Shown here one piece after another: positions 1-42,033 of a stretch of 42,033 bases of DNA. The stretch is from the IMG/VR virus record IMGVR_UViG_3300010157_000112, positions 1 through 42,033 of that record; one strand, given 5' to 3'. Both the position numbers and the translations under genes were made by a program. Under the pieces are notes generated by a model. It ran no database searches, was not told the origin of the DNA, and saw only the letters and a list, made by a program, of their open reading frames with translations. How positions within the stretch are numbered: position 1 is the stretch's first letter; every line of letters starts with the position of its first letter. The DNA comes from a virus.

Positions 1-45
1 GCAGCTCCAGCAGCTCCAGCAGCTCCAGCAGCTCCAGCAGCACGT
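1..45 (+). repeat. Tandem 9-bp GCAGCTCCA repeat coding Ala-Ala-Pro
   Basis: Four perfect copies of GCAGCTCCA and a partial fifth open the window. They are in frame with the HTH gene and encode a flexible Ala/Pro hinge. The repeat may extend upstream beyond the window, and its copy number could vary by slippage. Confidence 0.85.
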
Positions 46-297
46 ACACCAGGAACTAATAAGTCTTCTGCTATGAAGAAGCCTAAGCTTTATACTCCTT
101 CACAAGTAGCGGCTATCTACAGCGTAGATCCAAAGACTGTTACCCGCTGGACCACAGGCGGCAAGATTGATTCTGTTATGACCCCAGCAGGAACTCACAG
201 AATTCCAGATCATGTTCTGCATTCATCTGGCGTTTGCCGCAAGTGCGAGACTCTTAAGACAGCTCAAGGCGCTTGTGAGTGCACCGCAAATGGCTGA
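1..297 (+). CDS. BldC/MerR-like helix-turn-helix protein, 5' end outside window
   Basis: The frame is open from base 1. It encodes an Ala-Ala-Pro repeat linker (bases 1-45), then from the ATG at 73 a winged-HTH domain with the MerR/BldC signature YTPSQVAAIYSVDPKTVTRW, followed by GTHRIP. The tail holds four cysteines in CxxC plus CxC form, a possible zinc site. Members of this family bind DNA and regulate transcription or excision. The ATG at 73 has no well-spaced Shine-Dalgarno site (AGGAA is about 18 bases away), so it is probably internal. The linker implies another domain upstream, for example oligomerisation or Lsr2-like, which cannot be seen here. Certain: open frame and HTH. Inferred: regulator role. 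Confidence 0.75.
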   Translation, partial: AAPAAPAAPAAPAARTPGTNKSSAMKKPKLYTPSQVAAIYSVDPKTVTRWTTGGKIDSVMTPAGTHRIPDHVLHSSGVCRKCETLKTAQGACECTANG

Positions 298-466
298 AGA
301 TATCTCAACTACCACTATCTATGATGGTACTTTAGTTTGTAAGAACTGCGGGTACCCAATGACTCCTCTAGAAGCTATGTACAGTGATGATGGTCTATGC
401 CCTTATTGCCGTAACGCTAACTATGAGAAGCATTCTAAGAGTTTGATGGCTAGCCGTGCAGAGTAG
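290..466 (+). CDS. Small zinc-ribbon protein
   Basis: This 58-residue protein starts at an ATG overlapping the end of the HTH gene (ATGGCTGA, stop at 295-297), so translation is probably coupled. It carries CKNCGYPMT and, about 20 residues later, CPYC: two CxxC knuckles as in a zinc ribbon. No enzymatic domain is visible. It sits between the HTH gene and a very basic small protein, so a DNA- or RNA-associated role is possible but inferred. Confidence 0.7.
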   Translation: MAEDISTTTIYDGTLVCKNCGYPMTPLEAMYSDDGLCPYCRNANYEKHSKSLMASRAE

Positions 467-659
467 ACAATTCACCTCAGTAGATAGCTGGAATAAGAAA
501 GCCGCAGGCCTTTGGGTCTCCGGACAATCTTCCAGCTTAAATCCAGGCAGCAAGTCAGCCTCCACAAAGCGTCGCCAGAAGACCAGCCACGCTAGGGGTA
601 AAAAAGTTACCCGTCCACGTGTTAGAAAACACCATAGTCCTGACACAAAAGCAAAATAA
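456..659 (+). CDS. Small basic hypothetical protein
   Basis: A 67-residue protein read from GTG at 456, overlapping the zinc-ribbon gene by 11 bases. The C-terminal half is packed with Lys and Arg (TKRRQKTSHARGKKVTRPRV), so it probably binds nucleic acid or is disordered. No family recognised. The opposite strand also has an open frame here, but the overlapping chain of rightward genes favours this one. Confidence 0.55.
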   Translation: MQSRQFTSVDSWNKKAAGLWVSGQSSSLNPGSKSASTKRRQKTSHARGKKVTRPRVRKHHSPDTKAK

Positions 660-674
660 AGGAATAATGACACC

Positions 675-830
675 ATGGCAAAGATGCGTATCAAAGATCC
701 TCATGGCAAGGATATGGACTATAAAGTTGAAAAACTTAAAGTCATGACTCCTGAACGTAAGGCTCAAATTGAGGCTAAAGCCAAGGCTTCAGCTAAACCG
801 ACAGATAAAAAGAAAGCGAAGAAAAAGTAA
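675..830 (+). CDS. Small Lys-rich protein with RIKDPHGK start
   Basis: A 51-residue protein beginning MAKMRIKDPHGKDMDYKVEK and ending in a poly-Lys stretch. Its stop overlaps the next start (TAATG at 828-832). An almost identical copy of its first 38 bases occurs at 32784-32820, in front of the late operon. That part is therefore either a duplicated gene fragment or a functional start module. No known domain. Confidence 0.6.
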   Translation: MAKMRIKDPHGKDMDYKVEKLKVMTPERKAQIEAKAKASAKPTDKKKAKKK

Positions 831-1306
831 TGGATCTAAACAAGAAGCGTAGAGAGCACAACACTAAGCGTGTTGGAGAAGCAATCCGTGGAAACAAATG
901 GGATTTGAACAAGCCATCTGTTCATGTTATTCCTCGTACTGCTGATAAGGTAGAGCCTAAGAAACCTGAATCAGGTAGCCCTAAACCTAAAACTGATTTT
1001 GGTGATCACGAAGGACATCGTTATTGGCATGATCATGGCCCATATACTAAGCCAAAGCCAAAGCCAAAACCAACTCCAGTAATTGAAACACCTAAATCAA
1101 AGCCTAACTCTTCCCAGGAGGATAGTTGGTTTAAAGATGAAGACAGTGCTAAACGTCGTAAACCACATCGTCCTTATGATGATGATGATAAACCAAATGG
1201 CGGTTCACCTATAGTACCTAAGATAAAGCCAAAATCTCCAGCTGGTGGGCAATCAAAAGAAATTCCAACAACTAAAAAGTATTTACCAGAATATAACAAA
1301 CACTAA
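830..1306 (+). CDS. Hypothetical Lys/Pro-rich protein
   Basis: A 158-residue, very polar protein. The N-terminus is basic (NKKRREHNTKRVGEAIRGNKW), followed by proline-lysine repeats (KPKPKPKPTP near residues 80-90) and an acidic DDDDKP patch. It contains GHRYWH near residue 62, a hexapeptide also present in the 16324-17049 protein. It is predicted disordered by composition. Coupled to the preceding gene by TAATG. Family and function unknown. Confidence 0.6.
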   Translation: MDLNKKRREHNTKRVGEAIRGNKWDLNKPSVHVIPRTADKVEPKKPESGSPKPKTDFGDHEGHRYWHDHGPYTKPKPKPKPTPVIETPKSKPNSSQEDSWFKDEDSAKRRKPHRPYDDDDKPNGGSPIVPKIKPKSPAGGQSKEIPTTKKYLPEYNKH

Positions 1307-1314
1307 GGATAACT

Positions 1315-1593
1315 ATGCGCACAGAGAATAAATCACTTAACCAAAGCGTTAATGAAGGCGCCACAGATGGAAAGTACCGCAAGGTACGTCCTAATACAAC
1401 TGTTGCTCCAGGTACAGGCGAAGATATTACTCTAGCCAATCGCCGTGGACTACACCCATACTGGAACTATGATTTTATTGATCAAGAGACACCTAACAAG
1501 GTTGCTCCAGGATCTGACGAGGCTAATTCAACACCTCGTGCAGCTATGCCTGTAGCTCACATCTCTAATGATCAGATGTTAGGTACATACTAA
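1315..1593 (+). CDS. Hypothetical protein
   Basis: A 92-residue protein with an AAGGAT Shine-Dalgarno upstream of its ATG. Polar throughout, with no cysteine cluster, membrane segment or recognised motif. It lies 8 bases after the Lys/Pro-rich gene, in the same rightward series of small genes. Confidence 0.6.
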   Translation: MRTENKSLNQSVNEGATDGKYRKVRPNTTVAPGTGEDITLANRRGLHPYWNYDFIDQETPNKVAPGSDEANSTPRAAMPVAHISNDQMLGTY

Positions 1594-1597
1594 TATT

Positions 1598-1882
1598 GTG
1601 GAAGAAACTCCAGACAATGTAGTCAAATTTCCTATGACTAGAGCTATGCGCTTTCGGCATTCCGTAAATAAAGCTAAAGATGCATTGTTTGAACCTGAGC
1701 AGGACACCCATGAAACAAAAGAACCTGTAGCAGAAGAGCCGCTAAGGCAAGAACATTTTGATGTAGGGCAACAAGAAGCAAAAATTCATTCTTTACGTGA
1801 TCAGCAGATTAAGCGTAATATGAAAGCAGGCGATGAGTCTGTTGATCGTATGATTAACATGAAAGACCCAACAAAGGATTAA
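1598..1882 (+). CDS. Hypothetical charged protein
   Basis: A 94-residue protein read from GTG at 1598, four bases after the previous stop. Glu- and Lys-rich, likely helical, with no recognised domain. There is no strong Shine-Dalgarno, so coupling to the upstream gene is probable. Start codon uncertain. Confidence 0.5.
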   Translation: MEETPDNVVKFPMTRAMRFRHSVNKAKDALFEPEQDTHETKEPVAEEPLRQEHFDVGQQEAKIHSLRDQQIKRNMKAGDESVDRMINMKDPTKD

Positions 1883-1884
1883 TA

Positions 1885-2091
1885 ATGGCTACAGTACCCC
1901 GCAGAGAATTTAAGCGACCCCACGTAAAATTTCGCACTGGTGTTATTTCTTCTGAAGAAATTATGAAAGCTGTGGCAGCTAGCGGAGTACCTGATGACAC
2001 AGAGCTAACTGGTGTTAAAGGGCTTCGTAATAAACCTGTCCTTGAAGGTGAAAAAGATCCTAAGGTAAAGAACTTATACGGGAAGAAGTAA
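1885..2091 (+). CDS. Small hypothetical protein
   Basis: A 68-residue basic protein with AAAGGATT before its ATG. It starts MATVPRREFKRPHVKF and ends KNLYGKK. No family recognised. It lies two bases from the genes on both sides, consistent with one operon. Confidence 0.6.
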   Translation: MATVPRREFKRPHVKFRTGVISSEEIMKAVAASGVPDDTELTGVKGLRNKPVLEGEKDPKVKNLYGKK

Positions 2092-2093
2092 CT

Positions 2094-3332
2094 ATGTCGG
2101 CAGAAGAGATTCTAAGCTTTGCTAAAACACATGCCGGTAAAGGTTATCGTTCTGCCTTTGATCCTGAAGATGATCGTGGCGATGAAGGCGAAAACATTCA
2201 AGGAGAAGAAATTCTCCGTGAACCTAAGCATCGTGCTAAGCAGAAGAGCATTGAAGTATTTCCAAGCAACCCTGAATCAGGAACTTCTGCAGCTTTAAAA
2301 ACTACAGCTATCACACAGCGCCGCAAGTCTGATCAAGGGCTTCCTTGCTTTAACGCAAATAAGAATCAAGGACATCCTAAAGCAACTCACATCTTTCATA
2401 CCCCATCTACTAGCGTAGAAGGTGGCGTAGGCTATCCACTATGCGCAAGCTGCCTTTCAGAAGAACAAGAACATCTTGCCACATGGCGTAAAAAGAACCC
2501 AGATACATACGTAAAATCTCCAGAAGCAATTACTCCAGACGTAGCTACTCGTCAAATTGGAGAAGAAGCTGGTATGAGGAATGATAAAAGAGCTCTTATG
2601 TCTGCATATATGGTCTTTGGTAAAGGTATTAGCCCAGAAGATGAGCGTTCTTGGGTAGAGACTAAGGCCGGCTACGCTGGTCCAGGCCGTACTCCAGGTA
2701 CAACTAAGGGCATAGAAAGAACTCCTGAGTTTAAAGCTACTGCATTAGAAACAGCTCTAGAGCGTGCTCGTTCCGGTAAGGGCGGCCGTACAGCTGAAGA
2801 GCTACAAAAAATCGGTGAGTCTGAAGAAGAACGTAGAGATTATTCAAAGGGTTACGTAAAAAATAAAGCGGGAAAGCTCACACGTTTTTACAAGCCTCTT
2901 GGTGAAGCTGCTAAAGGCAAGCGTAAGCCTATTGCTAAGGGTAACTATGTAGCTAAAAAAGATGCTGCTCCAGGAGAAGCACCTATTGAAAAGGTTATGT
3001 CTGTAGCTAAGGAAGCCAAGAAGCACGGTACATATTTAGATAAAGATATTTGGCGTGCCATCATTGAGAATCATGGTGAAGGCGTAGTTCAGCCTAAGCA
3101 TGTCGTAGAGCATGTTAAGGGCCAGCAAATGCAAAAAGAGTTTGAAGCTAAAAACAAGGGTAAGAAGCAAAAAGCCCTCCCTATTTCACGCCGTCCTGGC
3201 GCATTCTCATCTTATGTACAGAACGCTGCCGGATCTAATGACTTTGAAGAGCGTAAGGAAGCTAATGCTGATGAAGATTGGCAAAGCTACCTATCTCGTA
3301 ATGAAGAATTTAACGGTGGTTCTGGCCGCTAG
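2094..3332 (+). CDS. Hypothetical 412-residue basic protein with putative zinc site
   Basis: The largest unknown of the left operon. The middle third has Cys and His residues arranged CFNAN...HIFHT...CASC (about residues 86-122), possibly a zinc-binding fold. The rest is Lys/Glu/Ala-rich with a loosely repetitive composition (EERRDYSKGYVKNKAGKLTRFYKPLGE). The low-complexity basic style resembles the 1054-residue protein at 27165, but no sequence repeat is shared. A virion-associated or DNA-associated role is a guess. Confidence 0.6.
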   Translation: MSAEEILSFAKTHAGKGYRSAFDPEDDRGDEGENIQGEEILREPKHRAKQKSIEVFPSNPESGTSAALKTTAITQRRKSDQGLPCFNANKNQGHPKATHIFHTPSTSVEGGVGYPLCASCLSEEQEHLATWRKKNPDTYVKSPEAITPDVATRQIGEEAGMRNDKRALMSAYMVFGKGISPEDERSWVETKAGYAGPGRTPGTTKGIERTPEFKATALETALERARSGKGGRTAEELQKIGESEEERRDYSKGYVKNKAGKLTRFYKPLGEAAKGKRKPIAKGNYVAKKDAAPGEAPIEKVMSVAKEAKKHGTYLDKDIWRAIIENHGEGVVQPKHVVEHVKGQQMQKEFEAKNKGKKQKALPISRRPGAFSSYVQNAAGSNDFEERKEANADEDWQSYLSRNEEFNGGSGR

Positions 3333-3378
3333 CATTTTGTGGTACGATATTGTATAGAGGGATAAGTGGGGTAAATAA

Positions 3379-3957
3379 ATGACCATTCCAATTTTGGGTC
3401 AAGGCGGCAACGCCGATGAAGGAACATACACAGAGATCAAGGACGACGGTCCTAAGATTCGTCTGCTCTACTGCTATAACTGCAAATCAATTGAAGAGCT
3501 TCCAGACTTTGAAGGTCATCCAGATGACGACGTAACTCTTCAGGTTTTGATTGATCGTCATGAATCTGCAGGAATTCCACATAGCGGATTTTTATCTAAA
3601 GTGGGAGTTAAGCTGTACTCTCGTCCTGAGGTACGTAAGCAGATTATTGAAAACCTTCGTAACAAGGTCGGTGGCGGCTTAGCTGATATAGATCCTGATT
3701 ACTATACGACCAAGGCAACATTCTTTGATGATGCTATGAAGTGCTTTAATCTACACTTACGTCCTGTAGAGGGATGTTATGATTGGAAAGTTGAAAGCAA
3801 GCGCTTGGTACCAAAAAGCACAGCAGAAGCTAGAAAAGAACTCGGTCTTGAAACTGCAGCAAAATCTGGTGGCACAAAGGTATACTTGTGCGACTTTTGC
3901 CCAGCTAAGACTTTTGTAGTAGAACAAAACCGTAAAAAACTCGGACTATACGAATAG
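3379..3957 (+). CDS. Hypothetical protein with two CxxC pairs
   Basis: A 192-residue protein with CYNC at residues 32-35 and CDFC close to the C-terminus, so one zinc ribbon may be assembled from both ends. Between them are DRHESAGIPHSG and a hydrophilic alpha/beta-like stretch. The gap before it (3333-3378) contains GATATTGTATAGAGG, an AT-rich promoter-like string. Function unknown. Confidence 0.65.
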   Translation: MTIPILGQGGNADEGTYTEIKDDGPKIRLLYCYNCKSIEELPDFEGHPDDDVTLQVLIDRHESAGIPHSGFLSKVGVKLYSRPEVRKQIIENLRNKVGGGLADIDPDYYTTKATFFDDAMKCFNLHLRPVEGCYDWKVESKRLVPKSTAEARKELGLETAAKSGGTKVYLCDFCPAKTFVVEQNRKKLGLYE

Positions 3958-3965
3958 GATATAAA

Positions 3966-4247
3966 ATGACAGACGAAACAACAACCTCAGATGCGACAGC
4001 CGAAGCTCCAGCTCATCCAGCAATTAAGTTTGGTTTTGCTGTTCTTATTGATGATGGCGGAAACGTATTCATTGAAAAGAGCCCATCGGTATTTTCTTTG
4101 CCAGTAGAGCGTGAAGCAACTCTTATCGAAGTTCGCCGCTACACCTCTGAAATTCTTATGGATCTTCAGGCACAGGCAGCAGCTGAATACTCAGCGCTTC
4201 GAATTGCAGCTATTGCAGAAGAAGCTAAGGCAGCTAAAAACTCCTAA
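3966..4247 (+). CDS. Hypothetical protein
   Basis: A 93-residue protein with Shine-Dalgarno AGGAT before the ATG. A short Thr/Ala-rich N-terminus is followed by a strand-rich core (FGFAVLIDDGGNVFIEKS) and an Ala-rich C-terminal helix. It looks like a small folded domain with a helix tail. Family not recognised. Confidence 0.6.
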   Translation: MTDETTTSDATAEAPAHPAIKFGFAVLIDDGGNVFIEKSPSVFSLPVEREATLIEVRRYTSEILMDLQAQAAAEYSALRIAAIAEEAKAAKNS

Positions 4248-4301
4248 TATTAATAGTATTCAAGCCAAGACGTAACTACGTGAGGATGAAAGAATACGGA
4301 T

Positions 4302-5216
4302 ATGGGAATTTATGATTATCAGAAGGCTCCGGGTATTGCACCCGGGGCTACTTCTTATTTCAGCGCACCTGCAGCTGAACTAGATCCTCGTTTATTCCAA
4401 GGTGAATCATTACGCATAACTATGCGTGATGGAATCTTAGAGATTCTTTTTGATTTCTTAGGCCGCAATTTCTCTGATCCATATAATTGGACTAGAGCTT
4501 GGTTAGCTGGTTCTGGTGTCTCTTATCAATGGCAAGCAGCTCGTCAACCTGGCGATCTGGATTGTCTTGTTGGTATTGAGTATGTAAAGTTTCGTCAATC
4601 AAACCCAGAATATATAGGCTTCTCTAATCAAGAGATAGCTTCTATGTTCAATGAAAGCTTTAATGCTGAGATTATGCCTAATACCCGTAACTGGGAAGGC
4701 TACGAGCTTACATTTTATGTAAACCCTGCAACTGATATTCGGGAGATTAACCCGTATGCAGCCTATGATCTTATTGCGGATGCTTGGACTGTAAAACCTG
4801 AGCACAATCCTCAACCACCATTCAGTCGTGATTGGGAACAAAAAGCACAGCGTGATCATGACATGGCGGCGGAGATCTTAGATAGGTATAACAGCGCTAT
4901 CAATGATCTTAGAGGAGCACCAAATGATGCTTATCGAATTAATGCTGAGAGAAAGCTGAGACTTGCTCAAGATCAAGCTGTCGCATTCTATGATGATGTT
5001 CATCATGGTCGCAATATTGCATTCAGTCAGACGGGTACCGGGTACGCAGACTTCCACAACTATCGCTGGCAAGCCGGTAAGAAATCTGGAGCTATACAAG
5101 CTTTAAGAACTATCAAAGATCAAAGAGATTCGTTAGAAAAAAAGAGTCAAAAAGAGCTCTATGGTATAGAGCTTCCAACTACAGCTACGCTTATACGGAG
5201 AACACTCCGAGGTTAG
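4302..5216 (+). CDS. Putative nucleotidyltransferase-fold protein
   Basis: A 304-residue protein. Residues 70-91 read GSG...PGDLDCLVGI, matching the GS-x(n)-DxD metal and nucleotide-binding signature of nucleotidyltransferase folds (S71, D85, D87). A strand with ELTFYV (about 145) could supply the third strand of that fold. The C-terminal 130 residues are helical and charged. Known members transfer nucleotides to RNA, protein or small molecules, and the substrate cannot be read here. The HAD-like and TGT-like genes downstream suggest a nucleotide or nucleic-acid modification cluster (inference). Confidence 0.45.
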   Translation: MGIYDYQKAPGIAPGATSYFSAPAAELDPRLFQGESLRITMRDGILEILFDFLGRNFSDPYNWTRAWLAGSGVSYQWQAARQPGDLDCLVGIEYVKFRQSNPEYIGFSNQEIASMFNESFNAEIMPNTRNWEGYELTFYVNPATDIREINPYAAYDLIADAWTVKPEHNPQPPFSRDWEQKAQRDHDMAAEILDRYNSAINDLRGAPNDAYRINAERKLRLAQDQAVAFYDDVHHGRNIAFSQTGTGYADFHNYRWQAGKKSGAIQALRTIKDQRDSLEKKSQKELYGIELPTTATLIRRTLRG

Positions 5217-5234
5217 ATGCTGTAGAATAAGGGC

Positions 5235-5333
5235 ATGGACAGGTACCAATGCCAGATCTGCAACAAGATGTACGTGGTAACTTCTCTCGCAAGATATTGT
5301 GAGCAGAAACATTTGGACAAAGATGAGGAATGA
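5235..5333 (+). CDS. 32-residue zinc-finger mini-protein
   Basis: A very short gene, MDRYQCQICNKMYVVTSLAR..., with CxxC followed by C-x(3)-H (CEQKH), a classic C2H2/C2HC finger size. Its stop overlaps the next start (ATGA at 5330-5333). It follows a promoter-like TAGAAT at 5225-5230. Spacing and the finger motif support a real gene, although no strong Shine-Dalgarno is visible. Confidence 0.6.
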   Translation: MDRYQCQICNKMYVVTSLARYCEQKHLDKDEE

Positions 5334-5794
5334 TGTCAGCAATTATTGCAATAGAGGGTGTTTTAATGACCGAGGTTGGAGATCCAATCCCGGAAGGCAT
5401 TAAGCTGTTCCGAATTCTTTCTGAAGTTTATCGTGTTGTTTTAAGCTCCGATATGGATCCAGATAAAACTGAGCATTGGCTTCGTAGCCATTTAATCTTT
5501 GGGTACGGCGATATCTATGATAATTCAAAGTTTTTTGTAGGACAAGAGCTACGCCTACGCCACCTGGATATAGCTAAGTCGCAAGGCAAGGTTGAGCTAT
5601 TTATTGACTCAGACGCAGATTTTTGCGCTGCTGCCCTATCTATGAACATCCCAACTATTATGTTTGCTTCTCCTCGTTTTGTTAGAACTAACCGCAGTGT
5701 TAAACCGTGGGAAGATCTGCAGAAAGAAGTAGATCTGCAGCGTGAAGCTCTTTTGGAAGCTCACCTAGGTAGTAGAATCAACCGGTTCGAATGA
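5330..5794 (+). CDS. HAD-like protein lacking the nucleophile
   Basis: A 154-residue protein with the order of HAD-superfamily motifs. Motif I is IAIEGVL (residues 6-12) where active enzymes have DxDGxL. Motif II is VVLSSDM (about 37-42). The motif III/IV region is KVELFIDSDADFCAAALSMNIPTIMF (87-112), with the usual acidic cluster. The first Asp is Ala and the second is Glu, so phosphatase activity is unlikely and it may be a sensor or scaffold. Its stop overlaps the next start by four bases. Confidence 0.6.
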   Translation: MMSAIIAIEGVLMTEVGDPIPEGIKLFRILSEVYRVVLSSDMDPDKTEHWLRSHLIFGYGDIYDNSKFFVGQELRLRHLDIAKSQGKVELFIDSDADFCAAALSMNIPTIMFASPRFVRTNRSVKPWEDLQKEVDLQREALLEAHLGSRINRFE

Positions 5795-7269
5795 ACCTGG
5801 TATTCATGGGGGCTGAAGTACCGTCCCATCGCATATTACTTACTAACATGGGAGTTAAGCATGTTAGCGTCAACTATTATCGTTTAGTCAAGCGTGGCTT
5901 GCCTAAGACCAAAGATTACTTGATCCAGGGAAGATTTCCGGATGATGTTAAAGTCTACGTAGATGGTGGCGGGCACCAGATCAATGACCTTAACATGACT
6001 GAGCGTGAGATTCAAGAGTATGCGGAGAACTACCAGGAATGGGTCGGCATCAATGCCGAAAGAATCTCTGGAGCTACTGAGCTAGACGCTAAAGTACTTG
6101 GGCCTTCATGGACTAACTACCATCGCACCACTATGATTGAGAATCTTGGGGAAGATAAGCTTTGGGTAGTGTGGCACCCAGAATTAGGCCATACGGCCCT
6201 CTACGGCCTTGCAGAGCGATACATGAACATTGCCCTACTAGGAGAGACTTTAGAGGACGATACAAGCCTTGCAGCCCGTTCTAGAGCCCTTCTAAATGAG
6301 TTCCCTGATCTACAATTTCACGGTGTGGCATGTGCCAAACCTGATAACCTACGCCAGGTGGCATTGACCACAGCAAGCAGTCTTTCTTGGTTAAGTCCAA
6401 TGATGCGTGGAGAAACAATTGTCTGGGATGGAACCCGTTTGGTTCGTTACCAGAAGAAGCAAAAAGATCAAGCTCGTCCTCGCTATAAAGCGATCATTGA
6501 GAGAGCTGGTTTAGACTACGACAAGATTATTAATGACGATAGTAATGAGGTAACCCGCCTCGCTATATGGTCCTACATGCAACTGGAGAACGCCTTGGAT
6601 AAAAGATCCGGTAAGAAGCTATCTGATAACAGTGAGTTTATAGATGACCCAGGAAGTGCGGAAACAGGTGGTGCGCTTCCTGATAAGAGACCTTCAGAAG
6701 GTAGGAAAGTTTTGGCAGAAAGAGACGTAAATGACCGTCAGATTCTGCCTGTTTTTGGTGTAAAAGTTAAGACGGTTGTTGAAAAAGATGAGGATGGAAA
6801 AGATGTTCTTAAAGATGTACCTATCCTTTCTAGCACCTCTGCATCACTTCGTCAATGCGATACTTGCTTTGTAGCGGCAAATTGTCCTGCTTTTAAACCT
6901 GCTAATAGTTGTGCTTTCAATCTACCTGTAGAGATTAAGACTAAAGAGCAACTTAAGGGTTTACTCAACACAGTTATCGAAATGCAGGGCGCTAGAGTCG
7001 CTTTTGCACGATATGCAGAGGAATTGAACGGCGGATACCCGGATCCTAACACTGGACAAGAGATTGATCGACTCTTTAAATTGGTTGGTCAAATGAAAGA
7101 ACTGGAAGAGAATAAAGAGTTCATCCGTATCACAGCAGAGCGCCAAACTTCTGGCGGTGTATTGTCAGCCCTATTTGGTGACAAAGCTAACACTCTCCGT
7201 GAGCTCCCTAACGGTGGACTAAGTGAGGCCCAATCGAGTAGAATATTAGATGAGGGCTTTAAACTTTAA
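5791..7269 (+). CDS. TGT/DpdA-like protein with C-terminal cysteine module
   Basis: A 492-residue protein. The N-terminal half resembles the tRNA-guanine transglycosylase/DpdA barrel: DGGGHQ at 58-63 (TGT DSGGFQ), a strand VVWHPELG followed by GLAERYMNIALLGE (137-151), then HGVACAKPDNL and ASSLSWLSPMMRGET (195-209) in the position of the FDCVxPTRxGR loop. That loop shows no obvious nucleophilic Asp, so activity is uncertain. The C-terminal part has CDTCFVAANCPA...SCAF (C356, C359, C365, C374), a metal-binding pattern, then a helical charged tail. TGT enzymes insert 7-deazaguanines into tRNA, DpdA into DNA. No preQ0 synthesis genes lie in this window. Confidence 0.5.
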   Translation: MNLVFMGAEVPSHRILLTNMGVKHVSVNYYRLVKRGLPKTKDYLIQGRFPDDVKVYVDGGGHQINDLNMTEREIQEYAENYQEWVGINAERISGATELDAKVLGPSWTNYHRTTMIENLGEDKLWVVWHPELGHTALYGLAERYMNIALLGETLEDDTSLAARSRALLNEFPDLQFHGVACAKPDNLRQVALTTASSLSWLSPMMRGETIVWDGTRLVRYQKKQKDQARPRYKAIIERAGLDYDKIINDDSNEVTRLAIWSYMQLENALDKRSGKKLSDNSEFIDDPGSAETGGALPDKRPSEGRKVLAERDVNDRQILPVFGVKVKTVVEKDEDGKDVLKDVPILSSTSASLRQCDTCFVAANCPAFKPANSCAFNLPVEIKTKEQLKGLLNTVIEMQGARVAFARYAEELNGGYPDPNTGQEIDRLFKLVGQMKELEENKEFIRITAERQTSGGVLSALFGDKANTLRELPNGGLSEAQSSRILDEGFKL

Positions 7270-7310
7270 TACCTGTTAATAGTAAATCCCACCTAGAAAA
7301 GAGGCTGTAA

Positions 7311-9344
7311 TTGTTTTCGTTTAATCTTGCTGAAGAGTTTGTAAATACCTACCGTTCCAAGAAGGTTAACTGGGGGTACCGTGATGCTGCGGGAAACTCT
7401 GTCGGGGAAATTACTTTTATCAGAACTTATTCTCGTCTTAAAGAGGATGGAACCAAGGAGACTTGGGCAGATACTTGTGAGCGTGTTATTAATGGCATGT
7501 ACTCAATCCAAAAAGACCATGCTAAGAGCCAACGTCTCCCATGGTCAGATGCTAAGGCTCAAGCCTCGGCTAAAGAAGCATTCGACCGTATGTTCGAATT
7601 CAAATGGACTCCACCTGGTCGTGGTCTATGGATGATGGGAACTCCCCTCGTCAATGTTCAAAAGAATTCTGCAGCGTTGCAGAACTGTTCCTTTGTATCC
7701 ACAGATGCGATGACCAAGATTAACCCTGCCAAACCATTCGCATTCTTAATGGAAGCATCTATGCTGGGAGTCGGCGTAGGCTTTGATACCAAGGGTGCAG
7801 ACAAGGACTTTACGATCTATGACCCACAACCAGATTCCGATCCAATCATCATCCCAGACACCCGTGAGGGCTGGGTTGAAAGCACCACTACCGTCATCAA
7901 TAGCTACCTTACATCAGATAAGAAGAAGCCTGTATTCGACTACAGCCAAATCAGGCCTGCAGGAACTCAGATTAAAACCTTTGGGGGCACAGCAGCCGGA
8001 GCAGAACCACTAATCAAACTTCATAAGCACATTGACAGTATCTTCTCAGGCCGTGCTGGAGAAAAGCTAACCGTTCGTGATATCGCAGATCTTGGAAACT
8101 TAATTGGAGTATGCGTAGTATCTGGAAACGTACGCCGATCAGCTGAGCTACTTATGGGTAAGATTGATGATGAAGTATTTCTTAATCTTAAGAACTACGA
8201 TAAGTACCCAGAACGTATAGGCCACGGCTGGATGTCTAACAACTCTGTTGAGGTATCTGTAGGACAAGATCTATCTCCCATCATTGATGGTATTGCTCGT
8301 AACGGTGAACCTGGCGTAATCTGGATGGATGTTACCCGTCAATACGGTCGTCTATCAGACCCAATTAATAATAAAGACTGGAGAGCTGCCGGCTATAACC
8401 CATGTGCTGAGCAATCTCTAGAATCTATGGAGTGCTGTACTCTTGTTGAGACCTATATTGGTCGCCACGAGACTCTTGAGGATTTCAAGCGCACTCTTAA
8501 GTTCGCTTATCTCTATGCTAAGACTGTAACTCTTCTTCCAACTCACTGGGAAGAAACCAATGCAATCATGCAACGCAACCGTCGCATTGGAACCTCTATT
8601 TCAGGCGTGGCTAATTTTGCTGACACTAAAGGCCTCCCTGTCCTACGTAAGTGGATGGATGAGGGCTATGCAACAGTTCAAGGCTATGATAAGAGTTACT
8701 CAGAGTGGTTAGGTATCCGTGAGTCTATTAAGACCACAACCATCAAGCCATCAGGAACAGTCTCTATTTTAGCTGGCGAGTCTCCTGGAGTTCACTGGAC
8801 ACCGGGTGGAAAGTACTTCCTTCGTACCATTCGTTTTGCTAACAATGATCCTATGCTGCCACTGTTTAAGATGGCTAATTACCGTGTTGAACCTGAGGTA
8901 CATTCCCCAGATACAACATCAGTTGTGTACTTCCCAATCGAAGCACAAGCAGTACGCTCTGAGAAGGAAGTATCTATCTATGAAAAAATGGCACTAGCCG
9001 CAACTGCACAACGATATTGGTCTGACAACTCTGTATCTGTCACCGTATCATTTGACCCTAAGACTGAAGCAGAAGCAATTGGTACAGCTCTGCACATGTA
9101 TGATGGACAACTTAAAACTGTTTCATTCTTAGCAATGGATGACGGGGCATACCCCCAGATGCCATATACTCGCAGTAATCCTGAAGAGTACGAAGAAGGT
9201 CGCATGACCCTATTCCCAATCGATCTAAGCGGTGTCTATGCTGGAATGGCATTTGATGCTGTTGGTGAGGCTTACTGTACAACAGACGCATGTGAAGTAA
9301 AAATGATCAAAGATGTAAATCCAGAAGACATCAAAACTAACTAA
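7311..9344 (+). CDS. nrdJ: Class II (adenosylcobalamin-dependent) ribonucleotide reductase
   Basis: A 677-residue enzyme of the monomeric Lactobacillus leichmannii type, reducing ribonucleoside triphosphates with a B12-generated thiyl radical. Visible hallmarks: C126 in ALQNCSFVS (first redox Cys), NPCAEQSLESMECC with thiyl Cys at 365 and the second redox Cys 10-11 residues later, TTTIKPSGTVS, and the C-terminal YCTTDACE CxxxxC pair that re-reduces the active site. Read from TTG at 7311, preceded by GAGG. No intein or truncation seen. It needs host cobalamin. A small acidic gene follows 9 bases later. Confidence 0.93.
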   Translation: MFSFNLAEEFVNTYRSKKVNWGYRDAAGNSVGEITFIRTYSRLKEDGTKETWADTCERVINGMYSIQKDHAKSQRLPWSDAKAQASAKEAFDRMFEFKWTPPGRGLWMMGTPLVNVQKNSAALQNCSFVSTDAMTKINPAKPFAFLMEASMLGVGVGFDTKGADKDFTIYDPQPDSDPIIIPDTREGWVESTTTVINSYLTSDKKKPVFDYSQIRPAGTQIKTFGGTAAGAEPLIKLHKHIDSIFSGRAGEKLTVRDIADLGNLIGVCVVSGNVRRSAELLMGKIDDEVFLNLKNYDKYPERIGHGWMSNNSVEVSVGQDLSPIIDGIARNGEPGVIWMDVTRQYGRLSDPINNKDWRAAGYNPCAEQSLESMECCTLVETYIGRHETLEDFKRTLKFAYLYAKTVTLLPTHWEETNAIMQRNRRIGTSISGVANFADTKGLPVLRKWMDEGYATVQGYDKSYSEWLGIRESIKTTTIKPSGTVSILAGESPGVHWTPGGKYFLRTIRFANNDPMLPLFKMANYRVEPEVHSPDTTSVVYFPIEAQAVRSEKEVSIYEKMALAATAQRYWSDNSVSVTVSFDPKTEAEAIGTALHMYDGQLKTVSFLAMDDGAYPQMPYTRSNPEEYEEGRMTLFPIDLSGVYAGMAFDAVGEAYCTTDACEVKMIKDVNPEDIKTN

Positions 9345-9353
9345 GGAGATAGC

Positions 9354-9515
9354 GTGTCAGAAGAGCAAGATATCAATCCAGACCTATTCGATGAAGATTT
9401 TGAAGCAGAGCTTGAGGATGGCTTTGAAGACTTTGATTTCGATGAGGAAGATCTAGAAGATCTAGAGGATTCAATTGTTGATGATGAGCCAGAGGCTGAC
9501 GAAGACCTCGCATAA
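9354..9515 (+). CDS. Strongly acidic mini-protein
   Basis: A 53-residue protein starting GTG with a strong AAGGAGA Shine-Dalgarno. Nearly half its residues are Asp or Glu (FDEDFEAELEDGFEDFDFDE and onward). It is coupled closely behind the ribonucleotide reductase and ends just before the terminator. It could be a DNA mimic, an RNR-associated peptide or a chaperone-like acidic tail, but nothing discriminates. Confidence 0.7.
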   Translation: MSEEQDINPDLFDEDFEAELEDGFEDFDFDEEDLEDLEDSIVDDEPEADEDLA

Positions 9516-9519
9516 ACGG

Positions 9520-9531
9520 CCAACACAAACA
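9520..9531 (+). repeat. Conserved 12-mer CCAACACAAACA, plus-strand copy
   Basis: The only copy of the recurring motif found on the plus strand, four bases after the acidic gene and immediately before the terminator hairpin. Its orientation follows rightward transcription, whereas all other copies follow leftward transcription. Confidence 0.8.
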
Positions 9532-9533
9532 TT

Positions 9534-9568
9534 AAGCCCCCCGACCATAATGGCCGAGGGGCTTTTTG
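9534..9568 (+). terminator. Terminator between convergent operons
   Basis: AGCCCC (9535-9540) pairs with GGGGCT (9558-9563), with an inner CCA/TGG hairpin, followed by TTTTT at 9563-9567. It ends the rightward block. Because the leftward block ends at 9576, it may also serve from the other side (A-run on that strand). Confidence 0.85.
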
Positions 9569-9575
9569 TTTGAGA

Positions 9576-9788
9576 TTATTCGGCTATTAACTTACCGTTA
9601 CCAGAGCGTAGTTCATAGAACGTAGAACTACTCTCTTCAGTTTGTTCCTGGGCATCATCAAGATCATCTATATAGATATCCTCTGTTAAAAGATTTTCAT
9701 AGATTTCAATTGCGTGGTTATCATCATCCGCTATGAATGATAATACTCCTGCCCTACTACTATCGAATATAACGCTATAACGTGCCAT
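9576..9788 (-). CDS. Hypothetical acidic protein
   Basis: A 70-residue protein, last gene of the leftward block. It has a good Shine-Dalgarno (GGAGG) 8 bases from ATG. An N-terminal strand-rich half (ARYSVIFDSSRAGVLSF) precedes an acidic C-terminal half. Overlaps the upstream gene by 14 bases. No family recognised. Confidence 0.65.
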   Translation of the reverse strand: MARYSVIFDSSRAGVLSFIADDDNHAIEIYENLLTEDIYIDDLDDAQEQTEESSSTFYELRSGNGKLIAE

Positions 9789-9972
9789 CTTTGTCCTCCA
9801 TTTCCATTTCTATTTGGTCATATGCATCAGCAGCTAGGAGATAGTTAGCTCCCGCCTCATCATCACAGTCTTCACAAGGTTGTACATCCCATTCTTCTGT
9901 GTTACCAAAGAATAGATATCCCCTGCCATGGCAGTTACTACATGTCAGGGGTTTAACTGTTTCCATATCCAT
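9775..9972 (-). CDS. Small zinc-finger protein, DnaJ-like CxxC pairs
   Basis: A 65-residue protein with CSNCHGRGYLFFG and CEDC, the CxxCxGxG spacing of one DnaJ-type zinc module, then an acidic helix. It starts at a TAATG junction with the previous gene. Probably a metal-binding adaptor; partner unknown. Confidence 0.7.
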   Translation of the reverse strand: MDMETVKPLTCSNCHGRGYLFFGNTEEWDVQPCEDCDDEAGANYLLAADAYDQIEMEMEDKDGTL

Positions 9973-10262
9973 TATGCTCTCTCGTCTACCTTATAGGTTA
10001 GTTCGCCAGTTAAATGAGACGGCTTACCTAGTGGAGTTGTAGCTTGAACTACCATCTTAATAGACTTGCGTGGTGTGAATCTGATTACGAACTGCTTTAG
10101 ATAGCGTTTAGCAGCAGATGGGTTAGCCCATGCTGTAAAGCTATCTGTTATGGTGGTGTCTTCTTCTGTTACTGTTATATGTAGTAACCATGCTCCACCT
10201 TTTTCTACGATGACGTTCTTATTTAGATCTGCTTTTAGCATTTGTGATACTTTTTTATCCAT
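9972..10262 (-). CDS. Hypothetical protein
   Basis: A 96-residue protein with AGGAGAGCAACAA upstream of ATG. Mixed alpha/beta character, no cysteines, C-terminal strand-rich segment (TGELTYKVDERA). No recognised family. Position near the end of the leftward early block. Confidence 0.65.
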   Translation of the reverse strand: MDKKVSQMLKADLNKNVIVEKGGAWLLHITVTEEDTTITDSFTAWANPSAAKRYLKQFVIRFTPRKSIKMVVQATTPLGKPSHLTGELTYKVDERA

Positions 10263-10273
10263 TTGTTGCTCTC

Positions 10274-10513
10274 CTATAGTTTTATGTTTGACTCAAAGCC
10301 TACCTTCTTTAGGTCTCTGAGTATATTTTTTCCTGCTCTAAAGTCTCCTAAGGACTGTTGTCCAAAGAATACCACTTGTTTGGTGTCACTATTGACCACT
10401 TTTATGTGGTGCTTGCCTGGCGTTATTGAGACGTCAAGGCCAGCATCCTCTAGAGCAGAGATCAGTTTTCGCATTTGTTTATCCTTCAATTGAAAGTTAG
10501 CAAATTCGAACAT
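10274..10513 (-). CDS. Putative HicA-like small protein
   Basis: A 79-residue protein with ISALEDAGLDVSITPGKHHIKVV, then a strand and GDFRAGKNILRDLKKVGF. The order helix, Gly-Lys-His-His strand, short strand and final helix resembles the HicA double-stranded-RNA-binding-like fold, where the His is catalytic. No HicB-type antitoxin is obvious beside it, so a phage RNA-binding domain rather than a toxin is possible. Good Shine-Dalgarno AAAGGAT. Confidence 0.4.
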   Translation of the reverse strand: MFEFANFQLKDKQMRKLISALEDAGLDVSITPGKHHIKVVNSDTKQVVFFGQQSLGDFRAGKNILRDLKKVGFESNIKL

Positions 10514-10591
10514 TGGATATCCTTTCTAGTGTGTAAGGTATACTAAAGGTGCTAGCTCTAAGTACGACAGAGTTATCACCCTCAGTTGAGT

Positions 10592-10613
10592 ACCCCGGAC
10601 ATGCGCCCGGGGT
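10592..10613 (-). terminator. Hairpin overlapping a stop codon
   Basis: ACCCCGG (10592-10598) pairs with CCGGGGT (10607-10613). On the leftward transcript the hairpin begins inside the stop codon of the 10613-10822 gene. No U-run follows, so it may stabilise or process mRNA rather than terminate. Confidence 0.5.
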
Positions 10614-10822
10614 TACTCTTCTATTATGTGTATGTGTTTAATAACTGCACCTTCGCCTGGTGAATCTAATGCATTAACCTGGATCCATTCTTCTTTGTTG
10701 CGGTCATACACATATAGACACCATTCTCGGTTTTCTATTTGTTCTTGATCTCCAATACGCCACTTGGCAATAGTTACCTCATAGAGTATTTTGAGTTTTG
10801 TTGTTAACTTGTCATTGGACAT
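10613..10822 (-). CDS. Hypothetical protein
   Basis: A 69-residue protein with Shine-Dalgarno GGGAGAA. An N-terminal basic helix (TTKLKILYEVTIAKW) precedes a strand-rich middle and HIHIIEE end. No recognised family. The repeated CCAACACAAACA motif sits in its leader. Confidence 0.6.
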   Translation of the reverse strand: MSNDKLTTKLKILYEVTIAKWRIGDQEQIENREWCLYVYDRNKEEWIQVNALDSPGEGAVIKHIHIIEE

Positions 10823-10841
10823 TTTCTCCCATTTCTGCTGA

Positions 10842-10853
10842 TGTTTGTGTTGG
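10842..10853 (-). repeat. Conserved CCAACACAAACA motif
   Basis: Exact 12-mer on the leftward strand, 6 bases after the stop of 10860-11084 and before the Shine-Dalgarno of the next gene. Confidence 0.8.
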
Positions 10854-10859
10854 GCGATG

Positions 10860-11084
10860 TCACAGTATCAGTGCGGCATTTATTTCATCTTCTTCGGTTT
10901 CATTATATATGTCTCCTACTTCAGCCCATCCAGCGTTAAAGTCCTCACGCCATTTGGCTGAGTTCTCATCCATAATCTGTTCTTCAGCAAGAGCTTTAGC
11001 TTCAGCTTCGGATGATGCTGTAATGAATGAGTCATATATCCTATGTTCATGGATTGTTACTCTATACATATTTCTATCTACCAT
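10860..11084 (-). CDS. Hypothetical protein
   Basis: A 74-residue protein starting MVDRNMYRVTIHEHRIYDSF. The start at 11084 is preferred because it forms TAATG with the upstream stop; an in-frame ATG 51 bases earlier would run into the upstream gene. The body is an acidic helix ending in hydrophobic residues. Many phage genes of this kind have the form xYRVTI..Hx(3)DSFITASSEAEAK, but no function is known to me. Confidence 0.6.
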   Translation of the reverse strand: MVDRNMYRVTIHEHRIYDSFITASSEAEAKALAEEQIMDENSAKWREDFNAGWAEVGDIYNETEEDEINAALIL

Positions 11085-11536
11085 TATTCCACCCCCTTTG
11101 TTGTTACTCGGAATGACCCATCTGGCATAGGCCATTTGTATGGCAAGTCATCTTCTACCTCAAAGTCATAATGCTCTGGAAGCTTACGCTTTAAGTTAGA
11201 TTGATGACTCTTATGAAACTCTTCTGCTCCTAACCACCAAGGTTTCTTGATAGCTACAAGCTTATGTTGTTTCATAAGTTCGATTATTTGCCCCCTCATA
11301 TTATCTACGAACCCACGCTTTGACCACTCATTACACATAGTGATAGCATAGGCAGCTAGCATACCTTCGTTACCACGCCACATTACAGCAGCAGGGTGAT
11401 TGCGCCATCCCTCAGTTAGACCCAGGTTGGCCTTGAGTATTTGAAACGCTTCTACACGTTGCTTACCCAATCTCCTATCGTCTAAGGATTCCGCTACTTG
11501 CACGAAGTTTGCATACGGTAGAAATGTATTTACCAT
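11084..11536 (-). CDS. MNTFLP-type (Pyr_excise family-like) protein
   Basis: A 150-residue protein beginning VNTFLPYANF, then LDDRRLGKQRVEAFQIL and NHPAAVMWRGNEGMLAAYAITMCNEW. This is the hallmark order of a family common in actinobacteria and their phages, often annotated as pyrimidine-dimer DNA glycosylase/endonuclease V-related. Activity has to my knowledge rarely been tested. The ATG at 11536 has GGAG eight bases upstream; a TTG four codons earlier is possible. Overlaps the upstream stop by seven bases. Confidence 0.7.
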   Translation of the reverse strand: MVNTFLPYANFVQVAESLDDRRLGKQRVEAFQILKANLGLTEGWRNHPAAVMWRGNEGMLAAYAITMCNEWSKRGFVDNMRGQIIELMKQHKLVAIKKPWWLGAEEFHKSHQSNLKRKLPEHYDFEVEDDLPYKWPMPDGSFRVTTKGVE

Positions 11537-11850
11537 GGTGCGCTCCAAGCGTTTAGGTTACATGATGTACAACGGACTTGATAGTCCTCTTCCATTACCT
11601 CCCACTCAAAATGTTTACACATTTGGTGTTCAGGTTTTAGCGAGTCCTCTTTCAATATAAATGGGTAACCAGGCGGCCAATCTGACTCATCTGGATCCAC
11701 ATCATATTGATAGTACTCACCCGCTAATTCTTCTGGAGTAAATTCTTTAATCATCTCCCCTGCTACTTGTCTAGCAGACCTGAGTGCCTGTATAGATACT
11801 CCAGCTTTTTTTGCTGTTAGATATTCTTCGAAGTTAAACACTTCTCCCAT
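11530..11850 (-). CDS. Hypothetical protein with C-terminal zinc site
   Basis: A 106-residue protein. The N-terminal half is helical and acidic; the C-terminus has MCKHFEWEVMEEDYQVRCTSC, a CxH plus CxxC arrangement that could bind zinc. It starts at a TAATG junction with the preceding gene. Function unknown. Confidence 0.6.
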   Translation of the reverse strand: MGEVFNFEEYLTAKKAGVSIQALRSARQVAGEMIKEFTPEELAGEYYQYDVDPDESDWPPGYPFILKEDSLKPEHQMCKHFEWEVMEEDYQVRCTSCNLNAWSAPW

Positions 11851-12041
11851 TACATTACCGCTTCCATTAATAGGTGATTATCCATTGCCCATTCCTGTGG
11901 TTCAGAGATGGATTCGATTGTTAGATTGGCGCCACCATCAATCATGGCATCTGAAGCATGCAGTATGAACATCTCTGCACTTTCATAGTCATTGAATGGC
12001 CCTATAAGTGTTTCTGTGACATTGTCATATACTGTGTACAT
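11850..12041 (-). CDS. Small hypothetical protein
   Basis: A 63-residue protein starting MYTVYDNVTETLIGPFNDYE, resembling small phage proteins with a strand-turn-strand and a helix. The ATG at 12041 is chosen because AAGGAGG lies just upstream; an in-frame ATG 51 bases earlier would overlap the VWA gene and lose the site. The recurrent motif lies directly in front of its Shine-Dalgarno. Confidence 0.65.
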   Translation of the reverse strand: MYTVYDNVTETLIGPFNDYESAEMFILHASDAMIDGGANLTIESISEPQEWAMDNHLLMEAVM

Positions 12042-12050
12042 TTTTCCTCC

Positions 12051-12063
12051 TTGTTTGTGTTGG
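12051..12063 (-). repeat. Conserved CCAACACAAACAA motif
   Basis: Exact 13-mer on the leftward strand, abutting the TAA stop of the VWA gene and running straight into the AAGGAGG ribosome site of the next gene. Confidence 0.85.
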
Positions 12064-13959
12064 TTAAGCGCTTCTACGCTTTTTGATTGCACCCATTACT
12101 ACCGCTTTGGCAAATGGGATTAGATCACGGGCAGAGTTGATACGCCCATAGATTTCAGCTTCATGGCGAAAACTATTATCGCTTTCTCCACGTTCTGTAT
12201 ACCACGTGTAATCTCGATCACGCATGATTAGAGTCATCGCAGTTAGAATGCCACGCTTACTAATACGTTGTATAACCTCGTCATTTCTTTCGTGGTTAAA
12301 CGCACCATCAGTAATGATAAACAGCATTTTGTTCTTCTTACGAGAAGACATGAGAAGCTGTTCAGCAGCAATCAGTGAGCCATATGGATTGGTACCTCCA
12401 TTGCCATATATAAACTTAAAGCGTGTTTTGTGAGCACGCTCTGTACGTTTGTAGGCAATCTCGGTTTTATCATCGAATGCGTACACCGTTACCGGTGCAT
12501 CGATAGCCTCAAGAGCACGCTTGATAGTCCAGCATGCTAAGGATGCGCTACGATCATTTTGGTCACTGCTCATAGAACCGGATCGATCAACTAAGATCAC
12601 CGCTTCTACATCAGCACCATCGTTACCCTCTTCCCAACGGTCAAAGGCTTCGTCTACTTCACATCCATTGATAACACGTTGGACATTTAGCTTACCACTT
12701 GGTACGCCTTTGTTCCAACCTGGCTCACACTCATCACGTAAGCGCTCAAGCTCTCTAGCAAAAGCACGATACATAACGACTGTGTCATTAGGAACATCGG
12801 TGAGGTCGAATTTGCCATCCTTAGTAGACTCATCGAACTTACCATCACCACCAACGATTACTCGTTGCTTGGCTTTGATATCCTGTTGAACTGCTTTGTT
12901 AGCATAGACCTCATCAATTGCATTGTTTAATGCATTATTGATATTGTCTGGAATACCACCCTTACTCTCATGATGTCCTTTACCAGGATCAATAGATGGT
13001 GGTGCATCTTGCTGTGCTTTCTGAAGCATGTCACGTATTGCTAGTGCTTCTGCTGCGCTTTGTGGTGCCGGTATGTTGAGGCCCTCATCGCTGGCATCGG
13101 GTTTGTTTGTGTTGGCGTTGTCTTCCTTAGTTTTAGGCTTAGGCATATACACTGACTCTGCTTTACCCATATTACTTGCACGTTGTGAGTCTTTCTCTTG
13201 CATCTTGCCAGGCTCAGGACGACCCTTAGCCATTGGATCACGGCTACCGCAAGCATTAGGACCACCCGATATGTCTGGGAACTCTTTGCGTATAGGCTTG
13301 AGCACCTCATCATTAAAGCGTTCGATAAGTATTTGTGCTTTCATGTAGTCCCTAGGGAATGCAAGTAAGCGATACTGATCCACGATATCCATGATGTTAG
13401 GTATAAGTTCGGGGAATGCAAACGCATCTCGATACGCTTCCCGAATCTCTACCGGTAGATATCTGCGACCACGTACTAGCATGTAAGCGCCAGAGGTTTC
13501 CTCTGGTGTTTCACCTAGCCATCTAGCCACAGTACCAATTAGATATGGAGCAACAGCTGGATACCTAGCACATAGTAATGTCTCAATGCGCTGGTCTTCC
13601 AACATGTTGGTAGCCTCCATATAATCATTTTGTAGAACCCATTTGATCAGTTCTGTACCCTTGCGAGGCGTATAGAAATGATGGGCTAGCTCATGATAGT
13701 TCAGGCCCGTCACCTGAGTTAGTGTTTCCATATCCATCTCAGATATTTCTTCTTGATTGATATAGATTGCGGCACCGTCAGACCAAGCGGGCGCAGGCCC
13801 ACCAGCCATTACGTTGACGATTAGTGGATCACCTGTAAGAACACGATCTGCTTGTTCATACACACGACAAAGAGCACCTAATTGAATGATGCGTTCTTGT
13901 TCTAGTTCTGAACGAGCGTCTCCTCCCCACGGTGAGTCATCTACTTCATCTATAAGCAT
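12064..13959 (-). CDS. VWA-domain protein with N-terminal HExxH (MoxR partner)
   Basis: A 631-residue protein. Residues 89-94 are HELAHH, a gluzincin-type HExxH motif, with NMLEDQRIE (about 118-126) supplying a possible third ligand Glu. A long disordered linker (about 230-330) follows, then a von Willebrand A domain with the MIDAS motif DRSGSMSS (D458, S460, S462) and a later TDGAF. This layout matches the peptidase-like/VWA partners of MoxR AAA+ ATPases and the CobT-type proteins of phages. It follows the MoxR gene by about 10 bases. Whether the HExxH is proteolytic is unknown. Confidence 0.85.
   Translation of the reverse strand: MLIDEVDDSPWGGDARSELEQERIIQLGALCRVYEQADRVLTGDPLIVNVMAGGPAPAWSDGAAIYINQEEISEMDMETLTQVTGLNYHELAHHFYTPRKGTELIKWVLQNDYMEATNMLEDQRIETLLCARYPAVAPYLIGTVARWLGETPEETSGAYMLVRGRRYLPVEIREAYRDAFAFPELIPNIMDIVDQYRLLAFPRDYMKAQILIERFNDEVLKPIRKEFPDISGGPNACGSRDPMAKGRPEPGKMQEKDSQRASNMGKAESVYMPKPKTKEDNANTNKPDASDEGLNIPAPQSAAEALAIRDMLQKAQQDAPPSIDPGKGHHESKGGIPDNINNALNNAIDEVYANKAVQQDIKAKQRVIVGGDGKFDESTKDGKFDLTDVPNDTVVMYRAFARELERLRDECEPGWNKGVPSGKLNVQRVINGCEVDEAFDRWEEGNDGADVEAVILVDRSGSMSSDQNDRSASLACWTIKRALEAIDAPVTVYAFDDKTEIAYKRTERAHKTRFKFIYGNGGTNPYGSLIAAEQLLMSSRKKNKMLFIITDGAFNHERNDEVIQRISKRGILTAMTLIMRDRDYTWYTERGESDNSFRHEAEIYGRINSARDLIPFAKAVVMGAIKKRRSA
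13103..13115 (-). repeat. Conserved CCAACACAAACAA motif inside VWA linker
   Basis: Exact 13-mer on the leftward strand inside the VWA gene, in the region coding a low-complexity linker (NANTNKPDA). The coding frame differs from the copy at 14895, so conservation is at the nucleotide level. Confidence 0.8.
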
Positions 13960-13968
13960 TTAACCTCC

Positions 13969-15357
13969 TTATACTAGTTGTTTAGCCCATTCTTCCAGGC
14001 GTTGGTCAATGCTTGCATCTGCAGGATGCTCTGTTACTTCACCAGTATCTAGACCAAAGTCAGTCTTGATGTTGTACTCATGAGTCTGGAAGACCATGCG
14101 TACGCTGGCTTGCTCATCTGTACTAAAGTGAGCGATAAAGTTCTCTGCTGCAAACTCATAGCCAAGATCGTCTACAAGCTTAGTGAACTCCATACCCATA
14201 TTGGTAGAGATTGGTGTTTCATATTGACCTTTAGCAGCCTCTACACGAAGTTGCTTCATCAATATGCGAAGAGCCTTAGAACCAATCAACTTCTCCTCAA
14301 CAGCATCGTCATAATCCCAAGGGATTTGAATGTCGAAGCGATTGCGGAACGCAAAGTTGAGCGGCGTGGTGCCGATATAATCTGGATTCATAGTAGCAAA
14401 GATAGTAAGGTCTGGATGAGCCTCAATAGTCTCGCCGTGATGATCGAGCAATATAATATTGCGACGACCATCGGTCAATGAATACAGATTGGTATAGATC
14501 TTAGGATTGATGAAGTTAACCTCATCAAGCAAAAGAACGCCACCATTGCGAACTACGTCAGTTACTGGACCATCAATCCACATGAATGCACCTTCTCCAT
14601 CGGAGACGAATTTTCCAGTCATTTGACTTGGCTCCATTGATGCATTACCAGAGATTGATGCCATACGTAAGCCACGCTCTGAGGCCCACGCTTCAACTGA
14701 TGTAGTCTTACCAGGGCCAGTTGGGCCATAGATAAGCACGTTGATACCTTCAGCACGTGCGTGGTCATAGACTTTGAAGTCTTCCACGCCCCACACCTTG
14801 CGATGTACATAGCGCTCAGCTAATTCCTTGCGTGGAACTGTTGCAAGATTTACGCTAAACACTTTGCCACCGGATGATACTGATGTGTTGTCCATTGTTT
14901 GTGTTGGCACAGGAACTACCAACGGGACTGTTGCACCAGCTTGACGACGATTATCTATTACATATGTTTCCAATGTGTCATCTCCAATTAGTGTTTGGTC
15001 ATACAGTTCATAGAGTTTATCTAAGAACGGTGTTGTATCTGTATTAGGTTCAGCCTTAGCATGCTGATTACATGCTTTAGTTCCCAATACAGGAGAATAG
15101 CCTTTGTCTGCAATTGCCTTCTCATCTGCTGCCGTAACATATACGCCAACAGGGGTCCGTGTCAATTGCTCATTGCTATCAATCATGTTCACGAATTGAT
15201 CTACGTGAGCATCCTCCCACTTATTGTGTGGACCTTTGCTACCATCAGTCATTCGAGACCAGATTCTGACTCCACCTTCATGCGGGGACATAAGGATTTG
15301 ACGTCGCTTAGCACCCATACTTGGTTCGTAAGACTCGGTGAATACTGCTATCTCCAT
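13969..15357 (-). CDS. MoxR-type AAA+ ATPase
   Basis: A 462-residue ATPase. Walker A is GPTGPGKT (211-218), Walker B is VLLLDEVNF with D278/E279, followed by DGRRNIILLDHHGETIEAHPDLTIFATMNPDYIGTT and an FRNRFD arginine-finger region, the signature of MoxR/CbbQ/CobS-like ATPases. The N-terminal 150 residues are an extra domain, joined by a linker that contains the recurrent DNA motif. Partnered with the VWA protein downstream, it probably remodels a protein complex; client unknown. Start supported by AAAGGAAC. Confidence 0.9.
   Translation of the reverse strand: MEIAVFTESYEPSMGAKRRQILMSPHEGGVRIWSRMTDGSKGPHNKWEDAHVDQFVNMIDSNEQLTRTPVGVYVTAADEKAIADKGYSPVLGTKACNQHAKAEPNTDTTPFLDKLYELYDQTLIGDDTLETYVIDNRRQAGATVPLVVPVPTQTMDNTSVSSGGKVFSVNLATVPRKELAERYVHRKVWGVEDFKVYDHARAEGINVLIYGPTGPGKTTSVEAWASERGLRMASISGNASMEPSQMTGKFVSDGEGAFMWIDGPVTDVVRNGGVLLLDEVNFINPKIYTNLYSLTDGRRNIILLDHHGETIEAHPDLTIFATMNPDYIGTTPLNFAFRNRFDIQIPWDYDDAVEEKLIGSKALRILMKQLRVEAAKGQYETPISTNMGMEFTKLVDDLGYEFAAENFIAHFSTDEQASVRMVFQTHEYNIKTDFGLDTGEVTEHPADASIDQRLEEWAKQLV
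14895..14907 (-). repeat. Conserved CCAACACAAACAA motif inside MoxR linker
   Basis: Exact 13-mer on the leftward strand encoding PTQT in the linker between the N-terminal region and the AAA+ domain. Confidence 0.8.
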
Positions 15358-15368
15358 TGTGTTCCTTT

Positions 15369-15632
15369 CTAGTTGTAGTTTTCTTCGTCACGAAGAACTT
15401 GTCTTTGCATGACGACTGCTGCTTCATACATTGCTACCTTTTGTCTAGGCCATTGTGTAATGAGCTCAAACAAAAAGCCGTTCTCTTCTGCCTTCTCCAT
15501 AATATAGTTCATATGGTCTTGAAGTTCAGAAATAATTTCATTTCTGACATCTTCAGGCATTTGCTGCAGTTGTTCGATAGCATCGCTACTGAACTCTGGC
15601 TCATCATCATCATCCCCACATTCGTGGCACAT
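15369..15632 (-). CDS. Hypothetical acidic protein, CxxC start
   Basis: An 87-residue protein starting MCHECGDDDDEPEFS, then a helical region (AIEQLQQMPEDVRNEIISEL) and a helical C-terminus. Start at 15632 chosen for AAAGGAAC upstream. Longer in-frame starts (ATG at 15701 and upstream) exist, and one has AAGG before it, so the N-terminus is uncertain. Lies just upstream of MoxR in the same transcript. Confidence 0.6.
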   Translation of the reverse strand: MCHECGDDDDEPEFSSDAIEQLQQMPEDVRNEIISELQDHMNYIMEKAEENGFLFELITQWPRQKVAMYEAAVVMQRQVLRDEENYN

Positions 15633-15657
15633 GATTAGTTCCTTTCTGTTATTAGGT

Positions 15658-15820
15658 TGAGTTGGCTTACCTCCGTTGCCGCACAGGGACTGAATGCCCA
15701 TCGCACCTTCTCTTTTCATCTCGCATACATTAGTTATCACGTACTACTAATGCGTGAGCCTTTAAATTACTCGGTTCTTGAATTGATTAAGTATGATTAG
15801 AGGTGGGCTTAGCCAACTCA
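15658..15820 (-). other. Structured leader with long inverted repeat
   Basis: TGAGTTGGCTTA (15658-15669) and TTAGCCAACTCA (15809-15820) pair over 11 of 12 bases, bracketing about 140 bases. On the leftward transcript the second arm ends about 25 bases before the start of the 15369-15632 gene. This could present or hide the ribosome site. Confidence 0.45.
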
Positions 15821-15825
15821 TCCTA

Positions 15826-15850
15826 TTTGGTATTCATATGTGATACCAAA
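15826..15850. promoter_or_regulatory. Palindrome centred on CATATG
   Basis: TTTGGTAT (15826-15833) and ATACCAAA (15843-15850) are perfect inverted arms around CATATG. It sits directly after the stop of 15852-16343. It could be an operator or an mRNA hairpin. Confidence 0.45.
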
Positions 15851-15851
15851 C

Positions 15852-16343
15852 CTAGAGGTTTAGTGATTCTTTTTCAACGTTCCACATATTGATAGCGTTA
15901 TCAGTTGTGTTAGCGATTGCTTGGTTGAAAGTCTCTGAGGTCCATTTGCGTAAGCCAATGGCTTGATACAGAGTCTTGATGTAATTAGAGGCTTGTTGTG
16001 CCGGTACTCTCATAATTACTTCTTTTGCCAAGTCTAATTGACCTGACATATAAGCCATACTCGCTGCGTATTCACAAAGAGTAAGTTCGGTTTTTGTTTG
16101 AACATGCTCAACAGTATTTAGTGCTTGAATAAATGTTCTAGCACATCCTTCTGTTGAATTGCTTTTTAATGCGATCACTAAGAAAGCATCACGTAGCGCT
16201 TCTGTTTGTGTTGACCACTCAAGTAGATTGCTAGGCATAATGCCTGCACTTACATACAGAACTAATTGTTCTGCCCCATCTATTGAGCCGCTTATCTGTG
16301 GATAGACTGCTTGTGGATCATACTTAGCCGATAGGTTCGACAT
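15852..16343 (-). CDS. Hypothetical helical protein
   Basis: A 163-residue, alanine-rich, predominantly helical protein (TELTLCEYAASMAYMSGQLDLAKEVIMRV). The repeat-like helices could be a TPR- or DUF4192-like fold, but the match is too weak to assert. It overlaps the upstream zinc gene by 20 bases. A degenerate recurrent motif lies inside (16203-16214). Confidence 0.6.
   Translation of the reverse strand: MSNLSAKYDPQAVYPQISGSIDGAEQLVLYVSAGIMPSNLLEWSTQTEALRDAFLVIALKSNSTEGCARTFIQALNTVEHVQTKTELTLCEYAASMAYMSGQLDLAKEVIMRVPAQQASNYIKTLYQAIGLRKWTSETFNQAIANTTDNAINMWNVEKESLNL
16203..16214 (-). repeat. Degenerate copy of the recurrent motif
   Basis: TCAACACAAACA on the leftward strand, 11 of 12 matches, within a coding region (STQTEA). 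It keeps the regular spacing of the series. Confidence 0.6.
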
Positions 16344-17049
16344 AGTCTGCCACCATCCTTTCTAGTAGTGTTGCTGCTGATTTGATGATCTTTCCATCAC
16401 GTAAACGAAGAGGGGTTCCATCCCACTGTGTACGCTCAGGTTTACTTCCATAGTCTCTCTTCTTAGAGCCACTACAGAAATAACAAGTTTGGCTTCTCTT
16501 TACCATATGAGACTGATCATTTCCGTGTACACACGGCAAGCTATGCCAGTATCTATGGCCCTTAACATCCATATCAGGATGTTTTGCGCAGGTTTGAAAG
16601 CCTTTTTCATTTATTTTGACGTTGTAACAAGTATCGGTGCTGCACCAACCATCTAATAATCCGGTCTGTGAACATTGACGACAGCCTTGTATCTTAGGCT
16701 TACTAAGAGGGGCGCCATCTTCTTGTAAATAGAACTTATGATTACGCTGGAATACTTGAATACCTGCGTAACGTTGGATAGTAAGACGTACTGAGTGACT
16801 GCGTAATGGGTTCCAAGTACTGCCCCAATGTGTAACTGTATCTATACCGCTGATAACAGTTGTTCCGTCTTTATGGAAGGTAACGAACTTACTTGTTCCT
16901 CCACCAAAGTGCCAACCTATATTTATGGGACTATCAGCGTCCCATTTGTTTTCTTTCCAGATGCGAAGACCTCTATCATATAAAGGACGCTCATACTTCT
17001 TGCGACCTCCAGATAAGAAAGTCGAACCCCAATTCCAATCAGGAATCAT
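16324..17049 (-). CDS. Hypothetical protein with several zinc knuckles
   Basis: A 241-residue protein. The N-terminal part is Trp- and Gly-rich (WNWGSTFLSGG...GWHFGGGTSKFVTFHKDGTT), probably beta. The middle has CRQCSQTGLLDGWCSTDTC and a later C-x-KHP and CVHG/CYFC series, at least two zinc sites. GHRYWH occurs in the linker, as in the 830-1306 protein. Starts at a TAATG junction. No family recognised. Confidence 0.6.
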   Translation of the reverse strand: MIPDWNWGSTFLSGGRKKYERPLYDRGLRIWKENKWDADSPINIGWHFGGGTSKFVTFHKDGTTVISGIDTVTHWGSTWNPLRSHSVRLTIQRYAGIQVFQRNHKFYLQEDGAPLSKPKIQGCRQCSQTGLLDGWCSTDTCYNVKINEKGFQTCAKHPDMDVKGHRYWHSLPCVHGNDQSHMVKRSQTCYFCSGSKKRDYGSKPERTQWDGTPLRLRDGKIIKSAATLLERMVADYVEPIG

Positions 17050-17360
17050 TAATCAACCTCCTCATAAAATAATGATACTTTGCTCTGCTGTTGTAAGTCA
17101 AACATCCGCTCACGCAGACGCTCAACCTGTTTTGCTGGTTCTTCTTCCTCATAAAAAGAAAGACTAATGGGGAAGATCGGTGCTTCTTGTGCGGGTTGAT
17201 TTGACAATAAGCCAATTACCATGCCAAGACCATCGATTATGCCGGCACTATAAGAGCGCATTACTTGGCTCTCTTCGAACTGGCTATCTTGATGTTCTTC
17301 CCACATTAACCGATTGATCTTGTCAATCAGTCCCTTGCGCTTAACCAGTAACTTTCGCAT
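17049..17360 (-). CDS. Hypothetical protein
   Basis: A 103-residue protein with Shine-Dalgarno AAGGAGG. A basic start (MRKLLVKRKGLIDKINRL), a hydrophobic middle (SAGIIDGLGMVIGLL) that is too polar for a clear membrane span, and a charged coiled-coil-like tail. No family recognised. Confidence 0.6.
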   Translation of the reverse strand: MRKLLVKRKGLIDKINRLMWEEHQDSQFEESQVMRSYSAGIIDGLGMVIGLLSNQPAQEAPIFPISLSFYEEEEPAKQVERLRERMFDLQQQSKVSLFYEEVD

Positions 17361-17381
17361 ACTGGTACCTCCTTATGGGTA

Positions 17382-17407
17382 AGCCCCCGCCATTGCTGAC
17401 GGGGGCT
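17382..17407 (-). terminator. Stable hairpin after recurrent motif
   Basis: AGCCCCCG (17382-17389) pairs with CGGGGGCT (17400-17407). On the leftward transcript the order is stop, motif, hairpin, Shine-Dalgarno, next ATG. There is no U-run, so it is a weak terminator or a processing/stability element. Confidence 0.55.
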
Positions 17408-17410
17408 GGT

Positions 17411-17423
17411 TTGTTTGTGTTGG
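17411..17423 (-). repeat. Conserved CCAACACAAACAA motif
   Basis: Exact 13-mer directly abutting the TAA stop of 17424-17858, the same arrangement as at 12051. Confidence 0.85.
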
Positions 17424-17858
17424 TTAGCGAATGAATGACGCCCATGTAGATGATGAACTGATCTTGAATTCAGTATCAGTTGCACCATCAATTAGAGCGA
17501 TAGCATTTTGTACTTGCTCATACTCAGATACAGCATCATGACGAGTATTTTTGTACTGTGGTTCACGCTCATTAGTTGGGCGTTCACCTAGCGCAGCCTC
17601 AGCCAATTCAATATTAAATGAATAGGTTAAAGAGAATCGATTGTGATACTTATTAGTATCAACCTCGTAAGCTTTAGCTACATTCTTTTTAGCCCATGCT
17701 TTGGCTTTGCTATCCCAAGCGTCTTGACGCTTGTTGAGAGTTGATTGGTTCTTTTCCCATTCACTTATCTCTGCGTCCATACGCTTGAGTGTTTCGGTTA
17801 GTTTCTTGACTAAGTCTTTCTTAGCCCAAGTTGTTGCGATGACCTTGTTACTGGCCAT
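17424..17858 (-). CDS. Hypothetical coiled-coil protein
   Basis: A 144-residue protein with an N-terminal coiled-coil (KKDLVKKLTETLKRMDAEIS, then further heptads to about residue 65) and a polar folded C-terminal half. Strong AAGGAGG site. No family recognised. Confidence 0.65.
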   Translation of the reverse strand: MASNKVIATTWAKKDLVKKLTETLKRMDAEISEWEKNQSTLNKRQDAWDSKAKAWAKKNVAKAYEVDTNKYHNRFSLTYSFNIELAEAALGERPTNEREPQYKNTRHDAVSEYEQVQNAIALIDGATDTEFKISSSSTWASFIR

Positions 17859-17871
17859 AGCACGCCTCCTT

Positions 17872-18177
17872 TTAGTTAGGTGGTGTTACAGGGACTCCTG
17901 CAACATATTCATTCTCTTGGCTATCAATAACCACGAGAGTGTTTTCAACGTAGGCATTGCCTACTGGCGTTTCTCCAATCGTTGCGTAAACCAATGCGCT
18001 CTTCAGACTCTGAAGCTCATCTTCGGTAAGGTGCAAGAGCTTGGTTTTTGCTAAACGATCGACCATACCTATAACACGACCAGCACACTCTAGACGAGTG
18101 GCATCTTCGGTCAAGTCATCGGAATATTTTTTCTCTTTGAGGTAGTCCAAAGAGTAGACTTTGAGGTTATTAGGCAT
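17872..18177 (-). CDS. Hypothetical protein
   Basis: A 101-residue protein. An N-terminal helix-rich part (YLKEKKYSDDLTEDATRLE), then VGNAYVENTLVVIDSQENEY and a proline-rich end. Overlaps the upstream gene by eight bases. No family recognised. Confidence 0.6.
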   Translation of the reverse strand: MPNNLKVYSLDYLKEKKYSDDLTEDATRLECAGRVIGMVDRLAKTKLLHLTEDELQSLKSALVYATIGETPVGNAYVENTLVVIDSQENEYVAGVPVTPPN

Positions 18178-18463
18178 TAGACATAGCCTCTAACTTCTCA
18201 GGATCAAATGCCGGAGTTAGAGATGTTGCTGTGTACACCTTTCCTGTTTTCCAATGAGGAATTGATTTGTGGTTCCAACGACCACCCATAGCCTTCCAAG
18301 CTTCACGCTTGGCATTACTAGCAGCACTGCGACCATTCACGTGAGTGAAGTTAGTCTTTTCTGGCTGTGCTGGGCCTGGGTTTTTCTTGCGTGCTTTACC
18401 GTTCTTACGGTCGCCCGCTGTGTTTACTTTAGGAGCTGGTGCTCCTCCTCTACCTTTTGCCAT
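18170..18463 (-). CDS. Basic hypothetical protein
   Basis: A 97-residue protein. The first 35 residues are Gly/Lys/Pro-rich and basic (MAKGRGGAPAPKVNTAGDRK), then a Trp-containing segment (AWKAMGGRWNHKSIPHWKTG). Possibly nucleic-acid binding. Shine-Dalgarno AAAGGGG. Confidence 0.6.
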   Translation of the reverse strand: MAKGRGGAPAPKVNTAGDRKNGKARKKNPGPAQPEKTNFTHVNGRSAASNAKREAWKAMGGRWNHKSIPHWKTGKVYTATSLTPAFDPEKLEAMSNA

Positions 18464-18483
18464 TGTCTGGCCCCTTTCGGAGG

Positions 18484-18639
18484 TTAGTTGATTGTCTCTA
18501 CACGAGTGTATAGAGTGTTGATGCCATCATTCCATAGCATCAATGCTTCGTTGCGTGTGAGGCCATAGAATAACTGGGCCTCTATAATGAACAGGTGCTT
18601 GCCGATGAATGTGTCGGGCGTTGTTTGTGTTGGTTGCAT
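18484..18639 (-). CDS. 51-residue protein whose start contains the recurrent motif
   Basis: Starts at a TAATG junction with the preceding gene and begins MQPTQTTPDTFIGKHLFIIE, so the recurrent nucleotide motif encodes PTQT at its N-terminus. The remainder is helical (AQLFYGLTRNEALMLWNDGI). No strong Shine-Dalgarno; coupling is likely. Function unknown. Confidence 0.6.
   Translation of the reverse strand: MQPTQTTPDTFIGKHLFIIEAQLFYGLTRNEALMLWNDGINTLYTRVETIN
18621..18633 (-). repeat. Conserved CCAACACAAACAA motif
   Basis: Exact 13-mer on the leftward strand, five bases after the stop of 18639-18878 and within the first codons of 18484-18639. Confidence 0.85.
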
Positions 18640-18878
18640 TAGATATGCCAATCTAATAGATCAGTTGTTCCCCATTTACGATAGGGTGCATCTATGATGC
18701 TATATAACTTCCACCATCTATACCCTGCTTTGGGCATAGTCTCTTCGTTCTCATACTTAATTTCATATCTTAATGCTTTATGCAATGGGTATGAAGATAA
18801 GTGGTCGCACCAATTAGCAAACCATCTAAGAGGTAATACATTTGTTTTGTGTATCGGTGTGGTTTTAAAATCTTCCAT
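18639..18878 (-). CDS. Trp/His-rich hypothetical protein
   Basis: A 79-residue protein beginning MEDFKTTPIHKTNVLPLRWF, containing WCDHLSSYPLHKALRYEIKY and ending in WHI. The start at 18878 follows GAAAGGATAAC; an upstream in-frame ATG (18914) lacks this site. No family recognised. Confidence 0.6.
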   Translation of the reverse strand: MEDFKTTPIHKTNVLPLRWFANWCDHLSSYPLHKALRYEIKYENEETMPKAGYRWWKLYSIIDAPYRKWGTTDLLDWHI

Positions 18879-18897
18879 TGTTATCCTTTCTATTAGA

Positions 18898-19018
18898 TGA
18901 GCAGTTTTAATCATCGTGCTCAGGATGTTTGGCGTAGGCGAGGATACTTTTTACTCCTAGGAGCTATCACTATCGTGCCATACCAATTATGGTGAGCAGT
19001 TTAACCTCATTGCTCAGG
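18898..19018 (-). repeat. Pair of imperfect direct repeats, each a small hairpin
   Basis: TGAGCAGTTTTAATCATCGTGCTCAGGA (18898-18925, cited by position) recurs imperfectly at 18993-19018. Each has GAGCA and TGCTC arms. They lie in the non-coding stretch between the genes at 18878 and 19058, where no gene is seen. They could be regulatory sites or leader hairpins. Confidence 0.5.
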
Positions 19019-19057
19019 AGTCGTGTTTTACCTCAGGTCTCGCCAGACCAACTGTCA

Positions 19058-19261
19058 CTAGTAAATTGGAGTAATCTTTACAAGATCTTCTTCCAATTTA
19101 GTAGAGACATATTTGCCACTCTCTCGAGTGGATTCGTAACAACCTTTCCAAGTTTCGTGATAGGTATCAGTACCATTGCGGACTCTGATTTCTAGCTTGG
19201 ATTGGTGTGATTGGATTCTCCGACCACAGTTGTTACAATATTGCAAGGCGGGTTTCGCCAT
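19058..19261 (-). CDS. Small zinc-finger protein
   Basis: A 67-residue protein beginning MAKPALQYCNNCGRRI, with CxxC and a later lone Cys (KGCYES). Start at 19261 chosen because AAAGGAGG lies eight to ten bases upstream; an in-frame ATG nine codons earlier has no such site. Possible zinc or structural role. Confidence 0.65.
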   Translation of the reverse strand: MAKPALQYCNNCGRRIQSHQSKLEIRVRNGTDTYHETWKGCYESTRESGKYVSTKLEEDLVKITPIY

Positions 19262-19316
19262 TGCGGTACCTCCTTTTAGCAGGTACATCCCACTACTTGT
19301 GGGAATACTAATACAG

Positions 19317-19341
19317 ATGGGGGTTGCTAGGCAACCCCCAT
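19317..19341 (-). other. 11-bp perfect hairpin
   Basis: ATGGGGGTTGC (19317-19327) and GCAACCCCCAT (19331-19341) pair fully around TAG. It stands between the 38-residue ORF and the 19058-19261 gene. No U-run on either strand; likely an mRNA stability or attenuation element. Confidence 0.6.
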
Positions 19342-19404
19342 ACTGTCAGTTATCCAGGATTAAAGAGGGATTGGACAATCAGTTCAATCCATAACTCACG
19401 ATGG

Positions 19405-19521
19405 CTATGGGTATCGTAAAGGGCTCAGACCAGGGGTTCGGATACATCTATTAGCGAACTCATTACTGAGTAAAGCGTTCGAAGCCTTAGCAACTGCTTT
19501 GCCTAATTTCTCAATACACAC
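19405..19521 (-). CDS. Possible 38-residue basic peptide
   Basis: An open frame from GTG at 19521, seven bases after AAAGGA, encoding MCIEKLGKAVAKASNALLSN then a basic proline-containing tail. The N-terminal half is an amphipathic helix. It lies in the stretch between the 17-base inverted repeat and the 19317 hairpin. Real gene status is uncertain. Confidence 0.4.
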   Translation of the reverse strand: MCIEKLGKAVAKASNALLSNEFANRCIRTPGLSPLRYP

Positions 19522-19553
19522 TCGATATTCCTTTCATTGGTTGTCTATACAAC

Positions 19554-19766
19554 CAGGACACACACTAAACGAACTACAAAAGGACCTTTACTCATCTTCG
19601 GGTTTACCTTTTCCACAGCCCTGTTAGTGAGTAGATTCTAGGAATCTATCCGATACGCCACTGCGCTCAACAACTGTGGGGAATTACAAGCATAGAACGC
19701 TAAGTTGAACAGACAACCGCTGCGTCGTGCTTATCCTTTGAGTGTAGGTGTTTAGTGTGTGTCCTG
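19554..19766 (-). ncRNA. Candidate structured RNA bounded by 17-bp inverted repeat
   Basis: CAGGACACACACTAAAC (19554-19570) and GTTTAGTGTGTGTCCTG (19750-19766) are perfectly complementary over 17 bases and enclose about 180 bases with no convincing gene. Inside are CCACAG/CTGTGG arms (about 19612 and 19672) and TAGATTC/GAATCTA (19632-19648). The outer helix may continue via CTAC and AAAGGA pairing. Only short frames occur here. This could be an RNA, a leader or a recombination footprint. Strand follows the surrounding genes. Confidence 0.45.
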
Positions 19767-19782
19767 ACTGTACAGGCGGGGA

Positions 19783-19795
19783 TTGTTTGTGTTGG
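19783..19795 (-). repeat. Conserved CCAACACAAACAA motif
   Basis: Exact 13-mer on the leftward strand, 23 bases after the stop of 19819-20061, followed by TCCCCGCC, which resembles the core of the separate GC-box element at 20746 and 21022. Confidence 0.85.
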
Positions 19796-19818
19796 AGCGA
19801 CAGTTAGTATTAGTTACT

Positions 19819-20061
19819 CTATGACCTTCTGCTCTCATAGTCTGAGATTGCTTCTTGTATTGTTCGTCCATAATCCCCTTGTACACACATACCTGAGTCT
19901 TCCATATATGTGTGAACAACAAAAGGGGTTACTTTATTGTGGGCTAGAAAACACAGCACTATTGTTGTGTTTGGATATATGCCCGGCTTACAGGCTAGTA
20001 CAAGCCCTTTGTTAGATTCAATATTAGTACCTATACTGATAACTGTTATATCGTCAGTCAT
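19819..20061 (-). CDS. Hypothetical protein
   Basis: An 80-residue protein with AAAAAGGAGA upstream of ATG. Strand-rich N-terminus (DITVISIGTNIESNKGLVLA), then IVLCFLAHNKVTPFVVHTY. No known domain. The preceding overlapping gene ends inside its start (ATGACTGA). Confidence 0.6.
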   Translation of the reverse strand: MTDDITVISIGTNIESNKGLVLACKPGIYPNTTIVLCFLAHNKVTPFVVHTYMEDSGMCVQGDYGRTIQEAISDYESRRS

Positions 20062-20203
20062 TGCTTATCTCCTTTTTCCATAGCCTACGCATACGCCTAG
20101 ACCAACGCTTCTTGTTGGGTAAGGAAGTTGCTGCATTCGAGCGCCTCAATTCCTGAATCCTTTGTACCTTGGACTTGTCCTTGTTGGGATAACTGCGGAA
20201 CAT
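20054..20203 (-). CDS. Embedded basic mini-protein
   Basis: A 49-residue frame starting MFRSYPNKDKSKVQRIQELR and ending with an Arg/Lys-rich helix. It lies mostly inside the 20097-20327 gene in another frame and overlaps the next start by eight bases. It has AAAGGAG seven to eight bases before its ATG. Charge pattern and spacing look like a genuine gene, possibly nucleic-acid binding. Confidence 0.5.
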   Translation of the reverse strand: MFRSYPNKDKSKVQRIQELRRSNAATSLPNKKRWSRRMRRLWKKEISND

Positions 20204-20327
20204 AGATAGTCTCCTTTATCTGCATAGCCATTACCTGCTGAATGATTGCAAGACATAGCAAGTGCTTGTCGTGCTGAGTGATAGCACCTGCCTTACTTAT
20301 CTTGGCTGTTACTTGTAGCGTGTTCAT
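20097..20327 (-). CDS. Hypothetical protein overlapped by a second frame
   Basis: A 76-residue protein with AGGAAGG before its ATG, directly downstream of a terminator hairpin. The first 45 residues look like a folded helical domain (AITQHDKHLLCLAIIQQVMA). The last 30 are Gln/Gly-rich and coincide with the embedded gene, so they may be constrained by it. Confidence 0.5.
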   Translation of the reverse strand: MNTLQVTAKISKAGAITQHDKHLLCLAIIQQVMAMQIKETIYVPQLSQQGQVQGTKDSGIEALECSNFLTQQEALV

Positions 20328-20350
20328 TGTTGCCTTCCTGTAGAGGGATA

Positions 20351-20394
20351 AAAGAAGGGCGGGGAGAGCCCCCTCTAGCTCTCAACCCGCCCGG
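20351..20394 (-). terminator. Intrinsic terminator in leftward block
   Basis: On the leftward strand GGGCGGGTTGAGAGC pairs with GCTCTCCCCGCCC, followed by TTCTTTT. This is the only leftward hairpin here with a convincing U-rich tail. It probably ends transcription from the genes at 20427-22421, or attenuates it, so the genes downstream may need their own promoter or an antitermination mechanism. Confidence 0.75.
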
Positions 20395-20426
20395 TGTCTA
20401 CGTAGATGTAGACCTCTCACATAATG

Positions 20427-20555
20427 CTACTTATTGAGCGTCTCCTTGAGGAGTTTGACTTGCAGACGCATAGTGCCGACTTCGGCAAGGGTTGCGATAC
20501 AAAACTCCTCTAACTTGCTGAGATGTTCGTCAATAATGCGGGCTAACTCTTCCAT
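20427..20555 (-). CDS. 42-residue helical protein
   Basis: MEELARIIDEHLSKLEEFCI continues to a long heptad-like helix ending LKETLNK, a probable coiled coil. The ATG follows TTAGGAGACGAGCA, a good ribosome site. It overlaps the upstream gene by 13 bases. Confidence 0.6.
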   Translation of the reverse strand: MEELARIIDEHLSKLEEFCIATLAEVGTMRLQVKLLKETLNK

Positions 20556-20686
20556 TGCTCGTCTCCTAACGATACGGATACATTAAACGGACCGACTTGG
20601 ATAGCAATCTCTTTAGAGAATGAATACCAAGCGACATTAAGTGCAATACCCCAATTGCGTGGGGTAATTATCCAATGTAGGTGCAT
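20543..20686 (-). CDS. 47-residue hypothetical protein
   Basis: MHLHWIITPRNWGIALNVAW and onward, an aromatic-rich small protein with GAAAGGAAAGACA before ATG. Strand-rich (IAIQVGPFNVSVSLG). It lies between the motif at 20718 and the coiled-coil gene. No family recognised. Confidence 0.6.
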   Translation of the reverse strand: MHLHWIITPRNWGIALNVAWYSFSKEIAIQVGPFNVSVSLGDEQWKS

Positions 20687-20717
20687 TGTCTTTCCTTTCT
20701 TATAGGTGGTGCGTGGG

Positions 20718-20730
20718 TTGTTTGTGTTGG
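20718..20730 (-). repeat. Conserved CCAACACAAACAA motif
   Basis: Exact 13-mer on the leftward strand, following the CCCCGCC hairpin after the 20765-21004 gene. Confidence 0.85.
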
Positions 20731-20745
20731 TACGCCCCCGCCGGC

Positions 20746-20767
20746 AGAAAATTGGCGGGGAAACTTA
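20746..20767 (-). repeat. 22-bp GC-box repeat, copy 1
   Basis: AGAAAATTGGCGGGGAAACTTA in plus sense, spanning the stop of 20765-21004. With the neighbouring CCCCCGCCGG it can form a CCCCGCC/GGCGGGG hairpin. Identical to 21022-21043. Confidence 0.8.
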
Positions 20768-21004
20768 CTTTAGTGTATATAATTCAACAGCCTTAGTTTC
20801 ATACTCCATAACCTGTTCAGTTATAACATAGCCAATTACATCATTGTCTTGAGCATCTGTTATTAGTTCGGCTACAACCTTCATAGTTCCATCACACATC
20901 TCAAAGAAAAATGTGCGTGAAGCATCAGTTACCTCAGAAGGGCATTGACGATAGAGCATCTCAAACATAGGGTTATCCTGACTTATAACAGGGTTTAATC
21001 CCAT
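20765..21004 (-). CDS. Hypothetical protein
   Basis: A 79-residue protein with AAAGGAG upstream. It has an FFFEMCDGTMKVVAEL core and a final strand (YVITEQVMEYETKAVELYTL). No family recognised. Its stop lies inside the GC-box repeat. Confidence 0.6.
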   Translation of the reverse strand: MGLNPVISQDNPMFEMLYRQCPSEVTDASRTFFFEMCDGTMKVVAELITDAQDNDVIGYVITEQVMEYETKAVELYTLK

Positions 21005-21021
21005 CTACTTCTCCTTTCTGT

Positions 21022-21043
21022 AGAAAATTGGCGGGGAAACTTA
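21022..21043 (-). repeat. 22-bp GC-box repeat, copy 2
   Basis: Identical 22 bases to 20746-20767, again spanning the TAA stop of the upstream gene (21041-21253) and lying in the leader of 20765-21004. Confidence 0.85.
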
Positions 21044-21253
21044 TTTGTTGAGGGTATAGTGTGTCTCGTATGTAGAGATAAACGAGAAGGCACCGGCACA
21101 GGTATAGCAATACACTTCAGTAGGCACGCCTAGCATAAAGGCATCAGTACCGGAGTAGACGAGTTTGGTGGATTCACAATTAGGGACAGCACACACCTTT
21201 GGAGCGGGCTTGGTGTGTTGGGAACATACGTATGAGCCTAGGCAACCGCACAT
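21041..21253 (-). CDS. Cys-rich zinc-binding protein
   Basis: A 70-residue protein starting MCGCLGSYVCSQH, then CAVPNCES and YCYTCAG: eight cysteines and a His, enough for two zinc sites. It begins the base after the previous stop (TAAATG). Function unknown. Confidence 0.65.
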   Translation of the reverse strand: MCGCLGSYVCSQHTKPAPKVCAVPNCESTKLVYSGTDAFMLGVPTEVYCYTCAGAFSFISTYETHYTLNK

Positions 21254-21385
21254 TTACTTAGCCTTTGCCTTAGCCTTACAGGTCTTACATACATAAGACG
21301 AGCCGATAGTAACGAGGTGCATTACTTCAGCCCCGCGTATCTCTTGCTTGCTCTTGCACTTAGCGCAATAGATGGTTGCGTTCAT
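21254..21385 (-). CDS. 43-residue zinc ribbon
   Basis: MNATIYCAKCKSKQEIRGAE and onward, with a second pair (YVCKTC) and a Lys-Ala tail: two CxxC knuckles. AAAGG upstream. Stop adjoins the next start. Likely a zinc ribbon of the kind that helps transcription or replication proteins. Confidence 0.65.
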   Translation of the reverse strand: MNATIYCAKCKSKQEIRGAEVMHLVTIGSSYVCKTCKAKAKAK

Positions 21386-21408
21386 AGCATTACCTTTCGT
21401 GGGTGGGA

Positions 21409-21438
21409 TTGTTTATGTCGGGCGAAAATCGGCGGGGA
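21409..21438 (-). repeat. Degenerate composite of motif and GC-box
   Basis: TTGTTTATGTCGG (21409-21421, 11 of 13) adjoins GAAAATCGGCGGGGA (21424-21438), a relative of the 22-bp GC-box repeat. The two elements also sit side by side at 20718-20767. Confidence 0.65.
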
Positions 21439-21636
21439 TACCGATGGCTCTCTGTGTAGATAGAGAGTGAGAGAGACATAAGGAACAGAGACCATACACG
21501 CTCACTAAGAAGCCTCAGTCATAAGTCTTATGTCTCTTCCACTAACTACCTAGTAACTACCTGCTCATAGAGTAGCCCCCTAGCCGTAGGCCTGGTGGTA
21601 CTCACAATGATCATAGATAGTTGCCGACAGTAGCCT

Positions 21637-21681
21637 GAATAGACTCCCCACTCCCAATGATGGGAGATAGGGAGCCTATTC
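21637..21681. other. 45-base extended hairpin
   Basis: GAATAGACTCCC (21637-21648) and GGGAGCCTATTC (21670-21681) pair with one mismatch, then CTCCCA/TGGGAG (21651-21656, 21661-21666) closes an ATGA-type loop. A long, strong stem. Confidence 0.6.
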
Positions 21682-21770
21682 GTTAGCAGGACACCGAATT
21701 GCGGGCGTGGATTGCTCTGGGGGGCTAGACATTACACCTAGCACTGAGCCGATTGGTCGGCATACCCCAT

Positions 21771-21798
21771 CTATGACCATAGAGACTATGACCATAGA
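21771..21798. repeat. Tandem operator-like palindrome
   Basis: CTATGACCATAGA occurs at 21771-21783 and 21786-21798 with a 15-base period. Each unit contains CTATG..CATAG, an inverted arm pair. It looks like a double regulator-binding site. Confidence 0.55.
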
Positions 21799-21802
21799 TA
21801 GA

Positions 21803-21832
21803 GGCAGGGGGAGAACCTAATCCCCCCCTGCT
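21803..21832 (-). terminator. GC-rich hairpin after 21849 gene
   Basis: GCAGGGGG pairs with CCCCCTGC around an AT-rich loop, 17 bases after the stop of the 21849-22421 gene. No U-run, so it may attenuate. Confidence 0.5.
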
Positions 21833-21848
21833 CTACCGAGTTATGCGA

Positions 21849-22421
21849 TTAGGAGATTAACGCTGGCTCTGGTGCGCTCATAACTGCCTTGACCTTCGCT
21901 GAAGTCTTGGCAGATTCGTAACGCTTGATGACCGCCTTGAGTGCCTTGATGTAGTCATCTTGCTCTTCATCTGGTGTGAAGACAATAGACTCATCATCTA
22001 AGCGAGAAGCAGACTTAAGGAGTGCCTTGCCACCTACGCCAGAAGTATTATCTTCTTGACGCTTGGCTTGGCTTACCTTAGTTAGACGCTTGACCGCCTT
22101 CTTGTATGACTCGACAACCTTCTCGAAGGTGTCGGCTTTCATTACAGAGCGATACACTTCGGACTTACCAAGACGAGCCATCTTGTAGACGGCTGTCTTG
22201 TTCTCCTTAGTTGCGCCGTAGGTATAAAGCAACCAACCACCCATAGCAAGACGACGGACTTCATCAGACTTTATTAGGTCTGATGCGTCGTTTATTGTGC
22301 TGTGGGGGAATTGTGCGAATACCCCTGCCACTTTTACAAAGCGGGCGGTTACTGCTGTTTCGCTATTGCCTTCTTCTAGGAAGATAGGCTCTAACGCTGT
22401 TGCTAGTGTGTGTGTGGACAT
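21849..22421 (-). CDS. First gene of leftward block, unknown
   Basis: A 190-residue protein with an unusually strong AGGAGGGGAG site. The N-terminal half is helical and hydrophobic-charged alternating (FAQFPHSTINDASDLI), with a GGWLLYTYGATKE middle, and a basic helix (YKKAVKRLTKVSQAKRQ). The C-terminus is acidic then Lys/Ala-rich. It could be a DNA-binding or immediate-early regulator by position, but the family is not recognised. Confidence 0.6.
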   Translation of the reverse strand: MSTHTLATALEPIFLEEGNSETAVTARFVKVAGVFAQFPHSTINDASDLIKSDEVRRLAMGGWLLYTYGATKENKTAVYKMARLGKSEVYRSVMKADTFEKVVESYKKAVKRLTKVSQAKRQEDNTSGVGGKALLKSASRLDDESIVFTPDEEQDDYIKALKAVIKRYESAKTSAKVKAVMSAPEPALIS

Positions 22422-22445
22422 AATACTCCCCTCCTAAGGGAGAGA

Positions 22446-22502
22446 GAGCAGGGCCACTCGCCCTGCTCCCACCACCCCTGCTAGACTAGACGCCTAGCAG
22501 GG
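22446..22502 (-). other. Two consecutive leader hairpins
   Basis: GAGCAGGG/CCCTGCTC (22446-22468) and CCCTGCTAG/CTAGCAGGG (22476-22502) are perfect stems of eight and nine bases upstream of the first leftward gene. They also share CCCTGCT, so they could form alternative pairings, as in attenuators. Confidence 0.5.
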
Positions 22503-22603
22503 ACAGAAGAAGCAGAGCGCACCACGCCCGCAGTATCTCTCGGCTTCCTACCGATACATACAACGATAAAAAATACATTCGACACCTTTGTCCCCCCCTA
22601 CCC

Positions 22604-22621
22604 TTAAGTCGTTTAAGTCGT
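22604..22621. repeat. Tandem TTAAGTCGT repeat
   Basis: Two directly adjacent copies of the 9-mer TTAAGTCGT. In a divergent control region this looks like a regulator-binding direct repeat. Confidence 0.55.
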
Positions 22622-22752
22622 GTTTGTCCGCCAGGTGAGACGCAGGGTTGGGACTATTTTGAGCTATACAGTGGCCAAGGCAGTGTCCGATTTGTGACTT
22701 TGATCATAGTTTGATAAGTTGTGAGCGTAAAAACGGGTAACTCTCATCATAG

Positions 22753-22780
22753 TTGGTGAAAAAATGGCGGGGAATATGCT
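22753..22780 (+). promoter_or_regulatory. Candidate promoter for hsp20
   Basis: TTGGTG (22753-22758), 16 bases, TATGCT (22775-22780). The spacer is occupied by GAAAAAATGGCGGGGAA, a copy of the GC-box element, so a factor binding that box would cover this promoter. Starts 66 bases before hsp20. Confidence 0.5.
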
Positions 22781-22845
22781 AAACTTCATGCAGAGTGCTC
22801 AAAATGAGGCTCTAATTAACTAATTTCGTCTAAGGAGAAATTAAA

Positions 22846-23295
22846 ATGGCAACATTTACTACTGGTTTAACACCAGATCGTTCAGAAATCACAATCTCAA
22901 ACCTCTTTCCTCAGTTCAATCGCTGGGCAATCGGGTTTGATCCACTATTTGACACATTTTCTCGTGTCTCTAGTGCAAAATCGAGCGGGTATCCTCCATA
23001 CAACATCTTCAAATATAAGGACAATTACGTCCTAGAGATCGCTGTAGCAGGATTTGCTAAGGAAGATATCACCATCACTGTGAAAGAGCTTCAGCTGACC
23101 GTAGAAGGCGTTAAATTGCCATCTGTGGACGAGTATGTGCACAAGGGAATTGCTAACCGTGACTTCAAGCAGGACTTCGTATTAGCGGAGTATGTAGTAG
23201 TCAAGGGAGCAGAGATGAAGGATGGATTACTACGCATTAATCTAGCTCAGGAGCTACCCGAGGAGAAGAAGCCAAAGGTTATTGAAATCGCATAA
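22846..23295 (+). CDS. hsp20: Hsp20/alpha-crystallin small heat-shock protein
   Basis: A 149-residue protein. GFDPLFDTFSR near residue 30 and YPPYNIF begin the alpha-crystallin domain; YVLEIAVAGFAKEDITITV, ANRDFKQDF and LLRINLAQELPEE complete it. Small heat-shock proteins hold unfolded proteins and are known in cyanophages and other phages. Here it is the first rightward gene of the middle block, with AAGGAGA before ATG and its own candidate promoter. It probably acts in host stress control or capsid assembly. Confidence 0.92.
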   Translation: MATFTTGLTPDRSEITISNLFPQFNRWAIGFDPLFDTFSRVSSAKSSGYPPYNIFKYKDNYVLEIAVAGFAKEDITITVKELQLTVEGVKLPSVDEYVHKGIANRDFKQDFVLAEYVVVKGAEMKDGLLRINLAQELPEEKKPKVIEIA

Positions 23296-23321
23296 TCTCT
23301 GGTAGAATATTTAATAAGGAC

Positions 23322-23348
23322 GCCTCAGTAGGTTATGCCTACTGGGGC
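23322..23348 (+). terminator. Hairpin after hsp20
   Basis: GCCTCAGTAGG (23322-23332) pairs with CCTACTGGGGC (23338-23348), including G-U pairs. It lies between hsp20 and the next small gene. The U-run is weak (ATTTTA), so it is an attenuator or processing site. Confidence 0.5.
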
Positions 23349-23370
23349 TCCACAATTTTAGGAAGTAAAG

Positions 23371-23463
23371 ATGGATTTAGTAAAAGAAAAAGAAGTAAAA
23401 GAGTTAACAGAGCAAGAGAAGCAAGATCTATTCTGGCAGAGCCAAGTAAGCTTTGAGGAGTAA
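23371..23463 (+). CDS. 30-residue charged peptide
   Basis: MDLVKEKEVKELTEQEKQDL followed by ten more residues: a helical peptide with Shine-Dalgarno AGGAAG. Very short, but it begins just after the hairpin and is followed by other genes. Function unknown. Confidence 0.5.
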   Translation: MDLVKEKEVKELTEQEKQDLFWQSQVSFEE

Positions 23464-23496
23464 CTACATCAAGGCTTCCCGCCGAAAGGAGACGAA

Positions 23497-23601
23497 ATGC
23501 TAGATGTGTTATGTTATGACTGTGGAGTAATGTTCCAAGTTGAAGAAGGAACCAAGAATCCGACTAAGGCTCACAAGGAGTGCAAGAATGCCAACCTATG
23601 A
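23497..23601 (+). CDS. 34-residue zinc-knuckle peptide
   Basis: MLDVLCYDCGVMFQVEEGTK plus a tail with H and C: a CxxC with HxxxC, enough for one zinc. GAAAGGAGACGAA precedes ATG. The stop overlaps the next start by 14 bases. Confidence 0.6.
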   Translation: MLDVLCYDCGVMFQVEEGTKNPTKAHKECKNANL

Positions 23602-23758
23602 CTTTAGATGTGAACGCTGTAAGGTAGTCCATGAGATTACCCGTTCTTTTACTGATGTGAATACACCACCCTGCCCCGGGTGTGGCGATGAGCTAATCCG
23701 CATTTGGCAAGCAACCCCCGCACACTTTAAAGGTGGCGGCTGGGCTGGTAAAGAGTAG
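23588..23758 (+). CDS. FmdB-like zinc-ribbon protein
   Basis: A 56-residue protein beginning MPTYDFRCERC, with CPGCG later, then the family-typical tail (IRIWQATPAHFKGGGWAGK). This is the FmdB/Zn-ribbon_8 signature MPxYxFRCxxC. AAGGAG lies nine bases before ATG. Role in phages unknown; regulatory in some bacteria. Confidence 0.85.
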   Translation: MPTYDFRCERCKVVHEITRSFTDVNTPPCPGCGDELIRIWQATPAHFKGGGWAGKE

Positions 23759-23767
23759 ACTTGACCA

Positions 23768-24223
23768 ATGGCAGCTAAAGGTGGTTTAGGTCCCGAGGGA
23801 TACAAGCGTTTACAAGAAGCTGCTGATATGTTGTCGGGTAAGAAGGTTATTGCCTCCCGCAATGATGGTTTGGATATGCTTATCCCTAACCGCACTCTTG
23901 CACAGAGCAGCGATCCTGATTTTGGTATCGGGTATGAAGTTATGGATGCTAAGTCCTCAAACCCGCTAGGAAGAGCTAGAGCCCAGAGAATTGGGTATAA
24001 CAAGGATCTTCAGTACTTAGCTATCCTGATGCGTGATGGAACCCTTGTAGGATATCCCGGCGTTACTGAAGATGAGTGGGATGACTACTCCAGCTTCTCT
24101 TCAACTACTGATTACATAGAAACAATTCTTTCCCGCTACTCTAATGGTCGCTGGGAGAATAAGACTCTAGGTAACCTGCCTCAGAGCAACCCCCAAAACT
24201 TTACACAAGGCACTATCGATTAG
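23768..24223 (+). CDS. KTSC-like domain protein
   Basis: A 151-residue protein. The C-terminal half (82-124: YLAILMRDGTLVGYPGVTED... and the Ser-rich turn before YIETILSRY) matches the KTSC domain layout, a small strand-helix fold common in phage and bacterial proteins. The N-terminal half is a helical, charged segment. No ligand known. Confidence 0.5.
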   Translation: MAAKGGLGPEGYKRLQEAADMLSGKKVIASRNDGLDMLIPNRTLAQSSDPDFGIGYEVMDAKSSNPLGRARAQRIGYNKDLQYLAILMRDGTLVGYPGVTEDEWDDYSSFSSTTDYIETILSRYSNGRWENKTLGNLPQSNPQNFTQGTID

Positions 24224-24260
24224 TCTGATAGTATTTACACCTAACTACTGAGAGGGTTCT

Positions 24261-24827
24261 ATGACAACGCTTGTCGCTATACAAGGTGATGGCTGGTCCG
24301 TCATTGGATGCGATAGTCGTGCATCTAGTGAAGATGGTCGCTATATGGACCTTGCTACCTCTAAGGTTATAGATAATAACGGAATACTGATCGCAGTCTC
24401 CGGTGCTTCCCGTGGTGGAAATATTACACAGTTTGGTTGGAAACCGCCTAAACCACGTGCTAATGAAAACTTAGATGTGTTTATTACAAATAGGTTTATA
24501 CCCCAGATGCGTGAAACTTTTATAAAAGCCGGTTACGATGCCAAAGATGATGGCGATGCAGCTGGCCACGACTCTAGTCTTATCATTTCAGTTCGTGGAG
24601 TTATATACCCAATTTTTGAAGACTACTCGTGGGATCGTGAAGCCCGCAACGTTTACTACGCAGGTTCGGGTGGAGATGTAGCTCTAGGAGCACTTGAGGC
24701 TTTAGAGTACACAAAAGCTAAAAGTCCTGCAGTTGCCGAAAAAATATTGCGTAAGGCCGTAGAGATTGCCTGTAAACATGATATTTATTCTGGCGGAAAA
24801 ATCATTACACACATACAAACTGCCTAA
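24261..24827 (+). CDS. HslV/20S-proteasome-like Ntn-hydrolase
   Basis: A 188-residue protein beginning MTTLVAIQGDGWSVIGCDSR. After Met removal, Thr1, Asp17 (CDSRAS) and Lys34 (SKV, one beyond canonical Lys33) fall where the proteasome beta/HslV active site needs them. SGASRGG and GSGGDVALGALEAL are also family-like. These enzymes are threonine peptidases forming rings. No HslU-like unfoldase is seen nearby; MoxR is the only AAA+ here. Possible roles: capsid-protein processing or host-protein degradation. Confidence 0.85.
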   Translation: MTTLVAIQGDGWSVIGCDSRASSEDGRYMDLATSKVIDNNGILIAVSGASRGGNITQFGWKPPKPRANENLDVFITNRFIPQMRETFIKAGYDAKDDGDAAGHDSSLIISVRGVIYPIFEDYSWDREARNVYYAGSGGDVALGALEALEYTKAKSPAVAEKILRKAVEIACKHDIYSGGKIITHIQTA

Positions 24828-24897
24828 TCCTTAATACTATACTCCTGTCCCTAAGTGCACCGGGACGATAAACCCTCTATATAGAAAAGGTAAAATA

Positions 24898-25881
24898 ATG
24901 GCCGTAAATAATAATGGCAACTTGGTGGATACCTCCGGCAACGTTGCAGTAGATTTCGTATGGGGAAATTTCCCTATGCAACCAAATGATGATCGCACAG
25001 ATGGAACAGCTGTTTCAGTTGTTGCTGCCGATGCATCTGAAAACAAGCAGTGGACCGGATACTCAGTGTATCCAAGTGCTCGCCTAAACGCATCTTACGA
25101 TAGCCACGCTATCGCAGAAGCAGAGTGGGCTAACTATCCTTCATTTATTGCAGCTGAACCTAACTACATGGTTTCAGCAGTATCAGGTGATGGAACAACA
25201 GTTACATACACATGTCAGAATTACTTCACTGGTGGAGAGTCTGTAAACATTACTGGTCTTACAGCAAATGCTTACAACCTTTCATCAGCAACAGTTGTAA
25301 ACCCACAAAAGACTTCATTCCAAGTTACTAACGCAGCAAACGCTGGAACTATTACAGGTCAACTTGGTAAGGTTCAATCAACAACTGCTCTTACAGCAGC
25401 TGATGGTTTTGGAATTAACTCAGGTGTTCCATACATTCAAGTACCTTCAGTAATCGGTAAGACAACAGCTCTTGCTCTTGATGCTCTTAAGGATGCTGGT
25501 TACGAAGCAGCTAATATCACAACAGCAGCTGGCGCAACAAACGCAGCTTCAACAATCACAGCAGTTTCACGTACAGGTACAGCAGCAACAATCACCTCTT
25601 CAGGTGCTGGTGCTAAGTACCCAGTTGGAACTAAGATTACAGTTGCATCACTTGTATCACCAGATACTGCACTAAACGGTACTTGGACAGTTACAGCAGT
25701 TGCTACAAACACTGTTTCTTTCACAACCACAACATCAGGTACTCTTTCAACAACAGGTCTTTCTGTTGCTGGACTTACAGGTGTTGCTGGAACAATCAAG
25801 ACTCAGTCAACAGCTGCAAATGCTGCCTCAACCGCAACAACAGCTACAATTACAATCACACCGTTTGCAACAGCTTCATAA
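24898..25881 (+). CDS. PASTA/Ig-like surface protein
   Basis: A 327-residue, Thr/Ala/Ser-rich protein. An N-terminal region with WGNFPMQPNDDR is typical of virion decoration proteins. YMVSAVSGDGTTVTYTC to VNITGLT (about 90-125) is an Ig-like strand module. PYIQVPSVIGKTTALALDAL (about 179-198) is a PASTA-like start, followed by another repeat-like strand module. A close relative of the VNITGLT module occurs in the connector at 40335. Probably a capsid fibre or decoration protein; host-surface binding is possible. Confidence 0.65.
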   Translation: MAVNNNGNLVDTSGNVAVDFVWGNFPMQPNDDRTDGTAVSVVAADASENKQWTGYSVYPSARLNASYDSHAIAEAEWANYPSFIAAEPNYMVSAVSGDGTTVTYTCQNYFTGGESVNITGLTANAYNLSSATVVNPQKTSFQVTNAANAGTITGQLGKVQSTTALTAADGFGINSGVPYIQVPSVIGKTTALALDALKDAGYEAANITTAAGATNAASTITAVSRTGTAATITSSGAGAKYPVGTKITVASLVSPDTALNGTWTVTAVATNTVSFTTTTSGTLSTTGLSVAGLTGVAGTIKTQSTAANAASTATTATITITPFATAS

Positions 25882-25898
25882 TAGCAAAAACTAAATAG

Positions 25899-25935
25899 CG
25901 CAAAGGTCGGGAGAAATCCCGGCCTTTGGCATTTC
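25899..25935 (+). terminator. Terminator after PASTA/Ig protein
   Basis: CAAAGGTCGGG (25901-25911) pairs with CCCGGCCTTTG (25918-25928) with G-U pairs, followed by GCATTTCT. A moderately convincing intrinsic terminator. Confidence 0.65.
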
Positions 25936-25965
25936 TAAGAGTTCTATTGGTGGGAGAATACGATT

Positions 25966-26262
25966 ATGACTCACACACACCATCATCTAAAAAAGCATGC
26001 AAAGCATAAGCATGATCACACTGTGTCTGTAGGACGTGGTGGGTTTTTGGTACCAGGGCAAAGTTGGTGGGGATGCTGGGGCAATAATTGTGATGGTAAG
26101 GGTAATGGTGATGAAAGTAACAACCACGAAGCTAGTGAAACGTCTCAACAAGAGAGTCAGGAGCAAGGCGATGGTGCAGCAGCAACAGCAGGCGGAGAGG
26201 CCGGAGAAGCGGGAGCAGTCTCAACCGGTTCAGGAGCTAGTGCTGGGGCCGGTGGTATGTGA
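25966..26262 (+). CDS. His-rich/Gly-rich hypothetical protein
   Basis: A 98-residue protein starting MTHTHHHLKKHAKHKHDHTV, which could bind metal, then a Trp/Gly segment (SWWGCWGNNCDGKGNG) and a low-complexity Glu/Gln/Ala/Gly tail. Shine-Dalgarno GGGAGAA. The tail overlaps the next gene in another frame for 92 bases. Confidence 0.55.
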   Translation: MTHTHHHLKKHAKHKHDHTVSVGRGGFLVPGQSWWGCWGNNCDGKGNGDESNNHEASETSQQESQEQGDGAAATAGGEAGEAGAVSTGSGASAGAGGM

Positions 26263-26419
26263 CCAATGCTCTGCTAGAGCAAAGATGGAAGTATCATTAA
26301 CGTCGGGGATTTTAACATTCTGTCTACATCACTATAATATTAATGCCCAAGCGCTTACAGAAAAGGGCGGAATTGCTAAACTTCTTGACATATCAGGCGA
26401 AAAGGTAGGATTAGCATGA
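26171..26419 (+). CDS. DUF7455-like zinc-ribbon protein
   Basis: An 82-residue protein. The C-terminal half reads VVCDQCSARAKMEVSLTSG then FCLHHYNINAQAL, the CxxC...CxHH arrangement of the DUF7455 family of actinobacteria and their phages. ATG at 26171 has AGGAGCAAGG upstream, but the Gln-rich N-terminus coincides with the previous gene's tail. A GTG near 26251 would give a domain-only start. Confidence 0.65.
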   Translation: MVQQQQQAERPEKREQSQPVQELVLGPVVCDQCSARAKMEVSLTSGILTFCLHHYNINAQALTEKGGIAKLLDISGEKVGLA

Positions 26420-27165
26420 AGAACACATTGAATAATGGTAGCGCCGTTCAGGCCAGTAATACCATCGGGGCAAACGGTGGCATCCTTGGTGCAATGGTCA
26501 AAAAGTGGCAGATGGATTATAACCACAATTTAGAGATGGATCGCATCAAGCACAAAACTATAATGGGTCTTGCAGCAGAATCTGCTGGCGCTGCAATTCA
26601 ACATCATTATAATACTGTTATGGAAGGCATCAAGACTTCAGAGCTTGATAAGCGTAACACTCGTCAAAACGAACTTGATCAGCAATTAGAACAAGCAAAG
26701 CATATTAATAAGACTGCACAACAAGATCAAGCTACTTCAGGAAATATTAAACTTGCACAGAAAACTGCTGCAGCTGCTCGTGCTACAAAGAAACATGGAA
26801 ATGTAACAGATCTTAACTCTATGAAAGCACTTAGCAAAAGTCTTAATGAAGGTACTGTTTCTCCATTTGTTGCTGGCCCAAATAGCATTCAAAATATTGG
26901 TCCTGGATTAACTCAGCATATTAATACACTATTCCCTGCTGCCGGAGCAGCTGGCAATACTAATACAAAAACTACTAACCCTAACCCAGGAACTCAACCT
27001 CCTACAAGTAAAGTTCGTAAGAAGAGTGCTCCTAAACCTCGTACTACTCCAGTAGGCGCAACACCAAACCCATCTTCATCACCTGTTGTAACCCCGGCTG
27101 CAGCTCCTCAAGTAAAGCCTGCACGTCGTGCTAAGAAAGCTACTATCGCAAAGGTTAATCCATAA
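26416..27165 (+). CDS. Hypothetical protein, helical N-terminus and Pro-rich basic tail
   Basis: A 249-residue protein. Residues 20-130 are helical and polar (MVKKWQMDYNHNLEMDRIKH, QNELDQQLEQAKHIN); residues 190-249 are a Pro/Lys/Thr-rich basic tail ending TIAKVNP. It overlaps both neighbours by four or fewer bases (ATGA; TAATG). Possibly virion-internal. Family not recognised. Confidence 0.6.
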   Translation: MKNTLNNGSAVQASNTIGANGGILGAMVKKWQMDYNHNLEMDRIKHKTIMGLAAESAGAAIQHHYNTVMEGIKTSELDKRNTRQNELDQQLEQAKHINKTAQQDQATSGNIKLAQKTAAAARATKKHGNVTDLNSMKALSKSLNEGTVSPFVAGPNSIQNIGPGLTQHINTLFPAAGAAGNTNTKTTNPNPGTQPPTSKVRKKSAPKPRTTPVGATPNPSSSPVVTPAAAPQVKPARRAKKATIAKVNP

Positions 27166-30100
27166 TGGCACGTAGTAAAAAGAAAATTGATATCGCACCA
27201 GAAGATATGGACATCGCTAAGAACCTTGGCGTTAAGACTGAAGAAAAACCTAAGGTAGATCGTGGTGCTGAACGTAAGAAGTATAAGGCTGCACGTGAAG
27301 CCGCACTTATTGGTGGCGCACTTACTCTTGCACAACGTGAAGAGCGTGATGCTGCAGCAGAACAAAAGCGTTATGAAGCAACCCTTGCTCGTGGAGCAGG
27401 CGTACCGGGAGTTGAAACAGTAACAGTTCCTCGTGGTAAGGCCTATGAAGAGCGTAAGCGTAAAGAGGCTAGAGAAGCTGCTGATGCAAAATATGCGGCT
27501 AAGAGTGAACAATTTATTGAATCTAAGAAACCTACTGAAACTGTACCTATTGGAAAGCCTAAGCTTGATGAAGCAGAGCTAAAAGTTCTAGGTAAGAAAG
27601 AAATTTTAGAGCGTGCTACAAAGAAACAAGCTTTTGATCTACCTAAGCGTGGACGTTTTGAAAAGCCTATTACTTTAGGTACTCCAGAAGCAGATCTAAC
27701 TGAAACATCGTTTACAGCTGAAGAGTCTGCTGTTAATGCAGAAAAAAGCGCAAAGCTTTATGCAGATAAGCTAGAGCGAGATGCTCGTGCAAGAGAAGGT
27801 CAAGAGATTACTGCTGCTTCTCTTAAGTTTACAAAGAAAAAGGCAGAGATTGCAGGAAAGCCACAGTTTGATCCTATGGCTGCTACAGCAAAGCTTCGTC
27901 CTGCAGATAAGGGATTAGCTCCTAGCGTATACGACTACATGAGCAACTCAGCAGAGCGTGCTGCCGCAAGTCTTAAAGAAGCTCGACCAAAGATTGCAGA
28001 ACTTACAGGTAAAGCTCCTGAAGATATTTCATATTCTGGAGATGAACCATACGATGTTAAAGATGCTGCAGGAAATGTTGTAGCGACTCGTACTGTAAAC
28101 TCACACGCTTTGTCTCTTGCAAAAAAGTCACATCGTGCGGCTAAGCGTACCGGTAAAGAAGTTAACGGTATTAAGCCTACAGATAAGCGCCCATCTAAGG
28201 TAGAAGACATTCTTGGAACTCCTCACCAAGCTATGGCATACCAACTTCGCCATCTTCCATCTTTGACTGAAAAAGATGTTATGGCTGCACCTGGACTTGA
28301 TCGTGAAAAGTTTAGGGTAAAATCAGAAGCTTTAATGAGCGCTGCTGTTAATAAGGCAGAATCTACTCGTAAGATCAATGTCGCTAATGAAGTTCAAAAG
28401 GGACATAAGGGTTGGGAAGATGAAAAAGGAATGGTTCACCCATTCGTATTTGAAAAGGGTGGAAGAGTGAGCCCACTATCCCTTCCTAATGACTTTACAC
28501 GTACAGCTCAACCTAAGGTAATGATTCATATCCCAGATGAAGAGGACACTGAAACATCAATGGGTGCTGCTCAAGTAGCTGAAAAGCCAACACAGCCACA
28601 GCAACGCATGAGCAAGACTGGAATGGTTGCCTCTATTTCATCACATGAGCCTTCAGCTGTTGCAAGCCATGAAGGTTGGACTCTTCACAGCGATAACGTT
28701 TGGCGTAAGATCCAACACCCACTAACTAATGTTCCTGAGTCTCAAAAGATGCATGCTGCAGACTATGTAGCTGCACAGGCTTCTATGCTTGTAGATGAGA
28801 AGAAAGCTGCTGCAGCTAAGTCTGCTAAATCTGCTCCGGTTAAAAAAGCTGTAAAGGGAATGGCCGCTGCTCTTAGCAAGACTCAAGATGTTCTTACATC
28901 TCAGAAAGAGCCATACCACTATGCAACTAACCCACGTCCACCTAAGTCAACAGGTACTGATATGTTGGTTCGTGATACCGGTGCTGTTGGAAAAGCTCTT
29001 AAAGCTGGCAAGATTACTACTGAACAAGCAGGACAGTTTGATCCTAATATTCGTAATGCTCCTAAAAAGAATAAGGGACAGCTTGTTGGTACCCCACGTG
29101 CCGGAGATTTCAAATATTTAAGCAAGGAAGAGAAGAAGTCACTTAAAGAGAGCAACCCTAGAGCTCACAAGTTATATCTTCAATCTGAGAAGGCTCATAA
29201 GGAAAGTGAAAATGCTAAGGCTCTTAAAGCTCAGCAAAAAGCTCTTTCACCTAGAAAGTCATTCTATAACCGCTTTGGTGATGCTAAGGCTGTTGGAAAG
29301 ACAGAGTCTTCCAAGTTTACTAAGGCTAAAGCTGAAGTATCTGGTGGACGTCAATGGAGAACAGTAGAAGTGGGAGAAACTATTCCTACTGTTTACAACC
29401 AGGATAATATGGAAGGTCAAGGACTTTCTGCAGATCAGCAAGCTGCAGTAAAAGATCTTGGAACTTCAATTGTTCGTGCTAAGAATACTTTTGGACTTAC
29501 CCCTGCACAAGCTCGTAAGAAGGGCGCTGTAGGTAAGCGTTCATTCCAGGTAATGGCAGATGAGCGTGGTCCAGTACGTGATACTGAAGTACACGCACAC
29601 ATCCAGCACCTACCAGAGCGTACAGATGTTGTTCAGGCTCTAAAGACTGGAAAGATTCATCCAGAAGAGGCTAAAGATCTTCGTTCTCTTGATCAGTTCA
29701 GTAAGTATCGTGCTGAAGGCGTAACTCCAGGCAAAGAAGGTCTTAACGAAGTTAAGTACTCTCGTTTGTTTGAGCCTGTACTAGCTCCTGTTAAGCCTGC
29801 TTCTCGTAAGGGAACACCTGTTGAAAAGTTAAATGCTGCTGTTAAGCCTGGACTTCGTAGTGAAGAATCTATGGTTAAGGGCGGACCAGTTAAAGAAGTT
29901 ATGGAGCCTACAGGTAAGAAGGCTGCTTCTGCAGTTAAGGTTCCTAAGAACATGAAGCGTGTATACGGTGAGAAGCTTCCTGTTCCTGAAGAGAAGCCAG
30001 AAAATCGTGGTATGAAGGGTTCTGTTAAGGAAGGTCGTGGACGTCAGTTCAGCAACCTACAAGGACCAGTAAATCTTAACGCTGTTAATCCTAAGACAGG

Positions 30101-30329
30101 AAAGTTTGCTGGAACAATTGCTGTTCACCCTTCATTGGGACGAGGCTATGTAGCTGCGCACCATGAAACCGGAACAGATATTCCTGGCACAGGTAATGTT
30201 GTTCGCAGAGGAAATGCTACACAGGAAACTCTACGTAAGGGAGTAAAGAAGTTTGAAGCTCCTCACGTAACATTTATTCCGGATAGCAATCCTGCTAACC
30301 CTGTTCACGTCCCTGCTAGTGACTTCTAA
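27165..30329 (+). CDS. 1054-residue basic low-complexity protein
   Basis: The largest gene of the window. It is Lys/Glu/Ala-rich throughout, with few hydrophobic clusters and no cysteine-rich domain, enzyme motif or membrane span that I can see. The N-terminal 130 residues are coiled-coil-like (REERDAAAEQKRYEATLARG). Its size and position before the packaging genes fit an internal virion or DNA-associated protein, but this is inference. Start by TAATG coupling. Confidence 0.7.
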   Translation: MARSKKKIDIAPEDMDIAKNLGVKTEEKPKVDRGAERKKYKAAREAALIGGALTLAQREERDAAAEQKRYEATLARGAGVPGVETVTVPRGKAYEERKRKEAREAADAKYAAKSEQFIESKKPTETVPIGKPKLDEAELKVLGKKEILERATKKQAFDLPKRGRFEKPITLGTPEADLTETSFTAEESAVNAEKSAKLYADKLERDARAREGQEITAASLKFTKKKAEIAGKPQFDPMAATAKLRPADKGLAPSVYDYMSNSAERAAASLKEARPKIAELTGKAPEDISYSGDEPYDVKDAAGNVVATRTVNSHALSLAKKSHRAAKRTGKEVNGIKPTDKRPSKVEDILGTPHQAMAYQLRHLPSLTEKDVMAAPGLDREKFRVKSEALMSAAVNKAESTRKINVANEVQKGHKGWEDEKGMVHPFVFEKGGRVSPLSLPNDFTRTAQPKVMIHIPDEEDTETSMGAAQVAEKPTQPQQRMSKTGMVASISSHEPSAVASHEGWTLHSDNVWRKIQHPLTNVPESQKMHAADYVAAQASMLVDEKKAAAAKSAKSAPVKKAVKGMAAALSKTQDVLTSQKEPYHYATNPRPPKSTGTDMLVRDTGAVGKALKAGKITTEQAGQFDPNIRNAPKKNKGQLVGTPRAGDFKYLSKEEKKSLKESNPRAHKLYLQSEKAHKESENAKALKAQQKALSPRKSFYNRFGDAKAVGKTESSKFTKAKAEVSGGRQWRTVEVGETIPTVYNQDNMEGQGLSADQQAAVKDLGTSIVRAKNTFGLTPAQARKKGAVGKRSFQVMADERGPVRDTEVHAHIQHLPERTDVVQALKTGKIHPEEAKDLRSLDQFSKYRAEGVTPGKEGLNEVKYSRLFEPVLAPVKPASRKGTPVEKLNAAVKPGLRSEESMVKGGPVKEVMEPTGKKAASAVKVPKNMKRVYGEKLPVPEEKPENRGMKGSVKEGRGRQFSNLQGPVNLNAVNPKTGKFAGTIAVHPSLGRGYVAAHHETGTDIPGTGNVVRRGNATQETLRKGVKKFEAPHVTFIPDSNPANPVHVPASDF

Positions 30330-30334
30330 TAGCC

Positions 30335-30511
30335 ATGTCTCTATCGGAGATCTTTAAGTCTTATTACCCTAAAGGCAATAAGCTACCTAAGAACTTGCGT
30401 AATAACGCACGTGAGGCTGCAACCTATCTAACAGGCATCCCATATGAGTCTGATCCAGATGCTATGAAGCCTATCGGTCGTGCAGGAAGATCATCGGGGT
30501 CTAATAACTAA
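30335..30511 (+). CDS. Small basic protein
   Basis: A 58-residue protein beginning MSLSEIFKSYYPKGNKLPKN, with a Ser/Gly-rich end. It starts four bases after the giant gene and ends in a TAATG junction with the next. No recognised family. Confidence 0.6.
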   Translation: MSLSEIFKSYYPKGNKLPKNLRNNAREAATYLTGIPYESDPDAMKPIGRAGRSSGSNN

Positions 30512-30720
30512 TGGGGCTTAATAACGACACTATCTACACCCATGGTGGAGAGCTTAATGGTAAAGGCTTGCACAAATGGCATTGCCTTAGCTGTCCATGG
30601 ACACAGACTGCTCTAGGTGGTAGTAAAGAGCAAAATGCCGGGCAGCGCAAGGCTGAAGCCCACAGATGCTATGATTCATCTAAGGATGCACAAGCAAGGC
30701 GTAGGGATATCTATGGATAA
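30511..30720 (+). CDS. Small zinc-finger protein
   Basis: A 69-residue protein with HKWHCLSCPWTQ and AEAHRCYD: CxxC plus HxC, a single zinc finger. Basic C-terminus. TAATG start. Similar C2HC fingers recur through the window. Confidence 0.6.
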   Translation: MGLNNDTIYTHGGELNGKGLHKWHCLSCPWTQTALGGSKEQNAGQRKAEAHRCYDSSKDAQARRRDIYG

Positions 30721-30767
30721 CAACTTTGAGTTTTCAATAGGGTCTGCACAACAAGAGGAGAAAAATA

Positions 30768-31031
30768 ATGGCTAAATCAGCAGCTTGGACTCGTAAAGAA
30801 GGTCAGAACCCTAATGGCGGACTAAACGCTAAAGGTCGCGCCTCTGCCAAAAAAGAAGGACATAATTTAAAACCTCCTGTAAAAAAAGAAGAAGCAGCTA
30901 AATCTAAGAAGTCTGCTGCACGTCGTAAGTCTTATTGTGCACGCTCTGCAGGACAAGCTAAAATGTTTCCTAAAGCAGCTAAAGATCCAGATAGTCGTTT
31001 AAACAAAGCAAGAAGGGCATGGGACTGCTAA
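30768..31031 (+). CDS. DUF6321-like protein
   Basis: An 87-residue protein beginning MAKSAAWTRKEGQNPNGGLN, followed by the family-style segment with ASAKKEGHNLKPPV and a basic RRKSYCARSAGQ region. These are the conserved features of small phage proteins of the DUF6321 family. Strong GAGGAGA site. Function unknown; nucleic-acid binding is plausible. Confidence 0.7.
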   Translation: MAKSAAWTRKEGQNPNGGLNAKGRASAKKEGHNLKPPVKKEEAAKSKKSAARRKSYCARSAGQAKMFPKAAKDPDSRLNKARRAWDC

Positions 31032-31192
31032 TGGCTAAAGAAGTATGGGATAAAAAAGATCCTGATGGTGGCAAGCATAAGAAGCTATCTTCTAAGAAGA
31101 AAGCTTCGGCTAAAGCACGTGCTAAAGCTGCTGGTCGCCCTTATCCTAATTTGATTGATAATATGGCTGCCGCAAAGAAAAAGGGCAAGTAA
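31031..31192 (+). CDS. Small Lys/Ala-rich protein
   Basis: A 53-residue basic protein starting MAKEVWDKKDPDGGKHKKLS. Its DPDGGKHK echoes the DPHGK of the 675-830 protein, though too short to call homologous. TAATG junctions on both ends. Confidence 0.6.
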   Translation: MAKEVWDKKDPDGGKHKKLSSKKKASAKARAKAAGRPYPNLIDNMAAAKKKGK

Positions 31193-31743
31193 TGTCAGCC
31201 GAGAAGTCTTTATTTCCTTTAAAAGGTCAAAGACTAAATGTAGTATCCCCTGAGGGTATAACTGTAGGTGTTCATAGAATGCCTGTTGTTGCAGATAAGT
31301 CCTCACTTCCCCCACTTTATCATGGTTCAGGTAGTCATATTAAGGTGGGAGATACTGTAAGGCCTCATCCAAAATCTCCAGATCCAGAGTCTAGAAGATA
31401 TGCTTTTGCAAGCTCTCTTCAGGGAGCTGCTGGGGTATATGCACGAGGTCCAAACACTGAAATAAATGGTCAGGGAGTGTTTTGGGGTATTGTCCATAGA
31501 GTAGGGCCTACAGAAGATAACGAAGTATTAAAGGATATTCATCCTCATGGAGAAAGATCTTGGGGAAAAGAACATGGGCACTACTTATCTAAACAGTTTA
31601 AAGTATTAGAGGCTACTCATTTAGTGGATTATATGGGGAGGCACACCCCTCTGGGAAACAATTCACCATTGTATGACCCGCCTACAAAAAAATACAAACA
31701 ATTAAAATTTCAGGATATACGGGAGAAAAATAATGGCAACTAA
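31192..31743 (+). CDS. Arr-like ADP-ribosyltransferase
   Basis: A 183-residue protein. LYHGSGSHIKVGDTVRP (42-58), then YAFASSLQGAAGVYARG (70-86) and VFWGIVHRVGPTEDNEVLKD (96-115), followed by SKQFKVLEATHLVDY. This follows the Arr (rifampin ADP-ribosyltransferase) pattern HGT...GD...YxTATLxAAxWGA...V.PxGPxEDDPNLxD, with H44, Y70 and D109 at the expected positions. Arr uses NAD+ to modify a substrate. In a phage it could modify host or phage targets; a rifampin target is unlikely. TAATG start. Confidence 0.7.
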   Translation: MSAEKSLFPLKGQRLNVVSPEGITVGVHRMPVVADKSSLPPLYHGSGSHIKVGDTVRPHPKSPDPESRRYAFASSLQGAAGVYARGPNTEINGQGVFWGIVHRVGPTEDNEVLKDIHPHGERSWGKEHGHYLSKQFKVLEATHLVDYMGRHTPLGNNSPLYDPPTKKYKQLKFQDIREKNNGN

Positions 31744-32029
31744 GAAAAAAGCAGTCGCAGGCGGTAAAGAATATAAAGGATCTGCTGCTAATGGTGGTCG
31801 TAAAATTATTGTTGAGCATTATAAAGATAAAGCCGGTAAATGGCATACTACTTCAAAGAACGCTGCCAAGGCTAAATATGAAAAAACACATGGCAAGCTA
31901 CCTAAGGGAACAGATGTGGACCACAAGGATAATAATCATGATAATGATTCTTCCAGCAACCTGCGCCCACTCAAGCATGGCAAGAATACTGCCAAGGAGA
32001 ATAAGCGCAGAGCTGGTAAAAAAGCTTAA
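31733..32029 (+). CDS. HNH endonuclease-like protein
   Basis: A 98-residue protein with DVDHKDNNHDNDSSSNLRPLKHGKNTAKEN (D63 to N90; cited by key residues H64, N76, H82). It matches the HNH nuclease motif with the later N-L-R-P-L-x-H. Basic N- and C-termini. HNH proteins next to terminase genes often participate in DNA packaging. It overlaps the previous gene by 11 bases and is convergent with the lytic enzyme by four bases. Confidence 0.85.
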   Translation: MATKKKAVAGGKEYKGSAANGGRKIIVEHYKDKAGKWHTTSKNAAKAKYEKTHGKLPKGTDVDHKDNNHDNDSSSNLRPLKHGKNTAKENKRRAGKKA

Positions 32030-32553
32030 GCTAAAGGTGCTGCTTTAAGCCAGTACTTTACAACGTTTGTTGAAACACCACCATTATAAGAATTTCTTCC
32101 TACTCCCCAGCTACCCCAATTACGGCCTCCAGAGGTCATCTGGAAGGCTATCTTGGCATTGGTAACGGGATTATATAGGTCAGTAGCTGAAACAAGCCCA
32201 TACTGGCTTACACGGGCTTTTAAGGCACCATATAAGTTAATCTGAAACATCCCATAAGAATTATCCCCAGTACGAGGATTAAAGTTATGAGATAAAGGAT
32301 TTCCATGGGATTCTTTCATTGCCACTGCCCAGGCAACCTTCAAGCTTTGTCCTTGAAAACCTGTTAGGCGTAAAAGGTCATATAGTTGAATTTGGCTGAG
32401 CTTTCTCATACCGGAGTATTTGAGAACGGGGTCTACGCACGTGGGGACCACCTTGGCTGTGACAGCTCTAGCTGTCGAGGTAAACGAGTTTGTTATTGCT
32501 AGTACTACTGAGAGCACTACTACCGCTAGTTTTCTTTTTCCATTAAAATGCAC
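32026..32553 (-). CDS. Exported SLT-type lytic transglycosylase-like enzyme
   Basis: A 175-residue protein starting GTG at 32553 behind AGGAG. The N-terminus is a classic signal peptide: basic start (MHFNGKRK), hydrophobic stretch (LAVVVLSVVLAITNSF), and an ARA cleavage-like site. The mature domain has AWAVAMKESHGNPLSHNF and SYGMFQINL, the catalytic Glu and GxFQI signature of SLT-type enzymes. It cuts peptidoglycan and probably contributes to lysis. It lies against late transcription, which suggests its own promoter upstream of 32553. Confidence 0.8.
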   Translation of the reverse strand: MHFNGKRKLAVVVLSVVLAITNSFTSTARAVTAKVVPTCVDPVLKYSGMRKLSQIQLYDLLRLTGFQGQSLKVAWAVAMKESHGNPLSHNFNPRTGDNSYGMFQINLYGALKARVSQYGLVSATDLYNPVTNAKIAFQMTSGGRNWGSWGVGRNSYNGGVSTNVVKYWLKAAPLA

Positions 32554-32783
32554 ACTATCTCCTAGGCTTGAGAGCCAACCCGAATCCTCATCCAACTGTC
32601 ACTTGGATGAAAATAGCCCGGCGTCTGTCTGCCAAGCTAGTTGCAACCCTTTTGTTTCGTTGTTAGTGTTAGAGGCTATGACCCCTCTATGAAATACTGT
32701 ACCAGTAAATACAGGGTTAGCGCAACAACCAAATATGTATGAGATACTATAGACCTGTATAAACTGGCCTGAAAGGACCTTAT
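32554..32783. promoter_or_regulatory. Divergent region between lytic enzyme and late genes
   Basis: 230 bases without a gene of convincing length. It has CATCCAA/TTGGATG hairpin arms near 32588-32610, TAGAGG/CCTCTA arms near 32670-32692, and promoter-like TACTATAGAC near 32750. A divergent promoter pair is expected here. Confidence 0.45.
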
Positions 32784-32820
32784 ATGGCAAAATGCGTATC
32801 AAAGATCCTCATGGCAAGGA
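32784..32820 (+). repeat. Displaced copy of the 675 gene start
   Basis: 37 of 38 bases match 675-712 (one G missing, changing the frame of the first ATG). The copy precedes the 32836 gene and includes AAAGGA and ATG. Reading from 32792 gives MRIKDPHGKESKGTR, which keeps the peptide of the original. Confidence 0.85.
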
Positions 32821-32839
32821 AAGCAAAGGTACAAGATGA
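32792..32839 (+). CDS. 15-residue RIKDPHGK peptide, coupled leader
   Basis: MRIKDPHGKESKGTR ends in TGA overlapping the ATG of the next gene (ATGA at 32836-32839). The ATG at 32784 has the better-spaced AAAGGA but reads a different 38-codon frame. Could be a functional leader or a remnant of a duplicated gene. Confidence 0.4.
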   Translation: MRIKDPHGKESKGTR

Positions 32840-33108
32840 GAATAGAACGAATAGTAACGAAGCAGGGACATCCAGTTCCGAAAACAGCACACAATCCTAA
32901 GGGACCGTTTCCACCAGAGATTTACCAAAGAACAGAAGTTGTTACGGATTATGTTCCATTTGATGATGATATTCCGACAGGGGCGACAGCACAAAATGAA
33001 TTTAAAGAACCAAAAATCTTCAAGTGCCGCTTCTGCCAGCAACTTGTGTATGAGCACAAAATTCCAGACCACGTATGTGAGGGCATCGAAGATGGCGAAG
33101 ACGCATGA
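32836..33108 (+). CDS. Hypothetical protein with C2HC zinc finger
   Basis: A 90-residue protein. The C-terminal part has FKCRFCQQLVYEHKIPDHVC, a CxxC-x(n)-H-x(3)-C finger. The N-terminal part is polar. Coupled to the 15-residue leader and overlapping the next gene. A role in packaging initiation is possible by location. Confidence 0.6.
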   Translation: MRIERIVTKQGHPVPKTAHNPKGPFPPEIYQRTEVVTDYVPFDDDIPTGATAQNEFKEPKIFKCRFCQQLVYEHKIPDHVCEGIEDGEDA

Positions 33109-33391
33109 TGTTGGAGATTATTACTGGCACTTTATGGTGTACCCGGTAAAACCACCAAGCATTATAGAAAAAGCAGAAACACAAGAGATTGACGGCAAAT
33201 ACCGTGGTGGACATGGGTGGGTAACCCGACTTCCATTTACACGGTATGCTTTAGTCATTGGAAAATGGACTAAGGCCTATGATGAAAGCTCTGCGTTAAC
33301 AAGAGCGATTATAGGTCGCCCAATGAAGCAAGATGAAGTTGATTGGGACAAAATACGATTTGGGGCAGAGAATGTTCAAGAAGAAGAGTAA
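33092..33391 (+). CDS. Hypothetical protein before terminase
   Basis: A 99-residue protein starting MAKTHDVGDYYWHFMVYPVK, then a beta-like WVTRLPFTRYALVIGKW. The chosen start lies 8 bases after GAGGGC. It overlaps both neighbours. Family not recognised. Confidence 0.6.
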   Translation: MAKTHDVGDYYWHFMVYPVKPPSIIEKAETQEIDGKYRGGHGWVTRLPFTRYALVIGKWTKAYDESSALTRAIIGRPMKQDEVDWDKIRFGAENVQEEE

Positions 33392-33605
33392 GTTAGCAAA
33401 AGAATTAACAAAAATACAAAAGCGTGTACAGATGCTGCCTACGGCAGAACTTCTTACATGGAGCGACCAAATAATGTATACAGTTGGTCGTAATCTATCT
33501 GCATGGCAGAAAAGTCAAAATCCTTTCTCTTTAGAGGAAGCCAGAGTGGGCGCAGAAGCGTTGCACGCAATCGTAGACGCATTAAGCGAAAGGTCGATTA
33601 AGTGA
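33372..33605 (+). CDS. Possible small packaging protein
   Basis: A 77-residue, basic, mainly helical protein (MFKKKSKLAKELTKIQKRVQ) directly before the large terminase (GTGA overlap). Its position is that of a terminase small subunit, but the sequence gives no family match. Start uncertain. Confidence 0.5.
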   Translation: MFKKKSKLAKELTKIQKRVQMLPTAELLTWSDQIMYTVGRNLSAWQKSQNPFSLEEARVGAEALHAIVDALSERSIK

Positions 33606-35191
33606 GCGACGAAGAAGATCTCTTTGATGAGGTTGATATCGATGAACTTGAACTTGATCTAGAACCACAAGATATAGATGTAGAAGATGCTGAAGAAGAG
33701 CTTGATGAATTATCTAAAGAGTTTGTAAAAGCGCTTGTAGATAAAATCATGCAGTTTATGGAGTTATTGGTAGGACATCAGCTTCACCCATATCAAGCCC
33801 CATTAGCTAGACGAATTATTGAATCCGTACTTATTAACGATGGTGAAGAAGTAACTGCTCTAGCCTCACGTCAATCAGGTAAATCAGAAACTATTGCTAA
33901 TACTGTCTCTACTTTGATGGTAATCCTTCCACGTCTAGCCCGCATGTACCCAGAGCTACTTGGTAAATTTGGTGACGGTTTATGGGTTGGAATGTTTGCT
34001 CCAGTTCAAAACCAGGTAGAAACCCTCTATGGTCGTACAGTTTCCCGCCTAACAAGTGACCGTGCTATGGAAATCTTTGGGGATCCAGAAGTAGACGATA
34101 TTCCTACTAAAACCCCAGGCGTAACTAAAAACATTAAGCTTAAGAAGTCTGGCTCCACTCTTATGATGATGACAGCTAACCCAAGAGCTAAGATCGAATC
34201 TAAATCTTTCCATTTAATTATTATTGATGAGTGTCAAGAAGCTGATGACTTTGTAGTTTCAAAATCTATTGCTCCTATGGGTGCGTACTATAACGCCACC
34301 ATAGTAAAGACCGGAACCCCTACAACCCACAAAAATAACTTTTATCGTGCCATCCAACTTAACAAACGACGCCAGACCGGCTCACGTGCTAAGCAGAACC
34401 ATTTTCAATGGGACTGGCGAGAGGTAATTAAGTACAACGAAAACTACGGCAAGTTCATTAAAAAGGAGATGCTACGTATTGGCGAGGACTCAGATGAGTT
34501 CCAGCTTTCATACAACTGTAAATGGTTGCTTGAACGTGGTATGTTCATTACCTCAACTATTATGGATGATCTTGGTGATACCTCACAAGAGATTGTTAAG
34601 AGTCACTTTAGATCTCCAGTAGTAGTCGGTGTGGACCCTGCTCGTAAAATGGACTCAACAGTTGTAACAGTAGTATGGGTAGACTGGGACCGACCAGATG
34701 AATACGGTTATTATGATCATAGAGTATTAAATTGGTTGGAATTACAGGGCGATGACTGGGAAGAACAATATTTTCAAATTCAACAGTTCTTATCTAACTA
34801 CGATGTGCTAGCTATTGGAGTAGATGCCAACGGTGTTGGTGACGCAGTTGCTGGTCGTCTAAAGATCCTTATGCCTCGTGCTGAGGTAATCCCTGTAACA
34901 TCCAGCCCTACAGAGCAATCCAAGCGCTGGAAGCACCTTCAAGCTTTAATTCAACGTCAGCTGGTCTCATGGCCTTCCCATGCTAAAACCAGACGACTTC
35001 GTATTTGGAAGAAGTTTTACCAACAAATGGTAGATGCTGAAGTTCAGTATAAAGGCCCTAATTTTCTAGTAGCAGCCCCAGATGAGGTACATGCCCACGA
35101 TGACTTCGTGGACTCACTTGCCTTAGCCTGTTCTCTTACCCAAGAGATGGTTATGCCTACTGTTGAAGTTAGCGCCAACCCGTTCTTTTAA
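33602..35191 (+). CDS. terL: Terminase large subunit
   Basis: A 529-residue protein. Walker A-like SRQSGKS (R90-S95), Walker B LIIIDE (205-210), then a coupling motif (GTPTTHKN). The C-terminal RNase H-like nuclease has VVGVDPARKMDS (D345), IGVDANGVGDA (D408) and HDDFVDSLAL (D500, D501, D504). It pumps DNA into the capsid and cuts concatemers. GTG start overlaps the previous stop (GTGA). Acidic N-terminal 45 residues are extra to the ATPase core. Confidence 0.95.
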   Translation: MSDEEDLFDEVDIDELELDLEPQDIDVEDAEEELDELSKEFVKALVDKIMQFMELLVGHQLHPYQAPLARRIIESVLINDGEEVTALASRQSGKSETIANTVSTLMVILPRLARMYPELLGKFGDGLWVGMFAPVQNQVETLYGRTVSRLTSDRAMEIFGDPEVDDIPTKTPGVTKNIKLKKSGSTLMMMTANPRAKIESKSFHLIIIDECQEADDFVVSKSIAPMGAYYNATIVKTGTPTTHKNNFYRAIQLNKRRQTGSRAKQNHFQWDWREVIKYNENYGKFIKKEMLRIGEDSDEFQLSYNCKWLLERGMFITSTIMDDLGDTSQEIVKSHFRSPVVVGVDPARKMDSTVVTVVWVDWDRPDEYGYYDHRVLNWLELQGDDWEEQYFQIQQFLSNYDVLAIGVDANGVGDAVAGRLKILMPRAEVIPVTSSPTEQSKRWKHLQALIQRQLVSWPSHAKTRRLRIWKKFYQQMVDAEVQYKGPNFLVAAPDEVHAHDDFVDSLALACSLTQEMVMPTVEVSANPFF

Positions 35192-35194
35192 TTA

Positions 35195-35222
35195 TTGTAT
35201 TTACTAAGACAGATCTTATAGT
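35195..35222 (+). promoter_or_regulatory. Candidate late promoter
   Basis: TTGTAT (35195-35200), 16 bases, TATAGT (35217-35222), directly after the terminase stop and about 56 bases before the next ATG. A good bacterial-type -35/-10 pair. Confidence 0.45.
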
Positions 35223-35278
35223 TTTAGCGAATAATAATACCCGAGGACCTCAATCCCAACCCTATAGGAGAATAAACA

Positions 35279-35686
35279 ATGGCAATGGAAAATATTGCAC
35301 CTACTCCTCAGTTCCCTGAGCGTGTAGGCACAAGTTATGAACGCAAGTTCAGCCCAGCAACACCAGGCCTACGTGGCCCACTTCGTTTTGAAGAAGGTAT
35401 TGCAACAGATACAGACGTTCCAAATGATTTCCAACTTGGCTTGGATCAAGGTTATGACACACCAGCTGGTCGTCCTAACCACAACGAGAACGTTTTTGAG
35501 AAGTATCCAGAAGAAACAATGAAGGAACGTGCACACGTCGGCTCAGCTGCGTGGGTAGAAGCTCCTACATACCTTGGCGAGTTTGCACAAGGAAACTTCG
35601 GAGATCACTCTCAGACAGTTATTGAAGAAGTCATCCGCAATGGCTCACGCTATGAGCGCATGAACCCTGCTTCAGTTAACGACTAA
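35279..35686 (+). CDS. Hypothetical protein between terminase and portal
   Basis: A 135-residue, acidic, Pro/Gly/Asn-rich protein with a strong AGGAGA site. Little predicted secondary structure. It is a recurrent position for small virion or chaperone genes, but no family is recognised. Confidence 0.6.
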   Translation: MAMENIAPTPQFPERVGTSYERKFSPATPGLRGPLRFEEGIATDTDVPNDFQLGLDQGYDTPAGRPNHNENVFEKYPEETMKERAHVGSAAWVEAPTYLGEFAQGNFGDHSQTVIEEVIRNGSRYERMNPASVND

Positions 35687-35705
35687 TTACTGTATACTAA
35701 TGTCG

Positions 35706-35727
35706 TCCCCGGTCGCAAGGCCGGGGA
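35706..35727 (+). terminator. Hairpin upstream of 35745
   Basis: TCCCCGG (35706-35712) pairs with CCGGGGA (35721-35727). No U-run. It follows a TATACT-containing stretch (35690-35700) and could be a leader hairpin of a new transcript. Confidence 0.5.
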
Positions 35728-35744
35728 TAACATAAGGGAGAAAC

Positions 35745-36014
35745 ATGGGAACAGCTAAAAAGTATTTAAAATCGTATGAAGCGATTGTGAATCAAGCTAA
35801 GGCTAGATACCCAAAGCGCAGAGGTGCAGGAACAACTCCCCAAGCAAACAAAATGATTAGTCAACAGTGGGCCGCTACAGGAGAGCAAGAACCTAGAACT
35901 TTGAAAGATGCCGATCCAAATAAAGTGGATTTGAAAGCAGTAGCAAGAGATAAAGAAAAGCAGAAGACAGATCGCAAAAAGCGTAATCTGAAAAAACAAA
36001 ATTTCGTAGTTTGA
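35745..36014 (+). CDS. Basic hypothetical protein
   Basis: An 89-residue basic protein (MGTAKKYLKSYEAIVNQAKA...), with a Lys/Arg-rich tail (RKKRNLKKQNFVV). Strong AAGGGAGA site. Sits directly before the portal. Family not recognised. Confidence 0.6.
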   Translation: MGTAKKYLKSYEAIVNQAKARYPKRRGAGTTPQANKMISQQWAATGEQEPRTLKDADPNKVDLKAVARDKEKQKTDRKKRNLKKQNFVV

Positions 36015-36040
36015 GGGCAAACAATGATGGGATTTAATCG

Positions 36041-37765
36041 ATGAGTGGTGGTATTGATTTTAGTCCTCCGTCGTATAGAGCGGCGTCGAGTGATTTAACA
36101 ATCTCCATTTCCCCACTGGGACTTGTAGAACTTGCTGATGAAGAGTTCGAAGTTCATGGGCCACGTCTAAACCGTTACTCACTTAACTGGGCAATGTATC
36201 TAGGACACCATTGGTCTTACCGCCGTGAATTAGGCGAATCGCAGATGGTATATAACTATTATCGTGCTTTTACAGATTTTATTATTAACTTTACATTTGG
36301 ACGTGCAGTTTCATTTCGCAGCCCTGCAGCAACAGAGGCAATCATTCCCGACATCTTAAAGCGTGTATGGGAAATTGATAATGATAAGCATGGCGTTATG
36401 TGGGAAATGGGCCAGCAAGGCGGAGTATCTGGCGACTGCTTTATTAAAGTAGCTTACGAAGAAGCTTATGAAGACTCAGTAGGAGGACGCCACCCGGGTC
36501 GTGTTCGTGTACTTCCTCTCAATGCTTCTTTCTGTTTTCCAGAGTTTCACCCACATGATCGTTCACGCTTGATTCGTTTTAAGCTTAAGTACCGCTTCTG
36601 GGGCACCTCAGTAGAAGGCACACGACAGGTCTACACATATACAGAAATTTTGACCGATGAGCGTATTGAAGAATACATCAACGATGAAATGATCGATAGC
36701 CGTCCAAACCCTATCGGCATAGTTCCAGTTATTCATATTCCTAACGTTCGTGTTTCAGGATCCCCATGGGGACTAGCTGATTGTCACGACGTTATTACTC
36801 TTAACCGTGCTTATAATGAAACTGCTACAGATATTGCTGACATAGTCAACTACCACGCCGCACCAGTTACAGTTATCACAGGAGCTAAAGCTTCAGCCCT
36901 TGAAAAAGGCCCTAAGAAGGTATGGGGCGGACTTCCAAAGGATGCACAAGTATTTAACCTAGAAGGTGGCGGACAAGGTCTTACAGGTGCTCTTGAGTAT
37001 CTTAAGATGGTCAAGACTGCTATGCACGAGATGATCGGAGTACCTGAGACAGCACTTGGACAAGTACAGCCTATCTCTAATACCTCTGGTGTTGCTCTTT
37101 CTATTCAGTACCAACCTCTTATGAATCGTTACCAGCAAAAGTTAGTACAATATGGTGAGGGATTGCGTCGGGTTAATGAGCTTGTCCTACGTACCTTGGC
37201 ATTTAAAGAGCCTGAGCTATTTACTTACAATCCTAAGTTTAACGGCCCAATCAAGCCTAATCAGCTAACCCAGTTAGATTTGAATGACCCAATCACTTAT
37301 GAGACGATTGTTCACTTCCCACAACCTCTTCCATTGGATAAGCTCATCGTCCTCAATGAAATCCAACAGAAGATGAATATGAACTTGGAAAGCCGTGAAG
37401 GTGCTTTGCGCCAGCTCGGTGAAGAGTTCCCAGCTGAGAAGCTTGAAGAGATTCGTCAAGAGCTTATCGCTGATGCTAAGGCTGATGGAGCTGTTAACCT
37501 TATCAAGCAACAAATCAACTCCGCTATTACCTCTCTAACAGGAATGATGCCAGACGGCACCATGCCTCCAGGAGCTCAACCAGGTGATGGAACAGGCCCA
37601 GGACCTCTTGGACAACCTGGAGTTGTGACCCCATTTGAAGAGCAGACTCTAGCTCAAATGCAGTCAGAGATCGTGACTGAAGCCTATGGAACTAAACTTC
37701 CACAGTGGCGTTCAGCTGATAAAGACGGCGGAGCAGAGGATGACTTTAAAGGTCAAACAAATTAA
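36041..37765 (+). CDS. Portal protein
   Basis: A 574-residue protein with the size and layout of an SPP1-like portal: YNYYRAFTDFIINFTFGRAV, GQQGGVSGDCFIKVAYE, NVRVSGSPWGLADCHDVITL, MIGVPETALGQVQPISNTSG, and a helical, Pro/Gly-rich C-terminus. It forms the dodecameric DNA channel at one capsid vertex. The gene follows the terminase in canonical order. A six-codon frame at 36023 ends in its ATGA, another coupled start. Confidence 0.9.
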   Translation: MSGGIDFSPPSYRAASSDLTISISPLGLVELADEEFEVHGPRLNRYSLNWAMYLGHHWSYRRELGESQMVYNYYRAFTDFIINFTFGRAVSFRSPAATEAIIPDILKRVWEIDNDKHGVMWEMGQQGGVSGDCFIKVAYEEAYEDSVGGRHPGRVRVLPLNASFCFPEFHPHDRSRLIRFKLKYRFWGTSVEGTRQVYTYTEILTDERIEEYINDEMIDSRPNPIGIVPVIHIPNVRVSGSPWGLADCHDVITLNRAYNETATDIADIVNYHAAPVTVITGAKASALEKGPKKVWGGLPKDAQVFNLEGGGQGLTGALEYLKMVKTAMHEMIGVPETALGQVQPISNTSGVALSIQYQPLMNRYQQKLVQYGEGLRRVNELVLRTLAFKEPELFTYNPKFNGPIKPNQLTQLDLNDPITYETIVHFPQPLPLDKLIVLNEIQQKMNMNLESREGALRQLGEEFPAEKLEEIRQELIADAKADGAVNLIKQQINSAITSLTGMMPDGTMPPGAQPGDGTGPGPLGQPGVVTPFEEQTLAQMQSEIVTEAYGTKLPQWRSADKDGGAEDDFKGQTN

Positions 37766-37778
37766 GCATTAAGCCTGC

Positions 37779-37795
37779 AAATACTTCAAGTATTT
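37779..37795. promoter_or_regulatory. Perfect palindrome AAATACTTCAAGTATTT
   Basis: A 17-base odd palindrome followed by TTGACAGACTGTATACC. It lies between portal and scaffold. It may be an operator, or the stem of a weak hairpin before a promoter-like TATACC. Confidence 0.45.
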
Positions 37796-37876
37796 GACAG
37801 ACTGTATACCAAACTAACCCGCAGGTCATCGTGGCACTAATTCGGACAACGACCTCTTAAACCTAAAGGAATAATC

Positions 37877-38641
37877 ATGGCAACAGATTCACCCGTTGTT
37901 GAGAATGCAGTGGCTCAAGAAGCTTTTGCTTCAGAAGTCAATCCAACTCAAACAACTCAAGCAGTGGCCTCCCAACAGTTCACAGAACAAAAGGGATACA
38001 CTGAAGACGATCTAAAGCGAGTACGTGAACAAGAAAAATCAAAACTTTACCCTCAGATAGATTCACTTAAAGAAGAATTAAATCTTCTTAAGAAAGAACG
38101 TGAAGAGCGTGTAGCAGCAGCTGAAGCAGCGAAAGCAGAAGCAGAAGCAGTAGCTAAGCGCCAAGCAGAATCCGAACTAGATGTTCGTCAACTTCTTGAG
38201 GTTAAGGAAAAAGAATGGGCAGCCCAACTTGATGAAATTCGTCAAGAGAATGCTCGTAAGGATGCACTACTAGAGCGTGAACGCCAGTATGCAGAACTTA
38301 CTAACTATCGTAATCGTCGTTTAGAAGAAGAACGGGATAACATAATCCCTGAGCTTGTAGATCTAATCTCAGGAAATAATCCCGACGAGATTGAACAAAG
38401 CATCACCAATCTTAGAGATCGTTCGTCTAAGATACTAGATTCGGCACAGCAGGCACTTCAGTCCACCCGTCGTGAGATGGTAGGAACTAAGACTACTTTG
38501 CCACCAACCATGGAAAACAATTCGGATCAACAACAGTTCACGGCAGAACAACTTTCTGCTATGTCGGTTACTGAATACGCAAAAATCAGAAATAAGCTAC
38601 TCCCAGGAGTATCTTCACCTGATCGAGGAATCTTTGGTTAA
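37877..38641 (+). CDS. Capsid scaffolding protein
   Basis: A 254-residue, acidic, strongly coiled-coil protein (about residues 50-170: LKRVREQEKSKLYPQIDSLK, LEVKEKEWAAQLDEI) immediately before the capsid gene. No protease motif is visible. This is the standard position and composition of a capsid-assembly scaffold that is expelled or degraded. AAAGGAA site. Confidence 0.85.
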   Translation: MATDSPVVENAVAQEAFASEVNPTQTTQAVASQQFTEQKGYTEDDLKRVREQEKSKLYPQIDSLKEELNLLKKEREERVAAAEAAKAEAEAVAKRQAESELDVRQLLEVKEKEWAAQLDEIRQENARKDALLERERQYAELTNYRNRRLEEERDNIIPELVDLISGNNPDEIEQSITNLRDRSSKILDSAQQALQSTRREMVGTKTTLPPTMENNSDQQQFTAEQLSAMSVTEYAKIRNKLLPGVSSPDRGIFG

Positions 38642-38688
38642 TAGTTTTACACCCCCTAACCCATATATGAACAAGGAGTAATACCGAC

Positions 38689-39765
38689 ATGGCATCAGCC
38701 GTAACAGGTACCGGCAATTTAGCCGCAGCACCTACAGCGTATTCTGGTTCAAACAGCCAGCTTACACAAGCAATTCAGACCATCTGGTCTAAGGAAATTC
38801 TATTCCAATCAATGCCTATCTTGCGCTTCGAACAATTCGCAGTCAAGAAGACAGAACTTGGCGTAGCTCCTGGACTCCAGATCAACTTCATGCGTTACAA
38901 CAACCTCGGATTCGCATCTTCACTAGTTGAAGGCGTCCGTATGTCAACAAGCGCATTGACAGCACAACAGTTCTCAATCACAGTAGCAGAGCACGGCTTT
39001 GCAATTGCTGTATCAGAACTACTACTTAACGCATCATTCGATGACGTTATGGCATCAGCTTCACGTCTTCTTGGACGTAACATGGCTCTCTACCTTGATG
39101 GCCAGGCTCGTGACACACTCATGGCAGCTTCATCCGTAATCTACGGTGAAGATCGCTCAGCCCTAACAGGTTCTAACAACTGGTATGACTACGGCACAGT
39201 AGCAACATCACGTGCAACCCTTACAGGTGCAGCTTACCTATCTCCACACGTTGTTAAGGACGCAGTTGAGAGCCTCTCAACAAAGAACATCCCACGTCTT
39301 GGTGAGACATATGTTGCATTCGTGCATCCACACCAATCACGTCGTCTTCGTGACAATCCTGAGTTCATTGAAGTAACCAAGTACGCAGCTCCAGGTAACT
39401 TCATGCTCGGTGAAATTGGTCGTCTATACGATACAGTCTTCATCGAAACAACTCAAATCCAGAAGGTAACAAACGGCGCAGGCAGTGGCTATACCACTGA
39501 CTCAGTTGTTGCTCCTGGAGATATCACATACCCAACTGGTGGAGGATACACAACACCAGTAACAAAGACCGGTAACGGTAACAAGGATCGCTACTCAGCA
39601 ATCTTTATTGGTGACAACGCATTCGGTCACGCTATTTCACTTCCAGTGGAACTTCGTGACGGCGGTATTCTTGACTTCGGTCGTGAGCACGCTCTTGCTT
39701 GGTACGCAATTTACGGTCTTGGCCTTATTACAGATCAGTCTGTAATCATCGCAGAAACCAACTAA
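38689..39765 (+). CDS. Major capsid protein, N4-gp56 family
   Basis: A 358-residue protein following the scaffold. Features of the N4-gp56 capsid family: QAIQTIWSKEILFQSMPILR, GLQINFMRYNNL, the GVRMSTSALTAQQFSITVAE region, FVHPHQSRRLRDNPEFIEV, LGEIGRLYDTVFIETT, and a C-terminal HALAWYAIYG. HK97-like fold. AAGGAG site. Strong codon use and position suggest high expression. Confidence 0.9.
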   Translation: MASAVTGTGNLAAAPTAYSGSNSQLTQAIQTIWSKEILFQSMPILRFEQFAVKKTELGVAPGLQINFMRYNNLGFASSLVEGVRMSTSALTAQQFSITVAEHGFAIAVSELLLNASFDDVMASASRLLGRNMALYLDGQARDTLMAASSVIYGEDRSALTGSNNWYDYGTVATSRATLTGAAYLSPHVVKDAVESLSTKNIPRLGETYVAFVHPHQSRRLRDNPEFIEVTKYAAPGNFMLGEIGRLYDTVFIETTQIQKVTNGAGSGYTTDSVVAPGDITYPTGGGYTTPVTKTGNGNKDRYSAIFIGDNAFGHAISLPVELRDGGILDFGREHALAWYAIYGLGLITDQSVIIAETN

Positions 39766-39775
39766 TTTAAACCCC

Positions 39776-39801
39776 GAGGGGGTTAGGAAACTAGCCCCCT
39801 C
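39776..39801 (+). other. 11-bp hairpin with GAAA loop after capsid gene
   Basis: GAGGGGGTTAG (39776-39786) pairs completely (one G-U) with CTAGCCCCCTC (39791-39801), leaving a GAAA loop, an unusually stable GNRA-type tetraloop. No U-run follows, so it probably protects the 3' end of capsid mRNA or partly terminates. Confidence 0.7.
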
Positions 39802-39831
39802 ACCCTAAAACCTACAAGGAGAACACACATC

Positions 39832-40197
39832 GTGGCAAAAGCAAAAGTAACTGACGTAACAGGTCGTCAACGTGAAGATCAAATTAAGGCAGTGGCAGAA
39901 CAGCAAGCAGCTCGTGTTAACGAGATGTCTATGGCAACAGCTGTAAAAGAAGTCAAGGATGCAACAGAAGTTGTGGATATGACTATTCCTTCAGCACCAA
40001 CCGTTATTGATGAAGTAGAAAGCGTGGGCGTTAGCCTAGCAGACGATTCAGTCGTAGTGCGTGTGGCAGAAAACATTGATCAGATGACCATCGGAGCAGG
40101 AAATAGTTATTCTTTCCAGGCCGGTAAAAAATATAAGGTGTCAAAGCATGTAGCTAATCACCTTCAAGAAAAAGGTTATCTGTACGATAGATTGTAA
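39832..40197 (+). CDS. Hypothetical head protein
   Basis: A 121-residue protein starting GTG after AAGGAGA. The N-terminal half is an acidic/basic helix; the C-terminal 40 residues (SYSFQAGKKYKVSKHVANHL and LYDRL) form a strand-rich domain found in phage head or connector proteins downstream of capsid genes. Could be a head-tail joining or minor capsid protein. Confidence 0.6.
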   Translation: MAKAKVTDVTGRQREDQIKAVAEQQAARVNEMSMATAVKEVKDATEVVDMTIPSAPTVIDEVESVGVSLADDSVVVRVAENIDQMTIGAGNSYSFQAGKKYKVSKHVANHLQEKGYLYDRL

Positions 40198-40267
40198 GAG
40201 AGCTTTTTAAGACTCTCTTATCCCGCCCCCTGCAGACAACCGCCCTCCTGTCTGTAGGGGGTCTTTA
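40195..40267 (+). terminator. Double hairpin terminator
   Basis: The first hairpin, TAAGAGAG/CTCTCTTA (about 40195-40221), overlaps the stop codon. The second, CCCCCTGCAGACA (40226-40238) with TGTCTGTAGGGGG (40249-40261), is followed by TCTTTAA. A strong bipartite termination signal. Confidence 0.75.
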
Positions 40268-40334
40268 ACGTTTAGGCGGATTATTTAAGCAAAATCTAAG
40301 ATGATATGCACAAGCAACCTTATATGGAGGATCA

Positions 40335-41885
40335 GTGGCCACCTTATCACAACTCGCTAGTAGATTGCGGTCAGAAATTGGCGATACTCCACGTTCTTTT
40401 GTAGACACTTACACAGGCGATGGATTAACAACTAGATTTCAACTTAGTCAAGCTCCAGTTCTAGGCAGTAGCCTAGTTATTACAGTGGCTGTCCCAACAT
40501 CTACATCTACAGTAACAGCTGCCTCAGCTGCCTCAGGAACCATTACCTATACTTCTAGCAACTCTTTAACCGCTGGACAAACTGTAAACATTACTGGATT
40601 AACTAACTCTATTTCTATAACCGCTATTGCGGGTTCTGGCTCCGTTGTAACTTACTCGACAACGTCAACAACAGGTCTTTCAGCAGGGCAAACGATTACT
40701 ATATCTGGTTCTACCACAACTGGTTTTAATGGTACAAAAACTATTTTAGCAGTCAATGCCGGAACTAGTTTTACAGTTACCTCTGCTGTTACCGGAGCAA
40801 CTTCAACTGCAACAGGTACGTATTCATCCCCGTTTAATTTAACTGGTGTGATAGTAGCCTCTAGAACTACAACATCTTTTACAGTAACTAATGCCACCAC
40901 TGGTGTTGCAGTAACTGGCGCCTCAGCAGTGGCCTCTGGTTTGGCTACAACATTTGACGTCTCTTCTACTACAGTTATAGAAGAAGGCATCGGCATTATG
41001 ACCTTGGCAACGGCTCCTGCAAACAATGCGGTAATTACTGTATCCGGTACAGCCTACCGATATTTTACTGATTCTGAAGTATCCTATTATATAACCACTG
41101 CCTTTATAGAACATACGCGTAATGAAGCCGATACTAATGGTAGTGCGATTAGTCAACTAAATAGACTTCCAGGTATTGAAGAATACCCATTAATTCTCTT
41201 AGCATCAACTATGGCTCTTTACACCTTGGCTAATGATGCGGCGTTTGACATTGATATTATTTCTCCAGATGGCGTATCTATCCCACGTTCTGAGCGTTAC
41301 CGCCAGCTCATGGAAATGGTTCAAGCAAAGAAGGAACAGTATCGTGAGCTTTGTTCCCTACTCAACATTGGCCTTCATCGCATTGAGGTATTTACTCTGC
41401 GCCGTATTAGCCGCATGACAAATCGTTATATTCCCGTATATCATCCTCAAGAAATTGATGACGGATCAATTCCACAAAGAGTTTCTCTACCTATCCCTAA
41501 CTACGGAGATACTGCACCTGACGTACCAGTTATTTCTAAAGATCTATCACTTTATGCTGGGGATGATTTTATGGAGGTCATTAAATTCTCTATGGATATT
41601 ACTTCCTATACTCCTCTTTCTCAAATTCGTCTATATCCATCTATTCCTGGAAGCAGAGTTGGTCCAGTAATTGTTGGAACATTTACTTTAACAAAGAGTG
41701 CGTCTGTAGTAGGCGGAATTGTAGATACATTAACCATGACTCTTCCCGGCTCAGTTACACGAGATTTACCAAATGTTTCATACTACGATTTGCAAATGAC
41801 CTCAAATAGCGGAAAAGTTAAGACATACCTTTATGGCAAGGTATTTACACACTCAGAGGTTAGTAATCCACTAGGACCCTTCTAA
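40335..41885 (+). CDS. Connector-like protein with inserted Ig-like modules
   Basis: A 516-residue protein from GTG with GGAGG. The N-terminal 50 residues (LASRLRSEIGDTPRSFVDTY, TTRFQLSQAPV) and the part after about 215 (GIGIMTLATAPANNAVITVS and YRYFTDSEVSYYITTAFIEH) read as one connector or neck domain. They are interrupted by about 160 Ser/Thr/Ala-rich residues with Ig-like VNITGLT and QTITISGST strands. The C-terminal part is a further strand-rich domain. The insertion suggests a domain-shuffled virion surface feature. Confidence 0.65.
   Translation: MATLSQLASRLRSEIGDTPRSFVDTYTGDGLTTRFQLSQAPVLGSSLVITVAVPTSTSTVTAASAASGTITYTSSNSLTAGQTVNITGLTNSISITAIAGSGSVVTYSTTSTTGLSAGQTITISGSTTTGFNGTKTILAVNAGTSFTVTSAVTGATSTATGTYSSPFNLTGVIVASRTTTSFTVTNATTGVAVTGASAVASGLATTFDVSSTTVIEEGIGIMTLATAPANNAVITVSGTAYRYFTDSEVSYYITTAFIEHTRNEADTNGSAISQLNRLPGIEEYPLILLASTMALYTLANDAAFDIDIISPDGVSIPRSERYRQLMEMVQAKKEQYRELCSLLNIGLHRIEVFTLRRISRMTNRYIPVYHPQEIDDGSIPQRVSLPIPNYGDTAPDVPVISKDLSLYAGDDFMEVIKFSMDITSYTPLSQIRLYPSIPGSRVGPVIVGTFTLTKSASVVGGIVDTLTMTLPGSVTRDLPNVSYYDLQMTSNSGKVKTYLYGKVFTHSEVSNPLGPF
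40500..40930 (+). repeat. Ig-like Thr/Ser-rich cassette within connector gene
   Basis: The region encodes repeated modules: TSTVTAASAASGTITYTSSN, TAGQTVNITGLTNS, then YSTTSTTGLSAGQTITISGS and SFTVTNATTGVAVTG. The VNITGLT module also occurs in the 24898 protein. Such Ig-like cassettes are known to be shuffled among phage structural genes. Confidence 0.65.
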
Positions 41886-42033
41886 TGAGTTGCTTAGATA
41901 ACTGCGGAACATGTACTCAATGTACTGAACTTATTATCGTTACTGATGTATCTCCAGGCATTACTTATATAACCTCTGATCTTATTCCAGACCCTCTCTC
42001 CCCAGACATTACTAATATTGCTGCTACCGGTCC
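41885..42033 (+). CDS. Partial Cys-rich protein, 3' end outside window
   Basis: Starts at a TAATG junction with the connector gene. The visible 49 residues begin MSCLDNCGTCTQC, a tight Cys cluster, then a strand-rich, Pro/Thr/Asp-rich segment. Probably a structural or neck protein; the rest is outside the window. Confidence 0.55.
   Translation, partial: MSCLDNCGTCTQCTELIIVTDVSPGITYITSDLIPDPLSPDITNIAATG

Follow-up and report, generated by a model that had tools for sequence, protein, structure and literature searches.

A transcription-oriented array of a 12-nucleotide word in one gene block of a large uncultured phage, a possible site of elongation control

The leftward gene block (9576..22421, minus strand, by the open reading frame list and gene map) of a viral DNA stretch of 42,033 nucleotides (IMG/VR record IMGVR_UViG_3300010157_000112; here called the window) carries an array of the word CCAACACAAACA, composed of A and C only on its sense strand, which is kept in diverged relatives, points with transcription and recurs at regular distances. 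The window represents part of a virulent-looking phage with a genome of roughly 100 kb, and the block presumably forms one operon, read as a single transcription unit. The explanation favoured here, tentatively, is that the motif is a stoperator-like, factor-dependent and polar cis-acting site which controls elongation. Gene control in large uncultured phages of such type appears unexplored, and the persistence of one fixed word through genes, frames and diverged genomes suggests policing of the block's transcription from inside its genes; if true, virulent-looking phages and spacing-dependent control would come within the stoperator idea, and the motif offers a concrete target for finding the putative factor.

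Among all 12-mers of the window CCAACACAAACA is the commonest, with nine exact copies (eight minus-strand copies, all in the leftward block, and one plus-strand copy) against 0.0066 expected by chance on both strands (0.0037 + 0.0029; order-2 Markov model). The array and its copy positions had been claimed in an original prediction and hold, the earlier coordinates being lower by one where a 13-mer including the trailing A was counted. The plus-strand copy (9520..9531) lies between the final stop codon of the rightward genes and the bidirectional terminator of the converging operons, a hairpin with T tract (9536..9571; fold -17.4 kcal/mol, T-rich tail); as had been noted, the orientation of the motif switches there together with gene direction in the gene map. 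On the minus strand, exact copies are found between genes at 10842..10853; at 12052..12063, directly 3′ of the stop codon of a CobT-like gene (12064..13959, minus strand; VWA region) and followed by an AGGAGG ribosome-binding site; within that gene at 13104..13115 (frame 1, ANTN); within the gene of a CobS-like AAA+ ATPase (13969..15357, minus strand) at 14896..14907 (frame 0, PTQT); at 17412..17423, directly 3′ of a stop codon with a GC-rich hairpin next; at 18622..18633, 3′ of the gene 18639-18914; and between genes at 19784..19795 and 20719..20730, the latter preceded by a GC-rich inverted repeat. The copy at 18622 also overlaps a doubtful open reading frame of 51 aa. Two degenerate minus-strand copies of the original prediction both turned out to be recurring variants: TCAACACAAACA (16203..16214; one mismatch), in frame 0 of the open reading frame 15852-16343, recurs at the matching position in loci L010, L011 and L033, and the site matching CCGACATAAACA (21410..21421; two mismatches; first placed near 21409) reads CCAACATAAACA in L010/G001. 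Apart from 9520, a scan of the window beyond the leftward block gave no exact copy, which agrees with the claimed absence from the rightward blocks, and one single-mismatch copy at 37943(+). Chance, or conservation of a short peptide at the protein level, might be invoked for a low-complexity A/C word; this idea is refuted by the nine copies against 0.0066 expected, by the differing frames and by the intergenic copies, and is virtually discounted.

Absence from related phages, named beforehand as an outcome that would speak against the array, was not seen: the exact 12-mer is present in sense in 63 of 65 related loci, the remaining two having one-letter or two-letter variants. Counts on polarity, frames, flanks, RNA openness and hairpins were made on non-redundant contexts. 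In the blocks of the window's clade, cut at the opposite-strand copy, 138 exact copies are in sense and none in antisense, which bears out the proposed orientation with transcription and speaks for the stoperator-like reading. Equal density elsewhere in the same genome, the second such outcome, was not seen either: in eight records, with block limits drawn by the analyst from gene maps, the density is 0.41-0.95 per kb within the block and 0-0.035 per kb outside. The array occupies chiefly one block of 10-15 kb in a genome of about 100 kb, with 0-3 outliers per record. Of the nine outliers in these records, two run antisense to a called gene; in two distant relatives, G027 and G030, antisense orientation to the called genes is seen for most copies, which lie inside a structured intergenic module. 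Both observations count against the stoperator-like reading. The array was not found in eight cultured cousins, and where the cultured CobS/CobT phages GMA6, Cantare and Gray were searched in part for an analogous motif, coding-type repeats alone topped the lists. Between genes outside the blocks, a search for other array motifs gave top words resembling ribosome-binding and start regions. Host signals of the Chi, KOPS or uptake type are enriched in host chromosomes; among 296 genomes of one actinobacterial class, which may not include the true host, 23 have at least one copy, with a maximum of seven. A literature text search for CCAACACAAACA gave no phage-related title among the matches listed.

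The ten minus-strand sites of the window are separated by gaps of 691-1792 nt (CV 0.24), and one of 5000 uniform placements was equally regular (p 0.0004). The even spacing of the original prediction is upheld by this placement test and strengthened by the relatives: where the test was applied, namely in the 27 of 66 sets with at least seven sites (the window and 26 of the 65 loci, several of these sets sharing one contig), the CV is 0.17-0.42 and p ranges from 2e-4 to 0.04. The typical interval is near 1-1.3 kb irrespective of genes and about 1.2 kb in the leftward operon. The 1.8-kb gap between the CobS and CobT sites is broken by an additional near-middle site in L010, L033, L022 and L023-L025, at three differing places; regularity and added sites both favour the stoperator-like reading. 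Sparse relatives (L029, L031, L035 and L036) have just two or three exact copies in sense, as far as 8.8 kb apart, and even spacing is therefore not indispensable, which weighs against that reading. An interval independent of genes, together with a single orientation flip, would also suit a role in DNA handling (lagging-strand priming, a polar fork barrier or similar) with the spacing derived from Okazaki-fragment length, as would the hairpins surrounding the motif in G027, G028 and G030 and the exceptions to the usual orientation with respect to genes. This role is nevertheless quite unlikely: the array is confined mainly to one block, GC skew in three genomes has no clear turning point at the flip and gives no clear sign of a replication origin at the block, and the opposite copy and some outliers are tied to terminators.

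Selection acts on nucleotides, as had been proposed. The window copies at 13104 (frame 1), 14896 and 16203 (both frame 0) lie in coding sequence, and in relatives the copy in the CobT-like gene either stands in one of two frames or is found about 830 nt further on, within the VWA domain, which argues for nucleotide-level selection and for a stoperator-like site. Variants appear to drift together, with four CCAACATAAACA copies in L032 and four CCAACGTAAACA copies in L063/G020, as would be expected of a trans-acting factor; this argument is weakened by L010/G001, where both variants are mixed. Single changes from the motif are transitions in 46 of 52 cases, 42 of these 46 at positions 1 and 7, and none of the 52 is C>T at positions 2, 5 or 11; G:U pairing to a motif-complementary RNA is unsupported by this pattern. 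Translation, one of the four roles first offered, is unlikely because copies lie in mid-gene and in several frames; the other three (antitermination, processing and DNA handling) remain as rivals. The analogy to start-associated sequences failed too, as copies are not tied to start codons; window copies between genes are 10-262 nt ahead of starts and others lie within genes. Cluster K mycobacteriophages reportedly carry start-associated sequences as a short conserved motif repeated through the genome, and such sequences mark gene starts; the present array shares the short repeated motif and differs in having copies distant from starts or intragenic.

The copies next to terminators also speak for the stoperator-like reading. 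A single exact opposite-strand copy is present in 51 of 65 related loci and none in the other 14, and a strong hairpin follows it in 27 of 28 cases. Other copies, too, have a gene end on one side and a terminator-like hairpin on the other: G012 87419 together with G018 99404 (which probably mark one and the same gene end), G010 38136, G028 64255 (judged by eye) and, inside the block, G018 78955. In G010, G028 and G031 copies stand directly 3′ of the capsid gene, a common place of attenuation in phages. A stop or slow-down would fit the terminator-adjacent copies better than antitermination. Within the block, a hairpin follows 7% of 182 copies and 9% of 260 random positions, hence no excess at the copies, which counts against the stoperator-like reading. 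In the mechanism proposed, a putative trans-acting factor would read the motif, as double-stranded DNA or nascent RNA, and act on the elongating RNA polymerase such that polymerases travelling in the direction of the motif are paused or stopped. With recurrence at about 1.2 kb any polymerase in the leftward operon would meet a site within 1-2 kb, and the phage might in this way meter the whole operon or shut it off during some phase of infection; a site beside an intrinsic terminator would strengthen the stop at the operon end.

Coding and non-coding copies alike are followed by a T-poor, C-rich tail of about nine nucleotides, and, with the A/C-only sense strand, this resembles a single-strand signal more than a DNA operator. 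In 120 folded copies of 181, the RNA flanks show no selection for extra single-strandedness, the look of the motif notwithstanding. The single-strand look weighs against the stoperator-like reading. The same features and the orientation with transcription would suit a relay on nascent RNA. In it, every 1-2 kb the motif would reload an antitermination or anti-Rho factor, and the polymerase would stay processive along an extended operon of small genes, even spacing being what a signal of limited range would need. Such reloading is doubtful, since a loading site would override the strong hairpin that begins a few nucleotides 3′ of the opposite copies, copies in G027/G030 are mostly antisense, and no NusG-like or antiterminator family is among the families listed for 119 of 153 G012 proteins. 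Stated more broadly, as an even series of identical nascent-RNA signals at which a phage factor re-engages the polymerase every ~1.2 kb, the word being re-used by a sister lineage in structured intergenic modules, the idea is possible if none too probable; we know of no counterpart to such an evenly spaced relay along an operon. The single-strand character would also suit a ribonuclease or RNA-binding protein that cuts or protects mRNA pieces of ~1.2 kb at the motif, as would the frequent position directly 3′ of stop codons ahead of ribosome-binding sites and a weakly matching HicA-like protein near the block end. Such processing, decay or stabilisation is unlikely given the mid-gene copies, the antisense copies of G027/G030 and the lack of a detectable HicA-like gene in several motif-bearing relatives.

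T7-like phages have distributed promoters, oriented with transcription and often between genes, and the frequently intergenic, transcription-oriented copies, about one per 1.2 kb, could be promoters for a phage or host RNA polymerase. This is highly improbable: the flanks of 223 copies contain no conserved partner box at a fixed distance, and copies lie in mid-gene or a few nucleotides before terminators. Phages with promoters for a single-subunit RNA polymerase encode that polymerase; its family PF00940 was matched in none of 19 records and likewise in none of the control genomes. At the gathering threshold Rfam had no match in the window and one tRNA in total across L361, L362, L366 and L368; no tRNA was found in the window.

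Candidates for the factor of the stoperator-like reading did not hold, which counts against it. The HicA-like protein is a weak match (Pfam E 0.012, below cut-off) and, being undetected in several motif-bearing relatives, was rejected as motif reader; among widely shared genes, those resembling WhiB, SpoVS and resolvase also occur as homologues in BRock, a phage without the motif. Cluster A stoperators go with a temperate phage, marked by an integrase or parABS, and with a cognate immunity repressor related to L5 gp71 / Bxb1 gp69 that stops elongation when bound. The integrase family PF00589 is absent from 19 records, while the control responded in 14 of 14, and no integrase is among the families listed for the 119 of 153 G012 proteins. 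With Bxb1 gp69 against 13 group sequences the best tblastn match had E 0.058 (42 aa, G027) and phmmer matched the positive control alone, a search which a diverged repressor could escape.

Stoperators are the closer analogue than start-associated sequences. Those of Cluster A are asymmetric sites of 13-14 bp in many copies, oriented with transcription, many within short intergenic gaps (PMC6550527, PMC9283540), and the array shares with those of L5, Bxb1, Trixie and D29 a short asymmetric site of 12-13, multiple copies, orientation with transcription and a frequent place in short gaps; these common features support the stoperator-like reading. The polarity of stoperators is seen in the window's clade and not in G027/G030. 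Unlike stoperators, which are genome-wide and on both arms, the array occupies one block, has intragenic copies and bears the T-poor tail. Its even spacing sets it apart from the sites of Trixie and D29, which are unevenly spaced (CV 0.63-1.09, from 19 plus-strand right-arm sites each, located with a consensus sequence, and with 3 other plus-strand and 8 minus-strand matches per phage omitted); this difference counts against the stoperator-like reading. Because the array lies in one block only, in phages with no integrase (PF00589, 19 records) and no Bxb1-repressor homologue (13 sequences), it is not classed as a stoperator.

The processive antitermination signals nut, put, ops and boxA, which bring about read-through of terminators lying downstream, usually occur once or twice per operon, near its start; the present motif is likewise a short sense-strand element, with putative action on elongation, and differs in having up to 12 copies spread over the block as well as one immediately ahead of a terminator. 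CA-rich aptamers that bind RNA polymerase promote termination in cis and have, to our knowledge, no fixed 12-mer or even spacing; the array resembles them in its CA-rich word and in the putative cis action of nascent RNA on the polymerase.

In the window, CCAACACAAACA is the commonest 12-mer and occurs exactly nine times, eight times on the minus strand (10842-20730) and once on the plus strand (9520), just as the original prediction had counted, where about 0.0066 exact copies would be expected over both strands. The two degenerate copies it had named, at 16203 (TCAACACAAACA) and 21410 (CCGACATAAACA), also hold up, as both reappear at corresponding positions in relatives; besides 16203, the only single-mismatch copy in the window is at 37943(+). 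The minus-strand copies lie in a leftward block (9576-22421, minus), flanked on both sides by rightward blocks, of CobS-like and CobT-like genes and many small genes of unknown function (genes called with a simple script). These products include a 79-aa protein (10274-10513, minus) with a HicA-like match too weak to pass the Pfam cut-off (E 0.012), found in many relatives though not all, and a pyrimidine dimer DNA glycosylase-like protein (11084-11536, minus; PF03013, E 1.2e-18). A second short repeat, TTCCCCGCCAATTTTC or a near-form, lies on the minus strand near 20785, 21035, and 21440, by small genes of the block, and TCCCCGCC is enriched between block genes in four genomes.

The window is a 42-kb virus record; a 71.9-kb IMG/VR contig has CobS and CobT proteins 100% identical to those of the window, with the same motif sites and spacing, and many related contigs are of ~100 kb (records examined may be fragments). 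In one of these, G012, a scan of 119 of the 153 called genes identified T4-like tail-tube and baseplate proteins, DNA polymerase A, RecA, and a DnaG-like primase, together with two WhiB-like proteins and one SpoVS-like protein. By capsid, the closest cultured phages infect Streptomyces (e.g., BRock, LuckySocke), and CobS and CobT are matched best in phages of Gordonia and Brevibacterium; WhiB and these cultured relatives suggest an actinobacterial host.

Among 65 loci fetched with CobT or CobS, some from the same contigs, 63 contain at least one exact copy in the sense of block transcription; the other two, L032 and L063, have CCAACATAAACA or CCAACGTAAACA instead, four times each. Such joint drift suggests a trans-acting factor, an argument weakened by G001, a genome mixing two forms of the motif. 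An exact copy on the opposite strand is found exactly once in 51 of the 65 loci, not at all in 14, and never more than once. With similar contexts removed and blocks cut at this opposite copy, exact copies number 138 sense versus 0 antisense, one-change copies 52 versus 4, and two-change copies 40 versus 4; C1>T (28) and C7>T (14) account for most of 52 single changes. The whole records behind 26 loci (20 + 6) all contain a match, which is expected from how they were found; among the matches listed, copies cluster in one block in most of them, the exceptions being G026 with one copy only and G007 and G009 with three each. Copy density in eight gene-mapped records is 0.41-0.95 per kb within the block versus 0-0.035 elsewhere.

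Conservation of protein sequence cannot explain the motif, because its frame and place within the CobT-like gene vary between loci. Of 25 loci examined, 12 have a linker site read in frame 1 (as ANTN, PNTN, TNTN, or similar) and two, L014 and L018, a linker site read in frame 0 (PTQT). In six (L016, L017, L020, L021, L031, L037) the site is located ~830 nt further downstream, within the VWA domain (FNTN or FDTN); L018 has both places, and five (L028, L029, L035, L036, L040) have no site in this gene. Frame 0 also occurs in L047, L050, and L070. The earlier claim of selection at the nucleotide level is thus borne out across relatives.

Gaps between sites are even. In the 27 sets of seven or more sites to which a simulation was applied (the window and 26 of the 65 loci), their CV lies between 0.17 and 0.42 and p between 2e-4 and 0.04; several sets represent the same phage or contig, so these do not amount to 27 independent tests. 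The widest common gap, 1.8 kb from the CobS linker to the CobT linker, is interrupted close to its midpoint by an additional site in L010, L033, L022, and L023-L025, which occupies three different positions among them. Counter to even spacing, L029, L031, L035, and L036 retain no more than two or three exact copies in sense, and their gaps reach 8.8 kb.

A logo of 223 non-redundant copies, with both strands pooled and variation permitted at positions 1, 6, and 7 only, showed no conserved element at fixed distance upstream. The base right after the motif is A in 63%, and a stretch from about +14 to +22 is T-poor (7-19%) and C-rich (39-49%); the T-poor stretch is also seen at 85 coding copies (T 0.13 vs 0.24 upstream). 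The motif often starts directly 3′ of a stop codon. The flanks had no added openness in a folding test; despite this, a word made of A and C alone, with its T-poor tail, leaves room for a single-strand reader, probably of RNA.

A strong hairpin directly follows the opposite copy in 27 of 28 non-redundant cases, whereas block copies show no such enrichment (7% of 182 vs 9% of 260 random positions). The window's opposite copy reads in sense for the converging operon and lies between its last stop codon and its terminator. The same order of gene end, motif, and terminator-like hairpin is found at G012 87419 and G018 99404 (probably the same gene end), at G010 38136, by eye at G028 64255, and, inside a block, at G018 78955. 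Nine outlying copies in eight mapped records include three of this type and two antisense to a called gene. A copy directly follows the major capsid gene in three distant relatives, G010 (L375 18792), G028 (L371 18645), and G031 (L373 4844), preceded in two of the three by a GC-rich inverted repeat. As judged by eye, a tRNA-like sequence lies a few nucleotides downstream of the motif at L083 6316 (G018 86316) and L031 12944.

More distant phages, taken among the matches listed in a search with the motif and flanking letters, depart from this arrangement. G027 (GC 0.56; eight copies) and G030 (six copies) carry the motif in intergenic modules of one design, ~66 nt long and present 14 times (L366:10505-16108 in G030; L361:15009-19284 and L362:656-1928 in G027). 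Read against the motif, a hairpin is followed by TGTTTGTGTTGR, a C-rich stretch (CCCACCCTCCC in most), and GAGAGAGA, and in many modules then by GTTATCAAATCGTTATCAAA-like repeats; a short stem of varying sequence frames the C-rich stretch in 8 of 14 single folds, as judged by eye. The module, for which Rfam gave no match, may represent a novel structured leader or regulatory element. With a simple gene caller, most copies come out antisense to surrounding or overlapping genes (5 of 6 in G030, 5 of 8 in G027); the remaining G030 copy is inside a doubtful ORF, and in G027 two are sense to a called ORF and one lies between converging calls. The sense calls at G027 15595 and 17737 may be wrong, as a ribosome-binding site and ATG lie downstream in module direction. 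The predicted alignment with transcription therefore holds for the window's clade but does not extend to the group as a whole. Unless antisense transcripts are targeted, these antisense copies are the strongest evidence against an interpretation at the mRNA level alone. In G028, three copies are flanked by inverted arms (by eye).

What emerges is a polar word that nucleotide-level selection has maintained, evenly spaced along one block and placed beside terminators elsewhere. Control of elongation by a putative factor would be the simplest common ground for both kinds of copy, and at terminators a stop would fit better than antitermination. A proposed stop of elongation would match the mode of action of the stoperators of Cluster A mycobacteriophages, sites for a repressor that share the orientation of transcription, lie in many cases in short gaps between genes, and lose their effect on reversal (PMC6550527, PMC9283540). 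The motif is not classed as a stoperator because 19 records searched yielded no tyrosine integrase and 13 sequences of the group no homolog of the Bxb1 repressor, and because of its one-block concentration and even spacing; right-arm stoperators of Trixie and D29, located by a consensus with at most two mismatches, have gap CVs of 0.98 and 1.09, falling to 0.71 and 0.63 once the cluster at one end is excluded.

Eight cultured phages (five of Streptomyces, two of Gordonia, one of Brevibacterium) have no array, and two of them have a single degenerate copy each. At least one exact copy, and at most seven, was found in 23 of 296 genomes of the class of L293's actinobacterium, which possibly do not include the true hosts. 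A pattern scan of bacterial genome contigs for the motif with its C tail gave 71 scattered matches in many phyla, two with a second motif or variant copy nearby. At G123:C1:2854728-2899637, seven exact copies lie on one strand over 45 kb of bacterial chromosome, with three steps of ~4.6 kb, and could be repeated modules of a large gene.
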